From positions 434,001 to 498,000 of the forward strand of contig NZ_WJIF01000002.1 in NCBI RefSeq assembly GCF_009647605.1: a stretch of DNA of 64,000 bases. Reading direction: 5' to 3'. Both the position numbers and the translations under genes were made by a program. This stretch comes from Agromyces agglutinans. GTDB lineage: Bacteria > Actinomycetota > Actinomycetes > Actinomycetales > Microbacteriaceae. Below are positions 1 through 64,000 of this stretch, piece by piece (position 1 is the first letter of the stretch; every line of letters starts with the position of its first letter). The notes under the pieces are model-generated. The model worked only from the letters and a program-made list of their open reading frames with translations, was not told the origin of the DNA and searched no databases.

Positions 1-2
1 GG

Positions 3-74
3 CTCGCCCGCACCGTCGGCGTCGGCGTGCTCACGATGCTCGCGACCTACCTCGCGGGTGTGCTCATCTTCTGA
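3..74 (+). CDS. C-terminal end of a membrane protein (possibly VIT1/CCC1 transporter family)
   Basis: Only the last 23 codons are present; the gene enters from the left edge. The visible tail is hydrophobic (GVLTMLATYLAGVLIF, then stop) and reads as one transmembrane helix ending directly at the C-terminus. Such an ending is common in VIT1/CCC1 iron/manganese transporters, but the piece is too short to prove the family. No other open frame of interest covers this stretch. Confidence 0.4.
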   Translation, partial: LARTVGVGVLTMLATYLAGVLIF

Positions 75-167
75 TCACGGCTCGACGCAGCCCGGGCGAT
101 CGGGTATCGTCGTCGACCGTGTCTTGCTGCACCTTCTCCGCGCTGATCATCCGGCCCCGCACCGCCT

Positions 168-208
168 GAGGCGGAGCGCCCGGCCCTTCTACCGCGTCCC
201 TCCGCCTC
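168..208 (+). terminator. Hairpin between the membrane protein and erm (terminator or leader structure)
   Basis: GAGGCGGAG (168-176) pairs perfectly with CTCCGCCTC (200-208) across a 23-nt loop. It lies 94 nt after the upstream stop codon and about 70 nt before the erm start. It may end the upstream transcript or form part of an erm leader; no T-tract follows. Confidence 0.35.
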
Positions 209-275
209 GGCCCCTGACCATGGCCGGGTGCATTCGGCGTGCCCGGCCGCAGGTTCCTCGACCAGCGGAGCAGCA

Positions 276-1142
276 GTGCGCACCCCACGATCCTCGTCTT
301 CACGATCCTCATCGGCACGATCCTCATCGGCACGATCCTCATCGGCAGAGTCCCATCGCCGATCCTCCGGCCCGCCGATCGGCGGCCGCCAGGAGCTCGG
401 CCAGAACTTCCTCGTCGACCGACGCGTGATCGACCGCATGGTCGCGCTCGTCGACGCCGCTCCCGGCCCCGTGGTCGAGCTCGGCGCGGGCGGCGGGGCG
501 CTCACGCGTCCCCTCGCTGCGCTCGGTCGCCCGCTGACGGCGGTCGAGCTCGACCCGCAGCGAGCTGATGCGCTTCGGCGCGACCTGGCCGGCTCGGCAC
601 GCATCGTGCGGGCCGACGCGGTGACGTGGCGGCATCCGTCGCAGCCGCACGTCGTCGTCGGCAACGTGCCCTTCCATCTGACGACCGCCATCCTGCGCAA
701 GCTCCTCGCCGAACCCTCGTGGAGCGTCGCGGTGCTGCTGACCCAGTGGGAGGCGGCGAGGCGCCGCTGCGGCGTCGGCGGCACGAGCCAGCTCACCGTG
801 CAGTGGATGCCGTGGTTCGAGTTCCGCCTCGACCGACGCGTGCCGGCACGGGCGTTCCGGCCCATGCCGTCGGTCGACGGCGGGCTCTTCACCATCACGC
901 GGCGCGAATGCGCGCTCGTGCCGGACGCCGACCGGAGGGCCTACCAGTCGTGGGTCGGCGAGGTCTTCGGCGGACGCGGGCGCGGGCTCGCGCAGGTGCT
1001 CGCGCGCACGGGGCATCCGCTGCCGGTCGCGCGCGCCCGGGCGTGGCTCGTCTCGCGCGGGCTGCCCGCCGACGTGCTGCCGGGCCGGCTCACCGCCGAC
1101 GACTGGGGCGCGCTGTGGGCGGAGGTGCGGCGGCGTCGGTGA
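276..1142 (+). CDS. erm: Erm-type 23S rRNA (adenine-N6)-methyltransferase
   Basis: Predicted to methylate A2058 of 23S rRNA using S-adenosylmethionine, giving macrolide-lincosamide-streptogramin B resistance. Visible: the family start ELGQNFLVD, SAM motif I VVELGAGGGALT, acidic VELDP, and the catalytic NVPF motif (Erm/KsgA N-[IVL]-P-[FY]). The C-terminal half is arginine-rich. I chose GTG 276 because GGAG lies 5 nt upstream; GTG 228 is an in-frame alternative without a clear ribosome site. The first ~24 residues are low-complexity RSSSA repeats made by a 15-bp minisatellite, absent from typical Erm proteins. It stands alone between a transporter and a convergent Nudix gene. Family assignment is firm; the resistance phenotype is inferred. 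Confidence 0.88.
   Translation: MRTPRSSSSRSSSARSSSARSSSAESHRRSSGPPIGGRQELGQNFLVDRRVIDRMVALVDAAPGPVVELGAGGGALTRPLAALGRPLTAVELDPQRADALRRDLAGSARIVRADAVTWRHPSQPHVVVGNVPFHLTTAILRKLLAEPSWSVAVLLTQWEAARRRCGVGGTSQLTVQWMPWFEFRLDRRVPARAFRPMPSVDGGLFTITRRECALVPDADRRAYQSWVGEVFGGRGRGLAQVLARTGHPLPVARARAWLVSRGLPADVLPGRLTADDWGALWAEVRRRR
286..345 (+). repeat. 15-bp tandem repeat x4 in the erm N-terminus
   Basis: Four units of 15 bp. The last three are identical (CACGATCCTCATCGG) and the first is degenerate. Read in the erm frame they give RSSSS then RSSSA three times. The repeat is in frame, so gain or loss of a unit would change only the length of the basic, serine-rich N-terminus. Confidence 0.9.
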
Positions 1143-1151
1143 GCCGTACGC

Positions 1152-1664
1152 TCAGTGGGGATCGTCGGTTCGCTCGAACCCGAACGTGGTGATCGCGGCG
1201 AGGTCGCCGGTGGCGACGCGCTCGAGCACGAACCGCTCGTGGTGCACGACCCGTTCGGGCAGGTCGTCGAGGTCGAACCAGCGCAGCTCGTCGGCCTTCG
1301 GCTCGAGCAGGACCGGAGCATCCGCCCAGGCGTGGCATACGAAGAAGAAGTCAGCGCGCTGCTCGACGGCGGCCGACGTCGGACCGGTGCGGTGCATCGT
1401 GGTCAACGGATCGAGGTCGGCCGGCTCGATCGTGACGCCGATCTCTTCAGCAGCCTCGCGCACGGCCGCGTGGACGACGGACTCGCCGGCCTCGACGTGG
1501 CCCGCCGCCGACGCGCCCCACCAGCCGTCGTAGTAGCCCGTGCCGGCGCGCAACTGCAGGAGCACGCGGCGACCGTCGAACAGGAACACGTACGCGGCTG
1601 GGACCACGCTGAACCGCCCGTGGGCGGCGGCGTACTCCTCGGAGTAGGGCTGCGGGGCGCTCAT
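1152..1664 (-). CDS. Nudix hydrolase
   Basis: 170-residue Nudix-fold pyrophosphohydrolase, substrate unknown. The Nudix box is complete: GHVEAGESVVHAAVREAAEEIGV-like spacing (G-x5-E-x7-REUxEExGU) around residues 55-77, supplying the metal-binding glutamates. An IDI-type arrangement (FDGRRVLLQLRA before the box, a tail with WFDLDDLPERVV) is typical of the NUDT/YfcD-like subgroup. It is convergent with erm, with 9 nt between the stop codons. No operon partner; the next gene on the same strand is purL upstream. Confidence 0.85.
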   Translation of the reverse strand: MSAPQPYSEEYAAAHGRFSVVPAAYVFLFDGRRVLLQLRAGTGYYDGWWGASAAGHVEAGESVVHAAVREAAEEIGVTIEPADLDPLTTMHRTGPTSAAVEQRADFFFVCHAWADAPVLLEPKADELRWFDLDDLPERVVHHERFVLERVATGDLAAITTFGFERTDDPH

Positions 1665-1666
1665 CG

Positions 1667-1693
1667 GGTCTCGATACGCTTCGCTACTCGACC
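1667..1693. repeat. Short intergenic palindromic repeat
   Basis: GGTCTCGATACG, a CTTCG centre and CTACTCGACC form an imperfect palindrome just downstream of purL (minus strand) and upstream of the Nudix gene. From general knowledge, near-identical GGTCTCGATACG...CTACTCGACC elements recur between genes in Microbacteriaceae, so I call it a repeat family member. Only this copy is visible here, so it could simply be the purL terminator. Confidence 0.45.
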
Positions 1694-1715
1694 GACGGGT
1701 TCGTGGCGGCCCGCC

Positions 1716-4067
1716 TCAGTGCCCGAGCACCGGGCCGAACGCGTCGGCGAGCGGCGCGCGGTTGACCCGGCGCAGTTCGTCGATCGAGACGGTGAACGCG
1801 TCCTGCACCTCGAGGGCGCCCGACGCGGCATCCGTCACGCCGATGCGGCGCACCGGGTAGCCCCGGCCCTCGCAGAGGCCGCGGAACTTCACGTCGTCTT
1901 CGCGGGGCACGCTGACGATGACCCGACCGGCCGACTCCGAGAACAGCGCCGTCGCGAGGTCGATGCCCGAATCCTCCACGACCTCGCCGAGGAAGACGCG
2001 CGCGCCGATGCCGAAGCGGGAGACCGCCTCGGCGAGCGCGATCGCGAGGCCGCCGTCGCTGAGGTCGTGCGCCGAGTCGATGAGTCCCTCGACCGCTGCC
2101 GCGCGCAGCAGCTCGGCGAGCCGCTGCTCGCCCGCGAGGTCGACGGCCGGCGGACGACCGCCGAGGTGCCCGTGCACGACGCCGGCCCAGGCCGATCCGT
2201 CGAGCTCGAGCGCGGTGTCGCCGAGCAGGTAGATGTTGTGGCCGTCGTCCTGCCAGCCGCTCGGCACGCGCCGGGCGACGTCGTCGATCACGCCGAGCAC
2301 GGCGATGACGGGCGTCGGGTGGATCGGCACGTCACCGGTCTGGTTGTAGAACGAGACGTTGCCGCCGGTCACGGGGATGCCCAGCTCGAGGCATCCGTCG
2401 CTCAGCCCCTCGATCGTCTCGGAGAACTGCCACATGACCTCGGGGTTCTCGGGCGAGCCGAAGTTGAGGCAGTCGCTGACGCCCATCGGCACGGCGCCCG
2501 TGACGGCGACGTTGCGGTACGCCTCGGCGAGCGCGAGCTTCGCGCCCTGGCGAGGGTCGAGCTGCGAGTAGCGTCCGTTCGCGTCGGTCGCGACCGAGAC
2601 GCCGAGACCGGATGCCTCGTCGACGCGCACCATGCCGGCATCGTCGGGCGCGCCGAGCGCGGTGTTGCCGAGCACGTAGGAGTCGTACTGGTTCGTGACC
2701 CACGCGGCGTCGGCCTGGTTCGCGGAGCCGGCGAGCGCGAGGAACTGCTCGCGCAGCGCGTCGCGGTCGCCGTCGGCCGGGCGCTCGAGCGTCGCCGCGG
2801 TGTCGGCCTGCAGCGCGTCCTGGTACGACGGGTAGGCGACCGGGCGCTCGTAGACCGGGCCGTCGATCGCGACCGTGCGCGGGTCGACGTTCACGATCTC
2901 CTGGCCGTGCCACATGATGCTGAGGCGGCCGGTGTCGGTGACCTCGCCGAGCACGCTGGTCTCGACGTCCCACTTCTTCACGACCTCGAGGAAGCCGTCG
3001 AGCTTCTCGGGGCGCACGATCGCCATCATGCGCTCCTGGCTCTCGCTCATCAGGATCTCTTCGGGAGTGAGGGTCGGGTCGCGCAGCAGCACGTCGTCGA
3101 GCACGATCGACATTCCGCCGTCGCCGTTGGAGGCCAGCTCGCTGGTCGCACACGAGATGCCGGCCGCACCGAGGTCTTGGATGCCCTCGACGAGGTCGCC
3201 CGCGAACAGCTCGAGGCAGCACTCGATGAGCACCTTCTCGGCGAAGGGGTCGCCGACCTGCACCGCGGGGCGCTTGGTCGGGCCGCCCTCGGCGAACGTG
3301 TCGGACGCGAGGATGGACGCCCCGCCGATGCCGTCACCGCCCGTGCGGGCGCCGAACAGCACGACCTTGTTGCCCTGGCCCTTGGCGTTCGCGAGGTGCA
3401 GGTCTTCGTGGCGCAGCACGCCCACCGCGAGCGCGTTGACCAGCGGGTTCGCCTGGTACACCGGGTCGAACCAGGTCTCGCCGCCGATGTTCGGCAGGCC
3501 GAGGCAGTTGCCGTAGAAGCTGATGCCGCTGACGACGCCGTGGACGACGCGCGCCGTGTCGGGGTGGTCGATGGCGCCGAAGCGCAGCGCGTCCATGACG
3601 GCCACGGGGCGGGCGCCCATCGAGATGATGTCGCGGACGATGCCGCCGACGCCGGTCGCGGCGCCCTGGAACGGCTCGATGTAGCTCGGGTGGTTGTGCG
3701 ACTCGATCTTGAAGGTGACGGCCCAGCCCTCGCCGATGTCGAGCACGCCGGCGTTCTCGCCCATGCCCACCATCAGGTGCTGCTTCATCTCGGGCGTGAC
3801 CTTCTTGCCGAACTGGCGCAGGTAGGTCTTGCTCGACTTGTAGGAGCAGTGCTCGCTCCACATGACCGAGTACATCGCGAGCTCGGCGCTCGTCGGGCGG
3901 CGGCCGAGGATGTTGCGGATGCGCTCGTACTCGTCGGGCTTCAGGCCCAGCGCCGCGTACGGCTGCTCCTTCTCGGGAGTGGCGGCGGCGACCTCGACGG
4001 TGTCGAGCACCGGAACGGGCTTCGACGAGTCGGTGGCAGCGGTCGTGGCGGGGGATTCTGTGGTCAC
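1716..4067 (-). CDS. purL: Phosphoribosylformylglycinamidine synthase subunit PurL
   Basis: Step 4 of de novo purine synthesis: ATP-dependent conversion of FGAR to FGAM, using ammonia delivered by PurQ with PurS as bridge. 783 residues, the length of the small actinobacterial/Bacillus type that needs separate PurQ and PurS (both are at 15.2-16.3 kb). Hallmarks: [10 protein letters not shown] near residue 70, [10 protein letters not shown] with the active-site His, [12 protein letters not shown], then the repeated AIRS-type half ([20 protein letters not shown]). Start is GTG 4067 with GGAG about 10 nt upstream. It is not next to purQS, from which it is 11 kb away. Confidence 0.97.
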
Positions 4068-4201
4068 GAGTGGCGAGCTCCAGGATGGGCGGCGAACGAT
4101 GCCGAGAACGGATGCCGCGGGCGGATGCCTGACCCGACCAGTCTACGTGCCCCGGTGCGGGCGCTCCGGGTCGCCGAGGCACGCGGCCCCACCCGCCGCG
4201 C

Positions 4202-4576
4202 TCAGGGGGCGGTCGACATCGCGGGGCTCTCGTTGACGGACAACCCATCGCGCTCGATACGAGCCCGTCCCCACTCGCCGAGCGGCAGCAGTGCTTCGAG
4301 CAGCGACGCACCGGTCTCGGTGAGCGAGTACTCGACCCTGGGCGGGACCTCGGCGTGCACCTCGCGATGGACCAGGCCGTCCTCCTCCATCTGGCGCAGG
4401 TGCTGGGTGAGCATCTTCTCGCTCACGCCGGGCAGCGCGCGACGCAGCTCGCCGAACCGCCGCGTGCCGTGCTCGTGCAGCTCCCAGAGCACGAGGCCCT
4501 TCCATTTGCCGCTGACGACGTCGAGCGCCGCGTCGATGCCGCAGAGGTAGGGCCCGGTCCGTGATCCGCCTGACAT
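4202..4576 (-). CDS. HxlR-family winged-helix transcriptional regulator
   Basis: 124-residue DNA-binding protein of the HxlR (MarR-like) family. Visible: CGIDAALDVVSGKWKGLVLWEL, RRFGELRRALPGVSEKMLTQHLRQMEEDGLVHRE (the recognition helix and wing), VEYSLTETG, as in the whole family. I prefer ATG 4576 because GAGGAG lies 6 nt upstream; ATG 4597 is in frame and would add seven residues. A -10-like TAGACT lies at 4612-4617, compatible with a short 5' UTR. It precedes purL on the same strand (134-nt gap) and follows the amidohydrolase at 4643; neither is an obvious target. Confidence 0.85.
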   Translation of the reverse strand: MSGGSRTGPYLCGIDAALDVVSGKWKGLVLWELHEHGTRRFGELRRALPGVSEKMLTQHLRQMEEDGLVHREVHAEVPPRVEYSLTETGASLLEALLPLGEWGRARIERDGLSVNESPAMSTAP

Positions 4577-4642
4577 GCTCGGCTCCTCGCTCACCATTCG
4601 GTCGGTACCGCAGTCTATTGCGGGGTCGATCGAGGGGGGCCG

Positions 4643-6253
4643 CTACGCCTCGTGCACCGTGCGTCCGCCGACCACGGTGCGGATGACTCGCGCCTCGAGC
4701 AGCTCGTCGGGCGCGGCGCCGAACACATCGCGGTCGAGCACGATGAAGTCGGCGTGGAGGCCCGCGGCGATGCGGCCGTACGACGCCTCGGCGCCGCACG
4801 CCCACGCCGCGTCGCGCGTCGCGTGCTCGATCGCGGTCATGAGCGGCAGCGCGTAGGCCGGGAGGTTCGCGGGCAGCGAGGGGTCGAGCGCCGAGCGCCT
4901 CGTCGCGGCGATGAACATGTTGGGCAGCGGCGCGTACGGCGACGTCGGCGAATCCGTGCCGAACACCAGCGGGGCGCCGGCGCCGGTCATCTCGGGCCAC
5001 GGGAAGCCGCGATCGACACGCTCATCGCCGAGCATCGCGCGCCAGTTGGCCTGGATCGCGGGGTCGGCGTGCACGGGCTGCATGCTCGCGGTGATGCCGA
5101 GCGCGGCCAGCCGGTCGATGTCGGCACGCTCGACCACCTCGAGGTGCTCGATGCGGTGGCGGCGGTGCCGCGGGCCGTTCACGGCGATCGCGTGCTCGAC
5201 GGCCGAGATCGCGATGCGCGCGGCCTCGTCGCCGATCGCGTGCATGGCGACCTGCAGGCCGGCCGCATCGGCCGCCGCGACGACCGGCGCGAGCTCGTCG
5301 AGGCTCCAGACCGGGTCGGGATCGCTGCCGTCTGCGTACGGGTGGCCGACGGCCGCCGTGCAGCCGTCGACCGTGCCGTCGATCATGACCTTGATGCCCA
5401 CGACCCGCAGCCACTCCGATGCGTGGGTGGCGGCGAGCTCGACGGCACGCGCGACCTGAGTCAGGTTCTGCGCCTCGTCGCCGGTGGGCTGCACGCGCCA
5501 GTGACCGGCGATGCGGGCGGTGAGCGTGCCGGCCTGCTCGGCGCGCACCATCGTGGCGAGGTCGTCTTCGTCGAGACCCATGTCGGTCGTCGCGGTGACG
5601 CCGGTCGCCGCGTACCCGCGCAGGGCTGCGGCGAGCGCCGCGTCGCGGTCGTCGTCGGTCGTGAATCCGGCGAGCACGGGCGCCACCAGCAGGTGCATGG
5701 CGGTCTCGTCGACGAGGCCGGTGGCGTGCCCTTCGGCGTCGCGGTGGATCATGCCGCCCGCAGGGTCGGCGGTGTCGTCGCCGATGCCGGTCTCGACGAG
5801 GGCCGCGGTGTTCAGCCAGATCGAGTGGAAATCGTAGGCATCGGCGTACACCGGCCGGTCGGCGACGGCCGCGTCGAGCAGCTCCCGGGTCGGGCGACCG
5901 CCGACGGCGGCGTGCTGCCAGCCCTGGGCGCGGATGCGCGGGGCATCCGGATGCTCGTCGGCGAAGTCTCGGATGCGGCGCTGGATCTCCTCGGCGGTGT
6001 CGGCGCCCCACAGGTCGACCTGGCCGGCCGTCTCGCCGGTGCCGACGACGTGCGCGTGCCCGTCGACGAACCCGGGCAGCACGGTGGCGCCGCCGAGGTC
6101 GACCCGGTTCACGGTCTCCCCGGTGCCGGCGATCCGCCGTGCGGTGTCGTCGTCGCCGACGTAGGCGACGCGGCCGTCGCGCACCACGATCGCGGTCGCC
6201 CAGCGGCGCGCGTCGGCGGTGAAGATGCGGCCGTGGGTGTAGACGGTGTTCAT
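4643..6253 (-). CDS. YtcJ-like metal-dependent amidohydrolase
   Basis: 536-residue amidohydrolase-superfamily enzyme (Amidohydro_3, YtcJ type) hydrolysing an unknown C-N bond. All metal positions are visible: GFVDGHAHV (HxH, ~residue 60), IKVMIDGTVDG (Lys), MHAIGDEA (His), RRHRIEHLEV (His) and VFGTDSP (Asp). Start ATG 6253 overlaps the stop of the upstream permease by 4 nt (ATGA), so the two are translationally coupled. Context suggests that the permease imports the substrate (a purine-, hydantoin- or amide-like compound) and that the TetR protein at 7855 controls both. Confidence 0.85.
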   Translation of the reverse strand: MNTVYTHGRIFTADARRWATAIVVRDGRVAYVGDDDTARRIAGTGETVNRVDLGGATVLPGFVDGHAHVVGTGETAGQVDLWGADTAEEIQRRIRDFADEHPDAPRIRAQGWQHAAVGGRPTRELLDAAVADRPVYADAYDFHSIWLNTAALVETGIGDDTADPAGGMIHRDAEGHATGLVDETAMHLLVAPVLAGFTTDDDRDAALAAALRGYAATGVTATTDMGLDEDDLATMVRAEQAGTLTARIAGHWRVQPTGDEAQNLTQVARAVELAATHASEWLRVVGIKVMIDGTVDGCTAAVGHPYADGSDPDPVWSLDELAPVVAAADAAGLQVAMHAIGDEAARIAISAVEHAIAVNGPRHRRHRIEHLEVVERADIDRLAALGITASMQPVHADPAIQANWRAMLGDERVDRGFPWPEMTGAGAPLVFGTDSPTSPYAPLPNMFIAATRRSALDPSLPANLPAYALPLMTAIEHATRDAAWACGAEASYGRIAAGLHADFIVLDRDVFGAAPDELLEARVIRTVVGGRTVHEA

Positions 6254-7716
6254 GGGCGTCCATCCTTCGCGAGCGGGGTGCGCAACAGCAGAGCATAGAG
6301 GCCCGCCGCCAAGAGCATGCCGACCGGCACCGACAGGTCGATGAAGCCGAGCGCCTGCGAGATCGGGCCGGTCCAGGCGGTGGTCGACAAGCACAGCGCG
6401 GTCGCGATGCCGCCGGTGAGCACGGCCGCCACGCCTGGGATGCTCCACCCGCCGGTGTACCAGAAGCGTCCGCCGCGCTCGGCGTCGAAGAGGTCGGCGC
6501 CGTCGTAGCGGTTGCGGCGCAGCACGACGTCGGTGACGAACACCGCCATCGTCGGGGCCGACACGATCACGAGGAACTGGAGCATCAGGTTGACGGCGTC
6601 GAGGAGGCTGGTCGAGAGCACGAGGTAGATCGTCAGCGCCGTGCCGATCAGGCCCACCACGATCGCGGCGGGGATGCGCCGGAGGGGGATGCCGATCGCC
6701 TGCAGCGCCATGCTCGACGTGTACGTCGTCATGCCGTTGAGGGCGACGGTGTTGACGATGACGCCGATGACGAACACCGGCACGAGCCACGACGGCAGCA
6801 GCCCGAGGAGCGCCGATTCGATGCCGGCGTCCATCCGGTCCATCACCGCGGTCCCGAGCAGCACGCCGACGACGGTGAACACCATGCCCGGCAGTGCGCC
6901 GCCGAGCGCGGTGGCGGCGATGATGTGCGACGGCTTGGTCGAGCGCGGCAGGTACCGGGCGATGTCGGGGCTGTTGATGTACGAGATCGGGGCCGAGGCG
7001 ACGAGCGTGAACCCGATCGTGACGGCCGACCAGAGCGGCACGCCGGACAACGGCTCGGCCGCCCGGTAGCTCCAGTCCACCTGGGGCAGGATGAACGCCG
7101 TCACCGTGGCGAAGATCACGGCGAGCACGATCGCGAGCCACGAGTAGACCCGCACGATGAGCGCATGGCCGTAGACGGCGACGAGCACCGTGACCGCCGA
7201 GATGACGAGGGTCACGACGATGGGTACGACGACCGGGTCGGAGAGCCCGATGCCGGCGAGGAGATCGGCGCCGAGGAACGACGAGGCCAGCCAGTTGAGG
7301 GCGAGGAACACCGCGCCGATCAGCCAGCCGGTGAAGGTCACGACGGGCTTGTTGCCGATGATGCCGTAGACGGCCCGCGTGATGACCGACCCGGACGTGC
7401 CGGCGGCGGGCCCGCTGATCGCGATGATGCCGGGGAACACCCAGAGCGCCGAGCCCGCGATGACGACGAGCACGGCCTGCCAGAGCTCGAGGCCCAGCAG
7501 CACGAGGGTCGCGCCGACGGTGAAGTTCAGGATGCTGACGCTCGGCGCCGCCCAGACGAAGAAGAGATCGCGGGCGCGGCCGCGGCGCTCAGCGGCCCCG
7601 ATCAGCTCGATGCCGCGCGTCTCGGGGCGGGTCGCGGCGTCGGCGCGCCCCTCGGCCGAGGACGGCCCCTCGGCCGAGGACGATGGAGCGTTCGTGGTCT
7701 GCGCTTCGTGTGACAC
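6250..7716 (-). CDS. NCS1-family permease (cytosine/purine/hydantoin type)
   Basis: 488-residue inner-membrane transporter with about 12 helices, proton- or sodium-coupled uptake of a nucleobase-like compound. Family signs: a hydrophilic N-terminus, RDLFFVWAAPSVSILNFTVGATL as helix 1, GTSGSVITRAVYG, ASAPISYINSPDIARYLP in the middle, LNGMTTYTSSMALQAIGI. Start is GTG 7716 with AGAGGA 5 nt upstream. The N-terminus carries a duplicated SSAEG stretch from an 18-bp repeat. It is first gene of a two-gene operon with the amidohydrolase and is divergent from the TetR gene. Confidence 0.87.
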   Translation of the reverse strand: MSHEAQTTNAPSSSAEGPSSAEGRADAATRPETRGIELIGAAERRGRARDLFFVWAAPSVSILNFTVGATLVLLGLELWQAVLVVIAGSALWVFPGIIAISGPAAGTSGSVITRAVYGIIGNKPVVTFTGWLIGAVFLALNWLASSFLGADLLAGIGLSDPVVVPIVVTLVISAVTVLVAVYGHALIVRVYSWLAIVLAVIFATVTAFILPQVDWSYRAAEPLSGVPLWSAVTIGFTLVASAPISYINSPDIARYLPRSTKPSHIIAATALGGALPGMVFTVVGVLLGTAVMDRMDAGIESALLGLLPSWLVPVFVIGVIVNTVALNGMTTYTSSMALQAIGIPLRRIPAAIVVGLIGTALTIYLVLSTSLLDAVNLMLQFLVIVSAPTMAVFVTDVVLRRNRYDGADLFDAERGGRFWYTGGWSIPGVAAVLTGGIATALCLSTTAWTGPISQALGFIDLSVPVGMLLAAGLYALLLRTPLAKDGRP

Positions 7717-7808
7717 GGGGTTCCTCTCGGGGCGGCACGACCTCGTCGTCGCGGTCGGGCGGCTTCGGCGGCTCCGTCGCCTGTGGTGCCGAGACGGGGA
7801 TGCGCCCG

Positions 7809-7830
7809 CTATTGGTCAAGAGGTCAATAG
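7809..7830. promoter_or_regulatory. Operator 1 for the TetR regulator at 7855
   Basis: 22-bp inverted repeat with arms CTATTG and CAATAG around a 10-bp centre. It shares the word CTATTGGTCA with operator 2 and lies in the intergenic region between NCS1 permease and TetR. Typical of a TetR dimer site; binding is inferred. Confidence 0.75.
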
Positions 7831-7831
7831 A

Positions 7832-7853
7832 CTATTGGTCACACATCCAATAG
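7832..7853. promoter_or_regulatory. Operator 2 for the TetR regulator, abutting its start codon
   Basis: Second 22-bp inverted repeat, arms CTATTGG and CCAATAG around 8 bp, centred 23 bp from operator 1 and ending one base before ATG 7855. A protein bound here would block both initiation of tetR transcription and, with operator 1, the divergent permease promoter. Confidence 0.78.
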
Positions 7854-7854
7854 C

Positions 7855-8481
7855 ATGGCCGGCATGGTGTCAAGCCCCGATGCGCGACGGGTGCGCAAGC
7901 ACCCCGACGAGCGCCGAGCCGAGATCCTCGCCGCGGCCGCCGAGATCGCGCTCGCCGAGGGGCTGGAGGGCATCACGCTGCGCGCCGTCGCCGAGCGCAT
8001 CGGCGTGCGCCCAGGTCTCATCACGCATTACTTCCCGTCGGCGGAAGACCTCGTGATCGCGGCGTTCGTGCGCGCTGCCGAGGGCGAGCGCGAAACGACC
8101 CACCCCGCGAACGGCGCCCCGCTCGAGCGCATCGCGACGTTCGTGCGAGACATGCAGGCGCCATCGTCCGACCCGCTCTCGAAGCTCTGGCTCAACGCCC
8201 GGCACCTGTCACGGTTCACCCCGGCGCTCGCCGAGGCGGTGCACGAGCAGGAGCAGCTCAACGTCTCGAGCCTCCTGGCGATCATCGAGGCGGCCGTGGC
8301 CGACGGCAGCGTGCACTGCAACGACCCGCTCGCCGCGTGCGTGCGCATCCTCATCGCGATCGACGGGCACGGCGCGTACGTCAACGACACCGGCGGGTTC
8401 GCACACGAGGCGTACGAGCGGTTCGTCGCCGACGCCGCCGAGTGGGCGCTCGGGCTGGCGCCGGGCACGCTCACGTCGTAA
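7855..8481 (+). CDS. TetR-family regulator of the NCS1 permease/amidohydrolase operon
   Basis: 208-residue repressor. N-terminal helix-turn-helix: RRAEILAAAAEIALAEGLEGITLRAVAERIGVRPGLITHYFPSAEDLVIAAF (residues ~20-70), as in BetI/RutR-like TetR proteins. The C-terminal ligand domain holds HLSRFTPALAEAVHEQEQLN and a DPLAACVRILIAIDGHGAYV stretch. ATG 7855 abuts operator 2 with no room for a ribosome site, so translation is leaderless or begins at the second ATG (7864). Divergent from the permease; autoregulation plus control of permease and amidohydrolase is the simplest reading. Confidence 0.88.
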   Translation: MAGMVSSPDARRVRKHPDERRAEILAAAAEIALAEGLEGITLRAVAERIGVRPGLITHYFPSAEDLVIAAFVRAAEGERETTHPANGAPLERIATFVRDMQAPSSDPLSKLWLNARHLSRFTPALAEAVHEQEQLNVSSLLAIIEAAVADGSVHCNDPLAACVRILIAIDGHGAYVNDTGGFAHEAYERFVADAAEWALGLAPGTLTS

Positions 8482-8562
8482 CCGCCGACGACACCGGCCG
8501 TGGCAGGATGGGCGCCAGCCGGTGGCATCCCCTGTGATCGGCGACGCCCTGGGAGGAGTGCG

Positions 8563-8880
8563 ATGACGCGCGAACGCGACCCGATGCCGACGACCGTGCT
8601 GTGGTGGGGCATCGGCCTGCTCGTCGGCGGTGCATTGCTGCTCGTGTTCGCCGCCGACGTGCTGAATGCGGTCATGACGCCGAACACCGAGGCGTGGTCG
8701 TTCGCCTACGCATTCCTCGCGAAGGTGCTGTCGGTCCTGGAGGTGACGCTCCCGCCGCTCGGAGCCGCACTCATCGCCGCGTCGCTCGTGATGCGCTACC
8801 TGGACCGGCGACTCGCGGCCGGTGAGCCCGGCAACGGGGCCCTGCGCTGGGTGTTCCCGCGCGACCGCGCCCGTTCGTAG
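8563..8880 (+). CDS. Small two-helix membrane protein, unknown function
   Basis: 105 residues. Two hydrophobic segments (VLWWGIGLLVGGALLLVF near residues 12-30; LEVTLPPLGAALIAASLVM near 62-80) are separated by a polar stretch, followed by a basic C-terminus ending RWVFPRDRARS. Start ATG 8563 is set by a strong GGAGGAG 4 nt upstream. Lies 81 nt after tetR on the same strand, possibly with its own promoter. I do not recognise the family. Confidence 0.6.
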   Translation: MTRERDPMPTTVLWWGIGLLVGGALLLVFAADVLNAVMTPNTEAWSFAYAFLAKVLSVLEVTLPPLGAALIAASLVMRYLDRRLAAGEPGNGALRWVFPRDRARS

Positions 8881-8908
8881 GGTCGGATCGGGTCGCTCGC
8901 GGGGCCGT

Positions 8909-9370
8909 CTACGCCTTCTCGCCGCCGGGCGGGCCGACGACGAGCAGCGCCATGAAGACCGCGGCGACGCCGAGCACGGCGACGATCGTCAGCAGCACGG
9001 GCCGCGCGAGGAACCAGCGCAGCATCCGGTTCACGAGCGAACCGTCGGCCGGGTGATCGGATGCCTCGCGCCGCCAGTCGCCCTCGAGCCGGCCCCGGCG
9101 GGCCATCGCGATCTCGAACGGGATCGTGGCGTACGGCACCACCGCGGTGACGACGCCGAGCGCGATCAGCCCGAGGCCCCAGCGCTGGTTGACGCCGACG
9201 AGGACGACGTTCACGGCGTAGGCGAGGAACACGAAGCCGTGGATCGCCCCGCCGATCGTGACGGCGAGGTCGAGGCCCGCGCCGTACTTGAGGATCATCG
9301 CGACGATCAGGATCGTCCAGGTCACGGCCTCGGCGACGGCGAGGGCGCGGAACAGGCGCTTCGGGGACAC
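8909..9370 (-). CDS. DUF3817-family membrane protein
   Basis: 153 residues with four predicted helices. The DUF3817 pattern is clear: LFRALAVAEAVTWTILIVAMILKY, then GGAIHGFVFLAYAV, WGLGLIALGVVTAVVPYATIPFE. DUF3817 proteins are small integral-membrane proteins of unknown role in actinobacteria. Start is GTG 9370; no good Shine-Dalgarno is visible. Convergent with the gene at 8563 (28-nt gap), divergent from apt (55 nt apart). A basic C-terminal half carries one further helix (VLLTIVAVLGVAAVFMALLVV). Confidence 0.72.
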   Translation of the reverse strand: MSPKRLFRALAVAEAVTWTILIVAMILKYGAGLDLAVTIGGAIHGFVFLAYAVNVVLVGVNQRWGLGLIALGVVTAVVPYATIPFEIAMARRGRLEGDWRREASDHPADGSLVNRMLRWFLARPVLLTIVAVLGVAAVFMALLVVGPPGGEKA

Positions 9371-9413
9371 GGGTGGACTACTCGGGGGGAAGGGGCGGGC
9401 GGCGCCCCCACGA

Positions 9414-9419
9414 TAACCT
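9414..9419 (+). promoter_or_regulatory. -10 element of the leaderless apt promoter
   Basis: TAACCT, exactly 6 nt before GTG 9426, so transcription should start at or next to the start codon. Confidence 0.6.
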
Positions 9420-9425
9420 TGGCCG

Positions 9426-10070
9426 GTGAACGCGCCCGAATCCGATGACCGCGCCGCCGGCGAATCCGCGAGCGAATCCCCGACGGAGTCCGCGATCGCG
9501 TCGACCCGCGAGTCCGCGAGCGAGTCGACCCGCGAGTCCGCGATGGTGCTCGTCGAGTCCCGCCTCGCGGTGATCCCCGACTTCCCGACCCCGGGCATCC
9601 TGTTCCGCGACCTGACGCCGGTCTTCGCCGACGGGCCGGCGTTCCACGCGCTCGCCGAGGCGATCACCGAGCCGTTCGCCGGTCGTTTCGAACACCTCGG
9701 CGGTGTCGAGGCTCGCGGATTCCTGCTGGCCGGCGCCGCCTCGGTGCTCTGCGGTGCCGGCGTGCTGCCGGTGCGCAAGGCGGGCAAGCTGCCGCGTGCG
9801 GTGCTGAGCGAGGAGTACGCGCTCGAGTACGGCACCGCCGCGCTCGAGGTGCACGAGGGTGAACTGCCGCCGGGCTCGCGCGTGCTGATCGTCGACGACG
9901 TGCTCGCGACCGGCGGCACCGTCGGCGCCGCCGCACGCCTGGTCGAGCGGGCCGGCTGGGTCGTCGCCGGCATCTCGGTCGCGATCGAGCTCGAGGGCCT
10001 CGGCGGCCGTGAAGCACTGGATCGGGCTTCCGGCGGCGCGTACGAGGTGCGCAGCCTGCTGCAGTACTGA
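9426..10070 (+). CDS. apt: Adenine phosphoribosyltransferase
   Basis: Purine salvage: adenine + PRPP to AMP + PPi. From about residue 42 it follows the family (IPDFPTPGILFRDLTPV; VEARGFLLAGAAS; RKAGKLPR; PRPP-binding VLIVDDVLATGGT). The frame opens at GTG 9426, placed 6 nt after TAACCT, which argues for a leaderless mRNA. This adds about 39 Ser/Glu-rich residues built from a 24-bp repeat (units like RESASEST). ATG 9543 would give a normal-length enzyme but has no ribosome site. Monocistronic; the only salvage gene among the purine genes of the window. Confidence 0.93.
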   Translation: MNAPESDDRAAGESASESPTESAIASTRESASESTRESAMVLVESRLAVIPDFPTPGILFRDLTPVFADGPAFHALAEAITEPFAGRFEHLGGVEARGFLLAGAASVLCGAGVLPVRKAGKLPRAVLSEEYALEYGTAALEVHEGELPPGSRVLIVDDVLATGGTVGAAARLVERAGWVVAGISVAIELEGLGGREALDRASGGAYEVRSLLQY

Positions 10071-10116
10071 CTCGGGGGCGGGCGCTCCGAGCGTGGCGGT
10101 CGCGTGACATCCCCTC

Positions 10117-10143
10117 AGTTGTTTTGAGTGATTCAAAACAACT
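10117..10143. promoter_or_regulatory. Fur-family operator (27-bp perfect palindrome)
   Basis: Arms AGTTGTTTTGA and TCAAAACAACT (11 bp each, no mismatch) around GTGAT. It ends 2 bp before the -10 element of the fur gene, so it covers the -35 region. In mycobacteria and Streptomyces, FurA/CatR represses a fur-catalase operon through an AT-rich palindrome in this place. Peroxide or iron control is inferred. Confidence 0.85.
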
Positions 10144-10145
10144 GC

Positions 10146-10151
10146 TACGGT
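10146..10151 (+). promoter_or_regulatory. -10 element of the leaderless fur-katA promoter
   Basis: TACGGT, exactly 6 nt before ATG 10158 and immediately downstream of the 27-bp palindrome. Confidence 0.6.
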
Positions 10152-10157
10152 GCTGAC

Positions 10158-10691
10158 ATGACCACGACGGATGCCGCGCCAGAGGCCGGCGCGAGGCTGC
10201 GAGCCGTCGGGCTCAAGGTGACCGCGCCGCGACTCGCGGTGCTGCAGGCCGTCGCCGGCGCCGGTCACCTCGACGCCGACGCCGTGCACGCCCGCATCAC
10301 CGGGGAGCTGCCGGGCACCTCGCTGCAGTCGGTCTACAACGTGCTCGGCGCGCTCACCGACGCGGGACTCCTGCGTCGCATCGAGCCCGCCGGTTCGCCG
10401 GCGCTCTATGAAAGCCGCATCGGCGACAACCACCACCATGTCGTCTGCACGCGCTGCCGGGCCGTCGCCGACGTCGAGTGCGTGGTCGGCGAGCCGCCCT
10501 GCCTCGTTCCCGGCGAGTCGACCGGTGCCGCGAGCGGGTTCGCGATCCACACCGCCGAGGTCACCTTCTGGGGGCTCTGCGCCGACTGCCGCGTCGCGCT
10601 CGAGGCATCCGCGCTCGAGGCATCCGCCCCCGAGGCATCCGCCGCCGAGGCATCCGCCCTCGAAACACCCGCACCCGTGGCATCCGCCTGA
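10158..10691 (+). CDS. Fur-family regulator (FurA/CatR type) paired with catalase
   Basis: 177 residues. N-terminal winged helix (GLKVTAPRLAVLQAV; TSLQSVYNVLGALTDAGLLRRIE), then the metal-binding dimer domain with GDNHHHVVCTRC and a second CxxC in LCADC. ATG 10158 follows a -10 element by 6 nt and directly follows the palindrome, suggesting leaderless, autorepressed expression. The last 30 residues are six repeats of about EASA from a 15-bp minisatellite, absent from other Fur proteins. Catalase follows on the same strand after 158 nt, so it probably senses peroxide (PerR/FurA-like) rather than iron alone. Confidence 0.9.
   Translation: MTTTDAAPEAGARLRAVGLKVTAPRLAVLQAVAGAGHLDADAVHARITGELPGTSLQSVYNVLGALTDAGLLRRIEPAGSPALYESRIGDNHHHVVCTRCRAVADVECVVGEPPCLVPGESTGAASGFAIHTAEVTFWGLCADCRVALEASALEASAPEASAAEASALETPAPVASA
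10599..10688 (+). repeat. 15-bp tandem repeat x6 at the end of fur
   Basis: Six 15-bp units, core GAGGCATCCGC, encode LEASA LEASA PEASA AEASA LETPA PVASA immediately before the stop codon. Copies 1-4 are nearly identical. The unit also carries the window-wide word GGCATCC. Confidence 0.92.
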
Positions 10692-10791
10692 CCTGACCGG
10701 TCGCGACCCGTCGCGACGCCCGTGAACGATCGCCTGTGAACGACCGCCTCGCCGAGGCGGTGATCGGCGTGCCCGCGCGCCGCCCGGCACG

Positions 10792-10818
10792 CACCCGACC
10801 CACCCGACCCACCCGACC
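10792..10818 (+). repeat. 9-bp tandem repeat x3 ahead of katA
   Basis: CACCCGACC repeated three times, in the non-coding gap between fur and katA, about 30 bp before the catalase start. Confidence 0.8.
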
Positions 10819-10849
10819 CACCGAGATCCCACCGAGAAAGAAGGACGAC

Positions 10850-12388
10850 ATGTCGGAGCACTCCACCCCGCCCGCCACGACGACGCAGACCGGCACCCCG
10901 GTCGCGAGCGACGCCCACTCCCTCACGGCCGGCGCCGACGGCGCCACCGTGCTGCACGATCGCTACCTGGTCGAGAAGCTCGCGCAGTTCAACCGCGAGC
11001 GCATCCCCGAGCGCATCGTGCACGCGAAGGGCGGCGGCGCCTTCGGCGAGCTCGTCATCACGTCGGATGTCTCGCAGTACACCCGCGCGGCCGTGTTCCA
11101 GCCCGGCGCGACCACGGAGACGCTCCTGCGCTTCTCCTCGGTCGCCGGCGAGATGGGCTCGCCCGACACGTGGCGCGACGTGCGCGGGTTCGCGCTGAAG
11201 TTCTACACGACGGAGGGCAACCTCGACATCGTCGGCAACAACACCCCGGTGTTCTTCATCCGCGACGCGATCAAGTTCCCCGACTTCATCCACTCGCAGA
11301 AGCGCCTGCCGGGCTCGGGCCTGCGCAACGCCGACATGCAGTGGGACTTCTGGACCCTCTCGCCCGAGTCGGCCCACCAGGTCACCTACCTCATGGGCGA
11401 CCGCGGCTTGCCGAAGTCGTGGCGTCACGTCAACGGCTACGGCTCGCACACCTACCAGTGGATCAACGCCGAGGGGGAGCGCTTCTGGGTGAAGTACCAC
11501 TTCATCGCGCGCCAGGGCGTCGAGACGATCGAGGCCGCCGAGGCCGAGGCGATCGCCGGTGCCGACGCCGACTTCTACCGCCGGGACCTGTACGAGGCGA
11601 TCGAGCGCGGCGACCACCCGACGTGGGACGTCGAGGTGCAGGTCATGCCCTACGACGACGCGAAGACCTACCGCTTCAACCCGTTCGACCTCACCAAGGT
11701 GTGGCCGCACGCCGACTACCCGCGCATCCCGGTCGGGCACTTCACGCTCAACCGCAACCCGCAGAACCACTTCGCCGAGATCGAGCAGGCCGCCTTCTCC
11801 CCGGCGAACCAGGTTCCGGGCACCGACATCAGCCCCGACAAGATGCTGATGGCGCGCGTGTTCAGCTACCCCGACGCGCAGCGCTACCGCGTCGGCACGA
11901 ACTACAACCAGATCCCGGTGAACGCTCCGCACGCGGCCCCCGTGCACAACTACTCGCAGGACGGCGCGCAGCGCCACGGCTTCAACGCGCCGAGCACCCC
12001 GGTGTACGCGCCGAACAGCTTCGGCGGCCCGCACGCCGACCCGTCGCGTGCGGCCGAGGGCTCGTGGGCGAACGACGGCGAGCTCGTGCGCACGGCGGCG
12101 ACCCTGCACGCCGAGGACAGCGACTTCGGCCAGGCGGGCACGCTGTACCGCGAGGTCTTCACCGACGAGGCGAGGGCGCGGTTCCTCGTGACCCTCTCGG
12201 GCCAGGCGCACGCGATCACGATCGACGAGATCCGCGACCGGTTCTTCCAGTACTGGACGAACGTCGACCCCGCGCTGGGCGCGGCGCTGCACGCCGCGTA
12301 CCAGGCCCACGTGAATTCGGATGCCCCGCAGCAGCCCGAGGCCGACGGTTCGGCCGATGGCTCGGCCGACGACGAGGTCGCCGCGTAG
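10850..12388 (+). CDS. katA: Monofunctional haem catalase (clade 3, KatA)
   Basis: 512-residue cytoplasmic H2O2 dismutase. Catalytic His58 sits in ERIVHAKGGG; haem-pocket Asn in DIVGNNTPVFF; the proximal haem Tyr in RVFSYPDAQRYR, the catalase signature. Length fits the small-subunit catalases. ATG 10850 is preceded by GAAAGAAGGA, 5 nt away; the open frame extends upstream to 10736 but that part is low-complexity and has no ribosome site. It follows a Fur-type regulator with a palindromic operator, the usual fur-catalase pairing. A perfect 21-bp hairpin begins 8 nt after the stop. Confidence 0.97.
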   Translation: MSEHSTPPATTTQTGTPVASDAHSLTAGADGATVLHDRYLVEKLAQFNRERIPERIVHAKGGGAFGELVITSDVSQYTRAAVFQPGATTETLLRFSSVAGEMGSPDTWRDVRGFALKFYTTEGNLDIVGNNTPVFFIRDAIKFPDFIHSQKRLPGSGLRNADMQWDFWTLSPESAHQVTYLMGDRGLPKSWRHVNGYGSHTYQWINAEGERFWVKYHFIARQGVETIEAAEAEAIAGADADFYRRDLYEAIERGDHPTWDVEVQVMPYDDAKTYRFNPFDLTKVWPHADYPRIPVGHFTLNRNPQNHFAEIEQAAFSPANQVPGTDISPDKMLMARVFSYPDAQRYRVGTNYNQIPVNAPHAAPVHNYSQDGAQRHGFNAPSTPVYAPNSFGGPHADPSRAAEGSWANDGELVRTAATLHAEDSDFGQAGTLYREVFTDEARARFLVTLSGQAHAITIDEIRDRFFQYWTNVDPALGAALHAAYQAHVNSDAPQQPEADGSADGSADDEVAA

Positions 12389-12396
12389 CGACCCTC

Positions 12397-12441
12397 CGGG
12401 CGGATGCCTCGCGCACGGCGCGTGCGCGAGGCATCCGCCCG
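12397..12441 (+). terminator. katA terminator (perfect 21-bp stem)
   Basis: Arms at 12397-12417 and 12421-12441 are exact reverse complements with a GCG loop, starting 9 nt after the katA stop. No T-tract follows, as is usual in high-GC actinobacteria. Both arms contain the CGGATGCCTC / GAGGCATCCG word. Confidence 0.85.
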
Positions 12442-12467
12442 CCCGGCCCGGTGAGCGATCGTCTCTC

Positions 12468-12496
12468 TTGACCCCCCGACCGGGGGTGCCTACGCT
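12468..12496 (+). promoter_or_regulatory. Sigma-70-type promoter with an operator-like palindrome in the spacer
   Basis: TTGACC (12468-12473), 17-bp spacer, TACGCT (12491-12496): near-consensus geometry for the M14 carboxypeptidase gene at 12589. Inside the spacer, ACCCCC-CGACC-GGGGGT (12471-12487) is a perfect inverted repeat. G/C-tract palindromes of this kind are bound by CsoR-like metal regulators in other bacteria; here this is only a possibility. Confidence 0.6.
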
Positions 12497-12588
12497 CGGG
12501 TGCACGTCCTCGGGAAACCGCTTCCGGGCGGGGCCCCGAGGGCGGAGCGCCGCGTCTGCGGCGCGCCGAACTCAACGGGGAGCCTCAC

Positions 12589-13734
12589 ATGCACATCGGC
12601 GTCACGCCACACCACCGCCGTCGTACCACCCTGATCACCGCCGCTGCGGTCGTCGCGCTCGCGGCGCCGCTCACCGCCGCGGCCCCGGCCATCGCCGACG
12701 CGAACTTCCCGTCGCCGAACGGCAACACCAACATCTCCTCGATCGTCACCTACGACGACCTGATCGCCGAGCTCGAGAAGCTCGAGAAGACCTCGCGGTT
12801 CGGCGTCGACGTCTTCACGCTCGAGGAGGCGGGCACGGCCGTCACCGACTCCGAGCAGGGCCGCGACCTCTACGTCGCCACCGTCGGCGACGGGCCCGAG
12901 CACGTGTGGCTGCAGGGTCGCATCCACGGCAACGAGCCCTATGGCACCGAGTCGCTGCTCGCCGTGCTGAAGGACCTCGGCTCGAACGGGTCGCCCGAGT
13001 CGACGCTGCTGCGCGAGACGTACACGTTCCACGTCATCCCGATGTACAACCCCGACGGGTCCGAGCTCAACATCCGGCACACGATCCTGCAGGACGGCAG
13101 CGAGCAGCGGATCGACCTCAACCGCGACTGGGGCGTGGGCAAGTTCGCGGCCGACGAGTCGCTCGCGTTCTACGAGTACTGGACGATGGTCGACCCCGCA
13201 TTCGCGGTCGACATCCACCACCAGGGCCTCAAGACCGAGTACGGCACGGGCGACGAGGTGACGCTCTCGCTCGGCATCTCGCTCGCGCCGGGCGGGCCGA
13301 CGCTCCCGGGCATCCAGGGCGGCGCGTACGACGTGCTCACCCGCCAGATGCACGTGCACGTCTACGACGAGCTCCAGCGCGCCGGCTTCGTCAACATGGA
13401 CCGGTACCAAGTGGGCGGCAGCCTCGAGATCGACATCAAGGGCGGCGTCGTGTCGGCCATGATGCTCGGCCTGAACCACGACGGCCTGAACCCCGAGGGC
13501 CACAGCAACCCGGCGATCTTCTTCGAGACGAGCGGCAACACGAGTGACGGCAGCCTCGGCCAGAAGGCCCGTGGCAAGTCGATCCAACAGAACGTGCGGG
13601 CGCTCAACGAGCTGCTCGTCGGCATGGCGACCGGCGAGGTGCAGCAGGAGGACCCGGCGCGGTGGGAGGAGATCCCGCACGCTCCGGTGACGGGCTACCA
13701 GACCGACGACGGGGTCATCCCGGCGTCGTACTGA
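12589..13734 (+). CDS. Secreted M14-family zinc carboxypeptidase
   Basis: 381 residues. An N-terminal signal peptide is clear: basic HHRRR, hydrophobic TTLITAAAVVALAAPLTAAA, then AIADA cleavage, so the enzyme is exported. The M14 metal site is visible: H113 and E116 in RIHGNEPYG, the second zinc His in DIHHQG (residues 210-211), catalytic E313 in FFETSG. Substrate is unknown; M14 enzymes remove C-terminal residues from peptides or cell-wall peptides. ATG 12589 has GGGGAG upstream. A TTGACC-17-TACGCT promoter about 95 nt upstream and a terminator at 13769 make it monocistronic. Confidence 0.88.
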   Translation: MHIGVTPHHRRRTTLITAAAVVALAAPLTAAAPAIADANFPSPNGNTNISSIVTYDDLIAELEKLEKTSRFGVDVFTLEEAGTAVTDSEQGRDLYVATVGDGPEHVWLQGRIHGNEPYGTESLLAVLKDLGSNGSPESTLLRETYTFHVIPMYNPDGSELNIRHTILQDGSEQRIDLNRDWGVGKFAADESLAFYEYWTMVDPAFAVDIHHQGLKTEYGTGDEVTLSLGISLAPGGPTLPGIQGGAYDVLTRQMHVHVYDELQRAGFVNMDRYQVGGSLEIDIKGGVVSAMMLGLNHDGLNPEGHSNPAIFFETSGNTSDGSLGQKARGKSIQQNVRALNELLVGMATGEVQQEDPARWEEIPHAPVTGYQTDDGVIPASY

Positions 13735-13768
13735 GGCCCGGCGCTCCGCGGAGCGCGCGCGACGCACG

Positions 13769-13803
13769 CGACGGCAGGTCCCCGACTCGGGGGCCTGCCG
13801 TCG
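13769..13803 (+). terminator. Terminator after the M14 carboxypeptidase gene
   Basis: 15-bp stem (13769-13783 with 13789-13803, one G-U pair) with loop GACTC, 34 nt after the stop codon. Confidence 0.8.
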
Positions 13804-13863
13804 GCCTGTCAACCCGTGGCGCCCGCTTTGCACCGGGCGCCGATCAGCGGCGAGCCTGAGGTG

Positions 13864-15207
13864 ATGACACCTGACGTGACGACACCGACCTGGCAGTCCT
13901 GGCTCTCGTTCGCCGTCGCGGTCCTCGTGGTCCTCGCGGCCGTGCTCCTCGTCTCGGCACTCGTGTCGGTGGTGGTGCGCGCCATCGCGCGGCGTCGGGA
14001 GTGGGGAGGGATCCTGGTGGCCCGCGCGAGGTGGCCGTTCCGGACGTTCCTGCTCGTGCTCGGACTGTGGGTCGCGGTCGCGGTCGCCTTCCCCGAGCAG
14101 GAGTGGCGACCGGCGATCGACCACCTCTTCCTGATCGCGGTCATCCTCGCCGGCTCGTGGCTGGTCGCGCAGGGATTTCTCTTCCTCACCGACCTCGGCA
14201 TGCGCCGCTACCGCGTCGATGTCTCCGACAACCGGGTGGCACGACGCGCGCGCACCCAGCTGCAGATCGTGCGACGACTCGTCGTCGTGGTCATCGTGGT
14301 GCTCGCGGTCGGCATCATCCTGTTCACCTTCGAGTCGGTGCGTGCACTCGGGGCATCTGTGCTCGCCTCCGCCGGCATCGTCTCGATCGTTGCGGGCCTC
14401 GCCGCGCAATCGGTGCTGGCGAACATGTTCGCGGGCGTGCAGCTCGCCTTCAGCGACGCGATCCGCGTCGACGACGTCGTGATCGTCGAGGACGAGTGGG
14501 GTCGCATCGAGGAGATCACGCTCAACTACGTCGTCGTCGGGCTGTGGGACGACCGGCGTCTCGTGCTGCCGTGCACGTACTTCACGACCAAGCCCTTCGA
14601 GAACTGGACGCGGACCTCGAGCCAGCTGCTGGGTGCGGTCGAACTCGACCTGGACTGGCGCGTGTCACCGGCCTCGATGCGCGAGCACCTCGACCGCGTG
14701 CTCGAGCGCACCGACCTGTGGGACGGCCGCGCGAAGGTGCTGCAGGTGACCGACGCGGTCGGCGGCTACGTGCGCGTGCGCATCCTCGTGACGGCCGTCG
14801 ACGCACCGACGCTGTTCGACCTGCGCTGCTATGTGCGCGAGGAGATGGTGCACTGGATCCAGCTCAGCCAGCCCGAGGCGCAGCCCGCCCAGCGCGTGCT
14901 GGTGCCGGCGGGCGCCGCCGAGGACGTGGCATCCGGATCGGAGCCGACTCGGCGGGTGATGGCGAGTTCGCCGGTGAAGGCCGACGCGTCGGCGACACGA
15001 CCGGCGGAAGGCGACGTCGCCGACGAGCCCGTCGGCGACGGCGATCGCGCCGGCCTGTTCACGGGCACGCCCGAGGCACAGGAGCGGGCGCTCGCGTTCA
15101 CGCAGGCGATCCCGGTGGTGCGGATCGCCGATGACGACGAGGCCGCGGACGACGTGGCATCCGATCGACGGATGCGGGGCGACGACGCGAGCCCCGATGG
15201 GCCGTGA
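13864..15207 (+). CDS. Mechanosensitive ion channel, MscS family
   Basis: 447 residues. About four N-terminal helices (FAVAVLVVLAAVLLVSALVSVVV first), then the conserved pore helix and upper beta domain: GASVLASAGIVSIVAGLAAQSVLANMFAGVQLAFSDAIRVDDVV, followed by GRIEEITLNYVVV. It should act as an osmotic safety valve in the membrane. The last ~100 residues are low-complexity, Ala/Asp-rich, and probably cytoplasmic. Start ATG 13864 fits a -10-like GAGCCT 6 nt upstream (leaderless); GTG 13861 is possible. Convergent with purQ (31-nt gap). Confidence 0.9.
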   Translation: MTPDVTTPTWQSWLSFAVAVLVVLAAVLLVSALVSVVVRAIARRREWGGILVARARWPFRTFLLVLGLWVAVAVAFPEQEWRPAIDHLFLIAVILAGSWLVAQGFLFLTDLGMRRYRVDVSDNRVARRARTQLQIVRRLVVVVIVVLAVGIILFTFESVRALGASVLASAGIVSIVAGLAAQSVLANMFAGVQLAFSDAIRVDDVVIVEDEWGRIEEITLNYVVVGLWDDRRLVLPCTYFTTKPFENWTRTSSQLLGAVELDLDWRVSPASMREHLDRVLERTDLWDGRAKVLQVTDAVGGYVRVRILVTAVDAPTLFDLRCYVREEMVHWIQLSQPEAQPAQRVLVPAGAAEDVASGSEPTRRVMASSPVKADASATRPAEGDVADEPVGDGDRAGLFTGTPEAQERALAFTQAIPVVRIADDDEAADDVASDRRMRGDDASPDGP

Positions 15208-15238
15208 TCGCGGTGGGCGGGGTCGGCCCCGCGGGCTG

Positions 15239-15937
15239 CTACGCCTCGACGAGCGAGCGCCGGATGACGCTGGTGAAGAACCCGAGTCCGTCGACGCCCG
15301 AGCGCATCGCGGCGGGGGTGTCGGGGCCGAAGCCGGGCTCGACGGCGTGCTCGGGGTGCGGCATGAGGCCGACCACGTTGCCGCGCTCGTTCGTGATGCC
15401 GGCGATGTCGCGCAGCGACCCGTTGGGGTTCACGTCGACGTAGCGGAACACCACGCGGCCCTCGCCCTCGAGCCGGTCGAGCGTCTCGTCGGACGCGATG
15501 AACCCGCCCTCGCCGTTCTTCAGCGGGATGGTGATCTGCTGGCCGGCCTCGAATCCGCTCGTCCAGTCGGTCGTCGCGTTGTCGACGCGCAGCACCTGGT
15601 CGCGGCAGATGAAGGTGCCGTGGTCGTTGCGGATGAGGCCGCCCTCGAGCAGGTGCGCCTCGGTGAGCATCTGGAAGCCGTTGCAGATGCCGAGCACGGG
15701 CATGCCGCGGTTCGCCGCGTCGACGACCTCGGTCATGATCGGGCTGAGCGAGGCGATCGCGCCGCAGCGCAGGTAGTCGCCGTAGCTGAAGCCACCCGGC
15801 AGGATCAGGGCGTCGACGCCCTCGAGGTCGTGCGAGCCGTGCCAGAGGGCGACGGGCTCGCCGCCCGCGAGCCGCACCGCGCGCTGCGCGTCGCGGTCGT
15901 CGAGCGAGCCGGGGAAGGTGATGACGCCGATGCGCAT
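15239..15937 (-). CDS. purQ: Phosphoribosylformylglycinamidine synthase subunit PurQ
   Basis: Glutaminase subunit of FGAM synthase: class I glutamine amidotransferase that feeds ammonia to PurL. 232 residues, normal length. Nucleophile C85 in [11 protein letters not shown]; His/Glu of the triad in [10 protein letters not shown]; oxyanion region [13 protein letters not shown]. Start ATG 15937 lies 10 nt after the purS stop, so purS-purQ form a two-gene operon on the minus strand. Its partner purL is 11 kb away. Confidence 0.97.
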
Positions 15938-15947
15938 GGTCGCCGCC

Positions 15948-16271
15948 TCAGTGGGTCTCGCCGGCGGGCGCGGGGAACCCGTCGGATGCCTCGCCGGCCG
16001 CGCTCTCGACGAGCTCGGCGTTCGAGACCTCGTAGTGGATGCCCACGACGTCCTCGATGACCTGGTTGGACAGGATCTCCTCGGCGATCTCGCGGACCTG
16101 CGCCTTCAGCGCGTCGTCGACGGGGCCGTCGACCGTGAGCTCGAAGCGCTTGCCGACGCGCACGGCGCTGATGCCGCTACGACCGGTGCGGGCCAGTGCG
16201 CCGGCGACCGCCTTTCCCTGGGGGTCGAGCAGTTCGGCCTTGGGCATCACGTCGACGACGATGGTGGGCAC
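15948..16271 (-). CDS. purS: Phosphoribosylformylglycinamidine synthase subunit PurS
   Basis: 107-residue small subunit that holds PurL and PurQ together. The PurS fold is evident: [23 protein letters not shown] and [31 protein letters not shown]. The last ~20 residues are an Ala/Glu-rich extension beyond the usual ~85. Start GTG 16271 is chosen because GGAGAA lies 5 nt upstream; the open frame upstream is an artefact antisense to the next gene. First gene of the purS-purQ operon. Confidence 0.94.
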
Positions 16272-16614
16272 CGCGGTTCTCCGTCCGGTGTCGAGAGAGT
16301 GGGGATGCCTCGATTCTATCGGGCGCGCCGGGAGTGCGATGCCTCGCGCCCCCGCGAGCGTCGTTGTAGGAACCGCACAAGGATCGGCGACCTGCCGGCA
16401 GGGACGGTGAGGCGTTGTCACGGAAGTTCGCGGCGGACCTACTCCCGCCCCGGACTTCCTTGCTACGTTCGGCCCGCTCCCGACCGCGACGGAGGCCGGT
16501 GCATCGACGAAGACGCATCCGGCACGCCCCGCCCCTCGTACCCGAAGCACGGCGGCGGTCCGCGAGCATCCCCTCATCACGCCTGCCCGCAGGCGTCTCT
16601 CACTGGAGTGCTCA
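16272..16614. other. Divergent intergenic region, purS to heptad-repeat protein gene
   Basis: 343 bp with no credible gene. It must carry the purSQ promoter (leftward) and that of the protein at 16615 (rightward). A TTGTCA hexamer at about 16413 with CCTACT 17 bp later is a weak rightward candidate. GGAAGT and ACTTCC lie about 40 bp apart as inverted words. No riboswitch or PurR-box-like structure is recognisable. Confidence 0.4.
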
Positions 16615-18123
16615 ATGACGAGTTCAGACACCCACGCGCACGGCATCGGCATGCGCATCGCCGTGATCGTGCTCAGCACGCTGCTGGCCGCCATGGTCTT
16701 CCTGTACGTCGCGACGACCGCGAAGATCGCCGACGGCGCCGCCCAGGTCAGTGCCGGAACGGCGGAGGTCGACGACGGATCCCAGCAGCTCGCGGCGGGC
16801 GCCGGCGCCCTCGTCGACGGTGCCGAGGAGCTGGCCGACGGCGCCGCGCGCCTCGATGAGGGCGCGGGCACCGCGAACGACGGCGCGACGCGGCTCGTGA
16901 CCGGTGCCGCCTCCGCGGCCGCGGGGGCCCAGTCGCTGCGCGACGGCACCGCGTCGCTCGCACTCGGGGCCTCATCCGCCGCCGATGGCGCGGCGAGCCT
17001 CAACACCGGAGCCGCCTCGGCGGCCGGCGGGGCGGCGAACCTCTCGGACGGCGCGACGCGGCTCGTCGTCGGCGCCGGCACCCTGCACGAGAAGGCGTCG
17101 GCGGCGGCCGCCGGAGCCGCGACGCTGGCGCAGAAGAGCACGTCGCTCGCCGCCGGCGTCGGTGGGGCGCACGCGTACGCCTCCGGCACCCACGCGGGCG
17201 CCGCGGAACTCTCCACCAAGCTCTCGGCGGCCGTCACCGGCCAGGTGACCGCGCTCGCCGCATCGGAGGCCGCGATCGCCGCGGCCGCCGCCCAGGCGCC
17301 GGTCAATGCGAAGTCTCTGGCCGATGCACTCGACAAGCTGGCTTCGGACGCTCCCGACGATGCGGGCCTCCAGCAGCTGAAGGCGCTCTCGGCCGGCGTC
17401 AGCGCCCAGATGGACGCGCTCGCGACCTACGCGGGGAGCGCCCCCAAGCTCGCGCAGGGCCTCATCGACGCGAACGCCGGTGCCGGTCGCCTGGCCGCGA
17501 CGACGAAGGTCATGGTCGGGGGCGACGGCAAGGACTGGCCCGGCACCGCCTACCTGGCCGGTGAGTCGACGGGCGCCCCCGCGCTCGCCGCGGGTGTCGG
17601 CGCACTCAGCCAGGGCCTCGCCCAGCTCCGCGACGGCGCGGGAACGCTCTCGTCGAGCACGCAGTCGCTCGCCGCCGGCGCGGGTTCACTCGCCTCGGGC
17701 ACGCAGTCGCTCGCGACGGGCGCGGCGAGCCTGGACTCGGGCACGCAGGGTCTCGTGGCCGGCGCCACCCGCCTGAGCGACGGCGCGCAGAACCTCGCGG
17801 GCGGCACCTCGACCCTCTCGAGCGGTGCGAGCACCCTCGCAACCGGCGTCACGAAGCTGTCCGACGGAGCCTCCGAGCTCGCCGACGGGTCGACGCAGCT
17901 CGTGAGCGGATCGTCGCAGCTCGCCGAGGGGTCGAGCGCGCTCGCCGAGGGCACGACCGAGCTCGTCGCCGGCGCCGGTCAGCTCGAGGCGGGTGCCGAA
18001 GGCGTGGTGCCTTCGCTCGTGCCCTGGATCCTCGGGGTCGTGCTCGCCGGGGTCATCGCGATCGGCCTGTGGATCGGCCACCGCGTGAACCACCGTTCGC
18101 GCATGAGCGTCGCGACCGCGTAG
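16615..18123 (+). CDS. Envelope protein with long heptad-like repeats between two membrane helices (YhgE/Pip-like)
   Basis: 502 residues. One N-terminal helix (RIAVIVLSTLLAAMVFLYVAT) and one C-terminal helix (LVPWILGVVLAGVIAIGLWIG) flank about 430 residues of short repeats such as ADGAARLDEGA and TQSLAAGAGSLASG. The L-x-x-G-A spacing is that of the extracellular YhgE/phage-infection-protein repeats. The central portion (about residues 195-300) is less repetitive. The repeat section should lie outside the cell as an extended helical rod. ATG 16615 has TGGAG 7 nt upstream; a terminator follows at 18164. Function unknown; YhgE relatives are linked to type VII secretion or phage adsorption. Confidence 0.72.
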   Translation: MTSSDTHAHGIGMRIAVIVLSTLLAAMVFLYVATTAKIADGAAQVSAGTAEVDDGSQQLAAGAGALVDGAEELADGAARLDEGAGTANDGATRLVTGAASAAAGAQSLRDGTASLALGASSAADGAASLNTGAASAAGGAANLSDGATRLVVGAGTLHEKASAAAAGAATLAQKSTSLAAGVGGAHAYASGTHAGAAELSTKLSAAVTGQVTALAASEAAIAAAAAQAPVNAKSLADALDKLASDAPDDAGLQQLKALSAGVSAQMDALATYAGSAPKLAQGLIDANAGAGRLAATTKVMVGGDGKDWPGTAYLAGESTGAPALAAGVGALSQGLAQLRDGAGTLSSSTQSLAAGAGSLASGTQSLATGAASLDSGTQGLVAGATRLSDGAQNLAGGTSTLSSGASTLATGVTKLSDGASELADGSTQLVSGSSQLAEGSSALAEGTTELVAGAGQLEAGAEGVVPSLVPWILGVVLAGVIAIGLWIGHRVNHRSRMSVATA

Positions 18124-18163
18124 TCGCCGATCGCAACGGCCGCGCCGCACGGGTGACGCGGGA

Positions 18164-18200
18164 GACTCCGGGCGGGTACCCCCTGTACCTGCCCGGAGTC
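18164..18200 (+). terminator. Terminator after the heptad-repeat protein gene
   Basis: 16-bp stem (18164-18179 with 18185-18200, one G-U pair) and loop CCCCT, 41 nt after the stop codon. Confidence 0.82.
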
Positions 18201-18284
18201 GTCGTGCCCGGCGCCGGTCGTCGCGACCGGCGCCGGTGGTCGTGCTGCGCCCCGCGTCCCGCGCCCCGCGTCTCGCGGATTCGG

Positions 18285-18755
18285 TCAGCGGCGGGTGATC
18301 GCCCGAAGGATGAGGCCCACGGCGACCGCTGCGGCGGCGCCGACGGCGATCACGAGGCCCGGATTCTCCCGGTACTTCTCCTTCACGTAGCCGACCCCCT
18401 CATCGACGAGCCCGCGGCCCGACTCGTAGGCCTGCTGCGCTTGGGCCTGGGCCGCGTCGAGCACCTCGGCGCCAGCCTGCCTGGCCTGCTCCGCGGCGCT
18501 CTTCAGGTCGTCGAGGACGTCGTCGACCGTTTCCTTCGTGTCGTCGACCGCCTCGGTCGCGGCATCCTTCGCGGTGCCCATCGCCGAATCGGCGGCACCG
18601 TGCACGCGCTTCGCGGCGCGGTCGGCGTTCTCCGCGGCCTGGGCCGCGGCCGCCTGCACGTCGTCCGTCGCGCGAGCGGCGGCATCCTTCACCTGGTCGG
18701 CTGCGTCGCGCGCAGCGTTCGTCGCATCCGAGGTCGTGCGGTTCGTGTCCGTCAT
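18285..18755 (-). CDS. Small amphipathic-helix protein with C-terminal membrane anchor (LEA/ElaB-like)
   Basis: About 156 residues. The first 120 are Ala/Asp/Lys-rich with 11-residue periodicity (ATNAARDAADQVKDAAARATDD) as in LEA proteins and DUF883/ElaB-YqjD proteins. The C-terminus is one helix, GLVIAVGAAAAVAVGLILRAITRR. ElaB/YqjD-type proteins sit in the inner membrane and bind ribosomes in stationary phase; LEA-like proteins protect against drying or osmotic stress. I chose ATG 18755 because GGAGG is 5 nt upstream; ATG 18758 is adjacent. Convergent with the gene at 16615. A palindrome and -10 element lie upstream. Confidence 0.65.
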   Translation of the reverse strand: MTDTNRTTSDATNAARDAADQVKDAAARATDDVQAAAAQAAENADRAAKRVHGAADSAMGTAKDAATEAVDDTKETVDDVLDDLKSAAEQARQAGAEVLDAAQAQAQQAYESGRGLVDEGVGYVKEKYRENPGLVIAVGAAAAVAVGLILRAITRR

Positions 18756-18802
18756 CATGTCCTCCCGGCGTTCGTGGACGGGGAGCGGCCGATGGGCGCG
18801 CT

Positions 18803-18815
18803 CACCCGTCGGGTG
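18803..18815. promoter_or_regulatory. Operator-like palindrome upstream of the helical protein gene
   Basis: CACCCG-T-CGGGTG, a perfect 13-bp palindrome about 48 bp before the start at 18755. It sits just downstream of the -10 candidate TAGCAT (18824-18829, minus strand), where a repressor would block initiation. Confidence 0.45.
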
Positions 18816-18998
18816 ATGCGGCCATGCTACGTCCGGGTCACGGCGAACCGCCGATCGAGGTGGTGGGGTTGTCAGGGGCCCTCACGGGTGGTACCGGCGG
18901 CAGACGGCTCGCCTCCCGTTCGTCGTGGAGCGGCGGCGGGCCGCAGAGAACGGTGATGCGGGCTCCTCCCACTCGTCGTCGGAGACAGCGCGGATACG

Positions 18999-20579
18999 TC
19001 AGAACGGTGGCGCGAGCTGGGGGAGAGGTTCGGCAGCTCCGGAGGTCTTGGCTCCACCCGCTCGGATGCGCACCGCCGGGTCGCTTCGATGTCGGCGCCC
19101 GCTCGGTGATCGCCATTCGAGGACGCCGTCGCCGAGCTGGCGCACCGACCATGAGGTCTCGTGTTTCAGGTGATGGTGCTGCGGGCAGAGGCTCGCGAGG
19201 TTGTCGTGCGCGGTTCGCCCGCCGTCGGCCCAGTCGAGGGTGTGGTCGAGCTCGCAGGCTCGGGCATTGCGGTTGCAGCCGGGGAACCGGCAGGTCTCGT
19301 CACGCAGCCGAACCCATTTCGCGAGGTCGGCGGGCGGACGATAGGAACGACGGTCGACGTCGAGGACCGCGCCGGTCACGGGGTGGGTGAGGATCCGCAG
19401 GAACGACGGCGCGTGCGCGGCGATGCGGCGTGCGCTCTCGGCATCGATCGGACCATAGCCCTCGAGATACCCCGGCTCGTCGCCGCCGAGGAGCGTCATG
19501 ACGGGGACGGTGACCGCCACCGTCGGCGAGATCGGCACCGGTGCGGTCGCGTCGGCGCGGCCCGCCTCTGCGGACACCCCGAGCAGGAGATCGACCGCCA
19601 CGTCGGCGCGCAACTGCTCGAGCGTGCGGTCGGATGTTGCGGCACCGGCACCGGCACCGGCACCGGCCTCAGCACCGACGCCGGCACCGACTGCAGCGCC
19701 GACGTCCGCGCCAGCCCCCGCTCCGGCTGCGGTGCTGGCCGCATCGGCAGCGTCGCCGCGGCCCTGGCGGTCGGCATCGCCTTCGCCCGCGGCGCCACGA
19801 TTGCCGATGCCGTCGGCGGCAACGGCAGGGTGGCGAAGCGAGCGGGCCGACTGGTCGAGGCGACGGTGGATCAACAGCGCCTCGGTCACAGGCAGGAAGA
19901 GATGCAGCCACGCCATGCCGTCGGCAGCTGGCTCGAGTTCGACGCGGCGCTCGCCGGTTGCGGCACGGTGCCGTTCGGCAGCCGTCTCGGCCAGCAGCTC
20001 TTCGCGCAGCCGCCGGGCGCGACGCCGGAGCGTCGCCGCCGGGACGGTCTCGGAGAGGGCGGCCAGCTCGCCGTCGAGCTCGGCCACGATCGCCTCGTCG
20101 TCGACCCCCTCGATCGCCTCGATGATGACGCGAGCGTGCGCCATGGCGAACGCGCCGGACCGCATCGCCGCGAGCGTTCGGGGGAGCTGCGTCGTCAGCA
20201 CCCACGCATCGGACGCGAACCGCTGCATGGTGCGCTCGGGGATGCGCATGGCGGTGGCGAACTCGGCGATGACGGCGCGGATCGCCAGGTCGCGACGTCG
20301 TTCGCCCGAGACGCGCGGCGAGGTGAACGCTTCGGCGGCGGCCACGGCGTGGTCCATCGCCAGGCGCAGCACGTGGATCTGGACGGAGGCGTGCATGGCC
20401 GCGATGCGCTGCGCGCTCGCCGCAGCATCGACCAGTCGCGACAGCGTGTCTTGGGCGCGCGCGTACGGCGAGCGATCGTCGGGGCCGGAGCCGGAGCCCG
20501 AGGCATCCAGCGAGGTCGAACGGAACGCGAGCGGCGCGGCGATGGTCTCGAAGGGGGTTGCCGCTGCCGCCGTGGTCAT
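18999..20579 (-). CDS. DUF222 / HNH endonuclease (13E12-repeat family)
   Basis: 526 residues. N-terminal DUF222 helical domain (VIAEFATAMRIPERTMQRFASDAWVL; AMRSGAFAMAHARVIIEAI), then an HNH nuclease centre: CRFPGCNRNARACELDHTLDWADGGRTAHDNLASLCPQHHHLKH, with two CxxC-type zinc positions. Between them lies an Ala/Gly tract (about residues 275-310) written by a (CCGGCA)n repeat. Family function is unknown; 13E12 proteins are multi-copy in actinobacteria. Start ATG 20579 is 6 nt from TAGAAT, with a perfect LexA box just upstream, so SOS induction is likely. In Mycobacterium tuberculosis several 13E12 genes are known LexA targets. Confidence 0.88.
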   Translation of the reverse strand: MTTAAAATPFETIAAPLAFRSTSLDASGSGSGPDDRSPYARAQDTLSRLVDAAASAQRIAAMHASVQIHVLRLAMDHAVAAAEAFTSPRVSGERRRDLAIRAVIAEFATAMRIPERTMQRFASDAWVLTTQLPRTLAAMRSGAFAMAHARVIIEAIEGVDDEAIVAELDGELAALSETVPAATLRRRARRLREELLAETAAERHRAATGERRVELEPAADGMAWLHLFLPVTEALLIHRRLDQSARSLRHPAVAADGIGNRGAAGEGDADRQGRGDAADAASTAAGAGAGADVGAAVGAGVGAEAGAGAGAGAATSDRTLEQLRADVAVDLLLGVSAEAGRADATAPVPISPTVAVTVPVMTLLGGDEPGYLEGYGPIDAESARRIAAHAPSFLRILTHPVTGAVLDVDRRSYRPPADLAKWVRLRDETCRFPGCNRNARACELDHTLDWADGGRTAHDNLASLCPQHHHLKHETSWSVRQLGDGVLEWRSPSGRRHRSDPAVRIRAGGAKTSGAAEPLPQLAPPF

Positions 20580-20585
20580 GCCATC

Positions 20586-20591
20586 ATTCTA
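20586..20591 (-). promoter_or_regulatory. -10 element of the leaderless HNH gene promoter
   Basis: TAGAAT on the minus strand, exactly 6 nt before ATG 20579. Confidence 0.62.
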
Positions 20592-20599
20592 GCGACATT

Positions 20600-20613
20600 C
20601 GAACGTATGTTCG
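20600..20613. promoter_or_regulatory. LexA (SOS) box of the HNH endonuclease gene
   Basis: CGAACGTATGTTCG: a perfect palindromic match to the Gram-positive/mycobacterial SOS box CGAAC-N4-GTTCG. It lies between the -35 and -10 positions of the HNH gene promoter, where LexA would repress. Confidence 0.88.
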
Positions 20614-20674
20614 AGTGTTTTCCCCAATGGAAGTGGTTTTCCCCAGCGAAAGGAGGGCCATCGGTGCCGAACCG

Positions 20675-21934
20675 CTACCCGAGCCCTGCCCGTTCGGCCA
20701 GTATGCCGCGCAGCACCTCGACCGTCGCCGTGAAGCCGCGGTGCACCTCCTCGAAGCTCGTCGAGAGCGGCGAGAGCCCGATGCGCAGTCCGCCGGGGTC
20801 GCGGTAGTCGGGGATCACGTCGCGCTGCCAGAGCCGCGCGGTCACCTCGCGCATCGCATCGTGGTGCAGGGTGACGTGCCCGCCGCGCTCGGCGGGATCT
20901 CCCGGCGACGCGAGCGTGACGCCGAGCGGCGCGAGCCAGGCCTCGGCGAGCTCGATCGCGAACTGCGTGAGGGCGACCGACTTCGCGCGCAGCGCGGCGA
21001 TGCCGGCCTCCTCGATCATCGCGAGGGTCTCCTCCATCGGCAGCATCGCGACGATCGGCGACGTCCCCGACAGGTACCGGCGGATGCCCGGCACGGGCTG
21101 GTACGCCGGCCCCATCCCGAACTGGTCGGCGGTGCCGAACCAGCCCTGGATGGGCTGCTCGAGCACGCGCTGCAGGTCGTCGCGCACGTACGCGAAGGCG
21201 GGCGAGCCGGGCCCGCCGTTCAGGTACTTGTAGGTGCATCCGACCGCGAGGTCGAAGCCCCAGGCATCCGCTTTGATCGGTACCGAGCCGGCCGAATGGC
21301 AGAGGTCCCACAGGATCAGCGCACCCGCGTCGTGGGCGATCCGCGTGAGCTCGGGGGCATCCGCGAGGTAGGCCGACCGGTACGCGACGTGCGACAGCAC
21401 GACCAGCGCGGTCTGCGGCCCGGCGACCTCGGCCAGCTGCTCGGGCGTCACGCCCGACGTGAGCTCGACCTCGATCCAGCGCACGCGCAGCCCGCGCTCG
21501 CGAGCGATGCCCTCGAGCACGTAGCGGTCGGTCGGGAAATTGTCGGTGTCGAGCACGATCTCGCGCCGGTCCGGATCGCGCGCGACCTGCGCATCGACGG
21601 CCGCGCGCGCCAGCTTGTACAGCAGCACCGTCGTCGAGTCGCCGATGACCGTCTGCCCGGCCTTCGCCTCGATCACGGCCCGCCCGATGCGGTCGCCGAT
21701 CTCGGTCGGGAGCTGCAGCCACGCTTCGTCCCAGCCGCGGATCAACCGGCCGCCCCAGTCGTCGGTCATGAAGCGCTGCATCCGCTCGATGGCGGCGACG
21801 GGCGGACGTCCGAGCGAGTTCCCGTCGAAGTAGACGACCTCGGATGCCACGCCCTCGAACCGCTTGCGATAGTGGGCGAGGCCGTCGGCGCGATCCATGC
21901 GGCGGGCGTAGGCGAGCAGCGGGTCGAGCGTCAT
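20675..21934 (-). CDS. kynU: Kynureninase
   Basis: PLP-dependent hydrolysis of kynurenine to anthranilate + alanine (third step of tryptophan breakdown). 419 residues, normal length. Marks: VYFDGNSLGRPP near the N-terminus, NFPTDRYVLEG, ILWDLCHSAGSVP, and the PLP lysine in CTYKYLNGGPGSPAF. Start ATG 21934 overlaps the stop of the upstream amidohydrolase by 4 nt (ATGA), so it is the last gene of the kynA - amidohydrolase - kynU operon. Confidence 0.96.
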   Translation of the reverse strand: MTLDPLLAYARRMDRADGLAHYRKRFEGVASEVVYFDGNSLGRPPVAAIERMQRFMTDDWGGRLIRGWDEAWLQLPTEIGDRIGRAVIEAKAGQTVIGDSTTVLLYKLARAAVDAQVARDPDRREIVLDTDNFPTDRYVLEGIARERGLRVRWIEVELTSGVTPEQLAEVAGPQTALVVLSHVAYRSAYLADAPELTRIAHDAGALILWDLCHSAGSVPIKADAWGFDLAVGCTYKYLNGGPGSPAFAYVRDDLQRVLEQPIQGWFGTADQFGMGPAYQPVPGIRRYLSGTSPIVAMLPMEETLAMIEEAGIAALRAKSVALTQFAIELAEAWLAPLGVTLASPGDPAERGGHVTLHHDAMREVTARLWQRDVIPDYRDPGGLRIGLSPLSTSFEEVHRGFTATVEVLRGILAERAGLG

Positions 21935-23298
21935 CGGTCGATCGGTTCCAATTCCTCGGCGGGCAGGATTCGGGCGGTGGCGAGCCACGCGCCCAGGTCT
22001 TCGATCGCGGCGGGCGGCGGGCCGGCCACGAAGGTCGCGAGTGCCTCGAGCGCGTCGAAGGGGTCGTGCGTGTCGTCGCGTGCGTCGAACGAGCCGCGTG
22101 CGCCGGGTGCATCGCGTCGGTCGGGCGATGCGGGTGCGACGGATGCCTCGGGTGCGTCGTGCCCCTCGTGCCCCTCGTGCACCTCGTGCCTCTCGTGCCT
22201 CTCGCGCGGGTCGCGTGCGGCGGGTGCGTCTCGTCGGTCGACCGTGACGGATGCCTCGCGCGCGTCGACCGCCTCGCGCGACCGGCTCCGACCGCCGGGC
22301 CACGCCGCCGTCATGGCCGAGAGGATCGCCGCCGGGTCGAGACCGGACGCGACGAGCCCGGCCACCTCCCGCGGGTTCACCCCGGCGGGCAGGTCGCCAT
22401 TGCCGAGGTCGGTGCCGTAGAGCACGACGCCCCCGGCCGCGTGGAAGCGCCGCAGGTTGTCGACGGCACGGTCGTGATCGGCGCCGCCCGCACCCCAGCC
22501 GTGGATGTCGAGCGTCGAGATCCACCGCTGCCCGCGGTCGACCGCTTCGGCGATGAGGGCGTCATCGAGCCGTTCGGTCCACGGCGTGTGCGCGAGCGCG
22601 TCGATGCCGGCCTCGATCGCGCGCCGCGCCATGTCCTCGCCTTCGACGTGCGCGACGACCGGCAGGCCGGCCGCGCGCGCCGCGCCCACGACGTCGGCGA
22701 GCACGTCGTCGCCGAAGACCGGTCCGGCGTCGCTGTTGAGCGTGATCTTGATGACGGATGCCCCGAACGCGGCCTGCTCACGGACCGCGTGGTCGGCCGG
22801 GGTCCCGGCGGCATCGTGGCCGTGAACACGACCGTCGCCGGGCCCGTGCGCGCGACGGTCGCCGTGTCCTTGACCGAGACGGTCGCCGTGCCCGTGCCCG
22901 TGCCCGTGCTCGGCGACCTCGTGCACCGCGGTCGGCGGCCCCCACCGCCCGAGCGGGTATCCACCGGGTGCGGCGAGCAGCGCGCCCGCGAAGGCGATCC
23001 GCGGGACGTCGACCGTGGCCGCGAGGCGGGCGATGACCGCGGGATCCCAGCCGAGGTCGAGCACGGCTGCGATGCCGCCCGCCCGCACTGCGCCGGCGTC
23101 GGCGAGCCCGAGGTGCACGTGGTGGTCGCACAACGGCGGCAGCGCGATGCCGACCTCCCCCGGGTGCTCGCCGTTCAGCGAACGGCGAGCGGCCCGCGCG
23201 AGCGGCCCGAGGTCGAGCGGCCCGCGACCGAGTTGCCCGCGACCGAGCGGCCCGCGACCGAGCGGCCCGGCCCCTCCGAGATCGTCCGGCCGAGGCAT
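21931..23298 (-). CDS. Amidohydrolase-superfamily enzyme; candidate N-formylkynurenine formamidase
   Basis: 455 residues, between and tightly coupled to kynA (3-nt gap) and kynU (4-nt overlap). A full metal site is visible: DHHVHLG (HxH, residues 60-62), ASVIKITL (Lys), VVAHVEG (His), ALAHTPW (His), LYGTDLGNG (Asp). The operon has dioxygenase and kynureninase but no KynB or AFMID-type formamidase, so this enzyme probably removes the formyl group. It also carries three odd low-complexity pieces: an N-terminal GRGPL repeat (15-bp units), a His/Gly-rich insert (GHGHGHG) near residue 130, and a His/Glu/Arg-rich insert near residue 385. Fold certain; substrate inferred. Confidence 0.8.
   Translation of the reverse strand: MPRPDDLGGAGPLGRGPLGRGQLGRGPLDLGPLARAARRSLNGEHPGEVGIALPPLCDHHVHLGLADAGAVRAGGIAAVLDLGWDPAVIARLAATVDVPRIAFAGALLAAPGGYPLGRWGPPTAVHEVAEHGHGHGHGDRLGQGHGDRRAHGPGDGRVHGHDAAGTPADHAVREQAAFGASVIKITLNSDAGPVFGDDVLADVVGAARAAGLPVVAHVEGEDMARRAIEAGIDALAHTPWTERLDDALIAEAVDRGQRWISTLDIHGWGAGGADHDRAVDNLRRFHAAGGVVLYGTDLGNGDLPAGVNPREVAGLVASGLDPAAILSAMTAAWPGGRSRSREAVDAREASVTVDRRDAPAARDPRERHERHEVHEGHEGHDAPEASVAPASPDRRDAPGARGSFDARDDTHDPFDALEALATFVAGPPPAAIEDLGAWLATARILPAEELEPIDR
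23200..23274 (-). repeat. 15-bp tandem repeat x5 at the amidohydrolase N-terminus
   Basis: Five 15-bp units, consensus GAGCGGCCCGCGACC on the plus strand. Read on the coding strand: GAGPL GRGPL GRGQL GRGPL DLGPL. Begins about 25 bp after the start codon and stays in frame. Confidence 0.9.
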
Positions 23299-23301
23299 CC
23301 G

Positions 23302-24168
23302 TCAGCCCGGGATCTCGGTTCGCACGGCGTACAGCTCCGGGAAGAACGTGAGCTCGAGCGCGCGCCGCAGGAAGGACGCCCCACTCGACCCGCCGGTGCC
23401 GGTCTTGTTGCCGATGATGCGCTCGACCGTCTTCAGGTGCCGGAAGCGCCAGAGCTGGAAGTTGTCCTCGAGGTCGACGAGCTCCTCGCACGTCTCGTAC
23501 GCGGCCCAGTGGTCGTCGGTGTCGGCGTAGATCGACGCGAACACGGGCACGAGCTCGGGCCGGAACGTCCAGGCGAGCGTCACGTCGCGGTCGAGCACGT
23601 CGGCCGGGATCGGGTAACCGGCCCGCGCGAGCAGGCGCAGGAACTCGTCGTACAGGCTCGGCTCCTCGAGCGCCCGTGTGAGGATCGCGCTCGCCGTGGC
23701 ATCCGATTCGAAGACCTGCAGCATGCGCCGGTTCTTGTTGCCGAGCACGAACTCAACGGCGCGGTACTGGTACGACTGGAACCCACTCGCGTTGCCGAGC
23801 ACGCCGCGGAACTGGCCGTACTCGGTCGGCGTCAGGGTCGCGAGCACCGACCACTGCTCGGTCAGCGTCTTCTGGATGTGCTTGACCCGCGCGATGCACT
23901 TGAGCGCCGGCGCGAGCTCGTCGGCCCGCAGCATCCGGCACGCCGTCTCGAGCTCGTGCAGCACGAGCTTCAGCCACAGCTCGGTGGTCTGGTGCTGCAC
24001 GATGAACAGCAGCTCGTCGTGGTGCTCGGGCCGCGAGATCGGCCGCTGCGCGGCGAGCAGGGTCGACAGGTCGAGGTATCCGCCGTAGCTCATCCGATCG
24101 CTGAAATCGGTGACGACGGATGCCTCGATGTCACGGGTGTTCTCGCTGACGCCCTCGCTGCCGATCAC
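23302..24168 (-). CDS. kynA: Tryptophan 2,3-dioxygenase
   Basis: Haem enzyme opening the indole ring of L-tryptophan to N-formylkynurenine. 288 residues, normal. Marks: MSYGGYLDLSTLLAAQ, HHDELLFIVQHQTTELWLKLVLHEL (active-site His region), FRGVLGNASGFQSYQYRAVEF, and the C-terminal NKTGTGGSSG loop. Start GTG 24168 stands 6 nt after TAGGCT, so the mRNA is probably leaderless. First gene of the kynA - amidohydrolase - kynU operon; products feed anthranilate. It is divergent from the TetR gene at 24463, the natural candidate regulator. Confidence 0.97.
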   Translation of the reverse strand: MIGSEGVSENTRDIEASVVTDFSDRMSYGGYLDLSTLLAAQRPISRPEHHDELLFIVQHQTTELWLKLVLHELETACRMLRADELAPALKCIARVKHIQKTLTEQWSVLATLTPTEYGQFRGVLGNASGFQSYQYRAVEFVLGNKNRRMLQVFESDATASAILTRALEEPSLYDEFLRLLARAGYPIPADVLDRDVTLAWTFRPELVPVFASIYADTDDHWAAYETCEELVDLEDNFQLWRFRHLKTVERIIGNKTGTGGSSGASFLRRALELTFFPELYAVRTEIPG

Positions 24169-24174
24169 GAGGCC

Positions 24175-24180
24175 AGCCTA
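24175..24180 (-). promoter_or_regulatory. -10 element of the leaderless kynA promoter
   Basis: TAGGCT on the minus strand, 6 nt before GTG 24168. Confidence 0.6.
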
Positions 24181-24252
24181 CGTCGGCGCGACCGCGGGCG
24201 CCCGGTGCGCCGGGGAGAGCGCGGAAGGAGCGCGGGTGAACGGGCGCGGGAA

Positions 24253-24312
24253 ATGGGCGCCGGGGGGATGGGCGCCGGGGGAATGGGCGCGGGGGGAATG
24301 GGCGCGGTGCGC
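24253..24312. repeat. 15-bp tandem repeat x4 in non-coding DNA
   Basis: ATGGGCGC recurs at 24253, 24268, 24283 and 24298, an exact 15-bp period with G-rich joins. It lies between kynA and tetR, outside any credible gene. Confidence 0.88.
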
Positions 24313-24379
24313 GCCCCCTGCCGACCGGAGATCGGCGCTCGCCCACCGCGCCCGGACTCGCCCCCCAGCGAGCCCCAGA

Positions 24380-24404
24380 CGTTCCGCATTCGGGAATCGG
24401 AACG
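24380..24404. promoter_or_regulatory. Palindromic operator candidate between kynA and tetR
   Basis: CGTTCCG-c-ATTC-GG-GAAT-CGGAACG: nested inverted repeat of 25 bp with a single bulged base. Lies about 60 bp upstream of the TetR start, in the divergent region shared with kynA. Confidence 0.6.
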
Positions 24405-24462
24405 CCTCCTCCGCATGATACCGCACCGGGCGGGGCGGGACCGCGCGGAGTAGGCTCGAACG

Positions 24463-25098
24463 ATGAGCTCCGCGACATCAACCCGACGCGACGCCCGGCG
24501 GAACCACGAGCGCCTCCTGGCCGAGGCGCGGACCCTCTTCGCCGAGCGGGGCATCGACGCCCCCCTCGACGAACTCGCCACGCGCGCCGGCGTCGGCGCG
24601 GGCACCGTGTACCGGCACTTCCCGAGCCGTGACGCCCTGCTGCGCGAACTCTACGACCAGTCCATCGCGATGTTCCACGAGATGGCGCCCGAGATCCACA
24701 GCGCGCCGACCGGCTGGCGGTCGATCGAACTCCTGCTCGAACGCCTCAGCGAGTGGATCGCCGCGACGCCGTACCTGCCCGAGCTCATGCGCCGGGTCGC
24801 CGAGATCGATCCCCACCACCGGCCGGGGCTCGCGTTCGCCGACGGGCTCGAGAAGGTCATCGAGCGCGCGAAGGCCGAGGGCAGCCTGCGCAGCGATGTC
24901 GAGAGCTCCGACCTGAACGTGCTCATCAACATGCTCGGCTCGCTGGGACGCTTCGGCGGCGACTACCTGCCGTTCTGGCGGCGCCAGCTCGCCATCGTGC
25001 TCGACGGACTGCGCGCCCGGCCGGGGCTCGAGCCGCTGCCCGGCCCCGCCCAGAGCTTCGACGACTTCGACCGGATGGCGCACCGCCAGACGCGGTAG
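24463..25098 (+). CDS. TetR-family transcriptional regulator
   Basis: 211 residues. N-terminal helix-turn-helix RLLAEARTLFAERGIDAPLDELATRAGVGAGTVYRHFPSRDALL (residues ~18-62); C-terminal TetR domain of the SACE_7040/PF21597 kind with WRSIELLLERLSEWIA and LINMLGSLGRFGGDYLPFW. ATG 24463 is 6 nt from TAGGCT (24451-24456), hence probably leaderless. Divergent from the kynA operon, with a 25-bp palindrome in the shared region, so it may control tryptophan breakdown or only itself. Its stop TAG abuts the convergent stop of the next gene (TAGCTA). Confidence 0.87.
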   Translation: MSSATSTRRDARRNHERLLAEARTLFAERGIDAPLDELATRAGVGAGTVYRHFPSRDALLRELYDQSIAMFHEMAPEIHSAPTGWRSIELLLERLSEWIAATPYLPELMRRVAEIDPHHRPGLAFADGLEKVIERAKAEGSLRSDVESSDLNVLINMLGSLGRFGGDYLPFWRRQLAIVLDGLRARPGLEPLPGPAQSFDDFDRMAHRQTR

Positions 25099-26076
25099 CT
25101 AGTCCTCGGTGCCTGCGCGCCGCACCTCGATGAGGTTGGCCCACGGGTCGTCGAACGCCAGCGTGCGGCCGTCGTCGCGCGTGGCGACGCCGAAGTGGGA
25201 CATGCGTTCGCCGAGCTCGCCGAGATCGTCGGCGGTCGGCACCACGATCTCGACCTTGCCGAGGCCCAGTGCGAGTTGCCGCCGACCGGCGCCCGCGCTG
25301 TTCCACGTGTTCATCGCCATGTGGTGGTGATAGCCGCCGGCAGAGACGAACAGCGCCTGCGAACCGAGGGCCGCGGTCGTCTCGAACCCGAGCCGGTCGA
25401 CGTAGAACTCACGAGCGCTCGCGACGTCGCCGACCGAGAGGTGCACGTGTCCGACGACGGCGTCGCCGATGCGGATGCCGCCGGCGGAGCCGCCGAGACT
25501 CTCCACGGCGCCGTGGCCGCCGTCGCTCGCCGCGGCGGGGTCGCTCGTCGCCGCGGCGAGGCCGGCCTCGGTCAGGTGCTCGCGGAGGTAGTCGTTCGGG
25601 TCGAGGAAGACGGTCGCCATCTCGACCTGGCCGTGGGTCCAGCTCCAGGTCGACCGGTCGCGGTCGAAGTAGAGCTCGACGCCGTTGCCCTCGGGGTCGG
25701 TGAAGTAGAACGCCTCGCTCACGAGGTGGTCGGCGCTGCCCGTGAACGTGCCCGGGTAGCGCGTCGCGACCGAGTAGATCGCGGTCGCCAGCGCTTCGCG
25801 CGAGTCGAAGAGGATCGCGGTGTGGAAGAGGCCGGCGTCGCGCGGCGACGCGTGGCGGAGTTCGGGCGCGTGCTCGAGCACCACGATGGGGGTCCTGCCG
25901 CGGCCGAGCACCGCGACGGGCCCGTCGTGGCGCAGCAGGTCGAGGGTCACGCCGTCGCGGTAGTAGCGGATCATGGCGTCGAGGTCGCCGACGCGCAGCG
26001 TCACCGCGCCCATGCCGGTGTCGGCCGCGAGCAGTCCGCTGCCGCCGGCCGTCGGGGTTCGCTGGGAGGTCGTCAC
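25099..26076 (-). CDS. VOC-family dioxygenase-like protein (CatE/catechol 2,3-dioxygenase fold)
   Basis: 325 residues made of two vicinal-oxygen-chelate modules: GMGAVTLRVGDLDAMIRYYRDG... (residues ~20-150) and VVGHVHLSVGDVASAREFYVDRLGFE (~205-320). Metal ligands visible: His in FHTAILF, Glu in NGVELYFDRD, His in GHVHL, Glu in LIEVRR. The layout matches Bacillus CatE/YfiE ring-cleaving dioxygenases; the true substrate is unknown. Start GTG 26076. Its stop codon shares TAGCTA with the TetR gene stop, with no base between them. Confidence 0.82.
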   Translation of the reverse strand: MTTSQRTPTAGGSGLLAADTGMGAVTLRVGDLDAMIRYYRDGVTLDLLRHDGPVAVLGRGRTPIVVLEHAPELRHASPRDAGLFHTAILFDSREALATAIYSVATRYPGTFTGSADHLVSEAFYFTDPEGNGVELYFDRDRSTWSWTHGQVEMATVFLDPNDYLREHLTEAGLAAATSDPAAASDGGHGAVESLGGSAGGIRIGDAVVGHVHLSVGDVASAREFYVDRLGFETTAALGSQALFVSAGGYHHHMAMNTWNSAGAGRRQLALGLGKVEIVVPTADDLGELGERMSHFGVATRDDGRTLAFDDPWANLIEVRRAGTED

Positions 26077-26183
26077 AGCTCTTCGAACGAGCCGGCGTCA
26101 CAGGCTATTCCCTGAGACGGTCGCGCAGCGCGGCGCCAGGGCGGCCCGCGAGGCGGCGCCCGCAACTCGGCGCCCGGGCCGCG

Positions 26184-27128
26184 CTATGCCGTGGCGCCCA
26201 GCCGCTCGAGCAGCTCGCGGTAGCGCGCGGCCGTCTGCGCGACGATCTCGTGCGGCAGCGTCGGCGGCTGCTCGGTCGCCTCGCGGTCCCAGTTCGCGGC
26301 GAGCCAGTCACGCACGATCTGCTTGTCGAAGCTCGCGAGCCTGGCCGACGTCGGCGCGTCGGTGCGGGCGTACGCCGAGGCATCCCAGTACCGGCTCGAA
26401 TCGCTCGTGAGCACCTCGTCGGCGAGGGTCACGACCCCGGCCTCGCGGTCGGCGCCGAACTCGAACTTCGTGTCGGCGAGGATGACGCCGCTGGCCTCGG
26501 CGATCGCGGACGCGCGCCGGAACACGTCGAGCGACAGCGCACGCAGCTGCTCGGCGACGACCTCGCCGACGAGCTCGACGGTGCGCTCGTATGAGATGTT
26601 CTCGTCGTGCTCGCCGAGCGGCGCCTTCCAGGCGGGGGTGTAGATCGGCTCGGGCAGGCGGTCGCCGTTCTCGAGGCCCTCGGGCAGTGGCATCCCGCCG
26701 ATCGCGCCCGTCGCGACGTACTCCTGGTACCCGCTGCCGGTCAGGTAGCCGCGCACGACGCACTCGATGGGGAACATGTCGAGCGTGCGGCACAGCGTCG
26801 CGCGGTCGGCGATCGAAGCGGGCACCTCGGGCACGTCGAGGCGGTCGTCGTCGGCGGACGCGAGGTGGTTGGGCACGTCGGGCAGCCGGTCGAACCACCA
26901 GCGCGTGAGCTCGGTGAGCATCGCGCCCTTGCCGGGGATCGCGGGCTCGAGCACCTCGTCGAACGCGCTGACCCGGTCGCTCGCGACGACCAGCACGATG
27001 GGCGAGAGCGAGAGGGGGTCGCCGGTCCAGCTGTCATCGTCGTCGAGCGCGGCCGTCGGCACGTACAGGTCGCGGACCTTGCCGGAGTAGACGTGGGTCC
27101 AGCCGGGGTGTTCCTGCGATTCACTCAC
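26184..27128 (-). CDS. purC: Phosphoribosylaminoimidazole-succinocarboxamide synthase (SAICAR synthase)
   Basis: ATP-dependent ligation of aspartate to CAIR in purine synthesis. 314 residues, the longer actinobacterial/eukaryote-like form. Marks: VYSGKVRDLYVP at the N-terminus, VVASDRVSAFDEVLEPAIPGKGAMLTELTRWWF, ECVVRGYLTGSG, ILADTKFEFG, and EVLTSDSSRYW. Start GTG 27128 stands 6 nt from TAGACT (27135-27140), so leaderless. It follows purD on the same strand after 182 nt, with a hairpin between, so the two are separately transcribed. Confidence 0.97.
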   Translation of the reverse strand: MSESQEHPGWTHVYSGKVRDLYVPTAALDDDDSWTGDPLSLSPIVLVVASDRVSAFDEVLEPAIPGKGAMLTELTRWWFDRLPDVPNHLASADDDRLDVPEVPASIADRATLCRTLDMFPIECVVRGYLTGSGYQEYVATGAIGGMPLPEGLENGDRLPEPIYTPAWKAPLGEHDENISYERTVELVGEVVAEQLRALSLDVFRRASAIAEASGVILADTKFEFGADREAGVVTLADEVLTSDSSRYWDASAYARTDAPTSARLASFDKQIVRDWLAANWDREATEQPPTLPHEIVAQTAARYRELLERLGATA

Positions 27129-27134
27129 CGTCTC

Positions 27135-27140
27135 AGTCTA
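27135..27140 (-). promoter_or_regulatory. -10 element of the leaderless purC promoter
   Basis: TAGACT on the minus strand, 6 nt before GTG 27128. Confidence 0.6.
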
Positions 27141-27229
27141 GGCAAGCCCGGCCCGGCCGGCCCTCGGTGTGCTGCCCGCCGTCGCGCCCGCCGGGCCGGC
27201 CTCGGCCGCACCGCGCCACTTCGACCGGC

Positions 27230-27274
27230 TCTGCGCCACTTCACGTGGCGCGGACCACCGCGAAGTGGCGCAGA
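27230..27274. repeat. Intergenic palindrome between purD and purC
   Basis: TCTGCGCCACTTC and GAAGTGGCGCAGA, perfect 13-bp arms, 19-nt loop. Additional copies of GCGCCACTT and a degraded GTGAAATGGCGC flank it (27213-27290). Could be the purD terminator or a member of a REP-like intergenic family; compare 39758-39820. Confidence 0.6.
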
Positions 27275-27310
27275 CGCGTGAAATGGCGCGACGCGAAACG
27301 GGTGCTCGCG

Positions 27311-28639
27311 CTACTGCGCGACGCGCGCGGCGATGTCGGTGCGGTACTGCCCGCCCTCGAGCCGGATGCGACCGAGCGCGTCGTAGGCGCGTCGGCGCGC
27401 ATCGGCGAAGTCGCCGCCGACCGCGACCACGTTCAGCACGCGACCGCCCGTCGCGGCCAGGTGGTGCACGCCGGATCCGTCGTCGACGACCGCGGTCGCC
27501 GCGTGCGCGACGTGCACGCCGGGAACGGATGCCGCGTCGTCGACGCCCTCGATGGGGCGGCCGGTGACCGGGGCCTCGGGATACCCCTCGCTCGCGAGCA
27601 CGACCGTCACCGCGGCATCCGACGAGAAGTCGGGCCGCTCGACGCTGCCGAGCCCGCCCGTCGCGGCGGCCAGCAGCAGGCCCGACAACGGCGTGCGCAG
27701 CCGGGGCAGCACGACCTGCGTCTCAGGGTCGCCGAACCGCGCGTTGAACTCGATGACGCGGATGCCGCGGCTCGTGAGGATGAGGCCCGCGTAGAGGAGG
27801 CCGATGAACGGGGTCTGCTCGTCGGCGAGCTGCCGCACCGTGGGCAGCGCGATGGTCTCGACGACCTCGTCGACGAACGCGCGCTCGCCGCCGAACGTTC
27901 CGCCGCGCCCGTCGGCCGCGTCGGCGAGCCACGGCAGCGGCGAGTACGCGCCCATGCCGCCCGTGTTGGGGCCGGCGTCGCCGTCGTGCAGGCGCTTGTA
28001 GTCCTGCGCGGGCGAGAGCGGCAGCACGTTCGTGCCGTCGGAGAGCAGGAACAGCGAGACCTCCTGGCCGTCGAGGAACTCCTCGATCAGCACCGGTCCC
28101 TGCTGGAGGTAGTGGGCGGCGTGGGCGAGCGCGGCCGCGCGGTCTTCGGTCACGAGCACGCCCTTGCCGGCGGCCAGGCCGTCGGCCTTGACGACGTACG
28201 GGGCGCCGAACTCGTCGAGCGTGCGCTCGGCGGCCTCGAGGGTGTCGGCGAGGGTCGCCCGGCCCGTCGGCACGTTCGCGGCCTCCATGATGCGCTTCGC
28301 GAACGTCTTCGAGCCTTCGAGCTGGGCGGCCTGGCGGCCCGGCCCGAACACCGGGATGCCCCGCGCCCGCAGCCGATCGGCGACGCCCGCGACGAGCGGC
28401 GCCTCGGGGCCGACGACGACGAGGTCGATGCCGTTGTCGAGGGCGTAGTCGGTGACGACCGACGGGTCGGTCGGGTCGAGCGCGATCGTGTCGACGCTGC
28501 CGCGCGCCGACGAGGTCGCACTCGCGGCGATGCCGGCGTTGCCCGGTGCCGCGGTGATCTCGTGCGCCGCCTCTTCGGCGAGGAGGGCGAGGATGATCGC
28601 GTGCTCGCGCGCGCCGGAACCGAGGACCAGGATCTTCAC
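27311..28639 (-). CDS. purD: Phosphoribosylamine-glycine ligase (GAR synthetase)
   Basis: ATP-grasp enzyme joining glycine to phosphoribosylamine, step 2 of purine synthesis. 442 residues. Marks: KILVLGSGAREHAI (N-domain), VVVGPEAPLVAGVADRL, ATP-grasp YVVKADGLAAGKGVLV, VSLFLLSDG, LLPLSPAQDYKRLHDGDAGPNTGGMGAYSP-type loop (positions about 27925-28030), IEFNARFGDPETQVVLPRL. Start GTG 28639, 6 nt from TAGCCT: leaderless. Divergent from the sterol-carrier gene. Confidence 0.97.
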   Translation of the reverse strand: MKILVLGSGAREHAIILALLAEEAAHEITAAPGNAGIAASATSSARGSVDTIALDPTDPSVVTDYALDNGIDLVVVGPEAPLVAGVADRLRARGIPVFGPGRQAAQLEGSKTFAKRIMEAANVPTGRATLADTLEAAERTLDEFGAPYVVKADGLAAGKGVLVTEDRAAALAHAAHYLQQGPVLIEEFLDGQEVSLFLLSDGTNVLPLSPAQDYKRLHDGDAGPNTGGMGAYSPLPWLADAADGRGGTFGGERAFVDEVVETIALPTVRQLADEQTPFIGLLYAGLILTSRGIRVIEFNARFGDPETQVVLPRLRTPLSGLLLAAATGGLGSVERPDFSSDAAVTVVLASEGYPEAPVTGRPIEGVDDAASVPGVHVAHAATAVVDDGSGVHHLAATGGRVLNVVAVGGDFADARRRAYDALGRIRLEGGQYRTDIAARVAQ

Positions 28640-28645
28640 CTGCCT

Positions 28646-28651
28646 AGGCTA
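28646..28651 (-). promoter_or_regulatory. -10 element of the leaderless purD promoter
   Basis: TAGCCT on the minus strand, 6 nt before GTG 28639. Confidence 0.6.
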
Positions 28652-28732
28652 ACGGGCGCTGCTCGCACGTGCGGCCCCGATGACGCGGCCGTCCGCCCTC
28701 CCGCGCGTCCGCCCTCGGGGGAGAATGGACGC

Positions 28733-29107
28733 ATGGCACGAGCACGGATCGGGGACGACGAGGGCCGAGCGGCGGTCGAGGCCTGGCGGGCCGCCGACGC
28801 GGCCGGCGAGGCATCCGATCGCGCGACGCTCGCCCTCGCCGTGCGGTACAGCCTGCAGGTGCTCGCCGAACGCTCGCCAGGCGGCACGGTCGAGGTGCGC
28901 GTGCCGCCGTTCGCGGCCGTCCAGTGCATCGAGGGCCCGCGCCACACGCGCGGCACGCCGCCGAACGTGATCGAGACGGATGCCGCGACCTGGCTCGCCC
29001 TCGCGACCGGCGCGCTCTCATGGGACGAGGGCCGGGCGTCGGGCCGCGTGCATGCGTCGGGGCAGCGCGCCGACCTCGACGGCCTGCTGCCGGTGCCGCT
29101 CGGCTAG
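28733..29107 (+). CDS. Sterol carrier-family protein, actinobacterial
   Basis: 124 residues. The signature VEVRVPPFAAVQCIEGPRHTRGTPPNVIETD is that of the small SCP2-like protein found next to purF/purD in most actinobacteria (Rv0807 type). Function unknown; ligand binding is presumed from the fold. ATG 28733 stands 6 nt after GAGAAT, hence probably leaderless. Its TAG stop overlaps the convergent stop of the SDR gene (CTAG). Confidence 0.8.
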   Translation: MARARIGDDEGRAAVEAWRAADAAGEASDRATLALAVRYSLQVLAERSPGGTVEVRVPPFAAVQCIEGPRHTRGTPPNVIETDAATWLALATGALSWDEGRASGRVHASGQRADLDGLLPVPLG

Positions 29108-29850
29108 CTGCGCGCGGGGATGCCCGAGGTGAGTCCGCCATCGACGACCACCTCGGACCCGGTCACGTACGACGCCTCGTCGGACGCCAGGAAGGCGACG
29201 ACGCGGGCGACCTCGGTTGGGCGCGCCGGGCGGCCCAGGGGGATGTCGAATCCGGCCGGATCCACCCGCGAGGTCATCGGGGTCGGCACGAGGCCCGGGA
29301 GCACGGTGTTGACGCGGATGCGGTCGGGCGCGAGCTCGACAGCCAGGGTCTGGCCGAGTCCGCGCAGCCCGGCCTTCGACGCCGCGTAGGCGTGGAGGCC
29401 GGCGCGGCCGCGGATGCCGTCGATCGACGACACGTTCACGATCGCGCCGCCGCCTGCGCGCCGCATCGCCGCGACGACGGCCCGGCATCCGAGGAAGGCG
29501 CCGGTGAGGTTGACGCCGAGCACCTTCTCCCACTGCGCCGGCGTGGTCTTCTCGAGCGACGCCGCCATCGCCACGCCCGCGTTGTTGACGAGCACGTCGA
29601 GGCGACCGTGCTCGCGCGTGACCGTGGCGACCACGTCGCGCCAGGCGCGATCGTCGGTGACGTCGAGCTCGGCCGCGCTCGCGCGCTCGCCCAGGGCGCC
29701 GGCGACCGCTGCGGCCCGCTTGCCGGCGACATCCGCCACCACGACGACGTGCCCCGTCTCGTGCAGCCGTCGGGCGATCGCCTCGCCGATGCCCCGTCCG
29801 GCGCCCGTGACGATGGCGACGCGCGGCGTCGAGGTATCTGCCATGTGCAT
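29104..29850 (-). CDS. Short-chain dehydrogenase/reductase (SDR)
   Basis: 248-residue classical SDR. Cofactor loop TGAGRGIGEA, D (VVVADVAG) suggesting NAD(H), NNAGVAM, catalytic Ser in IVNVSSIDG and Tyr/Lys in HAYAASKAG, then VLPGLVPTPM and the usual C-terminus TGSEVVVDGG. Substrate unknown. ATG 29850 has GGGAGG 5 nt upstream. Monocistronic; the end overlaps the sterol-carrier gene by 4 nt on the opposite strand. Confidence 0.9.
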   Translation of the reverse strand: MHMADTSTPRVAIVTGAGRGIGEAIARRLHETGHVVVVADVAGKRAAAVAGALGERASAAELDVTDDRAWRDVVATVTREHGRLDVLVNNAGVAMAASLEKTTPAQWEKVLGVNLTGAFLGCRAVVAAMRRAGGGAIVNVSSIDGIRGRAGLHAYAASKAGLRGLGQTLAVELAPDRIRVNTVLPGLVPTPMTSRVDPAGFDIPLGRPARPTEVARVVAFLASDEASYVTGSEVVVDGGLTSGIPARS

Positions 29851-29927
29851 CCCGGCCTCCCGGAGTCATCCGAGGCGAAGGTACCAGTCCGAGGGTGAGG
29901 CGCCGGCCTGCGTGGGACAATGGAGGG

Positions 29928-30362
29928 GTGAGTGACACCCCGCGCGAGCCCGAGCACGACCGCGATGCCGTCGTCGGCCCTGACGCCGAAGATGCCGCGG
30001 CGGGCGGTGATGCCGCGCTGGTGCCGGCCGATGACGGGTCGGCGCCGGTGGTGGTGCCGATGGTCGTCACGTCCGAGGTCGACGACGAGGCAGTGACCGT
30101 GCGCCGTGCGCCGCGCTACGGGCGGTTCATCGTCGCCGGGTTCGTGCTGGGCGCGATCCTCGCGCTCGTGCTCACATTCGCGTTCCCCGAGAACGAGGAG
30201 TTCGACCGGGGCCAGGTCTTCGGGTTCCTGCTGCTCGGCCTCGGCACCGTCGGCGTCGCGTTCGGCGCGATCGTCGCGCTCGTCTTCGACAAGGTGCTCT
30301 CAGGTCGCGCCGGTACGGCGATCGCCGAACACGAGCACGAGCACGCGCGCGACGGCGACTGA
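29928..30362 (+). CDS. Conserved small membrane protein, unknown function
   Basis: 144 residues: an acidic N-terminal tail of about 60 residues, two helices (FIVAGFVLGAILALVLTFAF; VFGFLLLGLGTVGVAFGAIVALV) around an acidic loop (ENEEFDRG), and a short His/Glu C-terminus (AEHEHEHARDGD). GTG 29928 is 6 nt after GACAAT; leaderless. Proteins of this shape sit near purF in several actinobacteria, but I know no function. Confidence 0.7.
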   Translation: MSDTPREPEHDRDAVVGPDAEDAAAGGDAALVPADDGSAPVVVPMVVTSEVDDEAVTVRRAPRYGRFIVAGFVLGAILALVLTFAFPENEEFDRGQVFGFLLLGLGTVGVAFGAIVALVFDKVLSGRAGTAIAEHEHEHARDGD

Positions 30363-30387
30363 GCGGTCGCGCGGCGGCACCCCGCGC

Positions 30388-31281
30388 TCATCGCAGCAGC
30401 GACCGCACCGCCTCGGCGAACTCGGCCGGAGCTTCCTGCGGCAGGTCGTGGCCGATGCCGGCGAGTTCGCGGAACGTGTACGTTCCGGTGAACTTCGCGC
30501 GGTCGAGCGCGGCGCTCGGCCCGCCGACGCCGTCGGCACCCGACTCGAGCACGACCGTCGGCACGACGATGGGCGGTTCGGCCGCGACGGCCGCCTCGAT
30601 CGCCGCATAGCGCGGGTCGCCCTCGACCAGGCCGAACCGGTGCCGGTAGGAGTGGACGACGACATCGACGAAGTCGGGATTGTCGAGGCTCGGCGCACTC
30701 GCCGCGAACGCCTCGGCCGCACCCGCCCACTCGGGTGACCACGTCGTCCAGAGCAGTTCGCAGAGTTCGCGCCGGAAGCGTTCGAGGCCACGTCGGCCGC
30801 GCTCGGAGTGGAAGTAGTACTGGTACCAGTAGGTGCGTTCCCACTCGGGTCGCATCGGCTCCTCGCCGAAGCCCGCGCCGAACACGTTGTAGCCGCCGAC
30901 GGTGACGAGGCCCTTCACCCGGTCGGGGAACAGCGCGGCGACGATGCACGACGCCCGCCCGCCCCAGTCGTAACCGCCGAGGATCGCCCGCTCGACGCCG
31001 AGCCCGTCGAGCAGGTCGACGAGATCCTGGGCCAGCGCGGCCTGTTCGCCCGAGCGCATCGTCGAGGCATCCGTGAACCGCGTCGGCCCGGAGCCGCGCA
31101 GGTACGGTGCGATCACCCGCAGGCCGGATGCCGCGAGCAGGCCGGCGACCTCGTCGTACGCGCGAACGTCGTACGGGAAGCCGTGCGAGAGCACGACGAC
31201 CTCGCCCGCCGGATCGCCGGCCTCCTCGTACGCGATCTCGAGGACGGGCGTGACGACGGTGCCGCGGCGCGTGAATCCCAT
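30388..31281 (-). CDS. Alpha/beta hydrolase, epoxide hydrolase/haloalkane dehalogenase-like
   Basis: 297 residues. LSHGFPYDVRAYD carries the oxyanion HGFP motif; the nucleophile is Asp in LGGYDWGGRAS, as in epoxide hydrolases and dehalogenases rather than Ser esterases; acid Asp in LESGADGVGG; base His in LAGIGHDLPQEAP. Substrate unknown. Start ATG 31281 stands 6 nt from CAGACT. Downstream of purF on the same strand but with its own apparent promoter; convergent with 29928. Confidence 0.85.
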   Translation of the reverse strand: MGFTRRGTVVTPVLEIAYEEAGDPAGEVVVLSHGFPYDVRAYDEVAGLLAASGLRVIAPYLRGSGPTRFTDASTMRSGEQAALAQDLVDLLDGLGVERAILGGYDWGGRASCIVAALFPDRVKGLVTVGGYNVFGAGFGEEPMRPEWERTYWYQYYFHSERGRRGLERFRRELCELLWTTWSPEWAGAAEAFAASAPSLDNPDFVDVVVHSYRHRFGLVEGDPRYAAIEAAVAAEPPIVVPTVVLESGADGVGGPSAALDRAKFTGTYTFRELAGIGHDLPQEAPAEFAEAVRSLLR

Positions 31282-31323
31282 CGCGCCAGTCTGCCGCGAC
31301 CCCGCGACATCCGACCGCCGATG

Positions 31324-32781
31324 TCAGCTGAGCTGCGTGCGCTCCAGCCAGCCGAGGTATTCCTCGGTGATGGTGCCCGTCACGTAGTCGCCGGTGAAGC
31401 ACGACATGTCGAGGTCGGTGATCGAGGTGCCCTCGGTGATCGCGGCCTGCAGGTCGGCGACCTCCTGGTAGATCATGTGGTCGGCGCCCAGCTCGGCCGC
31501 GATCTCGGGAATCTTGCGGCCGTGCGCGATGAGCTCCTGACGCGAGGGCATGTTGATGCCGTAGACGTGCGGGAAGCGCACCGGGGGAGCGGCGGAGGTG
31601 AACGTGACCTTGTTGGCGCCGGCCGCGCGGGCCATCTCGACGATCTGCTTCGACGTCGTGCCGCGCACGATCGAGTCGTCGACGATGAGGATGTTCTTGC
31701 CCTTGAACTCCGTGCCCATGGCGTTCAGCTTCTGGCGCACCGAACGCTTGCGCTCGGCCTGCCCCGGCATGATGAACGTGCGGCCGACGTAGCGGTTCTT
31801 GTAGAACCCCTCGCGGTACTCGATGCCGAGCTTCTGCGCCACGTTCATCGCCGCGGGACGCGACGAGTCGGGGATCGGCATGACCACGTCGATGTCGCCG
31901 AGCGGCATGTGCTGCGCGACGGTGCCGGCGAGCCGGTCGCCCATGCGCAGGCGGGCCTCGTACACCGAGATGCCGTTCATCACCGAGTCGGGGCGCGCGA
32001 GGTACACGTACTCGAACGAGCACGGCACGAGCCGCGGGTTCTGCGCGCACTGGCGCGAGAAGAGCTCGCCGTCGAGCGAGATGAAGACGGCCTCGCCGGG
32101 CGCGACGTCGCGCACGATCTCGTAGTCGCCGTTCTCGAGCACGAGCGATTCGGATGCCACGATCCACTCGGGCTTGCCGGCGTCGGTGTGCCGGCGACCG
32201 AGGATCAGCGGGCGGATGCCGAACGGGTCGCGGAAGGCGAGGAGGCCGTACCCGGCGATCATCGAGATCACGGCGTACGAGCCCTCGACGCGCTCGTGCA
32301 CCTGGGTGACCGCGTCGAACACCTGGTCGGGGTCGAGCTCGAGGCCCTTGATCTGGCCCTGCAGCTCGGTCGCGAGCACGTTGAGGAGCATCTCGGTGTC
32401 GCTCGTCGAGTTCACGTGCCGGCGGTCGATGCGGAAGAGGTCTTCGCTGAGCTCGCGCGTGTTCGTGAGGTTGCCGTTGTGCACGAGCACGATGCCGTAC
32501 GGCGCGTTCACGTAGAAGGGCTGCGCCTCCTCTTCGCGCTCGGCCGCGCCCTTGGTCGTATAGCGCACGTGGCCGAGGCCCATATCGCCGAGCAGCGATC
32601 GCATGTCGCGCGTGCGGAACGCCTCGCGCACCTGCCCTCGCGCCTTGTTGATGTGGAACACCGGGCCGTCGGCCGTGGCGATGCCCGTCGAGTCCTGCCC
32701 GCGGTGCTGCAGGAGGAGCAGGCTGTCGTAGATCTGCTGGTTGACGGGCTCGGTGGAGACGATGCCGACGATGCCGCACAT
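31324..32781 (-). CDS. purF: Amidophosphoribosyltransferase
   Basis: First committed step of purine synthesis: PRPP + glutamine to phosphoribosylamine. 485 residues. I set the start at ATG 32781 because the nucleophile Cys must be residue 2 after Met (MCGIVGIVSTEPVN); the longer open frame would bury it. Further marks: LLLQHRGQDSTG, HNGNLTN, SDTEMLLN, PDSSRPAAMN, and PRPP-binding ILIVDDSIVRGTTSKQ. No Fe-S or propeptide feature is visible. Separate from purM by 7.8 kb, whereas purF-purM are adjacent in many actinobacteria. Confidence 0.97.
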   Translation of the reverse strand: MCGIVGIVSTEPVNQQIYDSLLLLQHRGQDSTGIATADGPVFHINKARGQVREAFRTRDMRSLLGDMGLGHVRYTTKGAAEREEEAQPFYVNAPYGIVLVHNGNLTNTRELSEDLFRIDRRHVNSTSDTEMLLNVLATELQGQIKGLELDPDQVFDAVTQVHERVEGSYAVISMIAGYGLLAFRDPFGIRPLILGRRHTDAGKPEWIVASESLVLENGDYEIVRDVAPGEAVFISLDGELFSRQCAQNPRLVPCSFEYVYLARPDSVMNGISVYEARLRMGDRLAGTVAQHMPLGDIDVVMPIPDSSRPAAMNVAQKLGIEYREGFYKNRYVGRTFIMPGQAERKRSVRQKLNAMGTEFKGKNILIVDDSIVRGTTSKQIVEMARAAGANKVTFTSAAPPVRFPHVYGINMPSRQELIAHGRKIPEIAAELGADHMIYQEVADLQAAITEGTSITDLDMSCFTGDYVTGTITEEYLGWLERTQLS

Positions 32782-32921
32782 GCGAGCGATGGCTCCTCGG
32801 GGGTGGGGATGGCGTCCGAGCTGGACGCGTCCAATCCTCCCACACGCGCGCATGTGCGCCGGCTGGATGCGGAGCCGTGCTCAGGTGAGCGCACCGGTGC
32901 GCACGACCGGTATCCGCGGGC

Positions 32922-33452
32922 TCAGGCGTGCAGCTTCGGCCGCCAGCCGCGGGTCGAGACGGCGAGCTCGTTCCACGCGTTCACGGAGACGAGCAGCGCC
33001 AGCAGCGCGGCGAGTTCGTCGTCGGTGAACTGCTCGGATGCCTCGCGCCAGGCCTCGTCGGGCACGTGGGTCTCGGAGAGGCGGGTGACCGCGTCGGCGA
33101 GGGCGAACGCGGCCCGCTCGCGCGCCGTGAAGAAGTTCGACTCCGGCCAGACGGCCAGCGCGTAGAGGTGCTGCACGGGCACGCCGGCCTCGCGCGCGTC
33201 GCGCGAGTGCAGGTCGACGCAGTAGCTGCAGCCGTTCAACTGCGAGGCGCGCAGGCGCACGAGCTCGCGGAGCGATTTCTCGATGCCGGCGCGGTCGGCC
33301 TCGGCTTCGGCCGCGTCGTCGAGCGCGCTGACTGCGCGGACGAACGCGGGCGCGACGCCGTCGAGGTCGAGGCGGCGGGTGGGCGCGACGGGGGATGCGG
33401 CGGGCGAGGCGGATGCGGGAGTGGCGGCGATCGTGTCGGTCGTGGCGGTCAT
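32922..33452 (-). CDS. Carboxymuconolactone decarboxylase / AhpD-family protein
   Basis: 176 residues. Alkylhydroperoxidase-like CxxC with following His: LRASQLNGCSYCVDLHSRDAREAG, the AhpD core motif; preceded by VRAVSALDDAAEAEADRAGIEKSLRELVRL. Members reduce peroxides or act as small redox carriers. First ~20 residues are Ala/Thr-rich. ATG 33452 is 6 nt from TAGCGT (33459-33464): leaderless. Divergent from the MocR regulator, which probably controls it. Confidence 0.85.
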   Translation of the reverse strand: MTATTDTIAATPASASPAASPVAPTRRLDLDGVAPAFVRAVSALDDAAEAEADRAGIEKSLRELVRLRASQLNGCSYCVDLHSRDAREAGVPVQHLYALAVWPESNFFTARERAAFALADAVTRLSETHVPDEAWREASEQFTDDELAALLALLVSVNAWNELAVSTRGWRPKLHA

Positions 33453-33488
33453 GCCTCCACGCTACGAACGCCCGCATCCCCTGGTAAC

Positions 33489-33531
33489 GTCCAATCGCAT
33501 GGCGACGAATTGGGCCGATTCCGGATTGGAC
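33489..33531. promoter_or_regulatory. CCAAT/ATTGG half-site cluster at the MocR gene start
   Basis: GTCCAAT (33489-33495), ATTGG (33509-33513) and ATTGGAC (33525-33531) are spaced 16-18 bp apart; the outer pair is a perfect inverted repeat. They span the start codon of the MocR gene. Autoregulatory binding is possible. Confidence 0.4.
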
Positions 33532-34980
33532 CTCCACGTCGCGCTCGATCCGCACCGCAAGACCGGTTCGCTCGAGGACGCGCTGCGGGAGGCGATCCGC
33601 GACGGCCGGCTCGCGCCCGGCACGCGCCTGCCGGCGACGCGCACGCTCGCCGCCGACCTCGGCATCGCCCGCAACAGCGTCGCCGAGGTGTACGCGCGGC
33701 TCGTCGGCGAGGGATGGCTCGACGCCAGGGTCGGCGCGGGAACCTGGGTGCGCGAGCGGCCGGCGCCCGCCTTCGCTCCCGTCCCGCAGGCGCGGGTCGA
33801 CCGGTCGACCCGGTTCGACCTCGACCTGCGGGGCGGTCTGCCCGACGCCTCGGCGTTCCCGCGCTCGGCCTGGCTTGCGGCTGTCGGCCGGGCGCTCGCC
33901 GAGACGCCGACCGACGCGCTCGGCTACGGCTCGCCCGACGGCGTGGAGCGACTGCGCGCGGCGCTCGCCGAGTACCTCGCCCGCACCCGGGGCGTGCAGG
34001 CCTCGGCCGACGACGTGATCGTCACGCACGGGTTCGGTGGGCTGCTCGGCCTCGTCGCGAGGGCGCTCGCCGCGCGGAGCACGCCCGGCGCGAGCGGCGG
34101 GCAAGCCGAGCGCGCCCCGAGCGGTCAGGGCGCCGGGCGGCGCGTCGCCGTCGAGGCCTACGGCCACGTGTCGCACCGAGAGGTGCTCGAGGCCGCCGGA
34201 CTCGAACTCGTGCCGCTGCCGATCGACGCCGACGGCGCGCGGGTCGACCTGCTCGAGCGGCTCGACGTCTCGGCCGTGCTGCTCACCCCGGCCCACCAGT
34301 TCCCGACCGGGGTTCCGCTGTCGCGGTCGCGTCGGGAAGCCCTCGCCGCGTGGGCGATGCGCACGGGCGGCTTCGTCATCGAGGACGACTACGACGGCGA
34401 GTTCCGGTTCGACGGCCGGAGCATCGGCGCCTTCCAGCCGCTGGCACCCGAGCGCACGGTCTACAGCGGCACGGCGAGCAAGGCGCTGTCGCCGGCCCTC
34501 GGCCTCGGCTGGGGCGTCGTTCCGGCCGAGCTCCGCGACGACGTGCGCGCGGAGCGCGCCCGCACCGGCGGAGCCACCGATGCGCTCGCGCAGCTCGCGC
34601 TCGCCGCCCTCATCGCCTCGGGCGGGTACGACCGCAGTGTGCGCGAGCTCCGCAGGCGCTACCGCGGGCGGCGCGAGCGGTTCGAGGAGCTCGTCGCCGA
34701 GCGCCTGCCCGACGCGCGGGTCGGCGGCATCGCCGCGGGCATCCAGTGCCTGCTCGAGCTGCCGCCCGGCGTGACGGAGGCCGTCGTCGTCGCCGAGGCA
34801 TCCGCCCGCGGACTGCGGATCGGCGGCCTCGCCGAGTACGCCGCCGAGGCCGATCTCGCCGCCGACGCGGCGATCGGGTCGTCCGGCCGGCCGGCGCTCG
34901 TCGTCGGCATCGGCGCACCGCCCCAGCACCGCTTCGAGCAGGCGATGGCGGTCGTCGTCGCCGCCGTGGATGCTGCGTGA
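33499..34980 (+). CDS. MocR/PdxR-family regulator (GntR-type HTH fused to aminotransferase fold)
   Basis: 493 residues. N-terminal wHTH (LEDALREAIRDGRLAPGTRLPATRTLAADLGIARNSVAEVYARL, residues ~25-70), then a type-I aminotransferase-like domain with TPAHQFPTGVPLS, IEDDYDGEFR and the PLP lysine in YSGTASKALSPALGLGW. MocR proteins sense PLP or amino compounds; the closest named one, PdxR, activates PLP synthesis genes, which are not seen here. Start ATG 33499 follows TAACGT by 8 nt. Divergent from the AhpD-like gene (46 nt). Confidence 0.9.
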   Translation: MATNWADSGLDLHVALDPHRKTGSLEDALREAIRDGRLAPGTRLPATRTLAADLGIARNSVAEVYARLVGEGWLDARVGAGTWVRERPAPAFAPVPQARVDRSTRFDLDLRGGLPDASAFPRSAWLAAVGRALAETPTDALGYGSPDGVERLRAALAEYLARTRGVQASADDVIVTHGFGGLLGLVARALAARSTPGASGGQAERAPSGQGAGRRVAVEAYGHVSHREVLEAAGLELVPLPIDADGARVDLLERLDVSAVLLTPAHQFPTGVPLSRSRREALAAWAMRTGGFVIEDDYDGEFRFDGRSIGAFQPLAPERTVYSGTASKALSPALGLGWGVVPAELRDDVRAERARTGGATDALAQLALAALIASGGYDRSVRELRRRYRGRRERFEELVAERLPDARVGGIAAGIQCLLELPPGVTEAVVVAEASARGLRIGGLAEYAAEADLAADAAIGSSGRPALVVGIGAPPQHRFEQAMAVVVAAVDAA

Positions 34981-34993
34981 CCCGGTCGCTGAC

Positions 34994-36478
34994 TCAGATC
35001 CGCGTATACGCGGCCAGCGGGTGCTCGATCGCGTCGACGACGCGGCGCAGGAACCCGGCCGCGTAGCCGCCGTCGCACACGCGGTGGTCGAACACGAGCG
35101 AGAGCTGCGCGATGCGGCGCGGGACGACCTGCCCGTCGACGACCCAGGCGCGCTCGAGGACGCGCCCGATGCCGAGGATCGCGACCTCGGGGTGGTTGAT
35201 GATCGCCGCCGACCCGTCGACGCCGAGCGACCCGTAGTTGTTGAGCGTGAACGTCGAGCCGCGCAGGCGCTCGGGCGGCAGCGAACCGGCCCGGGCCGCC
35301 TCGGCGAGGGAGCGCAGCTCCCGGTCGAGCTCGGCGATCGAGAGCCGGTCGGCGCGCGGGATCACCGGCACCATGAGTCCGCGCTCGGTGTCGGCCGCGA
35401 CGCCGAGGTGCACGCCCTCGAACTTGAGGATGTCGCTGCCGTCGATGCGACCGGCCAGCAACGGGTACTCCGCGAGGGCGAGCAGCACGTACCGCGCGAG
35501 GAGCGCCGTGAACGACGGCACGCGCTCACCGGGCGCGGCCATCGCGGGGCGCAGGTTCCACAGGTCGGTCGCGTCGACGTCGACCCAGACGGTCGCCTCG
35601 GGGATCTCGGCGCGGCTGCGACCGAGCGTCGCGCTCACCGACTTGCGCAGCATCGACATGCGGTGGCGGGCGGCGACCACGGGGCCGGTGCTCAGCGGCT
35701 CACCGGTACTGGGCTCACCACTGCCGAGCGCGTCGATCGGCGAAGCGGATGCCTCCGCCGAGGGCGACGGTGCCGTGGGCGCCGGCGCCGTTCCGGCGGA
35801 GGCATCCGCCGCACGTAGCACGTCGGTGCGCGTGATCGCGCCGTCGGAACCCGTGCCGGTCAGCCCGCTGACGTCGACGCCGAGGTCGCGCGCCAGCCTC
35901 CGCACGAGCGGCGAGCGCACGGCGACGCGACGACCCGACAACGGTGCGGATGCCGCGGGCGCCCCGCGCCCGACCCGCTGCCCACCGGCCCTCGGCCGGC
36001 GTCGCACCGCACCGCCGTGCGACCCGGTGCCGTAGCCGATCAGCACGTTGCCGGAGCCGGCGCGCTCCTCCGCCCGGTAGGCCTCGAGCTCGACGGAAGT
36101 GCTGGATGCCTCGGCCGCGTCGCCGGCCCCCACCGGCGGTTCCCCGGCGCGAGGGACCGCTGCCGGGGCGGGGGCCGAGGCATCCGGCACCCCGGTCGAA
36201 CGATGGGCGGGCACGTCGCCGGCCGCCGGCCCGGCGACCACCTCGAGTACGGGCGCACCCACGGCGATGACCTCGCCGGGCTCGCCGTGCAGCGCGACGA
36301 CGGTGCCCGCGAACGGAGACGGCAGTTCGACGATGCTCTTGGCGGTCTCGACCTCGGCGATGGCCTGGTCGGTCGCGACGACGTCGCCGACCTGCACGAG
36401 CCAGCCCACGAGGGCAGCCTCGGTGAGTCCCTCGCCGAGATCGGGCAGGCGGAAGACCTGCGTGGTGGCGGTCGGCAT
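34994..36478 (-). CDS. 2-oxoacid dehydrogenase complex E2, dihydrolipoamide acyltransferase
   Basis: 494 residues. Lipoyl domain with modified K47 in VETAKSIVE; Ala/Pro-rich linker; E3-binding domain VRSPLVRRLARDLGVDVSGLTGTGSDGAITRTDVLRAAD (about residues 205-245); catalytic domain ending with DHRVCDGGYAAGFLRR (HxxxDG). Start ATG 36478 directly abuts the E1-beta stop. It is last of the E1alpha-E1beta-E2 operon. The Lrp-type regulator next door and the E1 split into alpha and beta favour a branched-chain 2-oxoacid dehydrogenase (BkdC) over pyruvate dehydrogenase. No E3 gene is in the window. Confidence 0.92.
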   Translation of the reverse strand: MPTATTQVFRLPDLGEGLTEAALVGWLVQVGDVVATDQAIAEVETAKSIVELPSPFAGTVVALHGEPGEVIAVGAPVLEVVAGPAAGDVPAHRSTGVPDASAPAPAAVPRAGEPPVGAGDAAEASSTSVELEAYRAEERAGSGNVLIGYGTGSHGGAVRRRPRAGGQRVGRGAPAASAPLSGRRVAVRSPLVRRLARDLGVDVSGLTGTGSDGAITRTDVLRAADASAGTAPAPTAPSPSAEASASPIDALGSGEPSTGEPLSTGPVVAARHRMSMLRKSVSATLGRSRAEIPEATVWVDVDATDLWNLRPAMAAPGERVPSFTALLARYVLLALAEYPLLAGRIDGSDILKFEGVHLGVAADTERGLMVPVIPRADRLSIAELDRELRSLAEAARAGSLPPERLRGSTFTLNNYGSLGVDGSAAIINHPEVAILGIGRVLERAWVVDGQVVPRRIAQLSLVFDHRVCDGGYAAGFLRRVVDAIEHPLAAYTRI

Positions 36479-37540
36479 TCAGTCCTCCCAGTGGAGCGAG
36501 TCGACCGCGTCGAGCACGCGGTCGACGTCGGGCAGGTAGTGGCGTTCGAGCTTCGGCGGCGCGAACGGCGTGTCGAATCCGGTCACGCGGCGCACGGGCG
36601 CCTCGAGGTGGGTGAAGCAGTGCTCGCCGATGCGAGCCGCGAGCTCGGAGGCGACGCTCGCGAACCCGGGCGCCTCGGCGACGACGACCGCGCGCCCGGT
36701 GGCACGAACGGCCTCGAAGATCGTCGCGTCGTCGCACGGCGTGAGGGTGCGCACGTCGACGACCTGGATGCTCCGGCCCTCGGTCTCGGCGACGGCGGCC
36801 GCGTCGAGTGCGACCCCGACGGAGGCGCCGTAGGTCACGATCGTGGCATCCGTGCCCTCGCGCACCACGCGCGCCCGGCCGATCTCGGCGGCGTCGACGG
36901 GTGCCGTCGTGTCGACCGGCGCCTTCGACCAGTACAGCTTCTTCGGCTCGAGGAACACGACGGGGTCGGGGTGGTGGATCGCCGCGCGCAGCAGCGTGTA
37001 CGCGTCCTGCGGGGTCGCGGGGCACACGACGGTGAGGCCGGGCGTGTGCACGTAGTACGCCTCCGACGAGTCGCAGTGGTGCTCGACGCCGCCGATGCCG
37101 CCGCCGAACGGGATGCGGATCACCATCGGCAGGTGCACGGCGCCGCGCGTGCGGTTCGACATCTTCGCGGCGTGGCTGACGACCTGCTCGAACGCGGGAT
37201 ACGCGAACGCGTCGAACTGCATCTCGACCACGGGCCGCATGCCGTTCATCGCCATGCCGATCGCGGTGCCGACGATGCCCGACTCCGCGAGTGGGGTGTC
37301 GAAGCAGCGCGACTCGCCGAAGCGCGCGGTCAGGCCGTCGGTCACGCGGAAGACGCCGCCGAGCGCGCCGACGTCCTCGCCGAACACGAGCACCGAGTCG
37401 TCGGCCGCCAGCTCGTCGGCGAGCGCGCGGTTGATCGCACCGGCCATCGTGAGCACGGATGCCTCGGGTGCGGGCGGTCCGGAGGGTGCCGGTCGCGCCG
37501 GATGCGCGGTCTCGGACTTCCTCGTCTCGAGCATGGTCAT
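36479..37540 (-). CDS. 2-oxoacid dehydrogenase E1 component, beta subunit
   Basis: 353 residues. Transketolase-like pyrimidine domain: INRALADELAADDSVLVFGEDVGALGGVFRVTDGL, GIVGTAIGMAMNGMRPVVEMQFDAFAYPAFEQ, then the C-terminal domain with RRVTGFDTPFAPPKLERHYLPDVDRVL. With the alpha subunit it decarboxylates a branched 2-oxoacid and acylates E2. I chose ATG 37540 (MTMLETRK), which overlaps the E1-alpha stop by 4 nt; the open frame reaches 37630 but that segment is inside E1-alpha. Middle gene of the operon. Confidence 0.93.
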   Translation of the reverse strand: MTMLETRKSETAHPARPAPSGPPAPEASVLTMAGAINRALADELAADDSVLVFGEDVGALGGVFRVTDGLTARFGESRCFDTPLAESGIVGTAIGMAMNGMRPVVEMQFDAFAYPAFEQVVSHAAKMSNRTRGAVHLPMVIRIPFGGGIGGVEHHCDSSEAYYVHTPGLTVVCPATPQDAYTLLRAAIHHPDPVVFLEPKKLYWSKAPVDTTAPVDAAEIGRARVVREGTDATIVTYGASVGVALDAAAVAETEGRSIQVVDVRTLTPCDDATIFEAVRATGRAVVVAEAPGFASVASELAARIGEHCFTHLEAPVRRVTGFDTPFAPPKLERHYLPDVDRVLDAVDSLHWED

Positions 37541-38670
37541 CGTGCCCCCTCCGTGGCACCGGGGCTCGTCGCCCCGGCGGTCGTGCCGGCCATCGCGGCC
37601 CGGTCGAGCTCGTCGCGGAGCATCCGCCACTGGCTCTCGAGCTGCGGCGTGCGCTCGGCGTAGACGAAGCGGAACAGGTCCTCGGGGTCGAGCTCGGGCT
37701 CGGCGTTCATGGCTTCGCGGAGCGCGGTCGCGACCTGCTCGGCCTCGGCGGCGAAGACCGCTTCGGCCTCATCGTCGATCGCGCCGGCGCCGCGCAGGTG
37801 CGCCTGCATGCGCGTCAGCGGGTCGCGCTCGACCCACGCCTGCACGGCCTCGCGGGCGCGGTAGCGGGTGTCGTCGTCGGCGTTGGTGTGCGCCTGCATG
37901 CGATACGTGTGCGCCTCGACGAGCGAGGGGCCGCCGCCCGAGCGGGCCCGCTCCACGGCGGTGTCGAGCACCGCGAGGAGGGCGGCCACGTCGTTGCCGT
38001 CGACCCGTTCGCCCGGCATCCCGTAGCCGATCGCCTTGTGCGCGAGCGACGGCGCCGCGGTCTGCCGCGACAGCGGCACCGAGATCGCGAACTCGTTGTT
38101 CTGCACGAAGAACACGACCGGCACGTGGAACACGGCCGCGAAGTTCATCGCCTCGTGGAAGTCGCCCTCGCTCGTCGCGCCGTCGCCGCACATCGCGAGC
38201 ACGACGGTCGGCTCGCCGCGCAGCGTCGCGGCGTGCGCGAACCCGACGGCGTGCAGCAGCTGCGTGGCGAGCGGCGTGGCCTGGGGCGCGACGTGGAACT
38301 CCTTCGGGTCGTAGCCCGAGTGCCAGTCGCCGCGCAGCAGCACGAGCGACTGCGCCGGGTCGACGCTGCGGGCGATGACCGCGACGGAGTCGCGGTAGGT
38401 CGGGAAGAGCCAGTCGTCGTCGCCGAGCGCGAGGGCCGCAGCGACCTGGCAGGCCTCCTGGCCGTGCGACGACGGGTACACCGCGAGCCGGCCCTGGCGC
38501 ACGAGCGCCGAGCACTGGTCGTTGACCCGCCGGCCCTGCACGAGCGCCCGGTACGCCTCGACGAGGCGCTCGGTCGACGGTGGGGCGTACCGCGGGTCGG
38601 AGACCGCCGTGCCGTGCTCGTCGATGAGCTGCACCGGGGTCTCGCGGGGAAGGAGATCGTCGCTGATCAC
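37537..38670 (-). CDS. 2-oxoacid dehydrogenase E1 component, alpha subunit
   Basis: 377 residues. TPP-binding motif starting GDGATSEGDFHEAMNFAAVF and ending FVQNNEFAIS (GDG-x~26-NN); phosphorylation-loop region VEAHTYRMQAHTNADDDTRYR. GTG 38670 is set by GGAGG 4 nt upstream. First gene of the three-gene operon, divergent from an Lrp/AsnC regulator whose relatives (BkdR) activate bkd operons in response to branched-chain amino acids, so substrate is probably the 2-oxoacids of Val, Leu and Ile. Confidence 0.93.
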   Translation of the reverse strand: MISDDLLPRETPVQLIDEHGTAVSDPRYAPPSTERLVEAYRALVQGRRVNDQCSALVRQGRLAVYPSSHGQEACQVAAALALGDDDWLFPTYRDSVAVIARSVDPAQSLVLLRGDWHSGYDPKEFHVAPQATPLATQLLHAVGFAHAATLRGEPTVVLAMCGDGATSEGDFHEAMNFAAVFHVPVVFFVQNNEFAISVPLSRQTAAPSLAHKAIGYGMPGERVDGNDVAALLAVLDTAVERARSGGGPSLVEAHTYRMQAHTNADDDTRYRAREAVQAWVERDPLTRMQAHLRGAGAIDDEAEAVFAAEAEQVATALREAMNAEPELDPEDLFRFVYAERTPQLESQWRMLRDELDRAAMAGTTAGATSPGATEGAR

Positions 38671-38825
38671 ACTGCCTCCAGTGGGGGTAGGGTCATCCAC
38701 CAGATTGCGCCGGATCGGCTGAAATGTCTGCGCACGAGAGACAGAACGAGACGGATCGGCGCGGATCAGCGATAGTGGTGTCAGGAAGTCCAGCCCGACC
38801 GGCGGGCAAGGCGAGAGGGGCGGGC

Positions 38826-39263
38826 ATGGAACCGGATGCACTGGACCGGGCGATCCTCGCCGAGCTGCGACGCGACGGCCGGGCCTCCATGAGCGACATC
38901 GCCGCGCGCGTCAACACCTCGCGCGCCAACGCCTACGCGCGCGTCAAGCGGCTGACCGATTCGGGGGTCATCCGCGGCTTCACGGTCCGCACCGACGCGG
39001 TGCAGGAGGGCCTGCACTCGACCGCCTACGTGTCGATGCAGGTCGCCCAGGCCGACTGGCAGGACCTGCGCACCCGCCTCGCCGGCATCCCCGAAGTGCG
39101 CCACGCGAGCCTCATCGGCGGTGACTTCGACGTGCTGCTGCTCGTACGGGCGCGCGACAACCGCGACCTGCGACGCGTCGTGCTCGAGGAGCTGCAGGCG
39201 ATCCCGTCGGTGCGATCGACGCGCACGTTCCTCGTCTACGAGGAGCTCGAGACGATCGAATGA
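38826..39263 (+). CDS. Lrp/AsnC-family regulator, probable BkdR
   Basis: 145 residues. HTH ALDRAILAELRRDGRASMSDIAARVNTSRANAYARVKRLTDSGVIRGF (residues 5-52), then the RAM effector domain (LIGGDFDVLLLVRARDNRDLRRVVLEELQAIPSVRSTRTFLVYEE). ATG 38826 has GAGAGGGG upstream. The 155-nt divergent region with the E1-alpha gene includes GTCT...AGAC (around 38728-38742) and GATAGT near 38770 as a -10 candidate. Divergent placement supports control of the E1/E2 operon. Confidence 0.88.
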   Translation: MEPDALDRAILAELRRDGRASMSDIAARVNTSRANAYARVKRLTDSGVIRGFTVRTDAVQEGLHSTAYVSMQVAQADWQDLRTRLAGIPEVRHASLIGGDFDVLLLVRARDNRDLRRVVLEELQAIPSVRSTRTFLVYEELETIE

Positions 39264-39294
39264 AGCCGGGGCGGCGTGCGGCGGGGGAGTGCGC

Positions 39295-39729
39295 TCAGTA
39301 CTCCGACGGCTTCGCGAGCACGGCCATCGTGCAGCGCGACACGCACACGAGGCGGCCCTGCTCGTCGGTGATGCGGATGTCCCACACCTGCGTCGTGCGT
39401 CCGCGCGTGATCGGCCGGGCCTCGCCGTAGACCCACCCGTCGGCGACCGGGCGGACGTGGTTCGCGTTGATCTCCATGCCCACGCAGTAGTTGCGCTCGG
39501 GGTCGACCGTGAAGCTCGCGCCCCAGCTCGCGAGCGTCTCGGCGAGCAGCACGGATGCCCCGCCGTGGAGCACCCCGCCGGGCTGGCGGGTGCGGCCGTC
39601 GACGGGCATCCGGCCCTTCAACGAGTCATCCGTCAACTCGGTCATCTCGATGCCGAGCGCGCGGATCGCGGTGCCGTCGCAGCGGGAGTTCGCCCACTCG
39701 ACGGAGGGCTCGTCGAACCAGATGCTCAT
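39295..39729 (-). CDS. PaaI-family hot-dog thioesterase
   Basis: 144 residues. RQPGGVLHGGASVLLAETLASWGA is the PaaI/YbdB-type motif (HGG, then the catalytic E); NYCVGMEINANHVRPVADGWVYGEARPI completes the hot-dog fold. Cytoplasmic acyl-CoA hydrolase; in this context could clear aromatic or branched acyl-CoA. ATG 39729; GAGACT lies 7 nt upstream, possibly a leaderless promoter. Convergent with the Lrp gene. Confidence 0.85.
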   Translation of the reverse strand: MSIWFDEPSVEWANSRCDGTAIRALGIEMTELTDDSLKGRMPVDGRTRQPGGVLHGGASVLLAETLASWGASFTVDPERNYCVGMEINANHVRPVADGWVYGEARPITRGRTTQVWDIRITDEQGRLVCVSRCTMAVLAKPSEY

Positions 39730-39757
39730 GCGCTCGAGTCTCGCACGGCGGCGCAAC

Positions 39758-39820
39758 CCGTGATGTCGCGCAAACTGCGCTCATCCGACCCGAATGGCAG
39801 CACATTGCGCGACATCACGG
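39758..39820. repeat. Intergenic palindrome, REP-like or terminator
   Basis: CCGTGATGTCGCGCAA (39758-39773) and its exact reverse complement (39805-39820), with a 31-nt loop that itself contains imperfect inverted words (CTGCGCTCAT / ATGGCAGCA). Sits between two minus-strand genes. Similar design to the element at 27230-27274. Confidence 0.65.
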
Positions 39821-39842
39821 CGAATGGGCGAGGGGTCCGCGG

Positions 39843-40454
39843 CTACGCGAGCTCGGCGATGATCGGGTGGATGGCGTCGTCGAACGCGGCCGCGTCGGAG
39901 CGCAGCGAGTCGGTCACGGCGACGGTCATGCTGCCGATCCACCAGACGCCGACGCCCTGCAACGGCATCACCTCGACGTTCAGCTCGAACGAGTGCGCCC
40001 GGCGACCGACCTCGCGTTCGTGTTCGGCGATCGAGCCCGCGTACGCCCGGTACGAGTCGCCGCGGCGCGAGGCCGAGGCCGTGCGGTACTGGTCGTGCGC
40101 CCACTCGGCCCACGCCCGCGCCGCCTCGGCGTGCGGCACGATCGCGGCGGCGAGCTCCTCGGCGCCCGTCGTCGGCAGCGCGACCTCGGTGTCGTACGCC
40201 GGCACGAGGTCGAGTGGAACGGGCGACGGATGCGCCTCGGGCTCCACCGTCATCGCCCACCACTCGCGCCACTGGCGCTCGAGGGCGTCCTGGCGGTCGG
40301 TCGGCAGCCGGTCGCCGACCGGGCCGACGTCACGCAGCCGCGGCAGTTCGACCGGCGAGGCGATCGAGAGCACCTCGCGCAGGTAGAGCGCCAGGAGCAC
40401 CGCTCGACTGGCGTTCTCCCGGATGACCCACGATGGCCCGCCCCCCGCGTGCAT
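39843..40454 (-). CDS. Conserved hypothetical protein (actinobacterial)
   Basis: 203 residues, soluble, no signal peptide or helix. Visible segments: RAVLLALYLREVLSIASPVELPRLRDVGPV, ALERQWREWWAMTVEP, HSFELNVEVMPLQGVGVWWIGSMTVAVTDSLRSD. The tail looks like an alpha/beta domain but I recognise no motif. ATG 40454 is 6 nt from TAGAAT (40461-40466): leaderless. Divergent from purM (89 nt), an association seen in related genomes; function unknown. Confidence 0.7.
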   Translation of the reverse strand: MHAGGGPSWVIRENASRAVLLALYLREVLSIASPVELPRLRDVGPVGDRLPTDRQDALERQWREWWAMTVEPEAHPSPVPLDLVPAYDTEVALPTTGAEELAAAIVPHAEAARAWAEWAHDQYRTASASRRGDSYRAYAGSIAEHEREVGRRAHSFELNVEVMPLQGVGVWWIGSMTVAVTDSLRSDAAAFDDAIHPIIAELA

Positions 40455-40531
40455 GGCTGAATTCTACGCCCGTCTCCCCCGCGCGCCGGGGTTCGCGGCT
40501 CGCGTTCGCAGGCGTGTCGCGCCCGGGCCGG

Positions 40532-40537
40532 TAGCCT
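40532..40537 (+). promoter_or_regulatory. -10 element of the leaderless purM promoter
   Basis: TAGCCT, 6 nt before GTG 40544; same geometry and nearly the same hexamer as apt. Confidence 0.6.
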
Positions 40538-40543
40538 TGGGGG

Positions 40544-41647
40544 GTGAGCGCGAACTCGTCCTACGCCGCGGCCGGAGTCGACACCGCCGCCGGCGACCTC
40601 GCCGTCGAACTGATGAAGGAGGCCGTGGCGAAGACCCACGGCCCGAACGTCGTGGGCGGGGTCGGCGGATTCGCGGGACTCTTCGACCTCTCGTTCGCGA
40701 AGGACTACGCGAAGCCCCTGCTCGCGACGTCGACCGACGGCGTCGGCACGAAGATCGCGATCGCGCAGGCGCTCGACGTGCACGACACGATCGGCCAAGA
40801 CCTGGTCGGCATGGTCGTCGACGACATCGTCGTGGTCGGTGCGACGCCGCTGTTCATGACCGACTACATCGCGTGCGGCAAGGTCGTGCCCGAGCGCATC
40901 GCGGCGATCGTCACCGGAATCGCCCGCGCGTGCGCCGAGACCGGCACCGCGCTCGTCGGCGGCGAGACGGCCGAGCACCCGGGCCTCATGGGCGCCGACG
41001 ACTACGACGTCGCGGGCGCCGCGGTGGGAGTCGTCGAGGCCGACCGCGTGCTGGGCGCCGAACGGGTGCGCGACGGCGACGCGATCCTCGCGATCGCCTC
41101 GAGCGGCCTGCACTCCAACGGCTTCTCGCTGGTCAGGCACATCCTCGCGCAGCAGGGCATCTCGTACACGGATGCCTCGGCCGAGCTCGGCACCACGTGG
41201 GGCGAGGCGCTCCTCGAGCCGACGAGGCTCTACTCGGGCCAGCTCGTTCAGCTGCTCGCCGGCGCGAACGGCGAGGCCGTGCACGCCCTCTCGCACGTCA
41301 CGGGCGGCGGACTCGCGGCGAACCTCGCGCGCGTGCTGCCGCGCGGCTCGTGGGCCGAGGTCGACCGCTCGACCTGGTCGCCCGCGCCCGTGTTCCGCGT
41401 GCTCAACGACCTCGCGGGCACGACGCTCGAGTCGACCGAGGGCACGTGGAACCTCGGGGTCGGCTTCTTCGCCGCCGTGGATGCCTCGGCCGCCGAGGCC
41501 GTGACCGCCGAGCTCGACGCCCTCGGCCTGCCGACGTGGCGGGTCGGCACGGTCGCGGTCGGCGAGCGCGATCTCTCGGGCTTCGAGCAGGGCGCCAAGG
41601 GCGTCGACGGCGGGGCCGTTCGGCTCGTCGGGTCGTACGCGAGCTGA
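40544..41647 (+). CDS. purM: Phosphoribosylformylglycinamidine cyclo-ligase (AIR synthetase)
   Basis: Step 5 of purine synthesis: FGAM + ATP to AIR. 367 residues. Marks: GVGGFAGLFDLSF near the N-terminus, ATSTDGVGTKIAIA, GQDLVGMVVDDIVVVGATPLFMTDYIA, GGETAEHPGLM, SSGLHSNGFSLVR, HVTGGGLAANLARVLP. GTG 40544 is 6 nt after TAGCCT, leaderless. In related genomes it is next to purF; here an LLM-like gene follows 5 nt after the stop and is likely co-transcribed. Confidence 0.97.
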   Translation: MSANSSYAAAGVDTAAGDLAVELMKEAVAKTHGPNVVGGVGGFAGLFDLSFAKDYAKPLLATSTDGVGTKIAIAQALDVHDTIGQDLVGMVVDDIVVVGATPLFMTDYIACGKVVPERIAAIVTGIARACAETGTALVGGETAEHPGLMGADDYDVAGAAVGVVEADRVLGAERVRDGDAILAIASSGLHSNGFSLVRHILAQQGISYTDASAELGTTWGEALLEPTRLYSGQLVQLLAGANGEAVHALSHVTGGGLAANLARVLPRGSWAEVDRSTWSPAPVFRVLNDLAGTTLESTEGTWNLGVGFFAAVDASAAEAVTAELDALGLPTWRVGTVAVGERDLSGFEQGAKGVDGGAVRLVGSYAS

Positions 41648-41652
41648 CGCGC

Positions 41653-42441
41653 GTGCGCGCCGCGGTCTCGATCGGCATCACCGGGCGTGTGCCCGAGGCC
41701 GACGTACGGGCGTTGGCTCCGCGCGTCGAGGCGCTCGGCTTCGATGCCCTCTGGGTCAACGACGTGCCGCACGGGGACTCGCTGGCGGCGCTTCGCGCCG
41801 CGGCATCCGTCACCTCGTCGTTGCGGCTCGCGACCGGGGTGGTTCCGCTCGACCGCCGGCCGGTGGCGTCGCTCGAGTTCGCGGGGCTTCCGGCCGACCG
41901 GCTGACGCTCGGCATCGGCTCGGGAGGCGCCGAGCGTCCGCTCGCGCTGGTGCGGGAAGGGCTCGACGAGCTGCGCACGCGAACCGACGCGGCGATCGTC
42001 GTCGGCGCGCTGGGCCCGCGCATGCGCCGACTCGCCGCCGAGCGTGCCGATGGGCTGCTGCTCAACTGGCTGACGCCCGCCGCAGCGACCGAGGCGATGG
42101 CCGACCTGCGACGCGATGCGGGCACCGTTCGGTCGGGCGCGCGTCGGCCACGGGGCATCCTCTACGTGCGCACCATCGCCGACCAGGCGGCACGGCCGGC
42201 GCTCGAGGAGGAGGCCGCGCGGTACGCGGCCGTTCCCGCGTACGCGGCGAACTTCGAGCGGCAGGGCGTCGCGGCGATCGACGCGACGCTCGCGACGGCC
42301 GACGGGCTCGCCGCGTACGACGTGGTCGACGAGCTCGTGCTCCGTGCGATCACGCCGACCGGGTCACTCGCCGAGTTGCAGCGGTTCGTGGAGACCGTGG
42401 CCGAGTGGATCGGGCCGGAGCGCGACGAGTCGACGGGCTAG
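41653..42441 (+). CDS. LLM-class (luciferase-like) flavin-dependent oxidoreductase, short form
   Basis: 262 residues, shorter than the ~330 of most luciferase-like enzymes. VPEADVRALAPRVEALGFDALWVNDVPHGDS and LRLATGVVPLDRRP match the F420/FMN luciferase barrel start; the middle has DRLTLGIGSGG; then VGALGPRMRRLAAERADGLLLNWL. GTG 41653 follows the purM stop by 5 nt, so the two are co-transcribed. Substrate and cofactor (F420 or FMN) cannot be told. Its stop overlaps a convergent gene at CTAG. Confidence 0.78.
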   Translation: MRAAVSIGITGRVPEADVRALAPRVEALGFDALWVNDVPHGDSLAALRAAASVTSSLRLATGVVPLDRRPVASLEFAGLPADRLTLGIGSGGAERPLALVREGLDELRTRTDAAIVVGALGPRMRRLAAERADGLLLNWLTPAAATEAMADLRRDAGTVRSGARRPRGILYVRTIADQAARPALEEEAARYAAVPAYAANFERQGVAAIDATLATADGLAAYDVVDELVLRAITPTGSLAELQRFVETVAEWIGPERDESTG

Positions 42442-42629
42442 CGCGCCGAACGCCGGAACGACCCGACCGGGATCATCGGAAGCGCGAGGCTGAGCAGCAG
42501 CGCGAGCGGCCACCACTGCGACGTGAGCAGGGCCGCGACCACGCCGAAGAGCGCGATGACGACGACGCTCGCCCACGCGTACGCACGCCGACGACGGGTG
42601 AACGACTCGCGGCCGGCTGCATCCGTCAT
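42438..42629 (-). CDS. Small two-helix membrane protein
   Basis: 63 residues: basic N-terminus (ESFTRRRR), helix AYAWASVVVIALFGVVAALLT, then WWPLALLLSLALPMIPV and a basic end. ATG 42629 is 7 nt after TAGGGT. Unknown function, but the reading frame has a clean start, a plausible promoter and shares a CTAG stop with the LLM gene on the other strand. Confidence 0.6.
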   Translation of the reverse strand: MTDAAGRESFTRRRRAYAWASVVVIALFGVVAALLTSQWWPLALLLSLALPMIPVGSFRRSAR

Positions 42630-42689
42630 GCTCGCCACCCTAGCGAAGGGCCGCGAGCCGTGTGAAGTGCTCGGTGGTCGGAGATGCGG

Positions 42690-42890
42690 TCAGCGGTGGG
42701 AGCTGTCGCCGGGGACGTACGTGTCGTCGTCGGCGTCGTACTCAGCCCACTTCGCCGCCTCGTCACTGTAATCGTCATGCTGCGAGCTCGTGAGCTCGCG
42801 CTCAAGCGCGTTGTAGTCGGTGTTCGGGCTGAAGTACTTCAGCTCTCGAGCGACTTTCGTGTGCTTGGCTTTCTGACGGCCGCGCCCCAT
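42690..42890 (-). CDS. DUF3073 family protein
   Basis: 66 residues, strongly conserved actinobacterial family: MGRGRQKAKHTKVARELKYFSPNTDYNALERELTS, then an acidic tail (DEAAKWAEYDADDDTYVPG). Basic N-terminus and acidic C-terminus suggest nucleic-acid or ribosome binding, but no function is known. It is the Rv0810c counterpart, found next to purM in mycobacteria, and here 1 kb away from purM. Preceded by a long 5' UTR with a hairpin at 42914. Confidence 0.93.
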   Translation of the reverse strand: MGRGRQKAKHTKVARELKYFSPNTDYNALERELTSSQHDDYSDEAAKWAEYDADDDTYVPGDSSHR

Positions 42891-42913
42891 GCGTGACCCC
42901 CTTACGACTTCTG

Positions 42914-42939
42914 GCCGGGTGGAATGCACTTCACCCGGC
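42914..42939 (-). promoter_or_regulatory. Hairpin in the DUF3073 5' untranslated region
   Basis: GCCGGGTG and CACCCGGC (perfect 8-bp arms, 10-nt loop), 24 nt upstream of the start codon on the minus strand. Further up, CATTAT and TAAACT (about 42950-42980) are -10 candidates, so the hairpin should be transcribed. Confidence 0.5.
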
Positions 42940-43036
42940 TCGCACTGATAATGAACAATCCCTGCCCACGAGTTTAGCACCGCCGGACCTCCTCCCCTGC
43001 GGGCGCTTCACAGGCGCCGCATGCTTCGATAGAGGG

Positions 43037-44218
43037 GTGACGAGTGTGCCCGAGCGAGTGCGGATCGCGGTGATCGGGGCCGGTCAGGCCGGCCTCTCCG
43101 TGGCCTTCTACCTCCGACGGTTCGAGCTCGTCGCCGACGAGGATTTCGTCATGCTCGACCGGGCCCCCGGGCCCGGCGGTGCCTGGCAGCACCGGTGGTC
43201 GTCGCTGAAGCTCGGCACCGCGCACCGCGTCAACGACCTGCCCGGCATGGCCGAGCTCGGCCTCAGCTTCGACACCGCCGATCGCTCGCTTCCGGCGAAG
43301 GAGGTCGTGGCCGACTACTACGGCCGCTTCGAGGAGCACTTCGACCTGCGGGTGCACCGGCCGATGCAGGTGCGGCGGGTCGAGAACGACGGCGCCGACC
43401 TGCGCCTCACCTACGAGGACCACTCGCCGCGGCCCGTCGAGGAGCAGCGCTCGCGCGGCTTCTTCGGCCGCCGCCGCAAGACCTTCGAGGTGGCGGCGCC
43501 CTCGTTCCCGCAGCACACGCTGCGCGCGAGCTTCCTCGTCAACGCGACGGGCACCTGGGGCTCGCCGTTCGTGCCGTTCTACCCGGGCATGAGCGACTTC
43601 CACGGCCGGCACCTGCACACCTCCGACTTCATCGACGCCGAGGACTTCCGCGACCAGAACGTGGTCGTCGTCGGAGGCGGCACATCGGCGATCGGGTTCA
43701 TGCTCGAGCTCGAGGGCGTCGCGGCGAACCTCACGTGGGTCTCGCGCCGCCCGATCGACTGGCTCGACCGCCAGGAGCTCGACCTCGAAGGGGCATCCGC
43801 CGCCGTCGCGATGCAGGACGAAGCGGCGCGGTCCGGCCGCGCCCTGCCCTCGATCGTCAGCGGCACGGGCGTGCCGAAGAGCCGCCGCATCGCGGCCGGC
43901 ATCGAGCGCGGCCTGCTCGTCGCCAAGCCGATGTTCGACCGCATCGAGGCCGACCGCGTGGTCTGGAACGACGGCCCGGGCTCGACGAGCACCGAGGCGA
44001 AGGCCGACGCGATCATCTGGGCGACGGGGTTCCGCCCCGAGCTGCGCCACCTCTCGCCGCTGCGACTGCGCGAGAAGGCGGGCGGCGTGACGATCGGCCA
44101 GGGCGCGTCGTGGTCGGACCCGCGCATCTTCCTCGCGGGCTACGGGCCGCAGGCGTCGACGATCGGCGCGAACCGCGCGGGCCGCATGATCGCGCGGCAG
44201 ATCATGGCGATGCTGTAG
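43037..44218 (+). CDS. FAD-dependent, NAD(P)-binding monooxygenase-like flavoprotein (CzcO type)
   Basis: 393 residues. FAD-binding GxGxxG in VAVIGAGQAGLSVAFYLRR-like start (residues ~8-28), the flavoprotein GGAWQHRWSSLKLGTAH, NAD(P) site VVVVGGGTSAIGFMLEL, and ATGTWGSPFVPFYPG and ATGFRPEL of the CzcO/YhhW class. Reaction unknown. GTG 43037 stands 6 nt after TTCGAT. Convergent with the EamA exporter, overlapping its 3' end by 17 nt. Confidence 0.87.
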   Translation: MTSVPERVRIAVIGAGQAGLSVAFYLRRFELVADEDFVMLDRAPGPGGAWQHRWSSLKLGTAHRVNDLPGMAELGLSFDTADRSLPAKEVVADYYGRFEEHFDLRVHRPMQVRRVENDGADLRLTYEDHSPRPVEEQRSRGFFGRRRKTFEVAAPSFPQHTLRASFLVNATGTWGSPFVPFYPGMSDFHGRHLHTSDFIDAEDFRDQNVVVVGGGTSAIGFMLELEGVAANLTWVSRRPIDWLDRQELDLEGASAAVAMQDEAARSGRALPSIVSGTGVPKSRRIAAGIERGLLVAKPMFDRIEADRVVWNDGPGSTSTEAKADAIIWATGFRPELRHLSPLRLREKAGGVTIGQGASWSDPRIFLAGYGPQASTIGANRAGRMIARQIMAML

Positions 44219-45092
44219 GCGGGAGCGGTGGCGTTGCGCGCTGGGCCGTGCGCACGGCGCCGATGGATGCCGCGACGACGAGTCCGACCGCGACGACCGC
44301 GACGCCCGTGAACGTCTGGCCGAGCAGCACGAGCCCGGCGACGGTCGCCATCGCCGGCGCGAGGCTCATCAGCACGGCGAACGTCGACGCCGGCAGGCGC
44401 CGCAGGGCGATGAGCTCGAGCGCGTAGGGGATCGACGTGCTGAGCAGCGCGACCGCGGCGCCGAGCGCGAGCACCTCGGGGCGCACGAGCACGGCGCCCG
44501 AGGCGGCGACGCCGAACGGCAGGATCGCGACCGCGCCGATCGCGAGCGCGATCGCGAGCCCGTCGAGCCCGGGGAACCCGCGGCCCGTGCGGGCCGACAG
44601 GAGGATGTACGCCGCCCAGGTCGCGCCGGTCGCGGCGGCGAGCACGACTCCGAGCGGGTCGAGGTGGCCGAAGCTGCCCTGCCCGAGCAGCGCGACGCCG
44701 ACCGCGGCCAGCACCGCCCACAGCCAGGCGCTCGCCCGACGGCTCGCGAACACCGACAGCACGAGCGGCCCGAGCACCTCGATCGTGACCGCGGCGCCGA
44801 GCGGGATGCGCTCGAGCGAGAGGTAGAAGAGCGCGTTCATCAGGGCGAGCACGAGGCCGAACGCGGTGACCGTCGCCCACGCTCGGCGCGAGTGGCCGCG
44901 CAACGTCGGACGGGCGATGAGCAGCAGCACGATCGCCGAGAACACCAGCCGCAGCGCGACCATGCCGATCGCGCCCGTGGTGGGGAAGAGGAGCACGGCG
45001 ATCGAGGCGCCGACCTCCTGGCACGCCAAGCCGGCGACGACGAACACGACGGCCGCGCCGCGGCCGCTCCTCGCCTCCCGTGCGCTGGTCAC
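44202..45092 (-). CDS. EamA/RhtA-type DMT superfamily exporter
   Basis: 296 residues, about ten helices in two EamA repeats: AVVFVVAGLACQEVGASIAVLLF (helix 1) and GVVLAAATGATWAAYILLSARTGRGFPG (start of second repeat). RhtA-like proteins export amino acids or metabolites. GTG 45092 stands 6 nt from TAACGT (45099-45104), so leaderless. Divergent from the GH127 gene (172 nt). The far tail is short and polar. Confidence 0.87.
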   Translation of the reverse strand: MTSAREARSGRGAAVVFVVAGLACQEVGASIAVLLFPTTGAIGMVALRLVFSAIVLLLIARPTLRGHSRRAWATVTAFGLVLALMNALFYLSLERIPLGAAVTIEVLGPLVLSVFASRRASAWLWAVLAAVGVALLGQGSFGHLDPLGVVLAAATGATWAAYILLSARTGRGFPGLDGLAIALAIGAVAILPFGVAASGAVLVRPEVLALGAAVALLSTSIPYALELIALRRLPASTFAVLMSLAPAMATVAGLVLLGQTFTGVAVVAVGLVVAASIGAVRTAQRATPPLPPTASP

Positions 45093-45171
45093 GAAGCGAC
45101 GTTACCTTCCGGATGCCCCGAGCCCGGGTGTTTCGGGCGTGTAACGACCTGCAGGATCTGCGTCCCGGACC

Positions 45172-45202
45172 TTGACGCGGCCGCCGTGCGGGTGCGTAAT
45201 AT
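45172..45202 (+). promoter_or_regulatory. Candidate promoter of the GH127-transporter operon
   Basis: TTGACG (45172-45177), then TAATAT (45197-45202) after 19 bp. The -10 hexamer lies inside the first copy of the 12-bp operator-like element, so a bound regulator would block RNA polymerase. Confidence 0.5.
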
Positions 45203-45207
45203 GTCAC
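45196..45207 (+). promoter_or_regulatory. Operator-like 12-mer, copy 1
   Basis: GTAATATGTCAC. Identical to copy 2 (23 bp further) and, in reverse, to the copy ahead of the second operon at 56460. Confidence 0.75.
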
Positions 45208-45218
45208 CCACTATTTCT

Positions 45219-45230
45219 GTAATATGTCAC
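45219..45230 (+). promoter_or_regulatory. Operator-like 12-mer, copy 2
   Basis: GTAATATGTCAC, 23 bp (about two helical turns) from copy 1 and 35 bp before the GH127 start codon. Probable site for the GntR/FadR protein encoded at 55739. Confidence 0.75.
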
Positions 45231-45264
45231 GTCGTACACCGTCGTACCGAACAGGAGCCCGCGC

Positions 45265-47310
45265 ATGTCCCAGCCAGCACCCGCCGTCCGAGACCTCGGC
45301 AGGGCCGCGGCCGTGCGCCCGACCCGCGGCGGTCGCCGCCCGCTCGGCACCGCGGAGGTCGCGATCACGGGCGGATCGCTCGCCGGTTGGCAGGCCCGCA
45401 ACCGCGGCGCGACGGTCGCGCACGTCGTCGAGCAGCTGCGCCTCGCCGGCAACCTCGACAACCTGCGGCGCATCGCCGAGCCGAACGGCCCGGCCGCGAC
45501 CGAGCCGTTCCGCGGTCGCTACCCGTTCCTCGACACCGACGTGTTCAAGACGCTCGAGGGCCTCGCGTACGAGCTGGCGCGCGACGGGGCATCCGGGTAT
45601 GTGGCTTCGCACGGCGGGGCCTCCCGCGACGACGCCGCCGGCGACGAGGCATCCGTTCGCGAGTTCTACGAGGAGGCCGTCGACCTCATCGAGCGCGCGC
45701 AGCGCGACGACGGCTACCTCAACAGCCACTTCCAGGCACCCGACATCGAGCGCGAGCCGTGGTCGGATCTCGCCTGGGGGCACGAGCTGTACAACCTCGG
45801 GCACCTCATCCAGGCCGCGGTCGCGGCCAACCGCCAGCTCGGCGACGACCGGCTGCTGCGCGTCGCGATCGCGTTCGCGGACCTCGCCGTCGAGCGCTTC
45901 GGACCCGACGGCGACCCGCAGGTGTGCGGGCACCCAGAGGTCGAGATGGCGCTCGTCGAGCTCACGCGCGAGACCGGCGACGAGCGCTACCTCGAGCTCG
46001 CGAGCCTGTTCGTCGACCGGCGCGGGCACGGCACGGTCGAGCTGAAGATCTTCCCGGCCGAGTACTTCCAGGACGCCGCGCCGCTGCGCGAGCTCGACTC
46101 GGTCACCGGCCACGCGGTGCGCATGGCGTACCTCGCGGCGGGCGCCGCCGACATCGCCCTCGAGCGCGGCGACGCCGGGCTGCTCGGCGCCCTCGAGCGG
46201 CTCTGGGACGACATGGTCGCCACGAAGCTCTACGTGACGGGCGGCCTCGGCAGCCGGCACTCCGACGAGGCGATCGGCGACCGGTTCGAGCTGCCCAGCG
46301 AGCGCTCCTACAGCGAGACCTGCGCCGCCATCGCCGTGATGCAGTGGGCCTGGCGGATGTACCTCGCCGACGGGCAGGCGAAGTACCTCGACGTGTTCGA
46401 GACCGTGCTCTACAACGCCTACGCGGTCGGCATCTCCGACGACGGTCGCGCGTTCTTCTACGACAACCCGCTGCAGCGCCGCCCCGACCACCAGCAGCGC
46501 ACGGGCGCCGAGACGCACGGCGAGCTGCTGCGACGCGGATGGTTCGTCTGCCCGTGCTGCCCGCCCAACATCATCCGCTGGACGGCGCAGCTGCAGGACC
46601 ACGTCGCCGCGCTCGTCGATGGCGAGCTCCAGCTCGCGCAGTACGCCACGGGGCGCATCGAGGTCGACGGCCTCGCGCTCGAGGTCGAGACCGAGTACCC
46701 GTGGGACGCCGCCGTGCGCATCCGGGTCGAGGCCGCCGGCGAGGACGCGCCGCGCCTCGCGCTGCGCGTGCCGGGCTGGTGCCGCGGGGCAACCGTCACC
46801 GTGAACGGCGAGCGGCTGGGCGGCGACGGCCGCACGGTCGCGCCCGGCTGGGTGCGCATCGACCGCGCGCTCGCCGCGGGCGACGTGATCGAGCTCGACC
46901 TGCCGATACCGGCCCGCGCGCTCGGCGCCGACCCGCGTGTGGACGCGCTGCGCGCCTCGGCCGCGGTCGTGCGCGGACCGATCGTGTACTGCGCCGAGCA
47001 GGTCGACCAGGCGGCCGACCTCGACCTCGTCGTGCTGGACCCGGCCGCCGTGCGGGAGGCATCCGCCGACGTCGACCCGATCACGGCCAACACCGACCCG
47101 TCGACACGGACGCTGCGCGTCATCGCCGGCGCGGTCGCCGCGCCGACGGGCGGGCTCTACCCCGAGTTCGGCGCGGCCGACGGCGCTGACGCGGCCGACG
47201 GCGCCGGGGCGGCCGGCGCTCGCACCCCGACCGAGCTGCGGCTCGTGCCGTACCACCTCTGGGGCAACCGCGGCGCCGACGCCATGCGCGTCTGGCTCCG
47301 CACCGCCTGA
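45265..47310 (+). CDS. GH127 beta-L-arabinofuranosidase (cytoplasmic)
   Basis: 681 residues. GH127 marks: GRYPFLDTDVFKTLEGLAYEL, DDGYLNSHF, the catalytic SETCAAIAVMQWAWR (acid Glu near 351, zinc Cys near 353), and the zinc cysteines in VCPCCPPNIIRW (near 429-431). The family removes beta-L-arabinofuranose, classically from hydroxyproline-linked chains. No signal peptide or anchor is visible, so it should act after uptake. ATG 45265 has AGGAG about 7 nt upstream. First gene of an operon running to 56407; two operator copies precede it. The tail is Ala/Gly/Asp-rich. Confidence 0.93.
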   Translation: MSQPAPAVRDLGRAAAVRPTRGGRRPLGTAEVAITGGSLAGWQARNRGATVAHVVEQLRLAGNLDNLRRIAEPNGPAATEPFRGRYPFLDTDVFKTLEGLAYELARDGASGYVASHGGASRDDAAGDEASVREFYEEAVDLIERAQRDDGYLNSHFQAPDIEREPWSDLAWGHELYNLGHLIQAAVAANRQLGDDRLLRVAIAFADLAVERFGPDGDPQVCGHPEVEMALVELTRETGDERYLELASLFVDRRGHGTVELKIFPAEYFQDAAPLRELDSVTGHAVRMAYLAAGAADIALERGDAGLLGALERLWDDMVATKLYVTGGLGSRHSDEAIGDRFELPSERSYSETCAAIAVMQWAWRMYLADGQAKYLDVFETVLYNAYAVGISDDGRAFFYDNPLQRRPDHQQRTGAETHGELLRRGWFVCPCCPPNIIRWTAQLQDHVAALVDGELQLAQYATGRIEVDGLALEVETEYPWDAAVRIRVEAAGEDAPRLALRVPGWCRGATVTVNGERLGGDGRTVAPGWVRIDRALAAGDVIELDLPIPARALGADPRVDALRASAAVVRGPIVYCAEQVDQAADLDLVVLDPAAVREASADVDPITANTDPSTRTLRVIAGAVAAPTGGLYPEFGAADGADAADGAGAAGARTPTELRLVPYHLWGNRGADAMRVWLRTA

Positions 47311-47356
47311 CGAACTCCACACGCACCATCCGAACCCCACCAAGAAGGAGATCCAC

Positions 47357-49054
47357 ATGAAGAAAGGCACCGTGTTCATCGGGCTGGCGCTGGCCGGCTC
47401 GCTGGCGCTGACGGGCTGCACCGGCGGTTCCGGCGGCTCGGGCGGTTCCGCCTCGGGCGGGCTCAGCGGCGAGCCCGCGACGGGCGGCACGCTCCGCGTG
47501 CTCCAGAACGCCGACTTCTCGCACCTCGACCCCGCCCAGGGCTTCGACGGCGGCGTGAACAACTTCTACCGGCTGATCTACCGCACCCTCACCACGCAGG
47601 GCGCCGGCGAGGGCGCGGAGGGCACCGAGATCGTGCCCGACCTCGCGACCGAACTCGGCACGCCCAACGAGGACAACACCGTCTGGACCTACACGCTGAA
47701 GGACGACGTCTTCTTCGAGGACGGCACGCCCATCACCAGCAAGGACGTGAAGTTCGGCGTCGAGCGCTCGCTCGACCCGTCGATCTCGATCGGCTCGCCC
47801 TACGCGAAGATCGTGCTCGACATCCCCGAGGGCTACGAGGGCTACTACCTCTCGGGCCCGCTCGACTCGATCGAGACGCCCGACGACCGCACGATCGTGT
47901 TCCACCTGAACCAGCCGTACGCCGACTTCGACGCCGTCGTCGGCCAGGCGCCGTTCACGCCGTTCCCGGCCGACGCCGACGTGACGACGACGAGCATCGA
48001 CCAGCAGCCGATCGCCTCGGGCCCGTACCGGGTGACCGAGTACCAGCGCGGCAGCACCCTCGTGCTCGAGCGCAACGAGCACTGGGACCCCGAGACCGAC
48101 GAGGTGCGCACCGCGGCACCCGACTCGTTCGAGTGGACCTTCGGCCTCGACGCCGCGACGATCGACGAGCGCATGATCGCCGGCCAGGGTGAGGACGCCA
48201 ACGCCATCGCGGGCTCGGTCGCGCCCGCCTCGATCGCGCGCATCCAGACGCCCGAGATCCAGAGCCGCACCGTCGCGGGCCTGCAGGGCTGCACGACGTA
48301 CATGGGCCTGAACACCACGAAGCCCGGCATGGACAACGTGCTCGTGCGCCAGGCGATCAACGTCGCGATGGACAAGGAGGCGGTGAAGGATGCCACGGGC
48401 GGCAGCCAGCTCGCCGACATCGCGACCACGATCATGCCGCCGACCGTCGTCGGGCGCGAGGAGTTCGACCTCTACGGCACCGAGGACCAGACCGGCGACC
48501 CCGAGAAGGCCAAGGAACTGCTCGCCGAGGCCGGCTACCCCGACGGCTTCGAGTTCACGCTCGACATCCGCAACCAGCCCAAGATGCAGGCGCAGGCCGA
48601 GGCCGTGCAGCAGTCGCTCGCGAAGGCGGGCATCACGGTGAACTTCAACCTCATCGACACCTCGACCTACTACGAGGTCATCGGCACCCTGTCGCAGCAG
48701 CACGACGCCGCCATCACGGGCTGGTGCCCCGACTGGCCGACCGGTGCGACCTTCCTGCCGCCGCTGTTCGAGGGCTCGCAGATCTTCGAGAAGGGCAACT
48801 CCAACATCGCGCAGCTGAACGACCCGGCGATCAACGAGCGGATGGCCGAGATCCGGCTCATGACCGACGTCGACGAGGCGAACGCCGCGTGGGGTGCGCT
48901 CGACGAGCAGATCATGGAGCTCGCGCCCCAGGTGCCGCTGCTCTACGAGAAGACCGTCATGGTCGTCGGCGACAACATCGCGGGCGCGTTCAGCCACGCC
49001 GGGTTCTCGGGCGGCATCGACTACGTCTCGGTCGGACTGAAGAGCGCCGAGTAG
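47357..49054 (+). CDS. ABC oligopeptide transporter, solute-binding lipoprotein
   Basis: 565 residues. Lipoprotein signal: KKGTVFIGLALAGSLALTGC (lipobox LTGC), then a Gly/Ser linker; mature part is a cluster-C peptide-binding protein (FSHLDPAQGFDG, ATELGTPNEDNTVWTYTLKDDVFFEDGTPITSKDVKFGVERSLDP, YNVA-type middle, DAAITGWCPDWPTG). ATG 47357 has AAGAAGGAG 7 nt upstream. Followed by two permeases and two ATPases, so the cell has the full importer. From the neighbours, the cargo is inferred to be hydroxyproline-rich glycopeptides. Confidence 0.94.
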   Translation: MKKGTVFIGLALAGSLALTGCTGGSGGSGGSASGGLSGEPATGGTLRVLQNADFSHLDPAQGFDGGVNNFYRLIYRTLTTQGAGEGAEGTEIVPDLATELGTPNEDNTVWTYTLKDDVFFEDGTPITSKDVKFGVERSLDPSISIGSPYAKIVLDIPEGYEGYYLSGPLDSIETPDDRTIVFHLNQPYADFDAVVGQAPFTPFPADADVTTTSIDQQPIASGPYRVTEYQRGSTLVLERNEHWDPETDEVRTAAPDSFEWTFGLDAATIDERMIAGQGEDANAIAGSVAPASIARIQTPEIQSRTVAGLQGCTTYMGLNTTKPGMDNVLVRQAINVAMDKEAVKDATGGSQLADIATTIMPPTVVGREEFDLYGTEDQTGDPEKAKELLAEAGYPDGFEFTLDIRNQPKMQAQAEAVQQSLAKAGITVNFNLIDTSTYYEVIGTLSQQHDAAITGWCPDWPTGATFLPPLFEGSQIFEKGNSNIAQLNDPAINERMAEIRLMTDVDEANAAWGALDEQIMELAPQVPLLYEKTVMVVGDNIAGAFSHAGFSGGIDYVSVGLKSAE

Positions 49055-49058
49055 TCGC

Positions 49059-50018
49059 ATGACCACGGTTCCCAGCGAACTGGCGGTCGAGACCGAGGCG
49101 AAGGGGGCACTGCCTTCGGGCGGTGCCCCCACCCCGGCCCGGCGCGTCCTGCACTCGCTCCGCACGTCTCCGGGCGCGATCGCGAGCATCGTGATCATCG
49201 TCGCGATCGCCCTCATGGCGATCCTCGCGCCCGTGCTCTCGGCCATCACCGGCTGGGACCCGTACGAGTTCGACCCGACCGCGATCGACTCCGACCTCGG
49301 CGGGCTGCCGATCGGGCCGCTCGGCGGGGTGAGCGCCGAGCACTGGTTCGGCGTCGAGCCCGGCAATGGGCGCGACATCTTCATCCGCGTCGCCTACGGC
49401 GCGCAGGTGTCGCTGCTGATCGCGGTCAGCGCGACCCTCGTGACGACCACGATCGGCGTCGTGCTGGGCATGATCGCCGGATACTTCGGCGGCATCGCCG
49501 ACCAGGTGATCTCGCGCGTCATGGACTTCCTGATGGCGTTCCCGACGCTGATCTTCATGATCGCGCTGCTCTCGGCGCTGCCGGCGGGCAACCGGCCCGC
49601 GCTGCTCGTGATCGTGCTGAGCATCTTCGGCTGGCCGTACACGGCGCGCATCATCCGGGGGCAGACGATGTCGCTGCGCAACAGCGAGTTCGTCGAGGCC
49701 GCCCGCGCCTCGGGCGCGAAGCCGCTGCGCATCGCGTTCCGCGAGGTGCTGCCGAACCTGCGCGGCACGATCATCGTGCTCGCGACCCTCGCGGTGCCGG
49801 GCTACATCGGCACCGAGGCGGGGCTCTCGTTCCTGGGCGTCGGCGTGACCCCGCCGACCCCGTCGTGGGGTCAGATGATCTCGACCGCGGTCGGCTGGTA
49901 CGCGGTCGACCCGATGTACTTCCTGATCCCCGGCACGTTCCTCTTCCTCACGGTCTTCGCGTTCACCGTCCTCGGCGACCACCTGCGCAAGGCCCTCGAC
50001 ACGGGAGACGCCGCCTGA
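49059..50018 (+). CDS. ABC oligopeptide transporter permease (DppC/OppC type)
   Basis: 319 residues, about six helices. N-terminal helix ASIVIIVAIALMAILAPVLSAIT; the EAA loop that contacts the ATPase is EAARASGAKPLRIAFREVLPN; YIGTEAGLSFLGVGVTPPTPSWG is typical of DppC. ATG 49059 starts 4 nt after the binding-protein stop. Its stop overlaps the next start by one base (TGATG). DppC-before-DppB order is less usual. Confidence 0.93.
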   Translation: MTTVPSELAVETEAKGALPSGGAPTPARRVLHSLRTSPGAIASIVIIVAIALMAILAPVLSAITGWDPYEFDPTAIDSDLGGLPIGPLGGVSAEHWFGVEPGNGRDIFIRVAYGAQVSLLIAVSATLVTTTIGVVLGMIAGYFGGIADQVISRVMDFLMAFPTLIFMIALLSALPAGNRPALLVIVLSIFGWPYTARIIRGQTMSLRNSEFVEAARASGAKPLRIAFREVLPNLRGTIIVLATLAVPGYIGTEAGLSFLGVGVTPPTPSWGQMISTAVGWYAVDPMYFLIPGTFLFLTVFAFTVLGDHLRKALDTGDAA

Positions 50019-51013
50019 TGCTCTTCTACCTGTTGCGGCGCGTGCTCGCCGGCATCCTCGTCCTCTTCCTCATCTCGCTGTTCACGTTCGCGATCTTCTT
50101 CTGGCTCTCGCCCGACCCGGCGGTGCAGATCTGCGGCAAGACCTGCACGCCCGAGCGCATCGACCAGATCCGCTCGCAGCTGGGCCTCGACCTGCCCTTC
50201 CTCCAGCAGTACTGGCAGTTCGTGAGCGGCATCTTCGTCGGCCGCACCTACGGCGAGGGCGCCGGCGCCATCACCTGCGCGGCGCCGTGCCTCGGCTTCA
50301 GCTTCCAGACGAACCAGTCGGTGACCGACATGATCGCCGACCGCATGCCGGTCAGCGTCACGGTCGCCGTCGGGGCCGCGGTGCTCTGGCTGCTCGCGGG
50401 CGTCGGCGGAGGCCTCCTCAGCGCCGTCAAGCAGGGCACCGGCTGGGACCGCACGGTCATGTTCGGCGCGCTCGCGGGCATCAGCCTGCCCAACTACTTC
50501 GTCGCGCTGCTGCTGCAGTACGTGCTGGTCGTGCAGCTCCAGTGGCTGCCGTTCCCGCACGCCGCGAGCTTCACCGAGGACCCGGTCGCCTGGTTCCAGG
50601 CGTACCTGATGCCGTGGCTCGTGCTCGCGTTCGGCTACGCGGCGATGTACTCGCGCATCGTGCGCACGAACGTCATCGACACGCTCGGGCAGAACTTCAT
50701 GCGGACGGCGAGGGCCAAGGGCCTCGACCAGTCGCTCGTCATGCGCCGGCACGCGCTGCGCCCATCGCTCACGCCGGTGGTGACGCTGTTCGGCATGGAC
50801 TTCGCGGGACTGCTCGGCGGCGCGCTGATCACCGAGACGGTGTTCGGCCTGAACGGCGTCGGCAAGCTCGCCGCCGACTCGATCACGAAGAACGACCAGC
50901 CGGTGATCATGGGCGTCACGCTCCTCGCCGGCCTGCTCGTCGTCATCGGCAACATGGTCGTGGATGTCGCGTACACGGGTCTCGACCCGCGAGTGAGGGT
51001 GAGGTCGGCATGA
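50018..51013 (+). CDS. ABC oligopeptide transporter permease (DppB/OppB type)
   Basis: 331 residues, about six helices. N-terminus LFYLLRRVLAGILVLFLISLFTFAIFFW, EAA loop RTARAKGLDQSLVMRRHALRPSLTPVVT, ending NMVVDVAYTGLDPRVRV, all DppB hallmarks. A cysteine-rich periplasmic insert (CGKTCTPERIDQ, GAITCAAPCLG) is larger than usual. ATG 50018 overlaps the previous stop by one base; the open frame to 49865 is not used. Confidence 0.93.
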   Translation: MLFYLLRRVLAGILVLFLISLFTFAIFFWLSPDPAVQICGKTCTPERIDQIRSQLGLDLPFLQQYWQFVSGIFVGRTYGEGAGAITCAAPCLGFSFQTNQSVTDMIADRMPVSVTVAVGAAVLWLLAGVGGGLLSAVKQGTGWDRTVMFGALAGISLPNYFVALLLQYVLVVQLQWLPFPHAASFTEDPVAWFQAYLMPWLVLAFGYAAMYSRIVRTNVIDTLGQNFMRTARAKGLDQSLVMRRHALRPSLTPVVTLFGMDFAGLLGGALITETVFGLNGVGKLAADSITKNDQPVIMGVTLLAGLLVVIGNMVVDVAYTGLDPRVRVRSA

Positions 51014-51873
51014 GCATCACGTCCGCAGCACGGACCATCTCGATCCCGGTCGTCGGGGCGCCGCTGCTCGAGGTCGAGCACCTCAGCGTGAGCTTCCCGA
51101 CCTCGTCGGGCCCGGCGACGGTCGTGCGCGACGCGTCGTTCCGGGTCGACCAGGGCACGACGCTCGGCATCGTCGGCGAGTCGGGGTCGGGCAAGTCGAT
51201 GACCTCGCTCGCCGTCATGGGACTGCTGCCGCGCGGCGGCACGGCGACGGGCAGCGTGCGACTCTTCGGCCACGAGCTGCTCGGCCGCACCGACCGCGAG
51301 CTCCGGCGCATCCGCGGCGACCGCATCGCGATGGTGTTCCAGGACCCGCTCTCGTCGCTGAACCCGTACTACACGATCGGCGTCCAGATCACCGAGGCGT
51401 ACCGCGCCCACCGCGGCGGCAGCCAGGCGGCTGCGCGCAAGGTCGCGATCGAGGCGCTCGAGCGCGTGCGCATCGCCGACCCCGACCGGCGGATCGACCA
51501 CTACCCCCACCAGTTCTCGGGGGGCATGCGCCAGCGCATCATGATCGCGATGGCGATCTGCCTCGAGCCCGACCTGATCATCTGCGACGAGCCCACCACG
51601 GCGCTCGACGTCACGGTGCAGGCGCAGATCCTCGACCTGCTGGCCGACCTGCAGCGCCAGACCGGCACCGGCATGGTCTTCATCACGCACGATCTCGCCG
51701 TGGTCAGCCGCGTCGCCGACGACGTGCTCGTCATGAAGGACGGCGACGAGGTCGAGCGCGGCACGACCGAGCAGATCTTCACGGCGCCGAGGGCCCCGTA
51801 CACGCGGGCCCTGCTCGACGCGCTGCCGCGCATCGACGACCCGTTCGAGACCCTGAAGGGGGTGCAGGCATGA
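51010..51873 (+). CDS. ABC oligopeptide transporter ATP-binding protein (DppD/OppD type)
   Basis: 287 residues. Walker A GESGSGKS, Q-loop MVFQDPLSSLNPYYTIGVQI, signature FSGGMRQR, Walker B LIICDEPTTALDVTVQ, H-loop FITHDLAVV, and the oligopeptide C-terminal segment APYTRALLDALPR. ATG 51010 overlaps the DppB stop by 4 nt, and its own end overlaps the next ATPase by 4 nt. Confidence 0.95.
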   Translation: MSITSAARTISIPVVGAPLLEVEHLSVSFPTSSGPATVVRDASFRVDQGTTLGIVGESGSGKSMTSLAVMGLLPRGGTATGSVRLFGHELLGRTDRELRRIRGDRIAMVFQDPLSSLNPYYTIGVQITEAYRAHRGGSQAAARKVAIEALERVRIADPDRRIDHYPHQFSGGMRQRIMIAMAICLEPDLIICDEPTTALDVTVQAQILDLLADLQRQTGTGMVFITHDLAVVSRVADDVLVMKDGDEVERGTTEQIFTAPRAPYTRALLDALPRIDDPFETLKGVQA

Positions 51874-52778
51874 GCGCCGGTCCGATCCTCGCCGCGCGAG
51901 GCGTCACCAAGGAGTTCGTGACCCGCGGCACCGGCAAGGTCGTCGCCGGCAAGGCGCGGTTCACCGCGGTCGACGACGTCAGCTTCGAGGTGCCGCGCGG
52001 CGGCACGCTCGGCATCGTCGGCGAGTCCGGCTCGGGCAAGTCGACGACGGCTCGCATCATCGCGAAGCTCATCGAGCCGACGCGCGGCACGCTCGAGTTC
52101 GACGGCGAGGATGTCACGTCGGCGACCGGCCGCGCGCTCACGTCGTTCCGGCAGAACGTGCAGGTCGTCTTCCAGGACCCGTACTCGTCGCTGAACCCGA
52201 AGCACACGGTCGAGCGCCTGATCTCGGCGCCGCTCGACTACCAGCGCATCACGCCGCCGCAGGGCCGGCGCGCGTTCGTCGCCGAGCTCATGGAGCGGGT
52301 CGGGCTGAACCCCGACCACGCCCAGCGCTACCCGTCGCAGTTCTCGGGCGGGCAGGCGCAGCGCATCGGCATCGCGCGGGCGCTGGCCCTGCGCCCGAAG
52401 CTCGTGATCTGCGACGAGGCGGTCTCGGCGCTCGACGTGTCGGTGCAGGCCCGGGTCATCAACCTGCTGAACGAGCTGAAGGCCGACCTCGGCCTCAGCT
52501 ACGTGTTCATCGCGCACGACCTCGCCGTGGTGCGCCAGATCGCCGACACCATCGCGGTCATGCACCGCGGCCGCATCGTCGAGTCGGGCAGCCGCGACGA
52601 CGTCTTCGAGCGACCGCAGGACGACTACACGAAGTCGCTGCTCGCGGCCGTTCCGCGCATCGATCCCGAGTGGGATCGGCGCAGACTGGAGATGCTGGCC
52701 GCGGAGGCGGCCGCCGAGAACGCCGAATCGACCGAGCCGGCCGAGCCGCGGGCTCGCGTCGGGGGAGGAGCCGCATGA
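51870..52778 (+). CDS. ABC oligopeptide transporter ATP-binding protein (DppF/OppF type)
   Basis: 302 residues. Walker A GESGSGKS, VVFQDPYSSLNPKHTV, signature FSGGQAQR, Walker B LVICDEAVSALDVSVQ, H-loop FIAHDLAVV, and DDYTKSLLAAVPRIDPEW at the end. Forms the heterodimer with the ATPase at 51010. ATGA overlaps on both sides bind it into the transporter-peptidase part of the operon. Confidence 0.95.
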   Translation: MSAGPILAARGVTKEFVTRGTGKVVAGKARFTAVDDVSFEVPRGGTLGIVGESGSGKSTTARIIAKLIEPTRGTLEFDGEDVTSATGRALTSFRQNVQVVFQDPYSSLNPKHTVERLISAPLDYQRITPPQGRRAFVAELMERVGLNPDHAQRYPSQFSGGQAQRIGIARALALRPKLVICDEAVSALDVSVQARVINLLNELKADLGLSYVFIAHDLAVVRQIADTIAVMHRGRIVESGSRDDVFERPQDDYTKSLLAAVPRIDPEWDRRRLEMLAAEAAAENAESTEPAEPRARVGGGAA

Positions 52779-54196
52779 TCACGGCCGAGTACACGATCCC
52801 GGGCATGCACGTGCGCGACCACGTCGAGCGCGTGCCGCTCGACTGGTTCGGCGACCGGGATGCCGCGACCATCGAGGTGTTCGCGCGCGAGCTCGTCGCG
52901 CCCGAGCGCCGGAGTGAAGACCTGCCGCTGCTCGTCTACCTGCAGGGCGGACCCGGCGGCAAGGGCCCTCGGCCGACCGCGCCCGACGGATGGATCGGCG
53001 AGGCGCTGAAGACCCACCGCGTGGTGCTGCTCGATCAGCGCGGCACGGGCCGGTCGACGCCGATCACGGGTCGCAACATCGGCCGCATCGGCGACGCGCA
53101 CGCGCAGGCCGAGTACCTCGCGCGCTTCCGCGCCGACTCGATCGTCGCCGATGCGGAGCACCTGCGGAAGGCGATCTTCGGCGCGCGCCGCTGGTCGACG
53201 CTGGGCCAGAGCTACGGCGGGTTCCTCACGCTCACCTATCTCTCGCAGGCACCCGAGGGCCTGGCCGCCTGCTACGTCACCGGCGGCCTCGCGTCGATCC
53301 ACCCCGACGCAACCGAGGTGTACCGGCGCACGTACCCGCGCACCGAGCAGAAGAACCGCGAGTTCTACGCGCGCTACCCGCAGCACGAGGCATCCGTCGC
53401 CCGCATCGCCGACGTGCTCGCCGCGTCGGAGGTGCTGCTTCCCGACGGCGACCGGCTCACCGTGCGGCGGCTGCAGAGCCTCGGCATCGACTTCGGCATG
53501 AAGCCCGGTTACGAGCGGATGCATCACCTCGTCGACGAGGCGTTCGACGCGGCATCCGGCGAGCTGACCGAGACCTTCCTCTCGCAGGTGACGGTGCGCA
53601 GCTCCTACGCCGACAACCCGCTGTTCGCGGTCATGCAGGAGTCGATCTACGGCCACGCCGGCACCGGGCCGACCGCGTGGGCGGCCGAGGCCGAGCGCGC
53701 GAGGCATCCGCAGTTCGCGGAGACCGCCCGCCCGCTGCTCTTCACCGGCGAGATGATGTACCCCTGGATGTTCGAGGAGATCCGCACGCTCCGGCCCTTC
53801 CGCGACGCGGTCGAGCTGCTCGCGCGGCGCGCCGACTGGTCGCCGCTGTACGACCTCGACCGGCTCGCCGCCAACGAGGTGCCGGTCGCGGCGGCCGTCT
53901 ACTTCGACGACATGTACGTCGACTCCGGACTGCAGCTCGAGACCGCGCGAGCGGTCGGCAACGTGCAGGCGTGGGTCACCAACGAGTACGAGCACGACGG
54001 CATCGGCTCGGAGCGGGTCTTCCCGCGCCTGGTCGAGCTCGTCGCCCAGCGCGGCGGACCGCGCGCCGACGAGGCCCGCGCCGACGAGGCCCGCGCCGAC
54101 GCATCCCGTGCCGACGCGGCCCGCGCCGACGCATCCCGACCCAACGCATCCCGCGCCGACGCATCCCGACCCGAACCGGAAGGAACCGCGGCATGA
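52775..54196 (+). CDS. Proline iminopeptidase (S33 alpha/beta hydrolase)
   Basis: 473 residues. Oxyanion LQGGPGGKGPRP, nucleophile Ser in LGQSYGGFLTL, a large cap domain, then YEHDGIGSERVF with the base His. S33 prolyl aminopeptidases remove N-terminal Pro (also Hyp) from peptides, in keeping with the operon. ATG 52775 overlaps the previous gene by 4 nt. The C-terminus is a repeat tail (ADEAR, ADASR, PNASR) from a 15-bp minisatellite. No signal peptide, so cytoplasmic. Confidence 0.9.
   Translation: MITAEYTIPGMHVRDHVERVPLDWFGDRDAATIEVFARELVAPERRSEDLPLLVYLQGGPGGKGPRPTAPDGWIGEALKTHRVVLLDQRGTGRSTPITGRNIGRIGDAHAQAEYLARFRADSIVADAEHLRKAIFGARRWSTLGQSYGGFLTLTYLSQAPEGLAACYVTGGLASIHPDATEVYRRTYPRTEQKNREFYARYPQHEASVARIADVLAASEVLLPDGDRLTVRRLQSLGIDFGMKPGYERMHHLVDEAFDAASGELTETFLSQVTVRSSYADNPLFAVMQESIYGHAGTGPTAWAAEAERARHPQFAETARPLLFTGEMMYPWMFEEIRTLRPFRDAVELLARRADWSPLYDLDRLAANEVPVAAAVYFDDMYVDSGLQLETARAVGNVQAWVTNEYEHDGIGSERVFPRLVELVAQRGGPRADEARADEARADASRADAARADASRPNASRADASRPEPEGTAA
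54065..54169 (+). repeat. 15-bp tandem repeat x7 at the end of the iminopeptidase gene
   Basis: Seven 15-bp units (core GCCGACGCATCCCGC or close), encoding ADEAR ADEAR ADASR ADAAR ADASR PNASR ADASR, 24 bp before the next start codon. Third, fifth, sixth and seventh units share GCATCCCG. Confidence 0.9.
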
Positions 54197-55674
54197 CCGA
54201 CACCGCGCACCGCCACGACCACGCCGCCGCGACGAGCATGCCGCAGCCGGCCGAACCCGATCCGCGGTTGCCGCGCCTCGCCGAGATCCCCGCCTTCCTG
54301 GAGTACATGGCGACGGGCTGGGGCACGCCCGACCGCACGCCGAACGTCGAACCCGGAGCCGCCGCCGCGGCCGCGAGCCACCGCGCGCGCCTGTCGGCCG
54401 AGTTCCCCGGCCGGGTGATCGCCGTCTCGGCGGGCCGTGCGCCCGTGCGCTCCAACGACACCGCGTACGACTTCCGGCCCGACAGCGACTTCTTCTGGCT
54501 GACCGGATGCCCCGTCGAGGACGGCGTGCTCGTGCTGACCCCCGCGCCGGGCGGCCACGATGCGACGCTGTACCTGCCGCCGCCCGCGTACCCCGGCGAG
54601 GTCGGGTTCTTCCGGGATGCCGCGCACGGCGAGCTGTGGGTCGGCTCGGCGCCGAGCCTCGACGACTGGGCGGGCGCCCTCGACCTCGCGGTGCAGCCGC
54701 TCGGCCGGCTCGAGGGGGCGCTTCCCGCGACCGGCGAGCTGCTCGTCGGCGGTGCGCCCGGGCATCCGGTGCTCTCGGCCGGCGGCGGCGGCGCCCGGCC
54801 CGGTGCCGCGTCGCCGGCCTCCCGGGAGCTCGGCCGCGTGCTCGCCGAACTGCGCATGATCAAGGACGCGTGGGAGATCCTCGAGCTGCGCCGCGCCGTC
54901 GACGCGACGGTCGAGGGCTTCGCCGACGTCATCCGCGAGGTGCCGACCGCGATCGAGCGCGGCGGCGAGCGGTGGCTGCAGGGCACCTTCGACCGGTACG
55001 CCCGCACGGCGGGCAACGGCCCGGGCTACGCGACCATCGTCGGCAGCGCCGGCCACGCGCCGACCCTGCACTGGGTGCGCTGCGACGGGCCGGTCGTGCC
55101 CGACGAGCTGCTGCTGCTCGACATGGGCGTCGAGACCCGTTCGTACTACACGGCCGACGTCACCCGCACGTTCCCCGCGTCGGGCACGTTCAGCGCCGAA
55201 CAGCGCGCGGTGCACGACCTCGTCGAGCGCTCGCACCGCGCGGGCCTCGCGGCCGTCGGACCGGGCCGCGCCTTCACCGACTTCCACCACGCCGCGATGG
55301 AGGTCATCGCGAACGGACTGCACGACTGGGGACTGCTGCCCGTCTCGGTCGACGAGGCGCTCTCCGACCGGGGCCAGCAGCACCGGCGCTACCTCGTGTG
55401 CGGCATCGGGCACCACCTCGGCCTCGACGTGCACGACTGCGCCAGGTCGAGCTACGAGGCATACCAGGGCGCGACGATGCGCGAGGGCATGGTGCTCACG
55501 GTCGAGCCCGGTCTCTACTTCCACGCGTTCGACGAGACGCTGCCCCCCGAACTGCGGGGCATCGGCGTTCGCATCGAGGACGATATCTTGATCACGAGCA
55601 GTGGTTCCGAGGTGCTCTCCGACGCGTTGCCGCTCGACGCCGGCGGGCTCGAGGAGTGGATGCGCACCCGGTGA
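54193..55674 (+). CDS. Aminopeptidase P-type M24 metallopeptidase (Xaa-Pro aminopeptidase)
   Basis: 493 residues. N-terminal creatinase-like domain, including YDFRPDSDFFWLTG; metal-binding catalytic domain: DMGVETRSYYTADVTRTF (two Asp), GIGHHLGLDVHD (His), TVEPGLYF and RIEDDILI (Glu). Cuts the bond before Pro/Hyp from the N-terminus, so it complements the iminopeptidase. ATG 54193 overlaps the upstream gene by 4 nt. No signal peptide. Confidence 0.93.
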   Translation: MTDTAHRHDHAAATSMPQPAEPDPRLPRLAEIPAFLEYMATGWGTPDRTPNVEPGAAAAAASHRARLSAEFPGRVIAVSAGRAPVRSNDTAYDFRPDSDFFWLTGCPVEDGVLVLTPAPGGHDATLYLPPPAYPGEVGFFRDAAHGELWVGSAPSLDDWAGALDLAVQPLGRLEGALPATGELLVGGAPGHPVLSAGGGGARPGAASPASRELGRVLAELRMIKDAWEILELRRAVDATVEGFADVIREVPTAIERGGERWLQGTFDRYARTAGNGPGYATIVGSAGHAPTLHWVRCDGPVVPDELLLLDMGVETRSYYTADVTRTFPASGTFSAEQRAVHDLVERSHRAGLAAVGPGRAFTDFHHAAMEVIANGLHDWGLLPVSVDEALSDRGQQHRRYLVCGIGHHLGLDVHDCARSSYEAYQGATMREGMVLTVEPGLYFHAFDETLPPELRGIGVRIEDDILITSSGSEVLSDALPLDAGGLEEWMRTR

Positions 55675-55738
55675 GGTCGCGCACGGTTGGTACGGAGCGC
55701 ACGGATCGCACCGAGCGCACGGAGAAGAGGGGCCGGCG

Positions 55739-56407
55739 ATGAGCCTGCAGATGATCAAGCCGCCCGAGCAGCGCAGCCTGCGTTCGCACGTCGAGCGCGC
55801 GCTGTCGGCCGCGATCATCTCGGGCGAGCTCGCGCCGGGCACGCTCCTGACCGTGCCGACGCTCGCGACGCAGTTCGACGTGTCGGCGACGCCCGTGCGC
55901 GAGGCCATGCTCGACCTCGAGAGCCGCGGATTCGTCGAGCCGGTGCGCAACAAGGGCTTCCGGGTGACCGAGGTCAGCGACGACGCGCTGCGCGAGCTGG
56001 TCGAGGTGCGCCAGCTCCTCGAGCCCCCCGCGATGGAACGGCTCGCCACGATGTTCCCGGCCGACCGCATGGACGAGATGCGGGCGGTGGCGGAGCAGAT
56101 CGTCGAGGGCGCCGCGTCGGGCGACCTGCAGGCCTACCTCGCGGCCGACCTCGAGTTCCACCTCTCGCTCACGCAGATGCTCGGCAACCGGCTGCTGGTC
56201 GACATCGTGAGGGACCTCCGCTCGCGCACGCGCCTGGTGGGCCTCGCCACCATGCTCGAGTCCGACCGGCTCGGCGAGTCGGCCGCCGAGCACCTGCTGC
56301 TGCTCGACCACTTCGCCGCGGGCGACGCCGAGGCGGCCCGCGAGCTCATGCACCGGCACATCCACCACACCCTCGGCTGGTGGGCGGGGAACCCCGAGCG
56401 GGAGTAG
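55739..56407 (+). CDS. GntR-family (FadR subgroup) transcriptional regulator
   Basis: 222 residues. N-terminal wHTH LRSHVERALSAAIISGELAPGTLLTVPTLATQFDVSATPVREAMLDLESRGFVEP; C-terminal FCD domain with metal-ligand residues typical of FadR-type sensors (EVRQLLEP, DLEFHLSL, EHLLLLDHF, HRHIHHTL). ATG 55739 has GGAGAAGAGGGG upstream. Last gene of the GH127-transporter operon and just before the second operon, so it probably controls both through GTAATATGTCAC sites, with hydroxyproline or a breakdown product as ligand (inferred). Confidence 0.9.
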   Translation: MSLQMIKPPEQRSLRSHVERALSAAIISGELAPGTLLTVPTLATQFDVSATPVREAMLDLESRGFVEPVRNKGFRVTEVSDDALRELVEVRQLLEPPAMERLATMFPADRMDEMRAVAEQIVEGAASGDLQAYLAADLEFHLSLTQMLGNRLLVDIVRDLRSRTRLVGLATMLESDRLGESAAEHLLLLDHFAAGDAEAARELMHRHIHHTLGWWAGNPERE

Positions 56408-56413
56408 CGGGCA

Positions 56414-56428
56414 CCCCCGGAACGGGGG
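56414..56428 (+). terminator. Terminator-like hairpin after the GntR gene
   Basis: CCCCCG-GAA-CGGGGG, 7 nt after the stop codon. Short but G/C-only, probably separates the two operons. Confidence 0.5.
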
Positions 56429-56459
56429 CGTCGGGGGCGCTTCCATTCGCAATAAATGT

Positions 56460-56471
56460 GTGACATATTAC
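56460..56471 (-). promoter_or_regulatory. Operator-like 12-mer, copy 3 (reversed)
   Basis: GTGACATATTAC, exact reverse complement of copies 1 and 2. Includes -10-like CATATT with TTCCAT 17 bp upstream, and lies 44 bp ahead of the start codon at 56515. Confidence 0.78.
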
Positions 56472-56514
56472 TGAGGGCGGCAGGGTGCCGCGGTCGGCGA
56501 CCGAGGAGGGGCGC

Positions 56515-57702
56515 ATGGGATACGACGTCGCGGTCATCGGCGCCGGCATCGTCGGCGCGGCCTGCGCGCGTGCCCTCGCCGCCGAGGGTCTGCGCGTCGT
56601 CGTGCTCGAGCGCGACGCGGCCGCATCGGGCACCACCGGCCGCGGCGAGGGCAACCTCCTCGTCTCCGACAAGGGTCCCGGCCCTGAGCTCGTGCTCGCC
56701 CAGCGAGCGGCCGCCCTCTGGCCCGGCACCGTCGCCGCCCTCGCCGACGAGCTCGGCCCCGACTTCCCCGCCGTCGAGTACGAGCCCAAGGGCGGGCTCG
56801 TCGTGGCGACGACCGAGCAGGGTGCGGAGCCGCTCGCCGCGTTCGCGCAGACCCAGCGCGCCGCCGGTGTGGACGCCCGCGTGATCGGCGTCGACGACGC
56901 CCTCGCCCTCGAGCCGCACCTCGCGCGCGGCATCACCGCGGCCGTGCACTACCCCGAGGACGCGCAGGTGCAGCCCGTCGTCGCGACCGAGGCGCTGCTC
57001 GCCTCGGCCCGCCGGCACGGCGCCGAGGTGCGCACGGGCGTCGAGGTCACGGGCGCGCTGCGCGATGCGCAGGGCCGGCTCCGCGGCGTCGCGACGACCG
57101 CAGGCGAGATCGCGGCCGACCGGGTCGTGCTCGCCGCCGGCCCCTGGACCGGCGAGATCAGCTCGCGCCTCGGCGCCCACCTGCCCGTGCGCCCGCGCCG
57201 CGGCATGGTGCTCGTCACGACGCGCATGCCGCACCGCGTGTTCCGCAAGGTCTACGACGGCGACTACTTCGGCGCGACCCAGTCGAGCGACGCGGCGCTG
57301 CAGACCTCGAGCGTCGTCGAGTCGACGGCCGCGGGCACCGTGCTCGTCGGCTCGAGCCGCGAGCAGGTCGGCTTCGACGACCGGATGCGGGTCGAGGTGC
57401 TGCGCCAGGTCGCAGCCAAGGCGCTCCGGCTGTTCCCCTTCCTCTCGGGCGCGAGCGTCATGCGCGCCTACGGCGGGTTCCGCCCCTACATGCCCGACCA
57501 CCTGCCCGTGATCGGCGCCGACCACCGGCTCGACGGGCTCTGGCACGCGACCGGCCACGAGGGAGCCGGCATCGGGCTCTCGCTCGCGACGGCCGAGCTC
57601 ATCGCGGCGGGCATCGCCGGCCGTGCCGCCCCGATCGACCCGTCGCCGTTCTCGCCGCAGCGGGCGAGCCTCGCTCCCCATCTGGCCGAGGAGGCCGCAT
57701 GA
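56515..57702 (+). CDS. FAD-dependent oxidoreductase, catalytic subunit of a D-hydroxyproline dehydrogenase
   Basis: 395 residues of the DAO/glycine oxidase-like family: YDVAVIGAGIVGAACARALAAEG, GTTGRGEGNLLVSDKG, RPRRGMVLVTTRMP, and the C-terminal motif YGGFRPYMPDHLPVIG with GHEGAGIGLSLATAELIA. Next come a [2Fe-2S] protein and a second FAD/NAD(P) subunit, the same composition as the three-subunit D-Hyp dehydrogenase of Pseudomonas. Reaction: D-Hyp to 1-pyrroline-4-hydroxy-2-carboxylate. ATG 56515 has GAGGAGGGG 4 nt upstream; the open frame from 56485 lacks a ribosome site. The stop overlaps the next start (ATGA). Confidence 0.88.
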   Translation: MGYDVAVIGAGIVGAACARALAAEGLRVVVLERDAAASGTTGRGEGNLLVSDKGPGPELVLAQRAAALWPGTVAALADELGPDFPAVEYEPKGGLVVATTEQGAEPLAAFAQTQRAAGVDARVIGVDDALALEPHLARGITAAVHYPEDAQVQPVVATEALLASARRHGAEVRTGVEVTGALRDAQGRLRGVATTAGEIAADRVVLAAGPWTGEISSRLGAHLPVRPRRGMVLVTTRMPHRVFRKVYDGDYFGATQSSDAALQTSSVVESTAAGTVLVGSSREQVGFDDRMRVEVLRQVAAKALRLFPFLSGASVMRAYGGFRPYMPDHLPVIGADHRLDGLWHATGHEGAGIGLSLATAELIAAGIAGRAAPIDPSPFSPQRASLAPHLAEEAA

Positions 57703-58022
57703 GCGCCCGCATGCTGCCGGCCGGGTCCGACCCGATCCGCCCCGGCCCGACCGCACCCGTCACCATCCACGTCGACGGCGAGCCCGTGACGGGCGCCGCC
57801 GGCCAGACCATCGCCGGCATCGTGCTCGCGAACGGCCGCCTCGCGTGGCGGCGCACCTCGTCAGACGGGCGTCCGCGGGGCCTGTTCTGCGGCATCGGGG
57901 TCTGCTTCGACTGCATCGTGACCGTGAACGGCGACCGTGACGTGCGCGCCTGCCAGCGCCGCGCGTGCGACGGCGACGTGGTCTCCTCGCAGCACGACGA
58001 GCTGCCGGAGGTGCACCGATGA
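57699..58022 (+). CDS. [2Fe-2S]-binding small subunit of the amino-acid dehydrogenase
   Basis: 107 residues. The plant-ferredoxin-like cluster motif is visible: GLFCGIGVCFDCIVTVNG (C-x4-C-x2-C) and the fourth Cys in VRACQRR. N-terminal beta-grasp VTIHVDGEPVTGAAGQTIAGIVL. Counterpart of HcnA/SoxA-type gamma subunits that pass electrons between the two flavoproteins. Both ends overlap neighbours by 4 nt, so tight translational coupling in a three-subunit enzyme. Confidence 0.92.
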   Translation: MSARMLPAGSDPIRPGPTAPVTIHVDGEPVTGAAGQTIAGIVLANGRLAWRRTSSDGRPRGLFCGIGVCFDCIVTVNGDRDVRACQRRACDGDVVSSQHDELPEVHR

Positions 58023-59530
58023 CCGAGGTGCTCGTCGTCGGCGCCGGTCCGGCCGGTCTCGCCGCCGCGCTCGCGGCCCGCGCGCGCGGCGCCGCCGTCA
58101 CCCTGCTCGACGCGGCCGACGAGCTCGGCGGCCAGTACTGGCGCCACCTGCCCCCGCAGCGCCCGGCCGCGCGCGAGCGCGCGCTGCACCACGGCTGGGC
58201 CCGCTTCGAGCGGATGCGCCGCGAACTCGAGGCCGACCCGGGTTGCGAGGTGCTCACGAGCGCGCAGGTCTGGGCGATCGAGCCGGCCGACGACGACGGT
58301 CGCGTCGGAGCCGACGGTCGCCTCATCGACGGCGGTGATCGCGCGGTCGCCGGCGCCGCGGCGCGGGCCGCGCTCGTCGTGCACGTGCTGGTCGGCCCCG
58401 TCGACGGCGCGGATCGCGTGGCGCGGAGCATCCGCCCCGACGCGCTCGTGCTCGCGACGGGCGCGCACGACCGCACCCTCCCGTTCCCCGGCTGGGACCT
58501 GCCCGGCGTCTTCACCGCGGGCGCGGCGCAGGCGCTCGCGAAGGGCGAGCGCGTCGCCGTGGGCGAGCGCGTCGTCGTCGCCGGAGCGGGGCCGTTCCTG
58601 CTCCCCGTCGCGGCGTCGCTCGCGGCGACGGGCGCCCGGGTCGTCGGCGTGCATGAGGCCAACCGACCCGGACGGCTGGCCGCGGGCTGGCTGCCCCGCC
58701 CGTGGGCGCTCATCGGCGCCGTCGGCAAGGCGGGCGAGCTCGCGGGCTACGCGTGGAACCACGTGCGCCACCGCATTCCGTACCGCACCGGCAGCGCGGT
58801 CGTCGCGGCGCACGGCACCGACCGCGTCGAGGCGGTCACGATCGCCTCGCTCGACCGCGACTGGCGGCCCATCGCCGGCACCGAGCGCCGCGTCGAGGCC
58901 GACGCGGTCTGCGTCAGCCACGGGTTCACGCCACGGCTCGAACTGCCCATCGCGGCCGGCTGCGCGATCACCTCCGACCGGTTCGTCGTCGTGGACGCAG
59001 GCCAGGGCACGAGTGTCGCCGGCGTCTACGCGGCGGGCGAGATCACCGGCATCGGCGGCGTCGACGCCGCGCTGGCCGAGGGAGCGGTCGCCGGTCACGT
59101 CGCCGCGGGCGGCTCGCCGACCGACGCCGAGATCTCGCGCGAGATGCGCGCCCGGCGCACCACCACCGACTTCGCCGGCCGCATCGAGGCGTCCCACGGC
59201 ATCCGCTCCGGCTGGACGGCGTGGCTCGACGACGACACGCTCGTCTGCCGCTGCGAGGAGGTGCCGTACGGGCGCCTGCGCGCGACCGGCGACGCGACCT
59301 GCTCCACGGGCCTGCGCTCGCTCAAGCTCACGACCCGAGCCGGCCTCGGCATCTGCCAGGGCCGGATCTGCGGACGCACCGTCGAGCACCTGCTCGGCGG
59401 CGACGGCGGCTTCGCCGACGGCGTCAGCACCGACCGACGTCCGATCGCCGCACCCGTTCGCCTCGCCGAACTCGCCGGCGCCTCGGCACCGAACCGCCCC
59501 GAAGGGCATCTACGAAAGGAAACCCCATGA
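58019..59530 (+). CDS. NAD(P)/FAD-dependent oxidoreductase with BFD-like [2Fe-2S] domain, large subunit
   Basis: 503 residues. VLVVGAGPAGLAAALAARARG and LLDAADELGGQYWR (FAD), ATGAHDRTLPFPGWDLPGV, a second GAGPFLLPVAASLAATG, then a C-terminal bacterioferritin-associated-ferredoxin-like domain: VCRCEEVPYGRL and TRAGLGICQGRICG. HcnB/SoxA-alpha type. With the two preceding genes it forms the dehydrogenase. ATG 58019 overlaps the [2Fe-2S] gene by 4 nt. Confidence 0.92.
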   Translation: MTEVLVVGAGPAGLAAALAARARGAAVTLLDAADELGGQYWRHLPPQRPAARERALHHGWARFERMRRELEADPGCEVLTSAQVWAIEPADDDGRVGADGRLIDGGDRAVAGAAARAALVVHVLVGPVDGADRVARSIRPDALVLATGAHDRTLPFPGWDLPGVFTAGAAQALAKGERVAVGERVVVAGAGPFLLPVAASLAATGARVVGVHEANRPGRLAAGWLPRPWALIGAVGKAGELAGYAWNHVRHRIPYRTGSAVVAAHGTDRVEAVTIASLDRDWRPIAGTERRVEADAVCVSHGFTPRLELPIAAGCAITSDRFVVVDAGQGTSVAGVYAAGEITGIGGVDAALAEGAVAGHVAAGGSPTDAEISREMRARRTTTDFAGRIEASHGIRSGWTAWLDDDTLVCRCEEVPYGRLRATGDATCSTGLRSLKLTTRAGLGICQGRICGRTVEHLLGGDGGFADGVSTDRRPIAAPVRLAELAGASAPNRPEGHLRKETP

Positions 59531-60459
59531 CCGACCGCTTCGACCTCGGCGGCGTCGTCGTCGCCACGACGCTCGCGTTCAAGGAAGACGCCGCCGCCCC
59601 GGCCGGACTCGCCGTCGACTACGACCGGTTCGCCGAGCACTGCGACTTCCTGATCAGCAACGGATGCCGCGGCGTCGGCCCGAACGGATCGCTCGGCGAG
59701 TACTCCTCGCTCACCGACGAGGAGCGCCGCAAGGTCATCCAGGTCGCCGTCGAGGCGGTCGGCGGGCGCGGCCTCGTCGTCGCCGGCGTGCACGGCGTCG
59801 GCTGGCACCAGGCCGTGAAGTGGGCCGAGTACGCCAAGGAGGACGGCGCCGACGGCGTGCTCGCGCTGCCCCCGACGATCTACCGCGCCAACCGCGCCGA
59901 GGTCATCGAGCACTACACGCGCATCAACGAGGTCGGCCTGCCGATCATGCTCTACAACAACCCGATCGACACCAAGGTCGACCTCACGCCCGACCTCGTC
60001 GCCGAGCTCTTCGAGCTCGAGAACGTCGTCGCGATCAAGGAGTTCACGACCGACATCCGCCGCGTGCTCGAGATCCAGGAGCTCTGCGGCATCGACGTCA
60101 TCGCGGGCGCCGACGACCTGCTCTTCGAGTCGCTCGTGGTGGGTGCGACGGGCTGGTTCGCGGGCTACCCGAACGCCTTCCCGAAGGAGGCCGTCGAGAT
60201 CTACAACCTGGTGCAGGCCGGCGAGATCGCCGCCGCGCGCGACCTCTACAAGGGCCTCGTCGCGGTGTTCCGCTGGGACTCGAAGACCGAGTTCGTGCAG
60301 GCCATCAAGCTGTCGATCGACATCGCCGGCCAGAGCTACGGTGGACCGACCCGTCCGCCGCGCGGCCCGCTCTCGGCCGAGCACGAGGCGATCGTGCGGC
60401 GTGACACGCTGAAGGCACTGGAGTACGCGGCGAGCCGCGACCTCGTCTCGGCCCGCTGA
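59527..60459 (+). CDS. DHDPS/NAL-family lyase, probable 1-pyrroline-4-hydroxy-2-carboxylate deaminase
   Basis: 310 residues. Class I aldolase fold with Schiff-base K171 (VVAIKEFT), Tyr143 in LYNNPIDT, and GPNGSLGEYSSLTDEER near residue 55 where the usual GTTGE is replaced. This substitution plus the neighbourhood (epimerase, dehydrogenase, KGSA dehydrogenase) supports the deaminase of hydroxyproline breakdown, which makes 2-oxoglutarate semialdehyde + NH3. Other DHDPS-like lyases cannot be excluded. ATG 59527 overlaps the large-subunit stop by 4 nt. Confidence 0.87.
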   Translation: MTDRFDLGGVVVATTLAFKEDAAAPAGLAVDYDRFAEHCDFLISNGCRGVGPNGSLGEYSSLTDEERRKVIQVAVEAVGGRGLVVAGVHGVGWHQAVKWAEYAKEDGADGVLALPPTIYRANRAEVIEHYTRINEVGLPIMLYNNPIDTKVDLTPDLVAELFELENVVAIKEFTTDIRRVLEIQELCGIDVIAGADDLLFESLVVGATGWFAGYPNAFPKEAVEIYNLVQAGEIAAARDLYKGLVAVFRWDSKTEFVQAIKLSIDIAGQSYGGPTRPPRGPLSAEHEAIVRRDTLKALEYAASRDLVSAR

Positions 60460-60491
60460 CGGGCCGAACCGAACCGGCAGGAGATCCACCC

Positions 60492-61493
60492 ATGCGTTCG
60501 AACCGAGTGATCACGGCGGTCGACTCGCACACCGAGGGGATGCCGACGCGCGTCGTGACCGGCGGCGTCGGCGTCATCCCCGGCGCGACGATGAACGAGA
60601 AGCGCCTGCACTTCATGGCGAACCTCGACGACCTTCGGCTCTTCCTCATGAACGAGCCGCGCGGGCACGCCGCGATGAGCGGGGCGATCCTCCAGCCGCC
60701 GACGCGCCCCGACTGCGACTGGGGCGTCGTCTACATCGAGGTGTCGGGCTGCCTGCCGATGTGCGGGCACGGCACCATCGGCGTCGCGACCGTGCTCGTC
60801 GAGACGGGCATGGTGCCGGTGGTGGAGCCCGTGACCGAGATCCGGCTCGACACCCCGGCCGGTCTCGTGATCGCGCGCGTGCAGGTGACCGACGGCCACG
60901 CCGACTCGGTCACCATCGAGAACGTGCCGAGCTACGTCGACGTGCTGGATGCCTCGGTCGAGGTGCCCGGCTACGGGTCGGTGCCGTACTCCATGGCGTT
61001 CGGCGGCAACTTCTACGCGATGGTCGACCTCGACGACGTGGGCCTGCCCTTCGACCGTTCCCGGCAGCAGGAGATCCTGAACGCCGGTCTCGCCATCATG
61101 GATGCGATCAACGAGCAGGCGCCGCCGAGGCATCCCACCATCGACGGACTCGACCACTGCCACCACGTCGAGTTCATCGCCCCGGGCTCGAACGCGCAGC
61201 TCTCGCGGCACGCGATGGCGATCCATCCCGGATGGTTCGACCGGTCGCCGTGCGGCACGGGGACCTCGGCGCGCATGGCCGAGCTCTGGGCCCGCGGCGA
61301 GCTCGCGCTCGACACCGACTTCGTCAACGAGTCGTTCATCGGCAGCCGGTTCGTCGGCCGACTCGTCGCCGAGACCGAGATCGACGGTCGGCCGGCCGTG
61401 ATCCCGACCATCACCGGGCGCGCGTGGGTGACGGGCATGGGCCAGTACCTGCTCGATCCGAGCGATCCCTTCCCCACCGGCTTCCAGTTCTAA
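60492..61493 (+). CDS. Proline racemase-family epimerase, probable 4-hydroxyproline 2-epimerase
   Basis: 333 residues. Both catalytic cysteines are present: C91 in PMCGHGTIG and C254 in SPCGTGTSARMAELWARG, so it is an epimerase/racemase and not a dehydratase (which has Thr/Ser at the first position). N-terminus VITAVDSHTEGMPTRVVTGG is standard. Converts trans-4-hydroxy-L-proline to cis-4-hydroxy-D-proline. ATG 60492 has CAGGAG 8 nt upstream. Confidence 0.92.
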   Translation: MRSNRVITAVDSHTEGMPTRVVTGGVGVIPGATMNEKRLHFMANLDDLRLFLMNEPRGHAAMSGAILQPPTRPDCDWGVVYIEVSGCLPMCGHGTIGVATVLVETGMVPVVEPVTEIRLDTPAGLVIARVQVTDGHADSVTIENVPSYVDVLDASVEVPGYGSVPYSMAFGGNFYAMVDLDDVGLPFDRSRQQEILNAGLAIMDAINEQAPPRHPTIDGLDHCHHVEFIAPGSNAQLSRHAMAIHPGWFDRSPCGTGTSARMAELWARGELALDTDFVNESFIGSRFVGRLVAETEIDGRPAVIPTITGRAWVTGMGQYLLDPSDPFPTGFQF

Positions 61494-61529
61494 GCGCGCC
61501 ACGCACCTCGCACGCACCAGGAGACCCGC

Positions 61530-63062
61530 ATGACCGAATCCCAGGACCTCGCCGCCGTCGCGGCCGCCGCATCCGCCGCAGCCGGCCCGTTCGCCGACGC
61601 GTCGCCGGCCGACCGGGCGCGCGCCCTCGTCGCCGTCGCCGACGCGCTCGACGCCGCGGCCGACGAGCTCGTGTCGATCGCGATGCGCGAGACGGGGCTC
61701 GGCGAACCGCGCCTGCGCGGCGAGCTCACCCGCACGAGTGTCCAGCTGCGGCTCTTCGCCGAGACCGTGCTCGACGGCACGTACCTCGACGTGCGCATCG
61801 ACGACGCCGACCCCGACTTCGTGCTCGGCGCGCGCGCCGAGGTGCGGCGGATGCTGGTGCCGGTCGGCCCGGTCGTCAACTTCGCGGCCTCGAACTTCCC
61901 GTTCGCGTTCTCGGTCGCCGGTGGCGACACCGCGTCGGCGCTCGCCGCCGGATGCCCCGTCGTGCTCAAGGCCCACCCGGGCCACCCCGAGCTGTCGCGC
62001 GCGACGGCCGCGACCGTGCGCGACGCGCTCGCGGCGGCCGGACTGCCCGACGGCGTGTTCCAGCTGGTCGAGGGCGTCGAGGCGGGTGTCGCGATCCTGC
62101 AGGACCCGCGCATCCGCGCCGCCTCGTTCACGGGTTCGCTGCGCGCCGGCCGGCACCTCGCCGACCTCGCCGCCGCGCGGCCGTCGCCGATCCCGTTCTA
62201 CGGCGAGCTCGGCAGCGTGAACCCCGTCTTCGTCACGCGCGCCGCGATCGACGAGCGCGCCGCCGAGCTCGCGGCCGGGTACGTCGCGAGCGTGAGCGGC
62301 TCCGCCGGGCAGCTGTGCACGAAGCCCGGCGTCGTGTTCGTCCCCGCCGGAGCCGAAGCCGCCGACCGGCTCGTCGCACGCGTCGCCGAGGCGGCGGCCG
62401 GCCTCGCCGAGCACCGGCTGCTGAACCCCGGCATCACCCGCGGCTTCGCGGCACGCCGCGGCGAGGTGCTCGGCGCGCCCGGCGTCGTCGCGGTCGCCGA
62501 GGGCGCACTGCGCGTCGACGCCGACGAGCAGGGCTGGGCGACGCCGACGATCCTGCGGGTGTCGCTCGACGACTTCCGTGCGTCGCGGGAGCAGCTGGCC
62601 GAGGAGGCGTTCGGACCGCTGTCGATCCTCGTCGAGGTGCCCGACGGCGCCGACCTCGCCGACCTCGTCGACGAGTTCCTCGAGGGCGAGCTCACCGCCA
62701 CGGTGCACCTGGGTGCCGACGAGGCATCCGGAGCCGAGCATGATGCGAGCCGCGCGCTCGTGCGTGCGCTGGCCGACCGCGTGGGCCGCGTGCTCGTCGG
62801 CGGCTGGCCGACCGGCGTCGCCGTGACGCCCGCGATGCAGCACGGCGGACCGTGGCCCGCGACGACGGACGCCGGCGGATCAACGTCGGTCGGCACGGCT
62901 GCGATCTCGAGGTTCCTGCGGCCGGTCGCGTACCAGTCGGTGCCCGACGCGCTGCTGCCGCCCGCGTTGCAGGACGCGAACCCGTGGAACGTGCCGCAGC
63001 GCCGGTCGCCGGCCGGGCAGTCGCGCGGATGGGGCGCGACGGCCGCCGCGGCGATCGCCTGA
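61530..63062 (+). CDS. Aldehyde dehydrogenase, probable 2-oxoglutarate semialdehyde dehydrogenase (NADP+)
   Basis: 510 residues, the KGSADH type rather than the usual ~480-residue ALDH: VPVGPVVNFAASNFPFAFSVAGGDTASALAAGCPVVLKAHPGHP, the catalytic E in YGELGSVNPVF and Cys263 in SAGQLCTKPG, C-terminus TPAMQHGGPWPATT and FLRPVAYQ. Final step: 2-oxoglutarate semialdehyde to 2-oxoglutarate. ATG 61530 is preceded by CAGGAGA. Last gene of the catabolic operon; convergent with the APC permease. Confidence 0.93.
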   Translation: MTESQDLAAVAAAASAAAGPFADASPADRARALVAVADALDAAADELVSIAMRETGLGEPRLRGELTRTSVQLRLFAETVLDGTYLDVRIDDADPDFVLGARAEVRRMLVPVGPVVNFAASNFPFAFSVAGGDTASALAAGCPVVLKAHPGHPELSRATAATVRDALAAAGLPDGVFQLVEGVEAGVAILQDPRIRAASFTGSLRAGRHLADLAAARPSPIPFYGELGSVNPVFVTRAAIDERAAELAAGYVASVSGSAGQLCTKPGVVFVPAGAEAADRLVARVAEAAAGLAEHRLLNPGITRGFAARRGEVLGAPGVVAVAEGALRVDADEQGWATPTILRVSLDDFRASREQLAEEAFGPLSILVEVPDGADLADLVDEFLEGELTATVHLGADEASGAEHDASRALVRALADRVGRVLVGGWPTGVAVTPAMQHGGPWPATTDAGGSTSVGTAAISRFLRPVAYQSVPDALLPPALQDANPWNVPQRRSPAGQSRGWGATAAAAIA

Positions 63063-63063
63063 T

Positions 63064-63081
63064 CGCTGCCGTCGCAGCGAC
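63064..63081. terminator. Short hairpin between the aldehyde dehydrogenase and permease genes
   Basis: TCGCTGC-CGTC-GCAGCGA, 1 nt after the stop codon, in the 29-nt gap between convergent genes; could serve both strands. Confidence 0.45.
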
Positions 63082-63091
63082 GGCCTGACCG

Positions 63092-64000
63092 CTACGGCTT
63101 GCGGGCCCCGCCCGGCTCGCGCACCTCGCGGCGGGGCACCGGCCGCACGGGCCGCACGGGCTCGCCGCGTCGGTCCTGGCCCGGCAGCGGCCGCGATCGC
63201 CGGCCGTAGATCAGGTCGGAGGAGTCGAGCAGCCACGGCACGAGCGCGACGGTCACGCCGTGCACGAGCATCAGCTTCTGCCGGATGCGCCGCGCCTTGT
63301 GGTTGTGCAGGATGTTCTCCCACCAGTGCCCGACGATGTACTGCGGCATGTAGACCGTCACGACCTCCGAGCCGTGCTCGGCGCGGTGCTGCTTGAGGTA
63401 GGCGATCAGCGGGTGGCTGAGATCGCGGTACGGCGACGACAGGATCCGCAGCTTCACGTGGATGTTCTGCTTGACCCAGTCCTTCTTCAGCTGCTTCGTC
63501 TGCGCCTCGTCGATCGACACGTGGACGGCCTCGAGCGAGTCGTGGCGGGCCGCGATGGCGTAGTCGAGGGCCTTCAGCGTCGGCTTCTGCATGCGGCCGA
63601 CGAGCACGATCGCGTGGTCGCCCTGCGCGCCGAACGTCGTCACCGGGTCGACCTCGATCTCCTTCTCGACGTCGCGGTAGTAGCGGTTCACGCCGAGCAT
63701 GAGCAGGAACAGGATCGGCATCAGCACGAAGACGATCCAGGCGCCGTGGGTGAACTTCGTGACCGTGACGACGCTGAGCACGACCGCGGTCATGGCGGCG
63801 CCGATGGCGTTGATGACGAGCGCGCGCTGCATCGCGCCGCGCGTGAGCGGCCGGTCGTCGGGCGAGGCGTCGGCGGGAGGCCGGCGAGGCGCCGGCTTCC
63901 GCGAACCGGCGGGATGCCGCATCCGGGCGAGCTCGCGCAGCCAGTGCCGCACCATGCCGGTCTGGCCGAGCGTGAACGACACGAACACGCCGATGATGTA
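63092..64000 (-). CDS. APC-family permease, C-terminal part (KimA-like); runs off the right edge
   Basis: The frame is open to the last base of the window; only the C-terminal ~302 residues are present. Visible: IIGVFVSFTLGQTGMVRHWLREL, two helices (LVINAIGAAMTAVVLSVVTVTKF; GAWIVFVLMPILFLLMLGVNRYYRDVEKEI), then a cytoplasmic domain resembling universal-stress-type modules (HAIVLVGRMQKPTLKALDYAIAARHDSLEAVHVSIDE). That layout matches KimA/YdaO potassium importers and related amino-acid permeases. The start codon lies beyond 64000. Convergent with the hydroxyproline operon and unrelated to it. Confidence 0.8.
   Translation of the reverse strand, partial: YIIGVFVSFTLGQTGMVRHWLRELARMRHPAGSRKPAPRRPPADASPDDRPLTRGAMQRALVINAIGAAMTAVVLSVVTVTKFTHGAWIVFVLMPILFLLMLGVNRYYRDVEKEIEVDPVTTFGAQGDHAIVLVGRMQKPTLKALDYAIAARHDSLEAVHVSIDEAQTKQLKKDWVKQNIHVKLRILSSPYRDLSHPLIAYLKQHRAEHGSEVVTVYMPQYIVGHWWENILHNHKARRIRQKLMLVHGVTVALVPWLLDSSDLIYGRRSRPLPGQDRRGEPVRPVRPVPRREVREPGGARKP

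Follow-up and report, generated by a model that had tools for sequence, protein, structure and literature searches.

A candidate HypR-type regulon linking a GH127 enzyme and an oligopeptide importer to hydroxyproline catabolism in Agromyces agglutinans

The window, a stretch of 64,000 nucleotides from Agromyces agglutinans (Microbacteriaceae), contains at positions 45196..63062 two adjacent operons with fifteen genes, all named genes being open frames on the + strand. The uptake operon is preceded by two exact copies, on the + strand, of the 12-base HypR-like operator GTAATATGTCAC (45196..45207, conserved in relatives, and, 23 bases beyond it, 45219..45230). It opens with a predicted GH127 beta-L-arabinofuranosidase (45265..47310) and continues with a peptide-type solute-binding lipoprotein (47357..49054; lipobox LTGC, found by eye), OppC-type and OppB-type permeases (49059..50018 and 50018..51013), OppD-type and OppF-type ATPases (51010..51873 and 51870..52778), a PIP-like alpha/beta-hydrolase (52775..54196) and an aminopeptidase P (54193..55674). 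A HypR-like GntR/FCD regulator (55739..56407) and a third operator copy on the - strand (56460..56471) lie upstream of the catabolic operon. This encodes the DAO (beta), [2Fe-2S] (gamma) and Pyr_redox/Fer2_BFD (alpha) subunits of a predicted D-hydroxyproline dehydrogenase (56515..57702, 57699..58022 and 58019..59530), a putative pyrroline-4-hydroxy-2-carboxylate deaminase of the DHDPS family (59527..60459), a putative Cys-Cys 4-hydroxyproline 2-epimerase of the proline racemase family (60492..61493) and an aldehyde dehydrogenase that, by context, is probably an alpha-ketoglutaric semialdehyde dehydrogenase (61530..63062). Pfam assignments agree with the sequence-only reading for all genes that it named (GH127, SBP_bac_5, OppC, OppB, two Opp ATPases, alpha/beta hydrolase and AMP_N+Peptidase_M24 over the uptake operon; GntR+FCD, DAO, Fer2_4, Pyr_redox/Fer2_BFD, DHDPS, Pro_racemase and Aldedh over the rest). 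Genes are tightly spaced, with 4-base overlaps or gaps of at most about 40 bases, except for 64 bases upstream and 107 bases downstream of the regulator gene. The fifteen genes include no secreted protease or alpha-arabinofuranosidase, and a scan of both intergenic stretches gave no sigma-70 promoters.

Five of the catabolic genes form the same set in the same order as SCO6289-6293 of Streptomyces coelicolor, the DAO subunit gene standing in the place of SCO6289. According to the available text of PMC6608401, deletion of the epimerase in that organism abolishes growth on L-Hyp while growth on proline is kept. The epimerase here carries both catalytic cysteines (C91 and C254). The claim that the last four functions make up the trans-4-hydroxyproline pathway is strongly supported by gene set, gene order and catalytic residues; the activity of each enzyme is a prediction.

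The catalytic, middle and C-terminal domains of the GH127 protein score 269.6, 64.9 and 75.2 bits, all above the Pfam cut-off, and its catalytic residues (E335, E351, C353, C431 and C432) are kept in 54 of 54 aligned sequences. Residues were matched using what we take to be the zinc-binding residues of HypBA1 other than Cys417. The hallmarks given in the available text of PMC8106489, namely a Cys nucleophile, a Glu acid/base and a (Cys)3-Glu zinc site, are all found (C431, E335, E351, C353, C432). Because no signal peptide is seen by eye, the enzyme is probably cytoplasmic. It is about equally near to a Geobacillus GH127 and to HypBA1, so its sugar specificity is not set by sequence; we predict that it releases L-arabinose from Ara-Hyp. 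The Xanthomonas GH127 frees arabinose from Ara-Hyp but, in the available text, does not use Ara3-Hyp (PMC6085000), and a single GH127 may therefore fail on some arabinosides. The sole NCBIfam match, aceric acid hydrolase, reached 343 of 950 bits and was rejected as an identity for this protein.

The importer is of the SBP_bac_5/Opp oligopeptide type and not of a sugar type, as judged by Pfam, and both proline-directed peptidase genes follow its genes with 4-base overlaps. Aminopeptidase P would cleave X-Pro or X-Hyp bonds, and the PIP-like hydrolase is probably a prolyl/hydroxyprolyl aminopeptidase. The latter had been called a proline iminopeptidase; Pfam places it among the alpha/beta hydrolases, its likeness to curated PIPs (S33) is remote (39 bits against a cut-off of 259.75), and among solved proteins the plant protein AT3g61540 stands closest to it. 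A scan anchored on PIP, biased toward this locus and giving no prevalence, showed among the best 80 of 571 loci that a close binding protein is accompanied by GH127 in 23 of 27 named loci; one of the other four stops at a contig edge. In the binding-protein tree, from which duplicate loci had been removed, the clade counts 44 rows, of which 40 have GH127, but the tree took in loci fetched for having GH127, so the evidence is limited to the 23 of 27 named loci. Among the loci listed, a related importer occurs together with Hyp genes, but with no GH127, in Microbacterium sp. SMR1 and in Paeniglutamicibacter, indicating that the importer family does not require glycosylated cargo. Also among the loci listed, PIP in Rhizobium-group loci adjoins a GH127 (33%) and sugar ABC genes.

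When up to 2 mismatches are allowed, the three operators of the locus are found against 0.31 expected, a count reached in 2 of 100 shuffles, for a repeat that was first noticed by eye and tested afterwards. The whole 3.9 Mb genome has no further exact copy of GTAATATGTCAC. One copy with 1 mismatch lies elsewhere in it (C20:437646), with no hydroxyproline-related genes recognised by eye within 4 kb. Compared with the HypR site footprinted in S. coelicolor, the operator agrees in 9 of 11 bases, and the regulator has all six FCD metal-site residues of that HypR (E95, D137, H141, E184, H185 and H207). Generic GntR palindromes (TNGTNNNACNA and similar) were little found upstream of the operons. We infer that this GntR protein binds the three predicted operators, and the proposal of one regulator for both operons is supported by their shared exact sites.

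In the relative G079 the operator stands before both operons although about 1.16 Mb separates them; G003 retains GH127 and importer but its best operator match has 3 mismatches. Across 249 Microbacteriaceae genomes, which are related so that the counts are not independent, 46 of 51 GTAATRTGTCACNC sites lie within 20 kb of an epimerase-family gene, while the reversed-pattern control gave 2 sites. The operator is a ready marker of Hyp regulons in Microbacteriaceae. Further afield, TGCAATGTCAC, bound by S. coelicolor HypR in EMSA (PMC6608401, available text), occurs at the GH127 start in 6/6 Kribbella loci having GH127 and in 1/3 Streptomyces loci. The S. coelicolor-type site was found before GH127 in 0/9 Nonomuraea-group loci, and the exact sites found in Kribbella are not located at the epimerase gene.

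The sequence-only reading had proposed searching other Microbacteriaceae for the gene set. In the same 249 genomes, again related and not independent, 18 of the 20 close GH127 genes have a gene of the proline racemase family at most 20 kb away, compared with 2 of 112 other GH127 genes. This count used 132 GH127 places down to an E value of about 1e-55, weaker matches being left out, and 83 epimerase-family places over the Pfam cut-off, minus one short fragment in G085. All 20 genomes with close GH127, which span 8 genera, have the proline-racemase family, as do 38 of 229 others. Such conservation excludes chance association, and gene order is also conserved in the relatives' loci. In a class sample of 394 genomes, close GH127 outside the family was seen by eye only in G376 and G450, drafts in which the GH127 and epimerase-family genes are on different contigs; in G529, of the same genus, the two are linked at 14 kb (by eye).

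Arabinose was expected to be handled elsewhere, and an L-arabinose isomerase is indeed encoded at C22:246243. In the relative G003, araB-araD-araA continue from the GH127-importer-peptidase operon, which points to arabinose as the released sugar. In two other relatives (G179 and G101) the same Hyp genes are accompanied by a sugar-type importer and by a GH127 of a different subfamily. Linkage, shared operators, the araBDA fusion in a relative and this second version support the connection of GH127 and peptide import with hydroxyproline use that the earlier interpretation proposed.

The catabolic steps, HypR repression and cutting of Ara-Hyp by GH127 have all been shown in relatives. The S. coelicolor HypR regulon shares the five catabolic genes in order and a GntR/FCD regulator with the six metal-site residues, and its operator agrees in 9 of 11 bases; in the available text it further takes in a 2-oxoglutarate dehydrogenase/decarboxylase gene and one for an M9 collagenase (PMC6608401), and the present locus adds the GH127-importer-peptidase operon. 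The HypBA1/HypBA2/HypAA system of Bifidobacterium longum likewise draws on plant Hyp-rich glycoproteins, uses ABC import and has a GH127 that is cytoplasmic and shares the catalytic residues. There, secreted GH43/GH121 enzymes liberate a disaccharide taken up by a sugar importer, and the available texts do not mention Hyp use (PMC7263609, PMC8106489); unlike it, the present locus combines an oligopeptide-type importer with Hyp catabolism and has no GH43/GH121 among its fifteen genes. Xanthomonas euvesicatoria XeHypBA1/BA2/AA also includes a GH127 liberating arabinose from Ara-Hyp, but the available text mentions neither a linked peptide importer nor Hyp catabolism, and the word 'transporter' is absent from the main text (PMC6085000). 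A GntR repressor and Hyp genes are likewise found in the Proteobacteria HypR regulon, which extends upstream to collagenases in Alteromonadales, but GH127 or an oligopeptide importer is not named in the available text (PMC5343134). Finally, a proline racemase neighbourhood study describes trans-4-Hyp loci with epimerase, DAO, DHDPS, ALDH and nearby transport genes, but 'glycosid' is absent from its main text (PMC4113996). The parts are known, and of the earlier suggestion that the system is undescribed, what holds in the literature searched is that the joined GH127-importer-Hyp system seems new; the catabolic operon and the type of regulator had already been described. The 12-base operator shared by both operons is a new observation.

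The genes, catalytic residues, conserved linkage and shared operators are sequence-level observations, and we consider it likely that the locus is a HypR-type regulon with an uptake arm specialised for arabinosylated plant peptides. Other enzymes would release short Hyp glycopeptides from extensin-like glycoproteins outside the cell; the lipoprotein would bind these and the Opp-type ABC transporter import them whole. In the cytoplasm, GH127 would strip beta-linked L-arabinofuranose off hydroxyproline, after which aminopeptidase P and the PIP-like hydrolase would liberate Hyp and Pro. Epimerase, three-subunit dehydrogenase, deaminase and aldehyde dehydrogenase would turn trans-4-Hyp into 2-oxoglutarate with release of ammonia, arabinose would enter the isomerase route elsewhere in the genome, and the GntR/FCD repressor, on its three operators, would switch both operons given Hyp or a product. 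The arabinosylated cargo, the intact import and the order of cutting are predictions. CLE/PSY-type signal peptides carry a Hyp-triarabinoside that would need a beta-arabinofuranosidase only. Tentatively, and with somewhat less than even confidence, we suggest dedicated uptake of intact O-arabinosylated plant peptides, perhaps such signal peptides, with sugar and peptide dismantled intracellularly under the control of a single hydroxyproline repressor.

The cargo might instead be free Hyp-arabinosides (one Hyp with 1-3 arabinoses), the two peptidases serving other peptides. G179 and G101, with their sugar-type importer, indicate that Hyp-glycoside alone can be cargo in relatives, and Ara-Hyp itself is a substrate of the known Xanthomonas GH127 (PMC6085000, available text). 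We find this unlikely here, as the importer is of oligopeptide type with the peptidase genes overlapping its genes by 4 bases, and PIP is present in 18 of 19 loci selected for GH127, the available stretch of the remaining one (L036) stopping within the importer genes. Quite improbable, in our estimation, is an importer for bare proline/hydroxyproline peptides (e.g. from collagen or gelatin) beside a GH127 that serves arabinose oligosaccharides entering otherwise. It would suit L077 and L121, where among the loci listed PIP and Hyp genes accompany a related importer but GH127 is absent, and the collagenase under HypR control in S. coelicolor (PMC6608401, available text). However, the operon begins with GH127, behind a Hyp-type operator, and this gene accompanies this binding protein in most of the PIP-found loci counted above; the genome's second GH127 (L040) adjoins sugar-type importer genes (by eye). 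Collagen use through an M9 collagenase was rejected, since 0 of the 58 genomes having the epimerase family has one above cut-off (one weaker match was seen).

For the second operon, a substrate such as proline, trans-3-hydroxyproline or another imino acid in place of trans-4-Hyp seems a very remote option. The epimerase reaches similar NCBIfam scores, each below cut-off, for proline racemase (349 of 556 bits), 4-Hyp epimerase (PRK13971, 336 of 376 bits) and t3Hyp dehydratase, and among the matches listed none of the catabolic proteins exceeds an equivalog cut-off. Specificity for 4-Hyp goes with a non-Phe residue at site 1, His at site 4 and Cys/Tyr at site 5 (PMC4364671); site 5 is Ile244, typical of neither HypE nor ProR, and Ser63 (site 1, located by alignment) and His225 fit the hydroxyproline type (2 of 3), in addition to the Cys-Cys pair. 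In the available text of PMC4113996, DAO, DHDPS and ALDH neighbours are a sign of the 4-Hyp route and an ornithine-cyclodeaminase-family gene is a sign of the t3Hyp route; the former are present and none of the fifteen genes belongs to the latter family. A role of the catabolic operon in trans-4-Hyp use is strongly supported by this gene content together with a gene order that matches the S. coelicolor operon, whose function was confirmed by deleting the epimerase (PMC6608401, available text).

The reading as a HypR-type regulon with a glycopeptide uptake arm ties together HypR regulons (free Hyp, collagen), GH127 chemistry (sugar import) and plant Hyp-rich glycoproteins, so far separate fields. 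Three defined operators and one importer offer a direct handle on the use of arabinosylated plant peptides. If the reading is true, plant-associated and soil Actinomycetota would be able to use the sugar as well as the protein of extensin-like material, and if signal peptides are indeed taken up, plant glycopeptide signals would be removed as food by an import strategy distinct from deglycosylation outside the cell.

The fifteen genes that the sequence-only reading had listed were all found in the window with the families it gave them, in a Microbacteriaceae genome of 3.9 Mb. Judging from gene spacing they likely form two transcription units, one running from GH127 to aminopeptidase P, the other starting with the dehydrogenase and closing with the aldehyde dehydrogenase; the regulator gene sits between them. 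The order DAO, Fer2_4, Pyr_redox/BFD, DHDPS, Pro_racemase is that of SCO6289-6293, the S. coelicolor L-hydroxyproline (Hyp) operon, in which, according to the available text of PMC6608401, epimerase deletion abolishes growth on L-Hyp while growth on proline persists. The window's epimerase has cysteines C91 and C254, Ser at position 63, where proline racemases have Phe, and His at position 225, suggested by the authors of PMC4364671 as specific for Hyp epimerases; its Ile244 is found in neither class in the accessible part of that paper. The aldehyde dehydrogenase is nearest to the NADP-type enzymes 3v4c and 1eyy, and its presumed substrate is assigned from gene context.

The window's GH127 carries E351, C353 and C432, which correspond to the probable zinc-site residues of B. 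longum HypBA1. In the same alignment its E335 matches Glu322, the acid/base residue of that enzyme, and its C431 matches Cys417, the nucleophile (excerpts of PMC8106489), and all five residues are conserved in 54/54 distinct aligned GH127 sequences. By eye, no signal peptide was evident on the GH127, while a lipobox was present in the SBP_bac_5 binding protein (window 47357-49054), whose nearest solved structure is 2wok, oligopeptide binding protein 2 of clavulanic acid biosynthesis. A Xanthomonas GH127 is described, in the portion of PMC6085000 available, as preferring Ara-Hyp and not using Ara3-Hyp. The same genome encodes a second GH127 (44%; G000:C12:623682-625619, locus L040) outside the window, 144 kb away; its neighbours, named by eye, include a LacI-type regulator and a sugar-type ABC permease, which is the usual setting.

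The sequence-only reading had proposed looking for the same gene set in other Microbacteriaceae, and there the association recurs. Across 249 Microbacteriaceae genomes, identity separates the full-length GH127 genes into a close group at 58-100%, with 20 genes in 20 genomes of 8 genera, and the rest at 50% or less. An epimerase-family (proline-racemase family) gene lies within 20 kb of 18/20 close GH127 genes versus 2/112 others, and anywhere in the genome for 20/20 close-GH127 genomes versus 38/229 others. The p-values are inflated by relatedness among genomes. Gene order agrees: among 19 loci chosen for close GH127, 18 contain the PIP-like alpha/beta-hydrolase (PIP) and 17 a close epimerase, the linked Hyp operon being absent from those of genomes G079 and G003.

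The GntR/FCD regulator has counterparts (E95, D137, H141, E184, H185 and H207) of all six S. coelicolor HypR metal-site residues, Glu96, Asp138, His142, Glu185, His186 and His208 (available text of PMC6608401), at a constant shift of one. It would bind the three candidate operators, copies of GTAATATGTCAC at window 45196, 45219 and 56460; the genome has no further exact copy. One single-mismatch copy lies outside the window (G000:C20:437646-437657, L131; reversed control, 0); no Hyp-related genes were recognised around it by eye, its neighbours being small and unrelated-looking. The window operator is identical at 9/11 bases to the footprinted HypR site, TACAATGTCAC; the others bound are reported as TGCAATGTCAC (PMC6608401, in part). 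A search of the 249 genomes for GTAATRTGTCACNC gave 51 sites, spread over 36 of them, against 2 for the reversed control. For 46 of these sites an epimerase-family gene lies no more than 20 kb away; of the other five, one precedes the GH127 operon of G079, which is unlinked, and four belong to genomes where no epimerase-family match passes the cut-off. At least one site is present in 19/20 close-GH127 genomes, and in 13/38 genomes with the epimerase family but without close GH127. The exception, G003, has the 12-mer with a different flank at its Hyp operon and only a 3-mismatch site at its GH127. In L042 and L043 (G148 and G244) the operator precedes what looks by eye like a symporter of Na+:alanine type. 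A second gene of the proline-racemase family is close by, as is, in L043, one resembling ornithine cyclodeaminase, and the regulon may therefore include trans-3-Hyp use. In Homoserinimonas (L114) the operator precedes another set of binding protein, Opp and PIP genes (30-57%), which lacks GH127 and may be a version for bare Hyp peptides.

In a wider sample, close GH127, binding protein, Opp and PIP occur together in 23 of the best 80 of 571 PIP-anchored loci (Kribbella 6, Nonomuraea group 9, Sphaerisporangium 1, Streptomyces 3, Microbacteriaceae 4). Among these 80 are 27 named loci whose binding protein is close; 23 of them have GH127, and the other four are L057, L073 (which ends at a contig edge), L077 and L121. 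GH127 genes that accompany peptide importers group in a single clade, separate from those that accompany sugar importers (support 98/100). A search of the 80 loci for T[AG]C[AC]ATGTCAC gave 14 hits, against none for the reversed control. The site falls at the extrapolated start of GH127 in all six Kribbella loci that have this gene and in the Streptomyces MP131-18 locus, but at that start in 0/9 Nonomuraea-group and 0/2 other Streptomyces loci. Ten Kribbella genomes plus Streptomyces MP131-18, all 11 with an epimerase-family gene, contain 13 occurrences of GTGCAATGTCAC in 8/11 genomes (reversed control, 0); judged by coordinates, 9/11 sites in the six Kribbella genomes with GH127 belong to the GH127 locus. 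Since no exact site was found at the epimerase gene in the ten Kribbella genomes scanned, their Hyp operon may have a variant site or other control. In L094 (Streptomyces sp. MP131-18) the epimerase gene after the DHDPS gene matches in two separate pieces only and may be broken or misread. Clavibacter michiganensis CFBP8019 (L089) has the whole locus including operators; hyp homologues have been called unique to Xanthomonas among plant pathogenic bacteria (PMC6085000, in part). In a Rhizobium group (L076, L079, L080, L081, L092, L096, L103, L108, L112) a GH127 (32-34%) accompanied by sugar ABC genes lies close to PIP, possibly an independent counterpart in Rhizobiales. Three Micromonospora loci (L072, L075, L084) place PIP, aminopeptidase P and Hyp catabolic genes beside a gamma-glutamyltransferase-like gene (by eye), and GH127 was not seen in the stretch compared.

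Variant loci in relatives bear on the cargo. In G003 the GH127-importer-PIP-aminopeptidase genes continue into ribulokinase (753 bits; cut-off 583), ribulose-phosphate epimerase (362; 251) and arabinose isomerase (784; 622), and the Hyp genes are on a separate contig (L037). In G179 and G101 another GH127 subfamily and sugar-type importer genes (type judged by eye in G101) adjoin the same Hyp genes, and in G179 the motif is also present in the interval that separates the epimerase gene from the sugar-type binding-protein gene leading to GH127.

A literature search, mostly of titles and abstracts of papers available without subscription (including parts of PMC4113996, PMC7263609, PMC5343134 and PMC9147577), found no description of GH127, an oligopeptide importer and Hyp catabolism joined. 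Extensin use by Latescibacteria was inferred from GH127, with Hyp catabolism unmentioned in the accessible part of PMC4454575. The GH127 promoter has a repressor site of FCD type, and outside the locus the genome has no exact copy of it; no uptake system other than this importer was therefore seen to be under the Hyp-type switch. No other argument for Hyp in the importer's cargo is as strong. That the cargo also brings arabinose is argued by the araBDA fusion of G003 and by GH127 itself. Because neither a secreted protease nor an alpha-arabinofuranosidase is among the fifteen genes, the system appears to depend on already-cut peptides. The best-fitting cargo would be Hyp with one to three beta-linked arabinoses.
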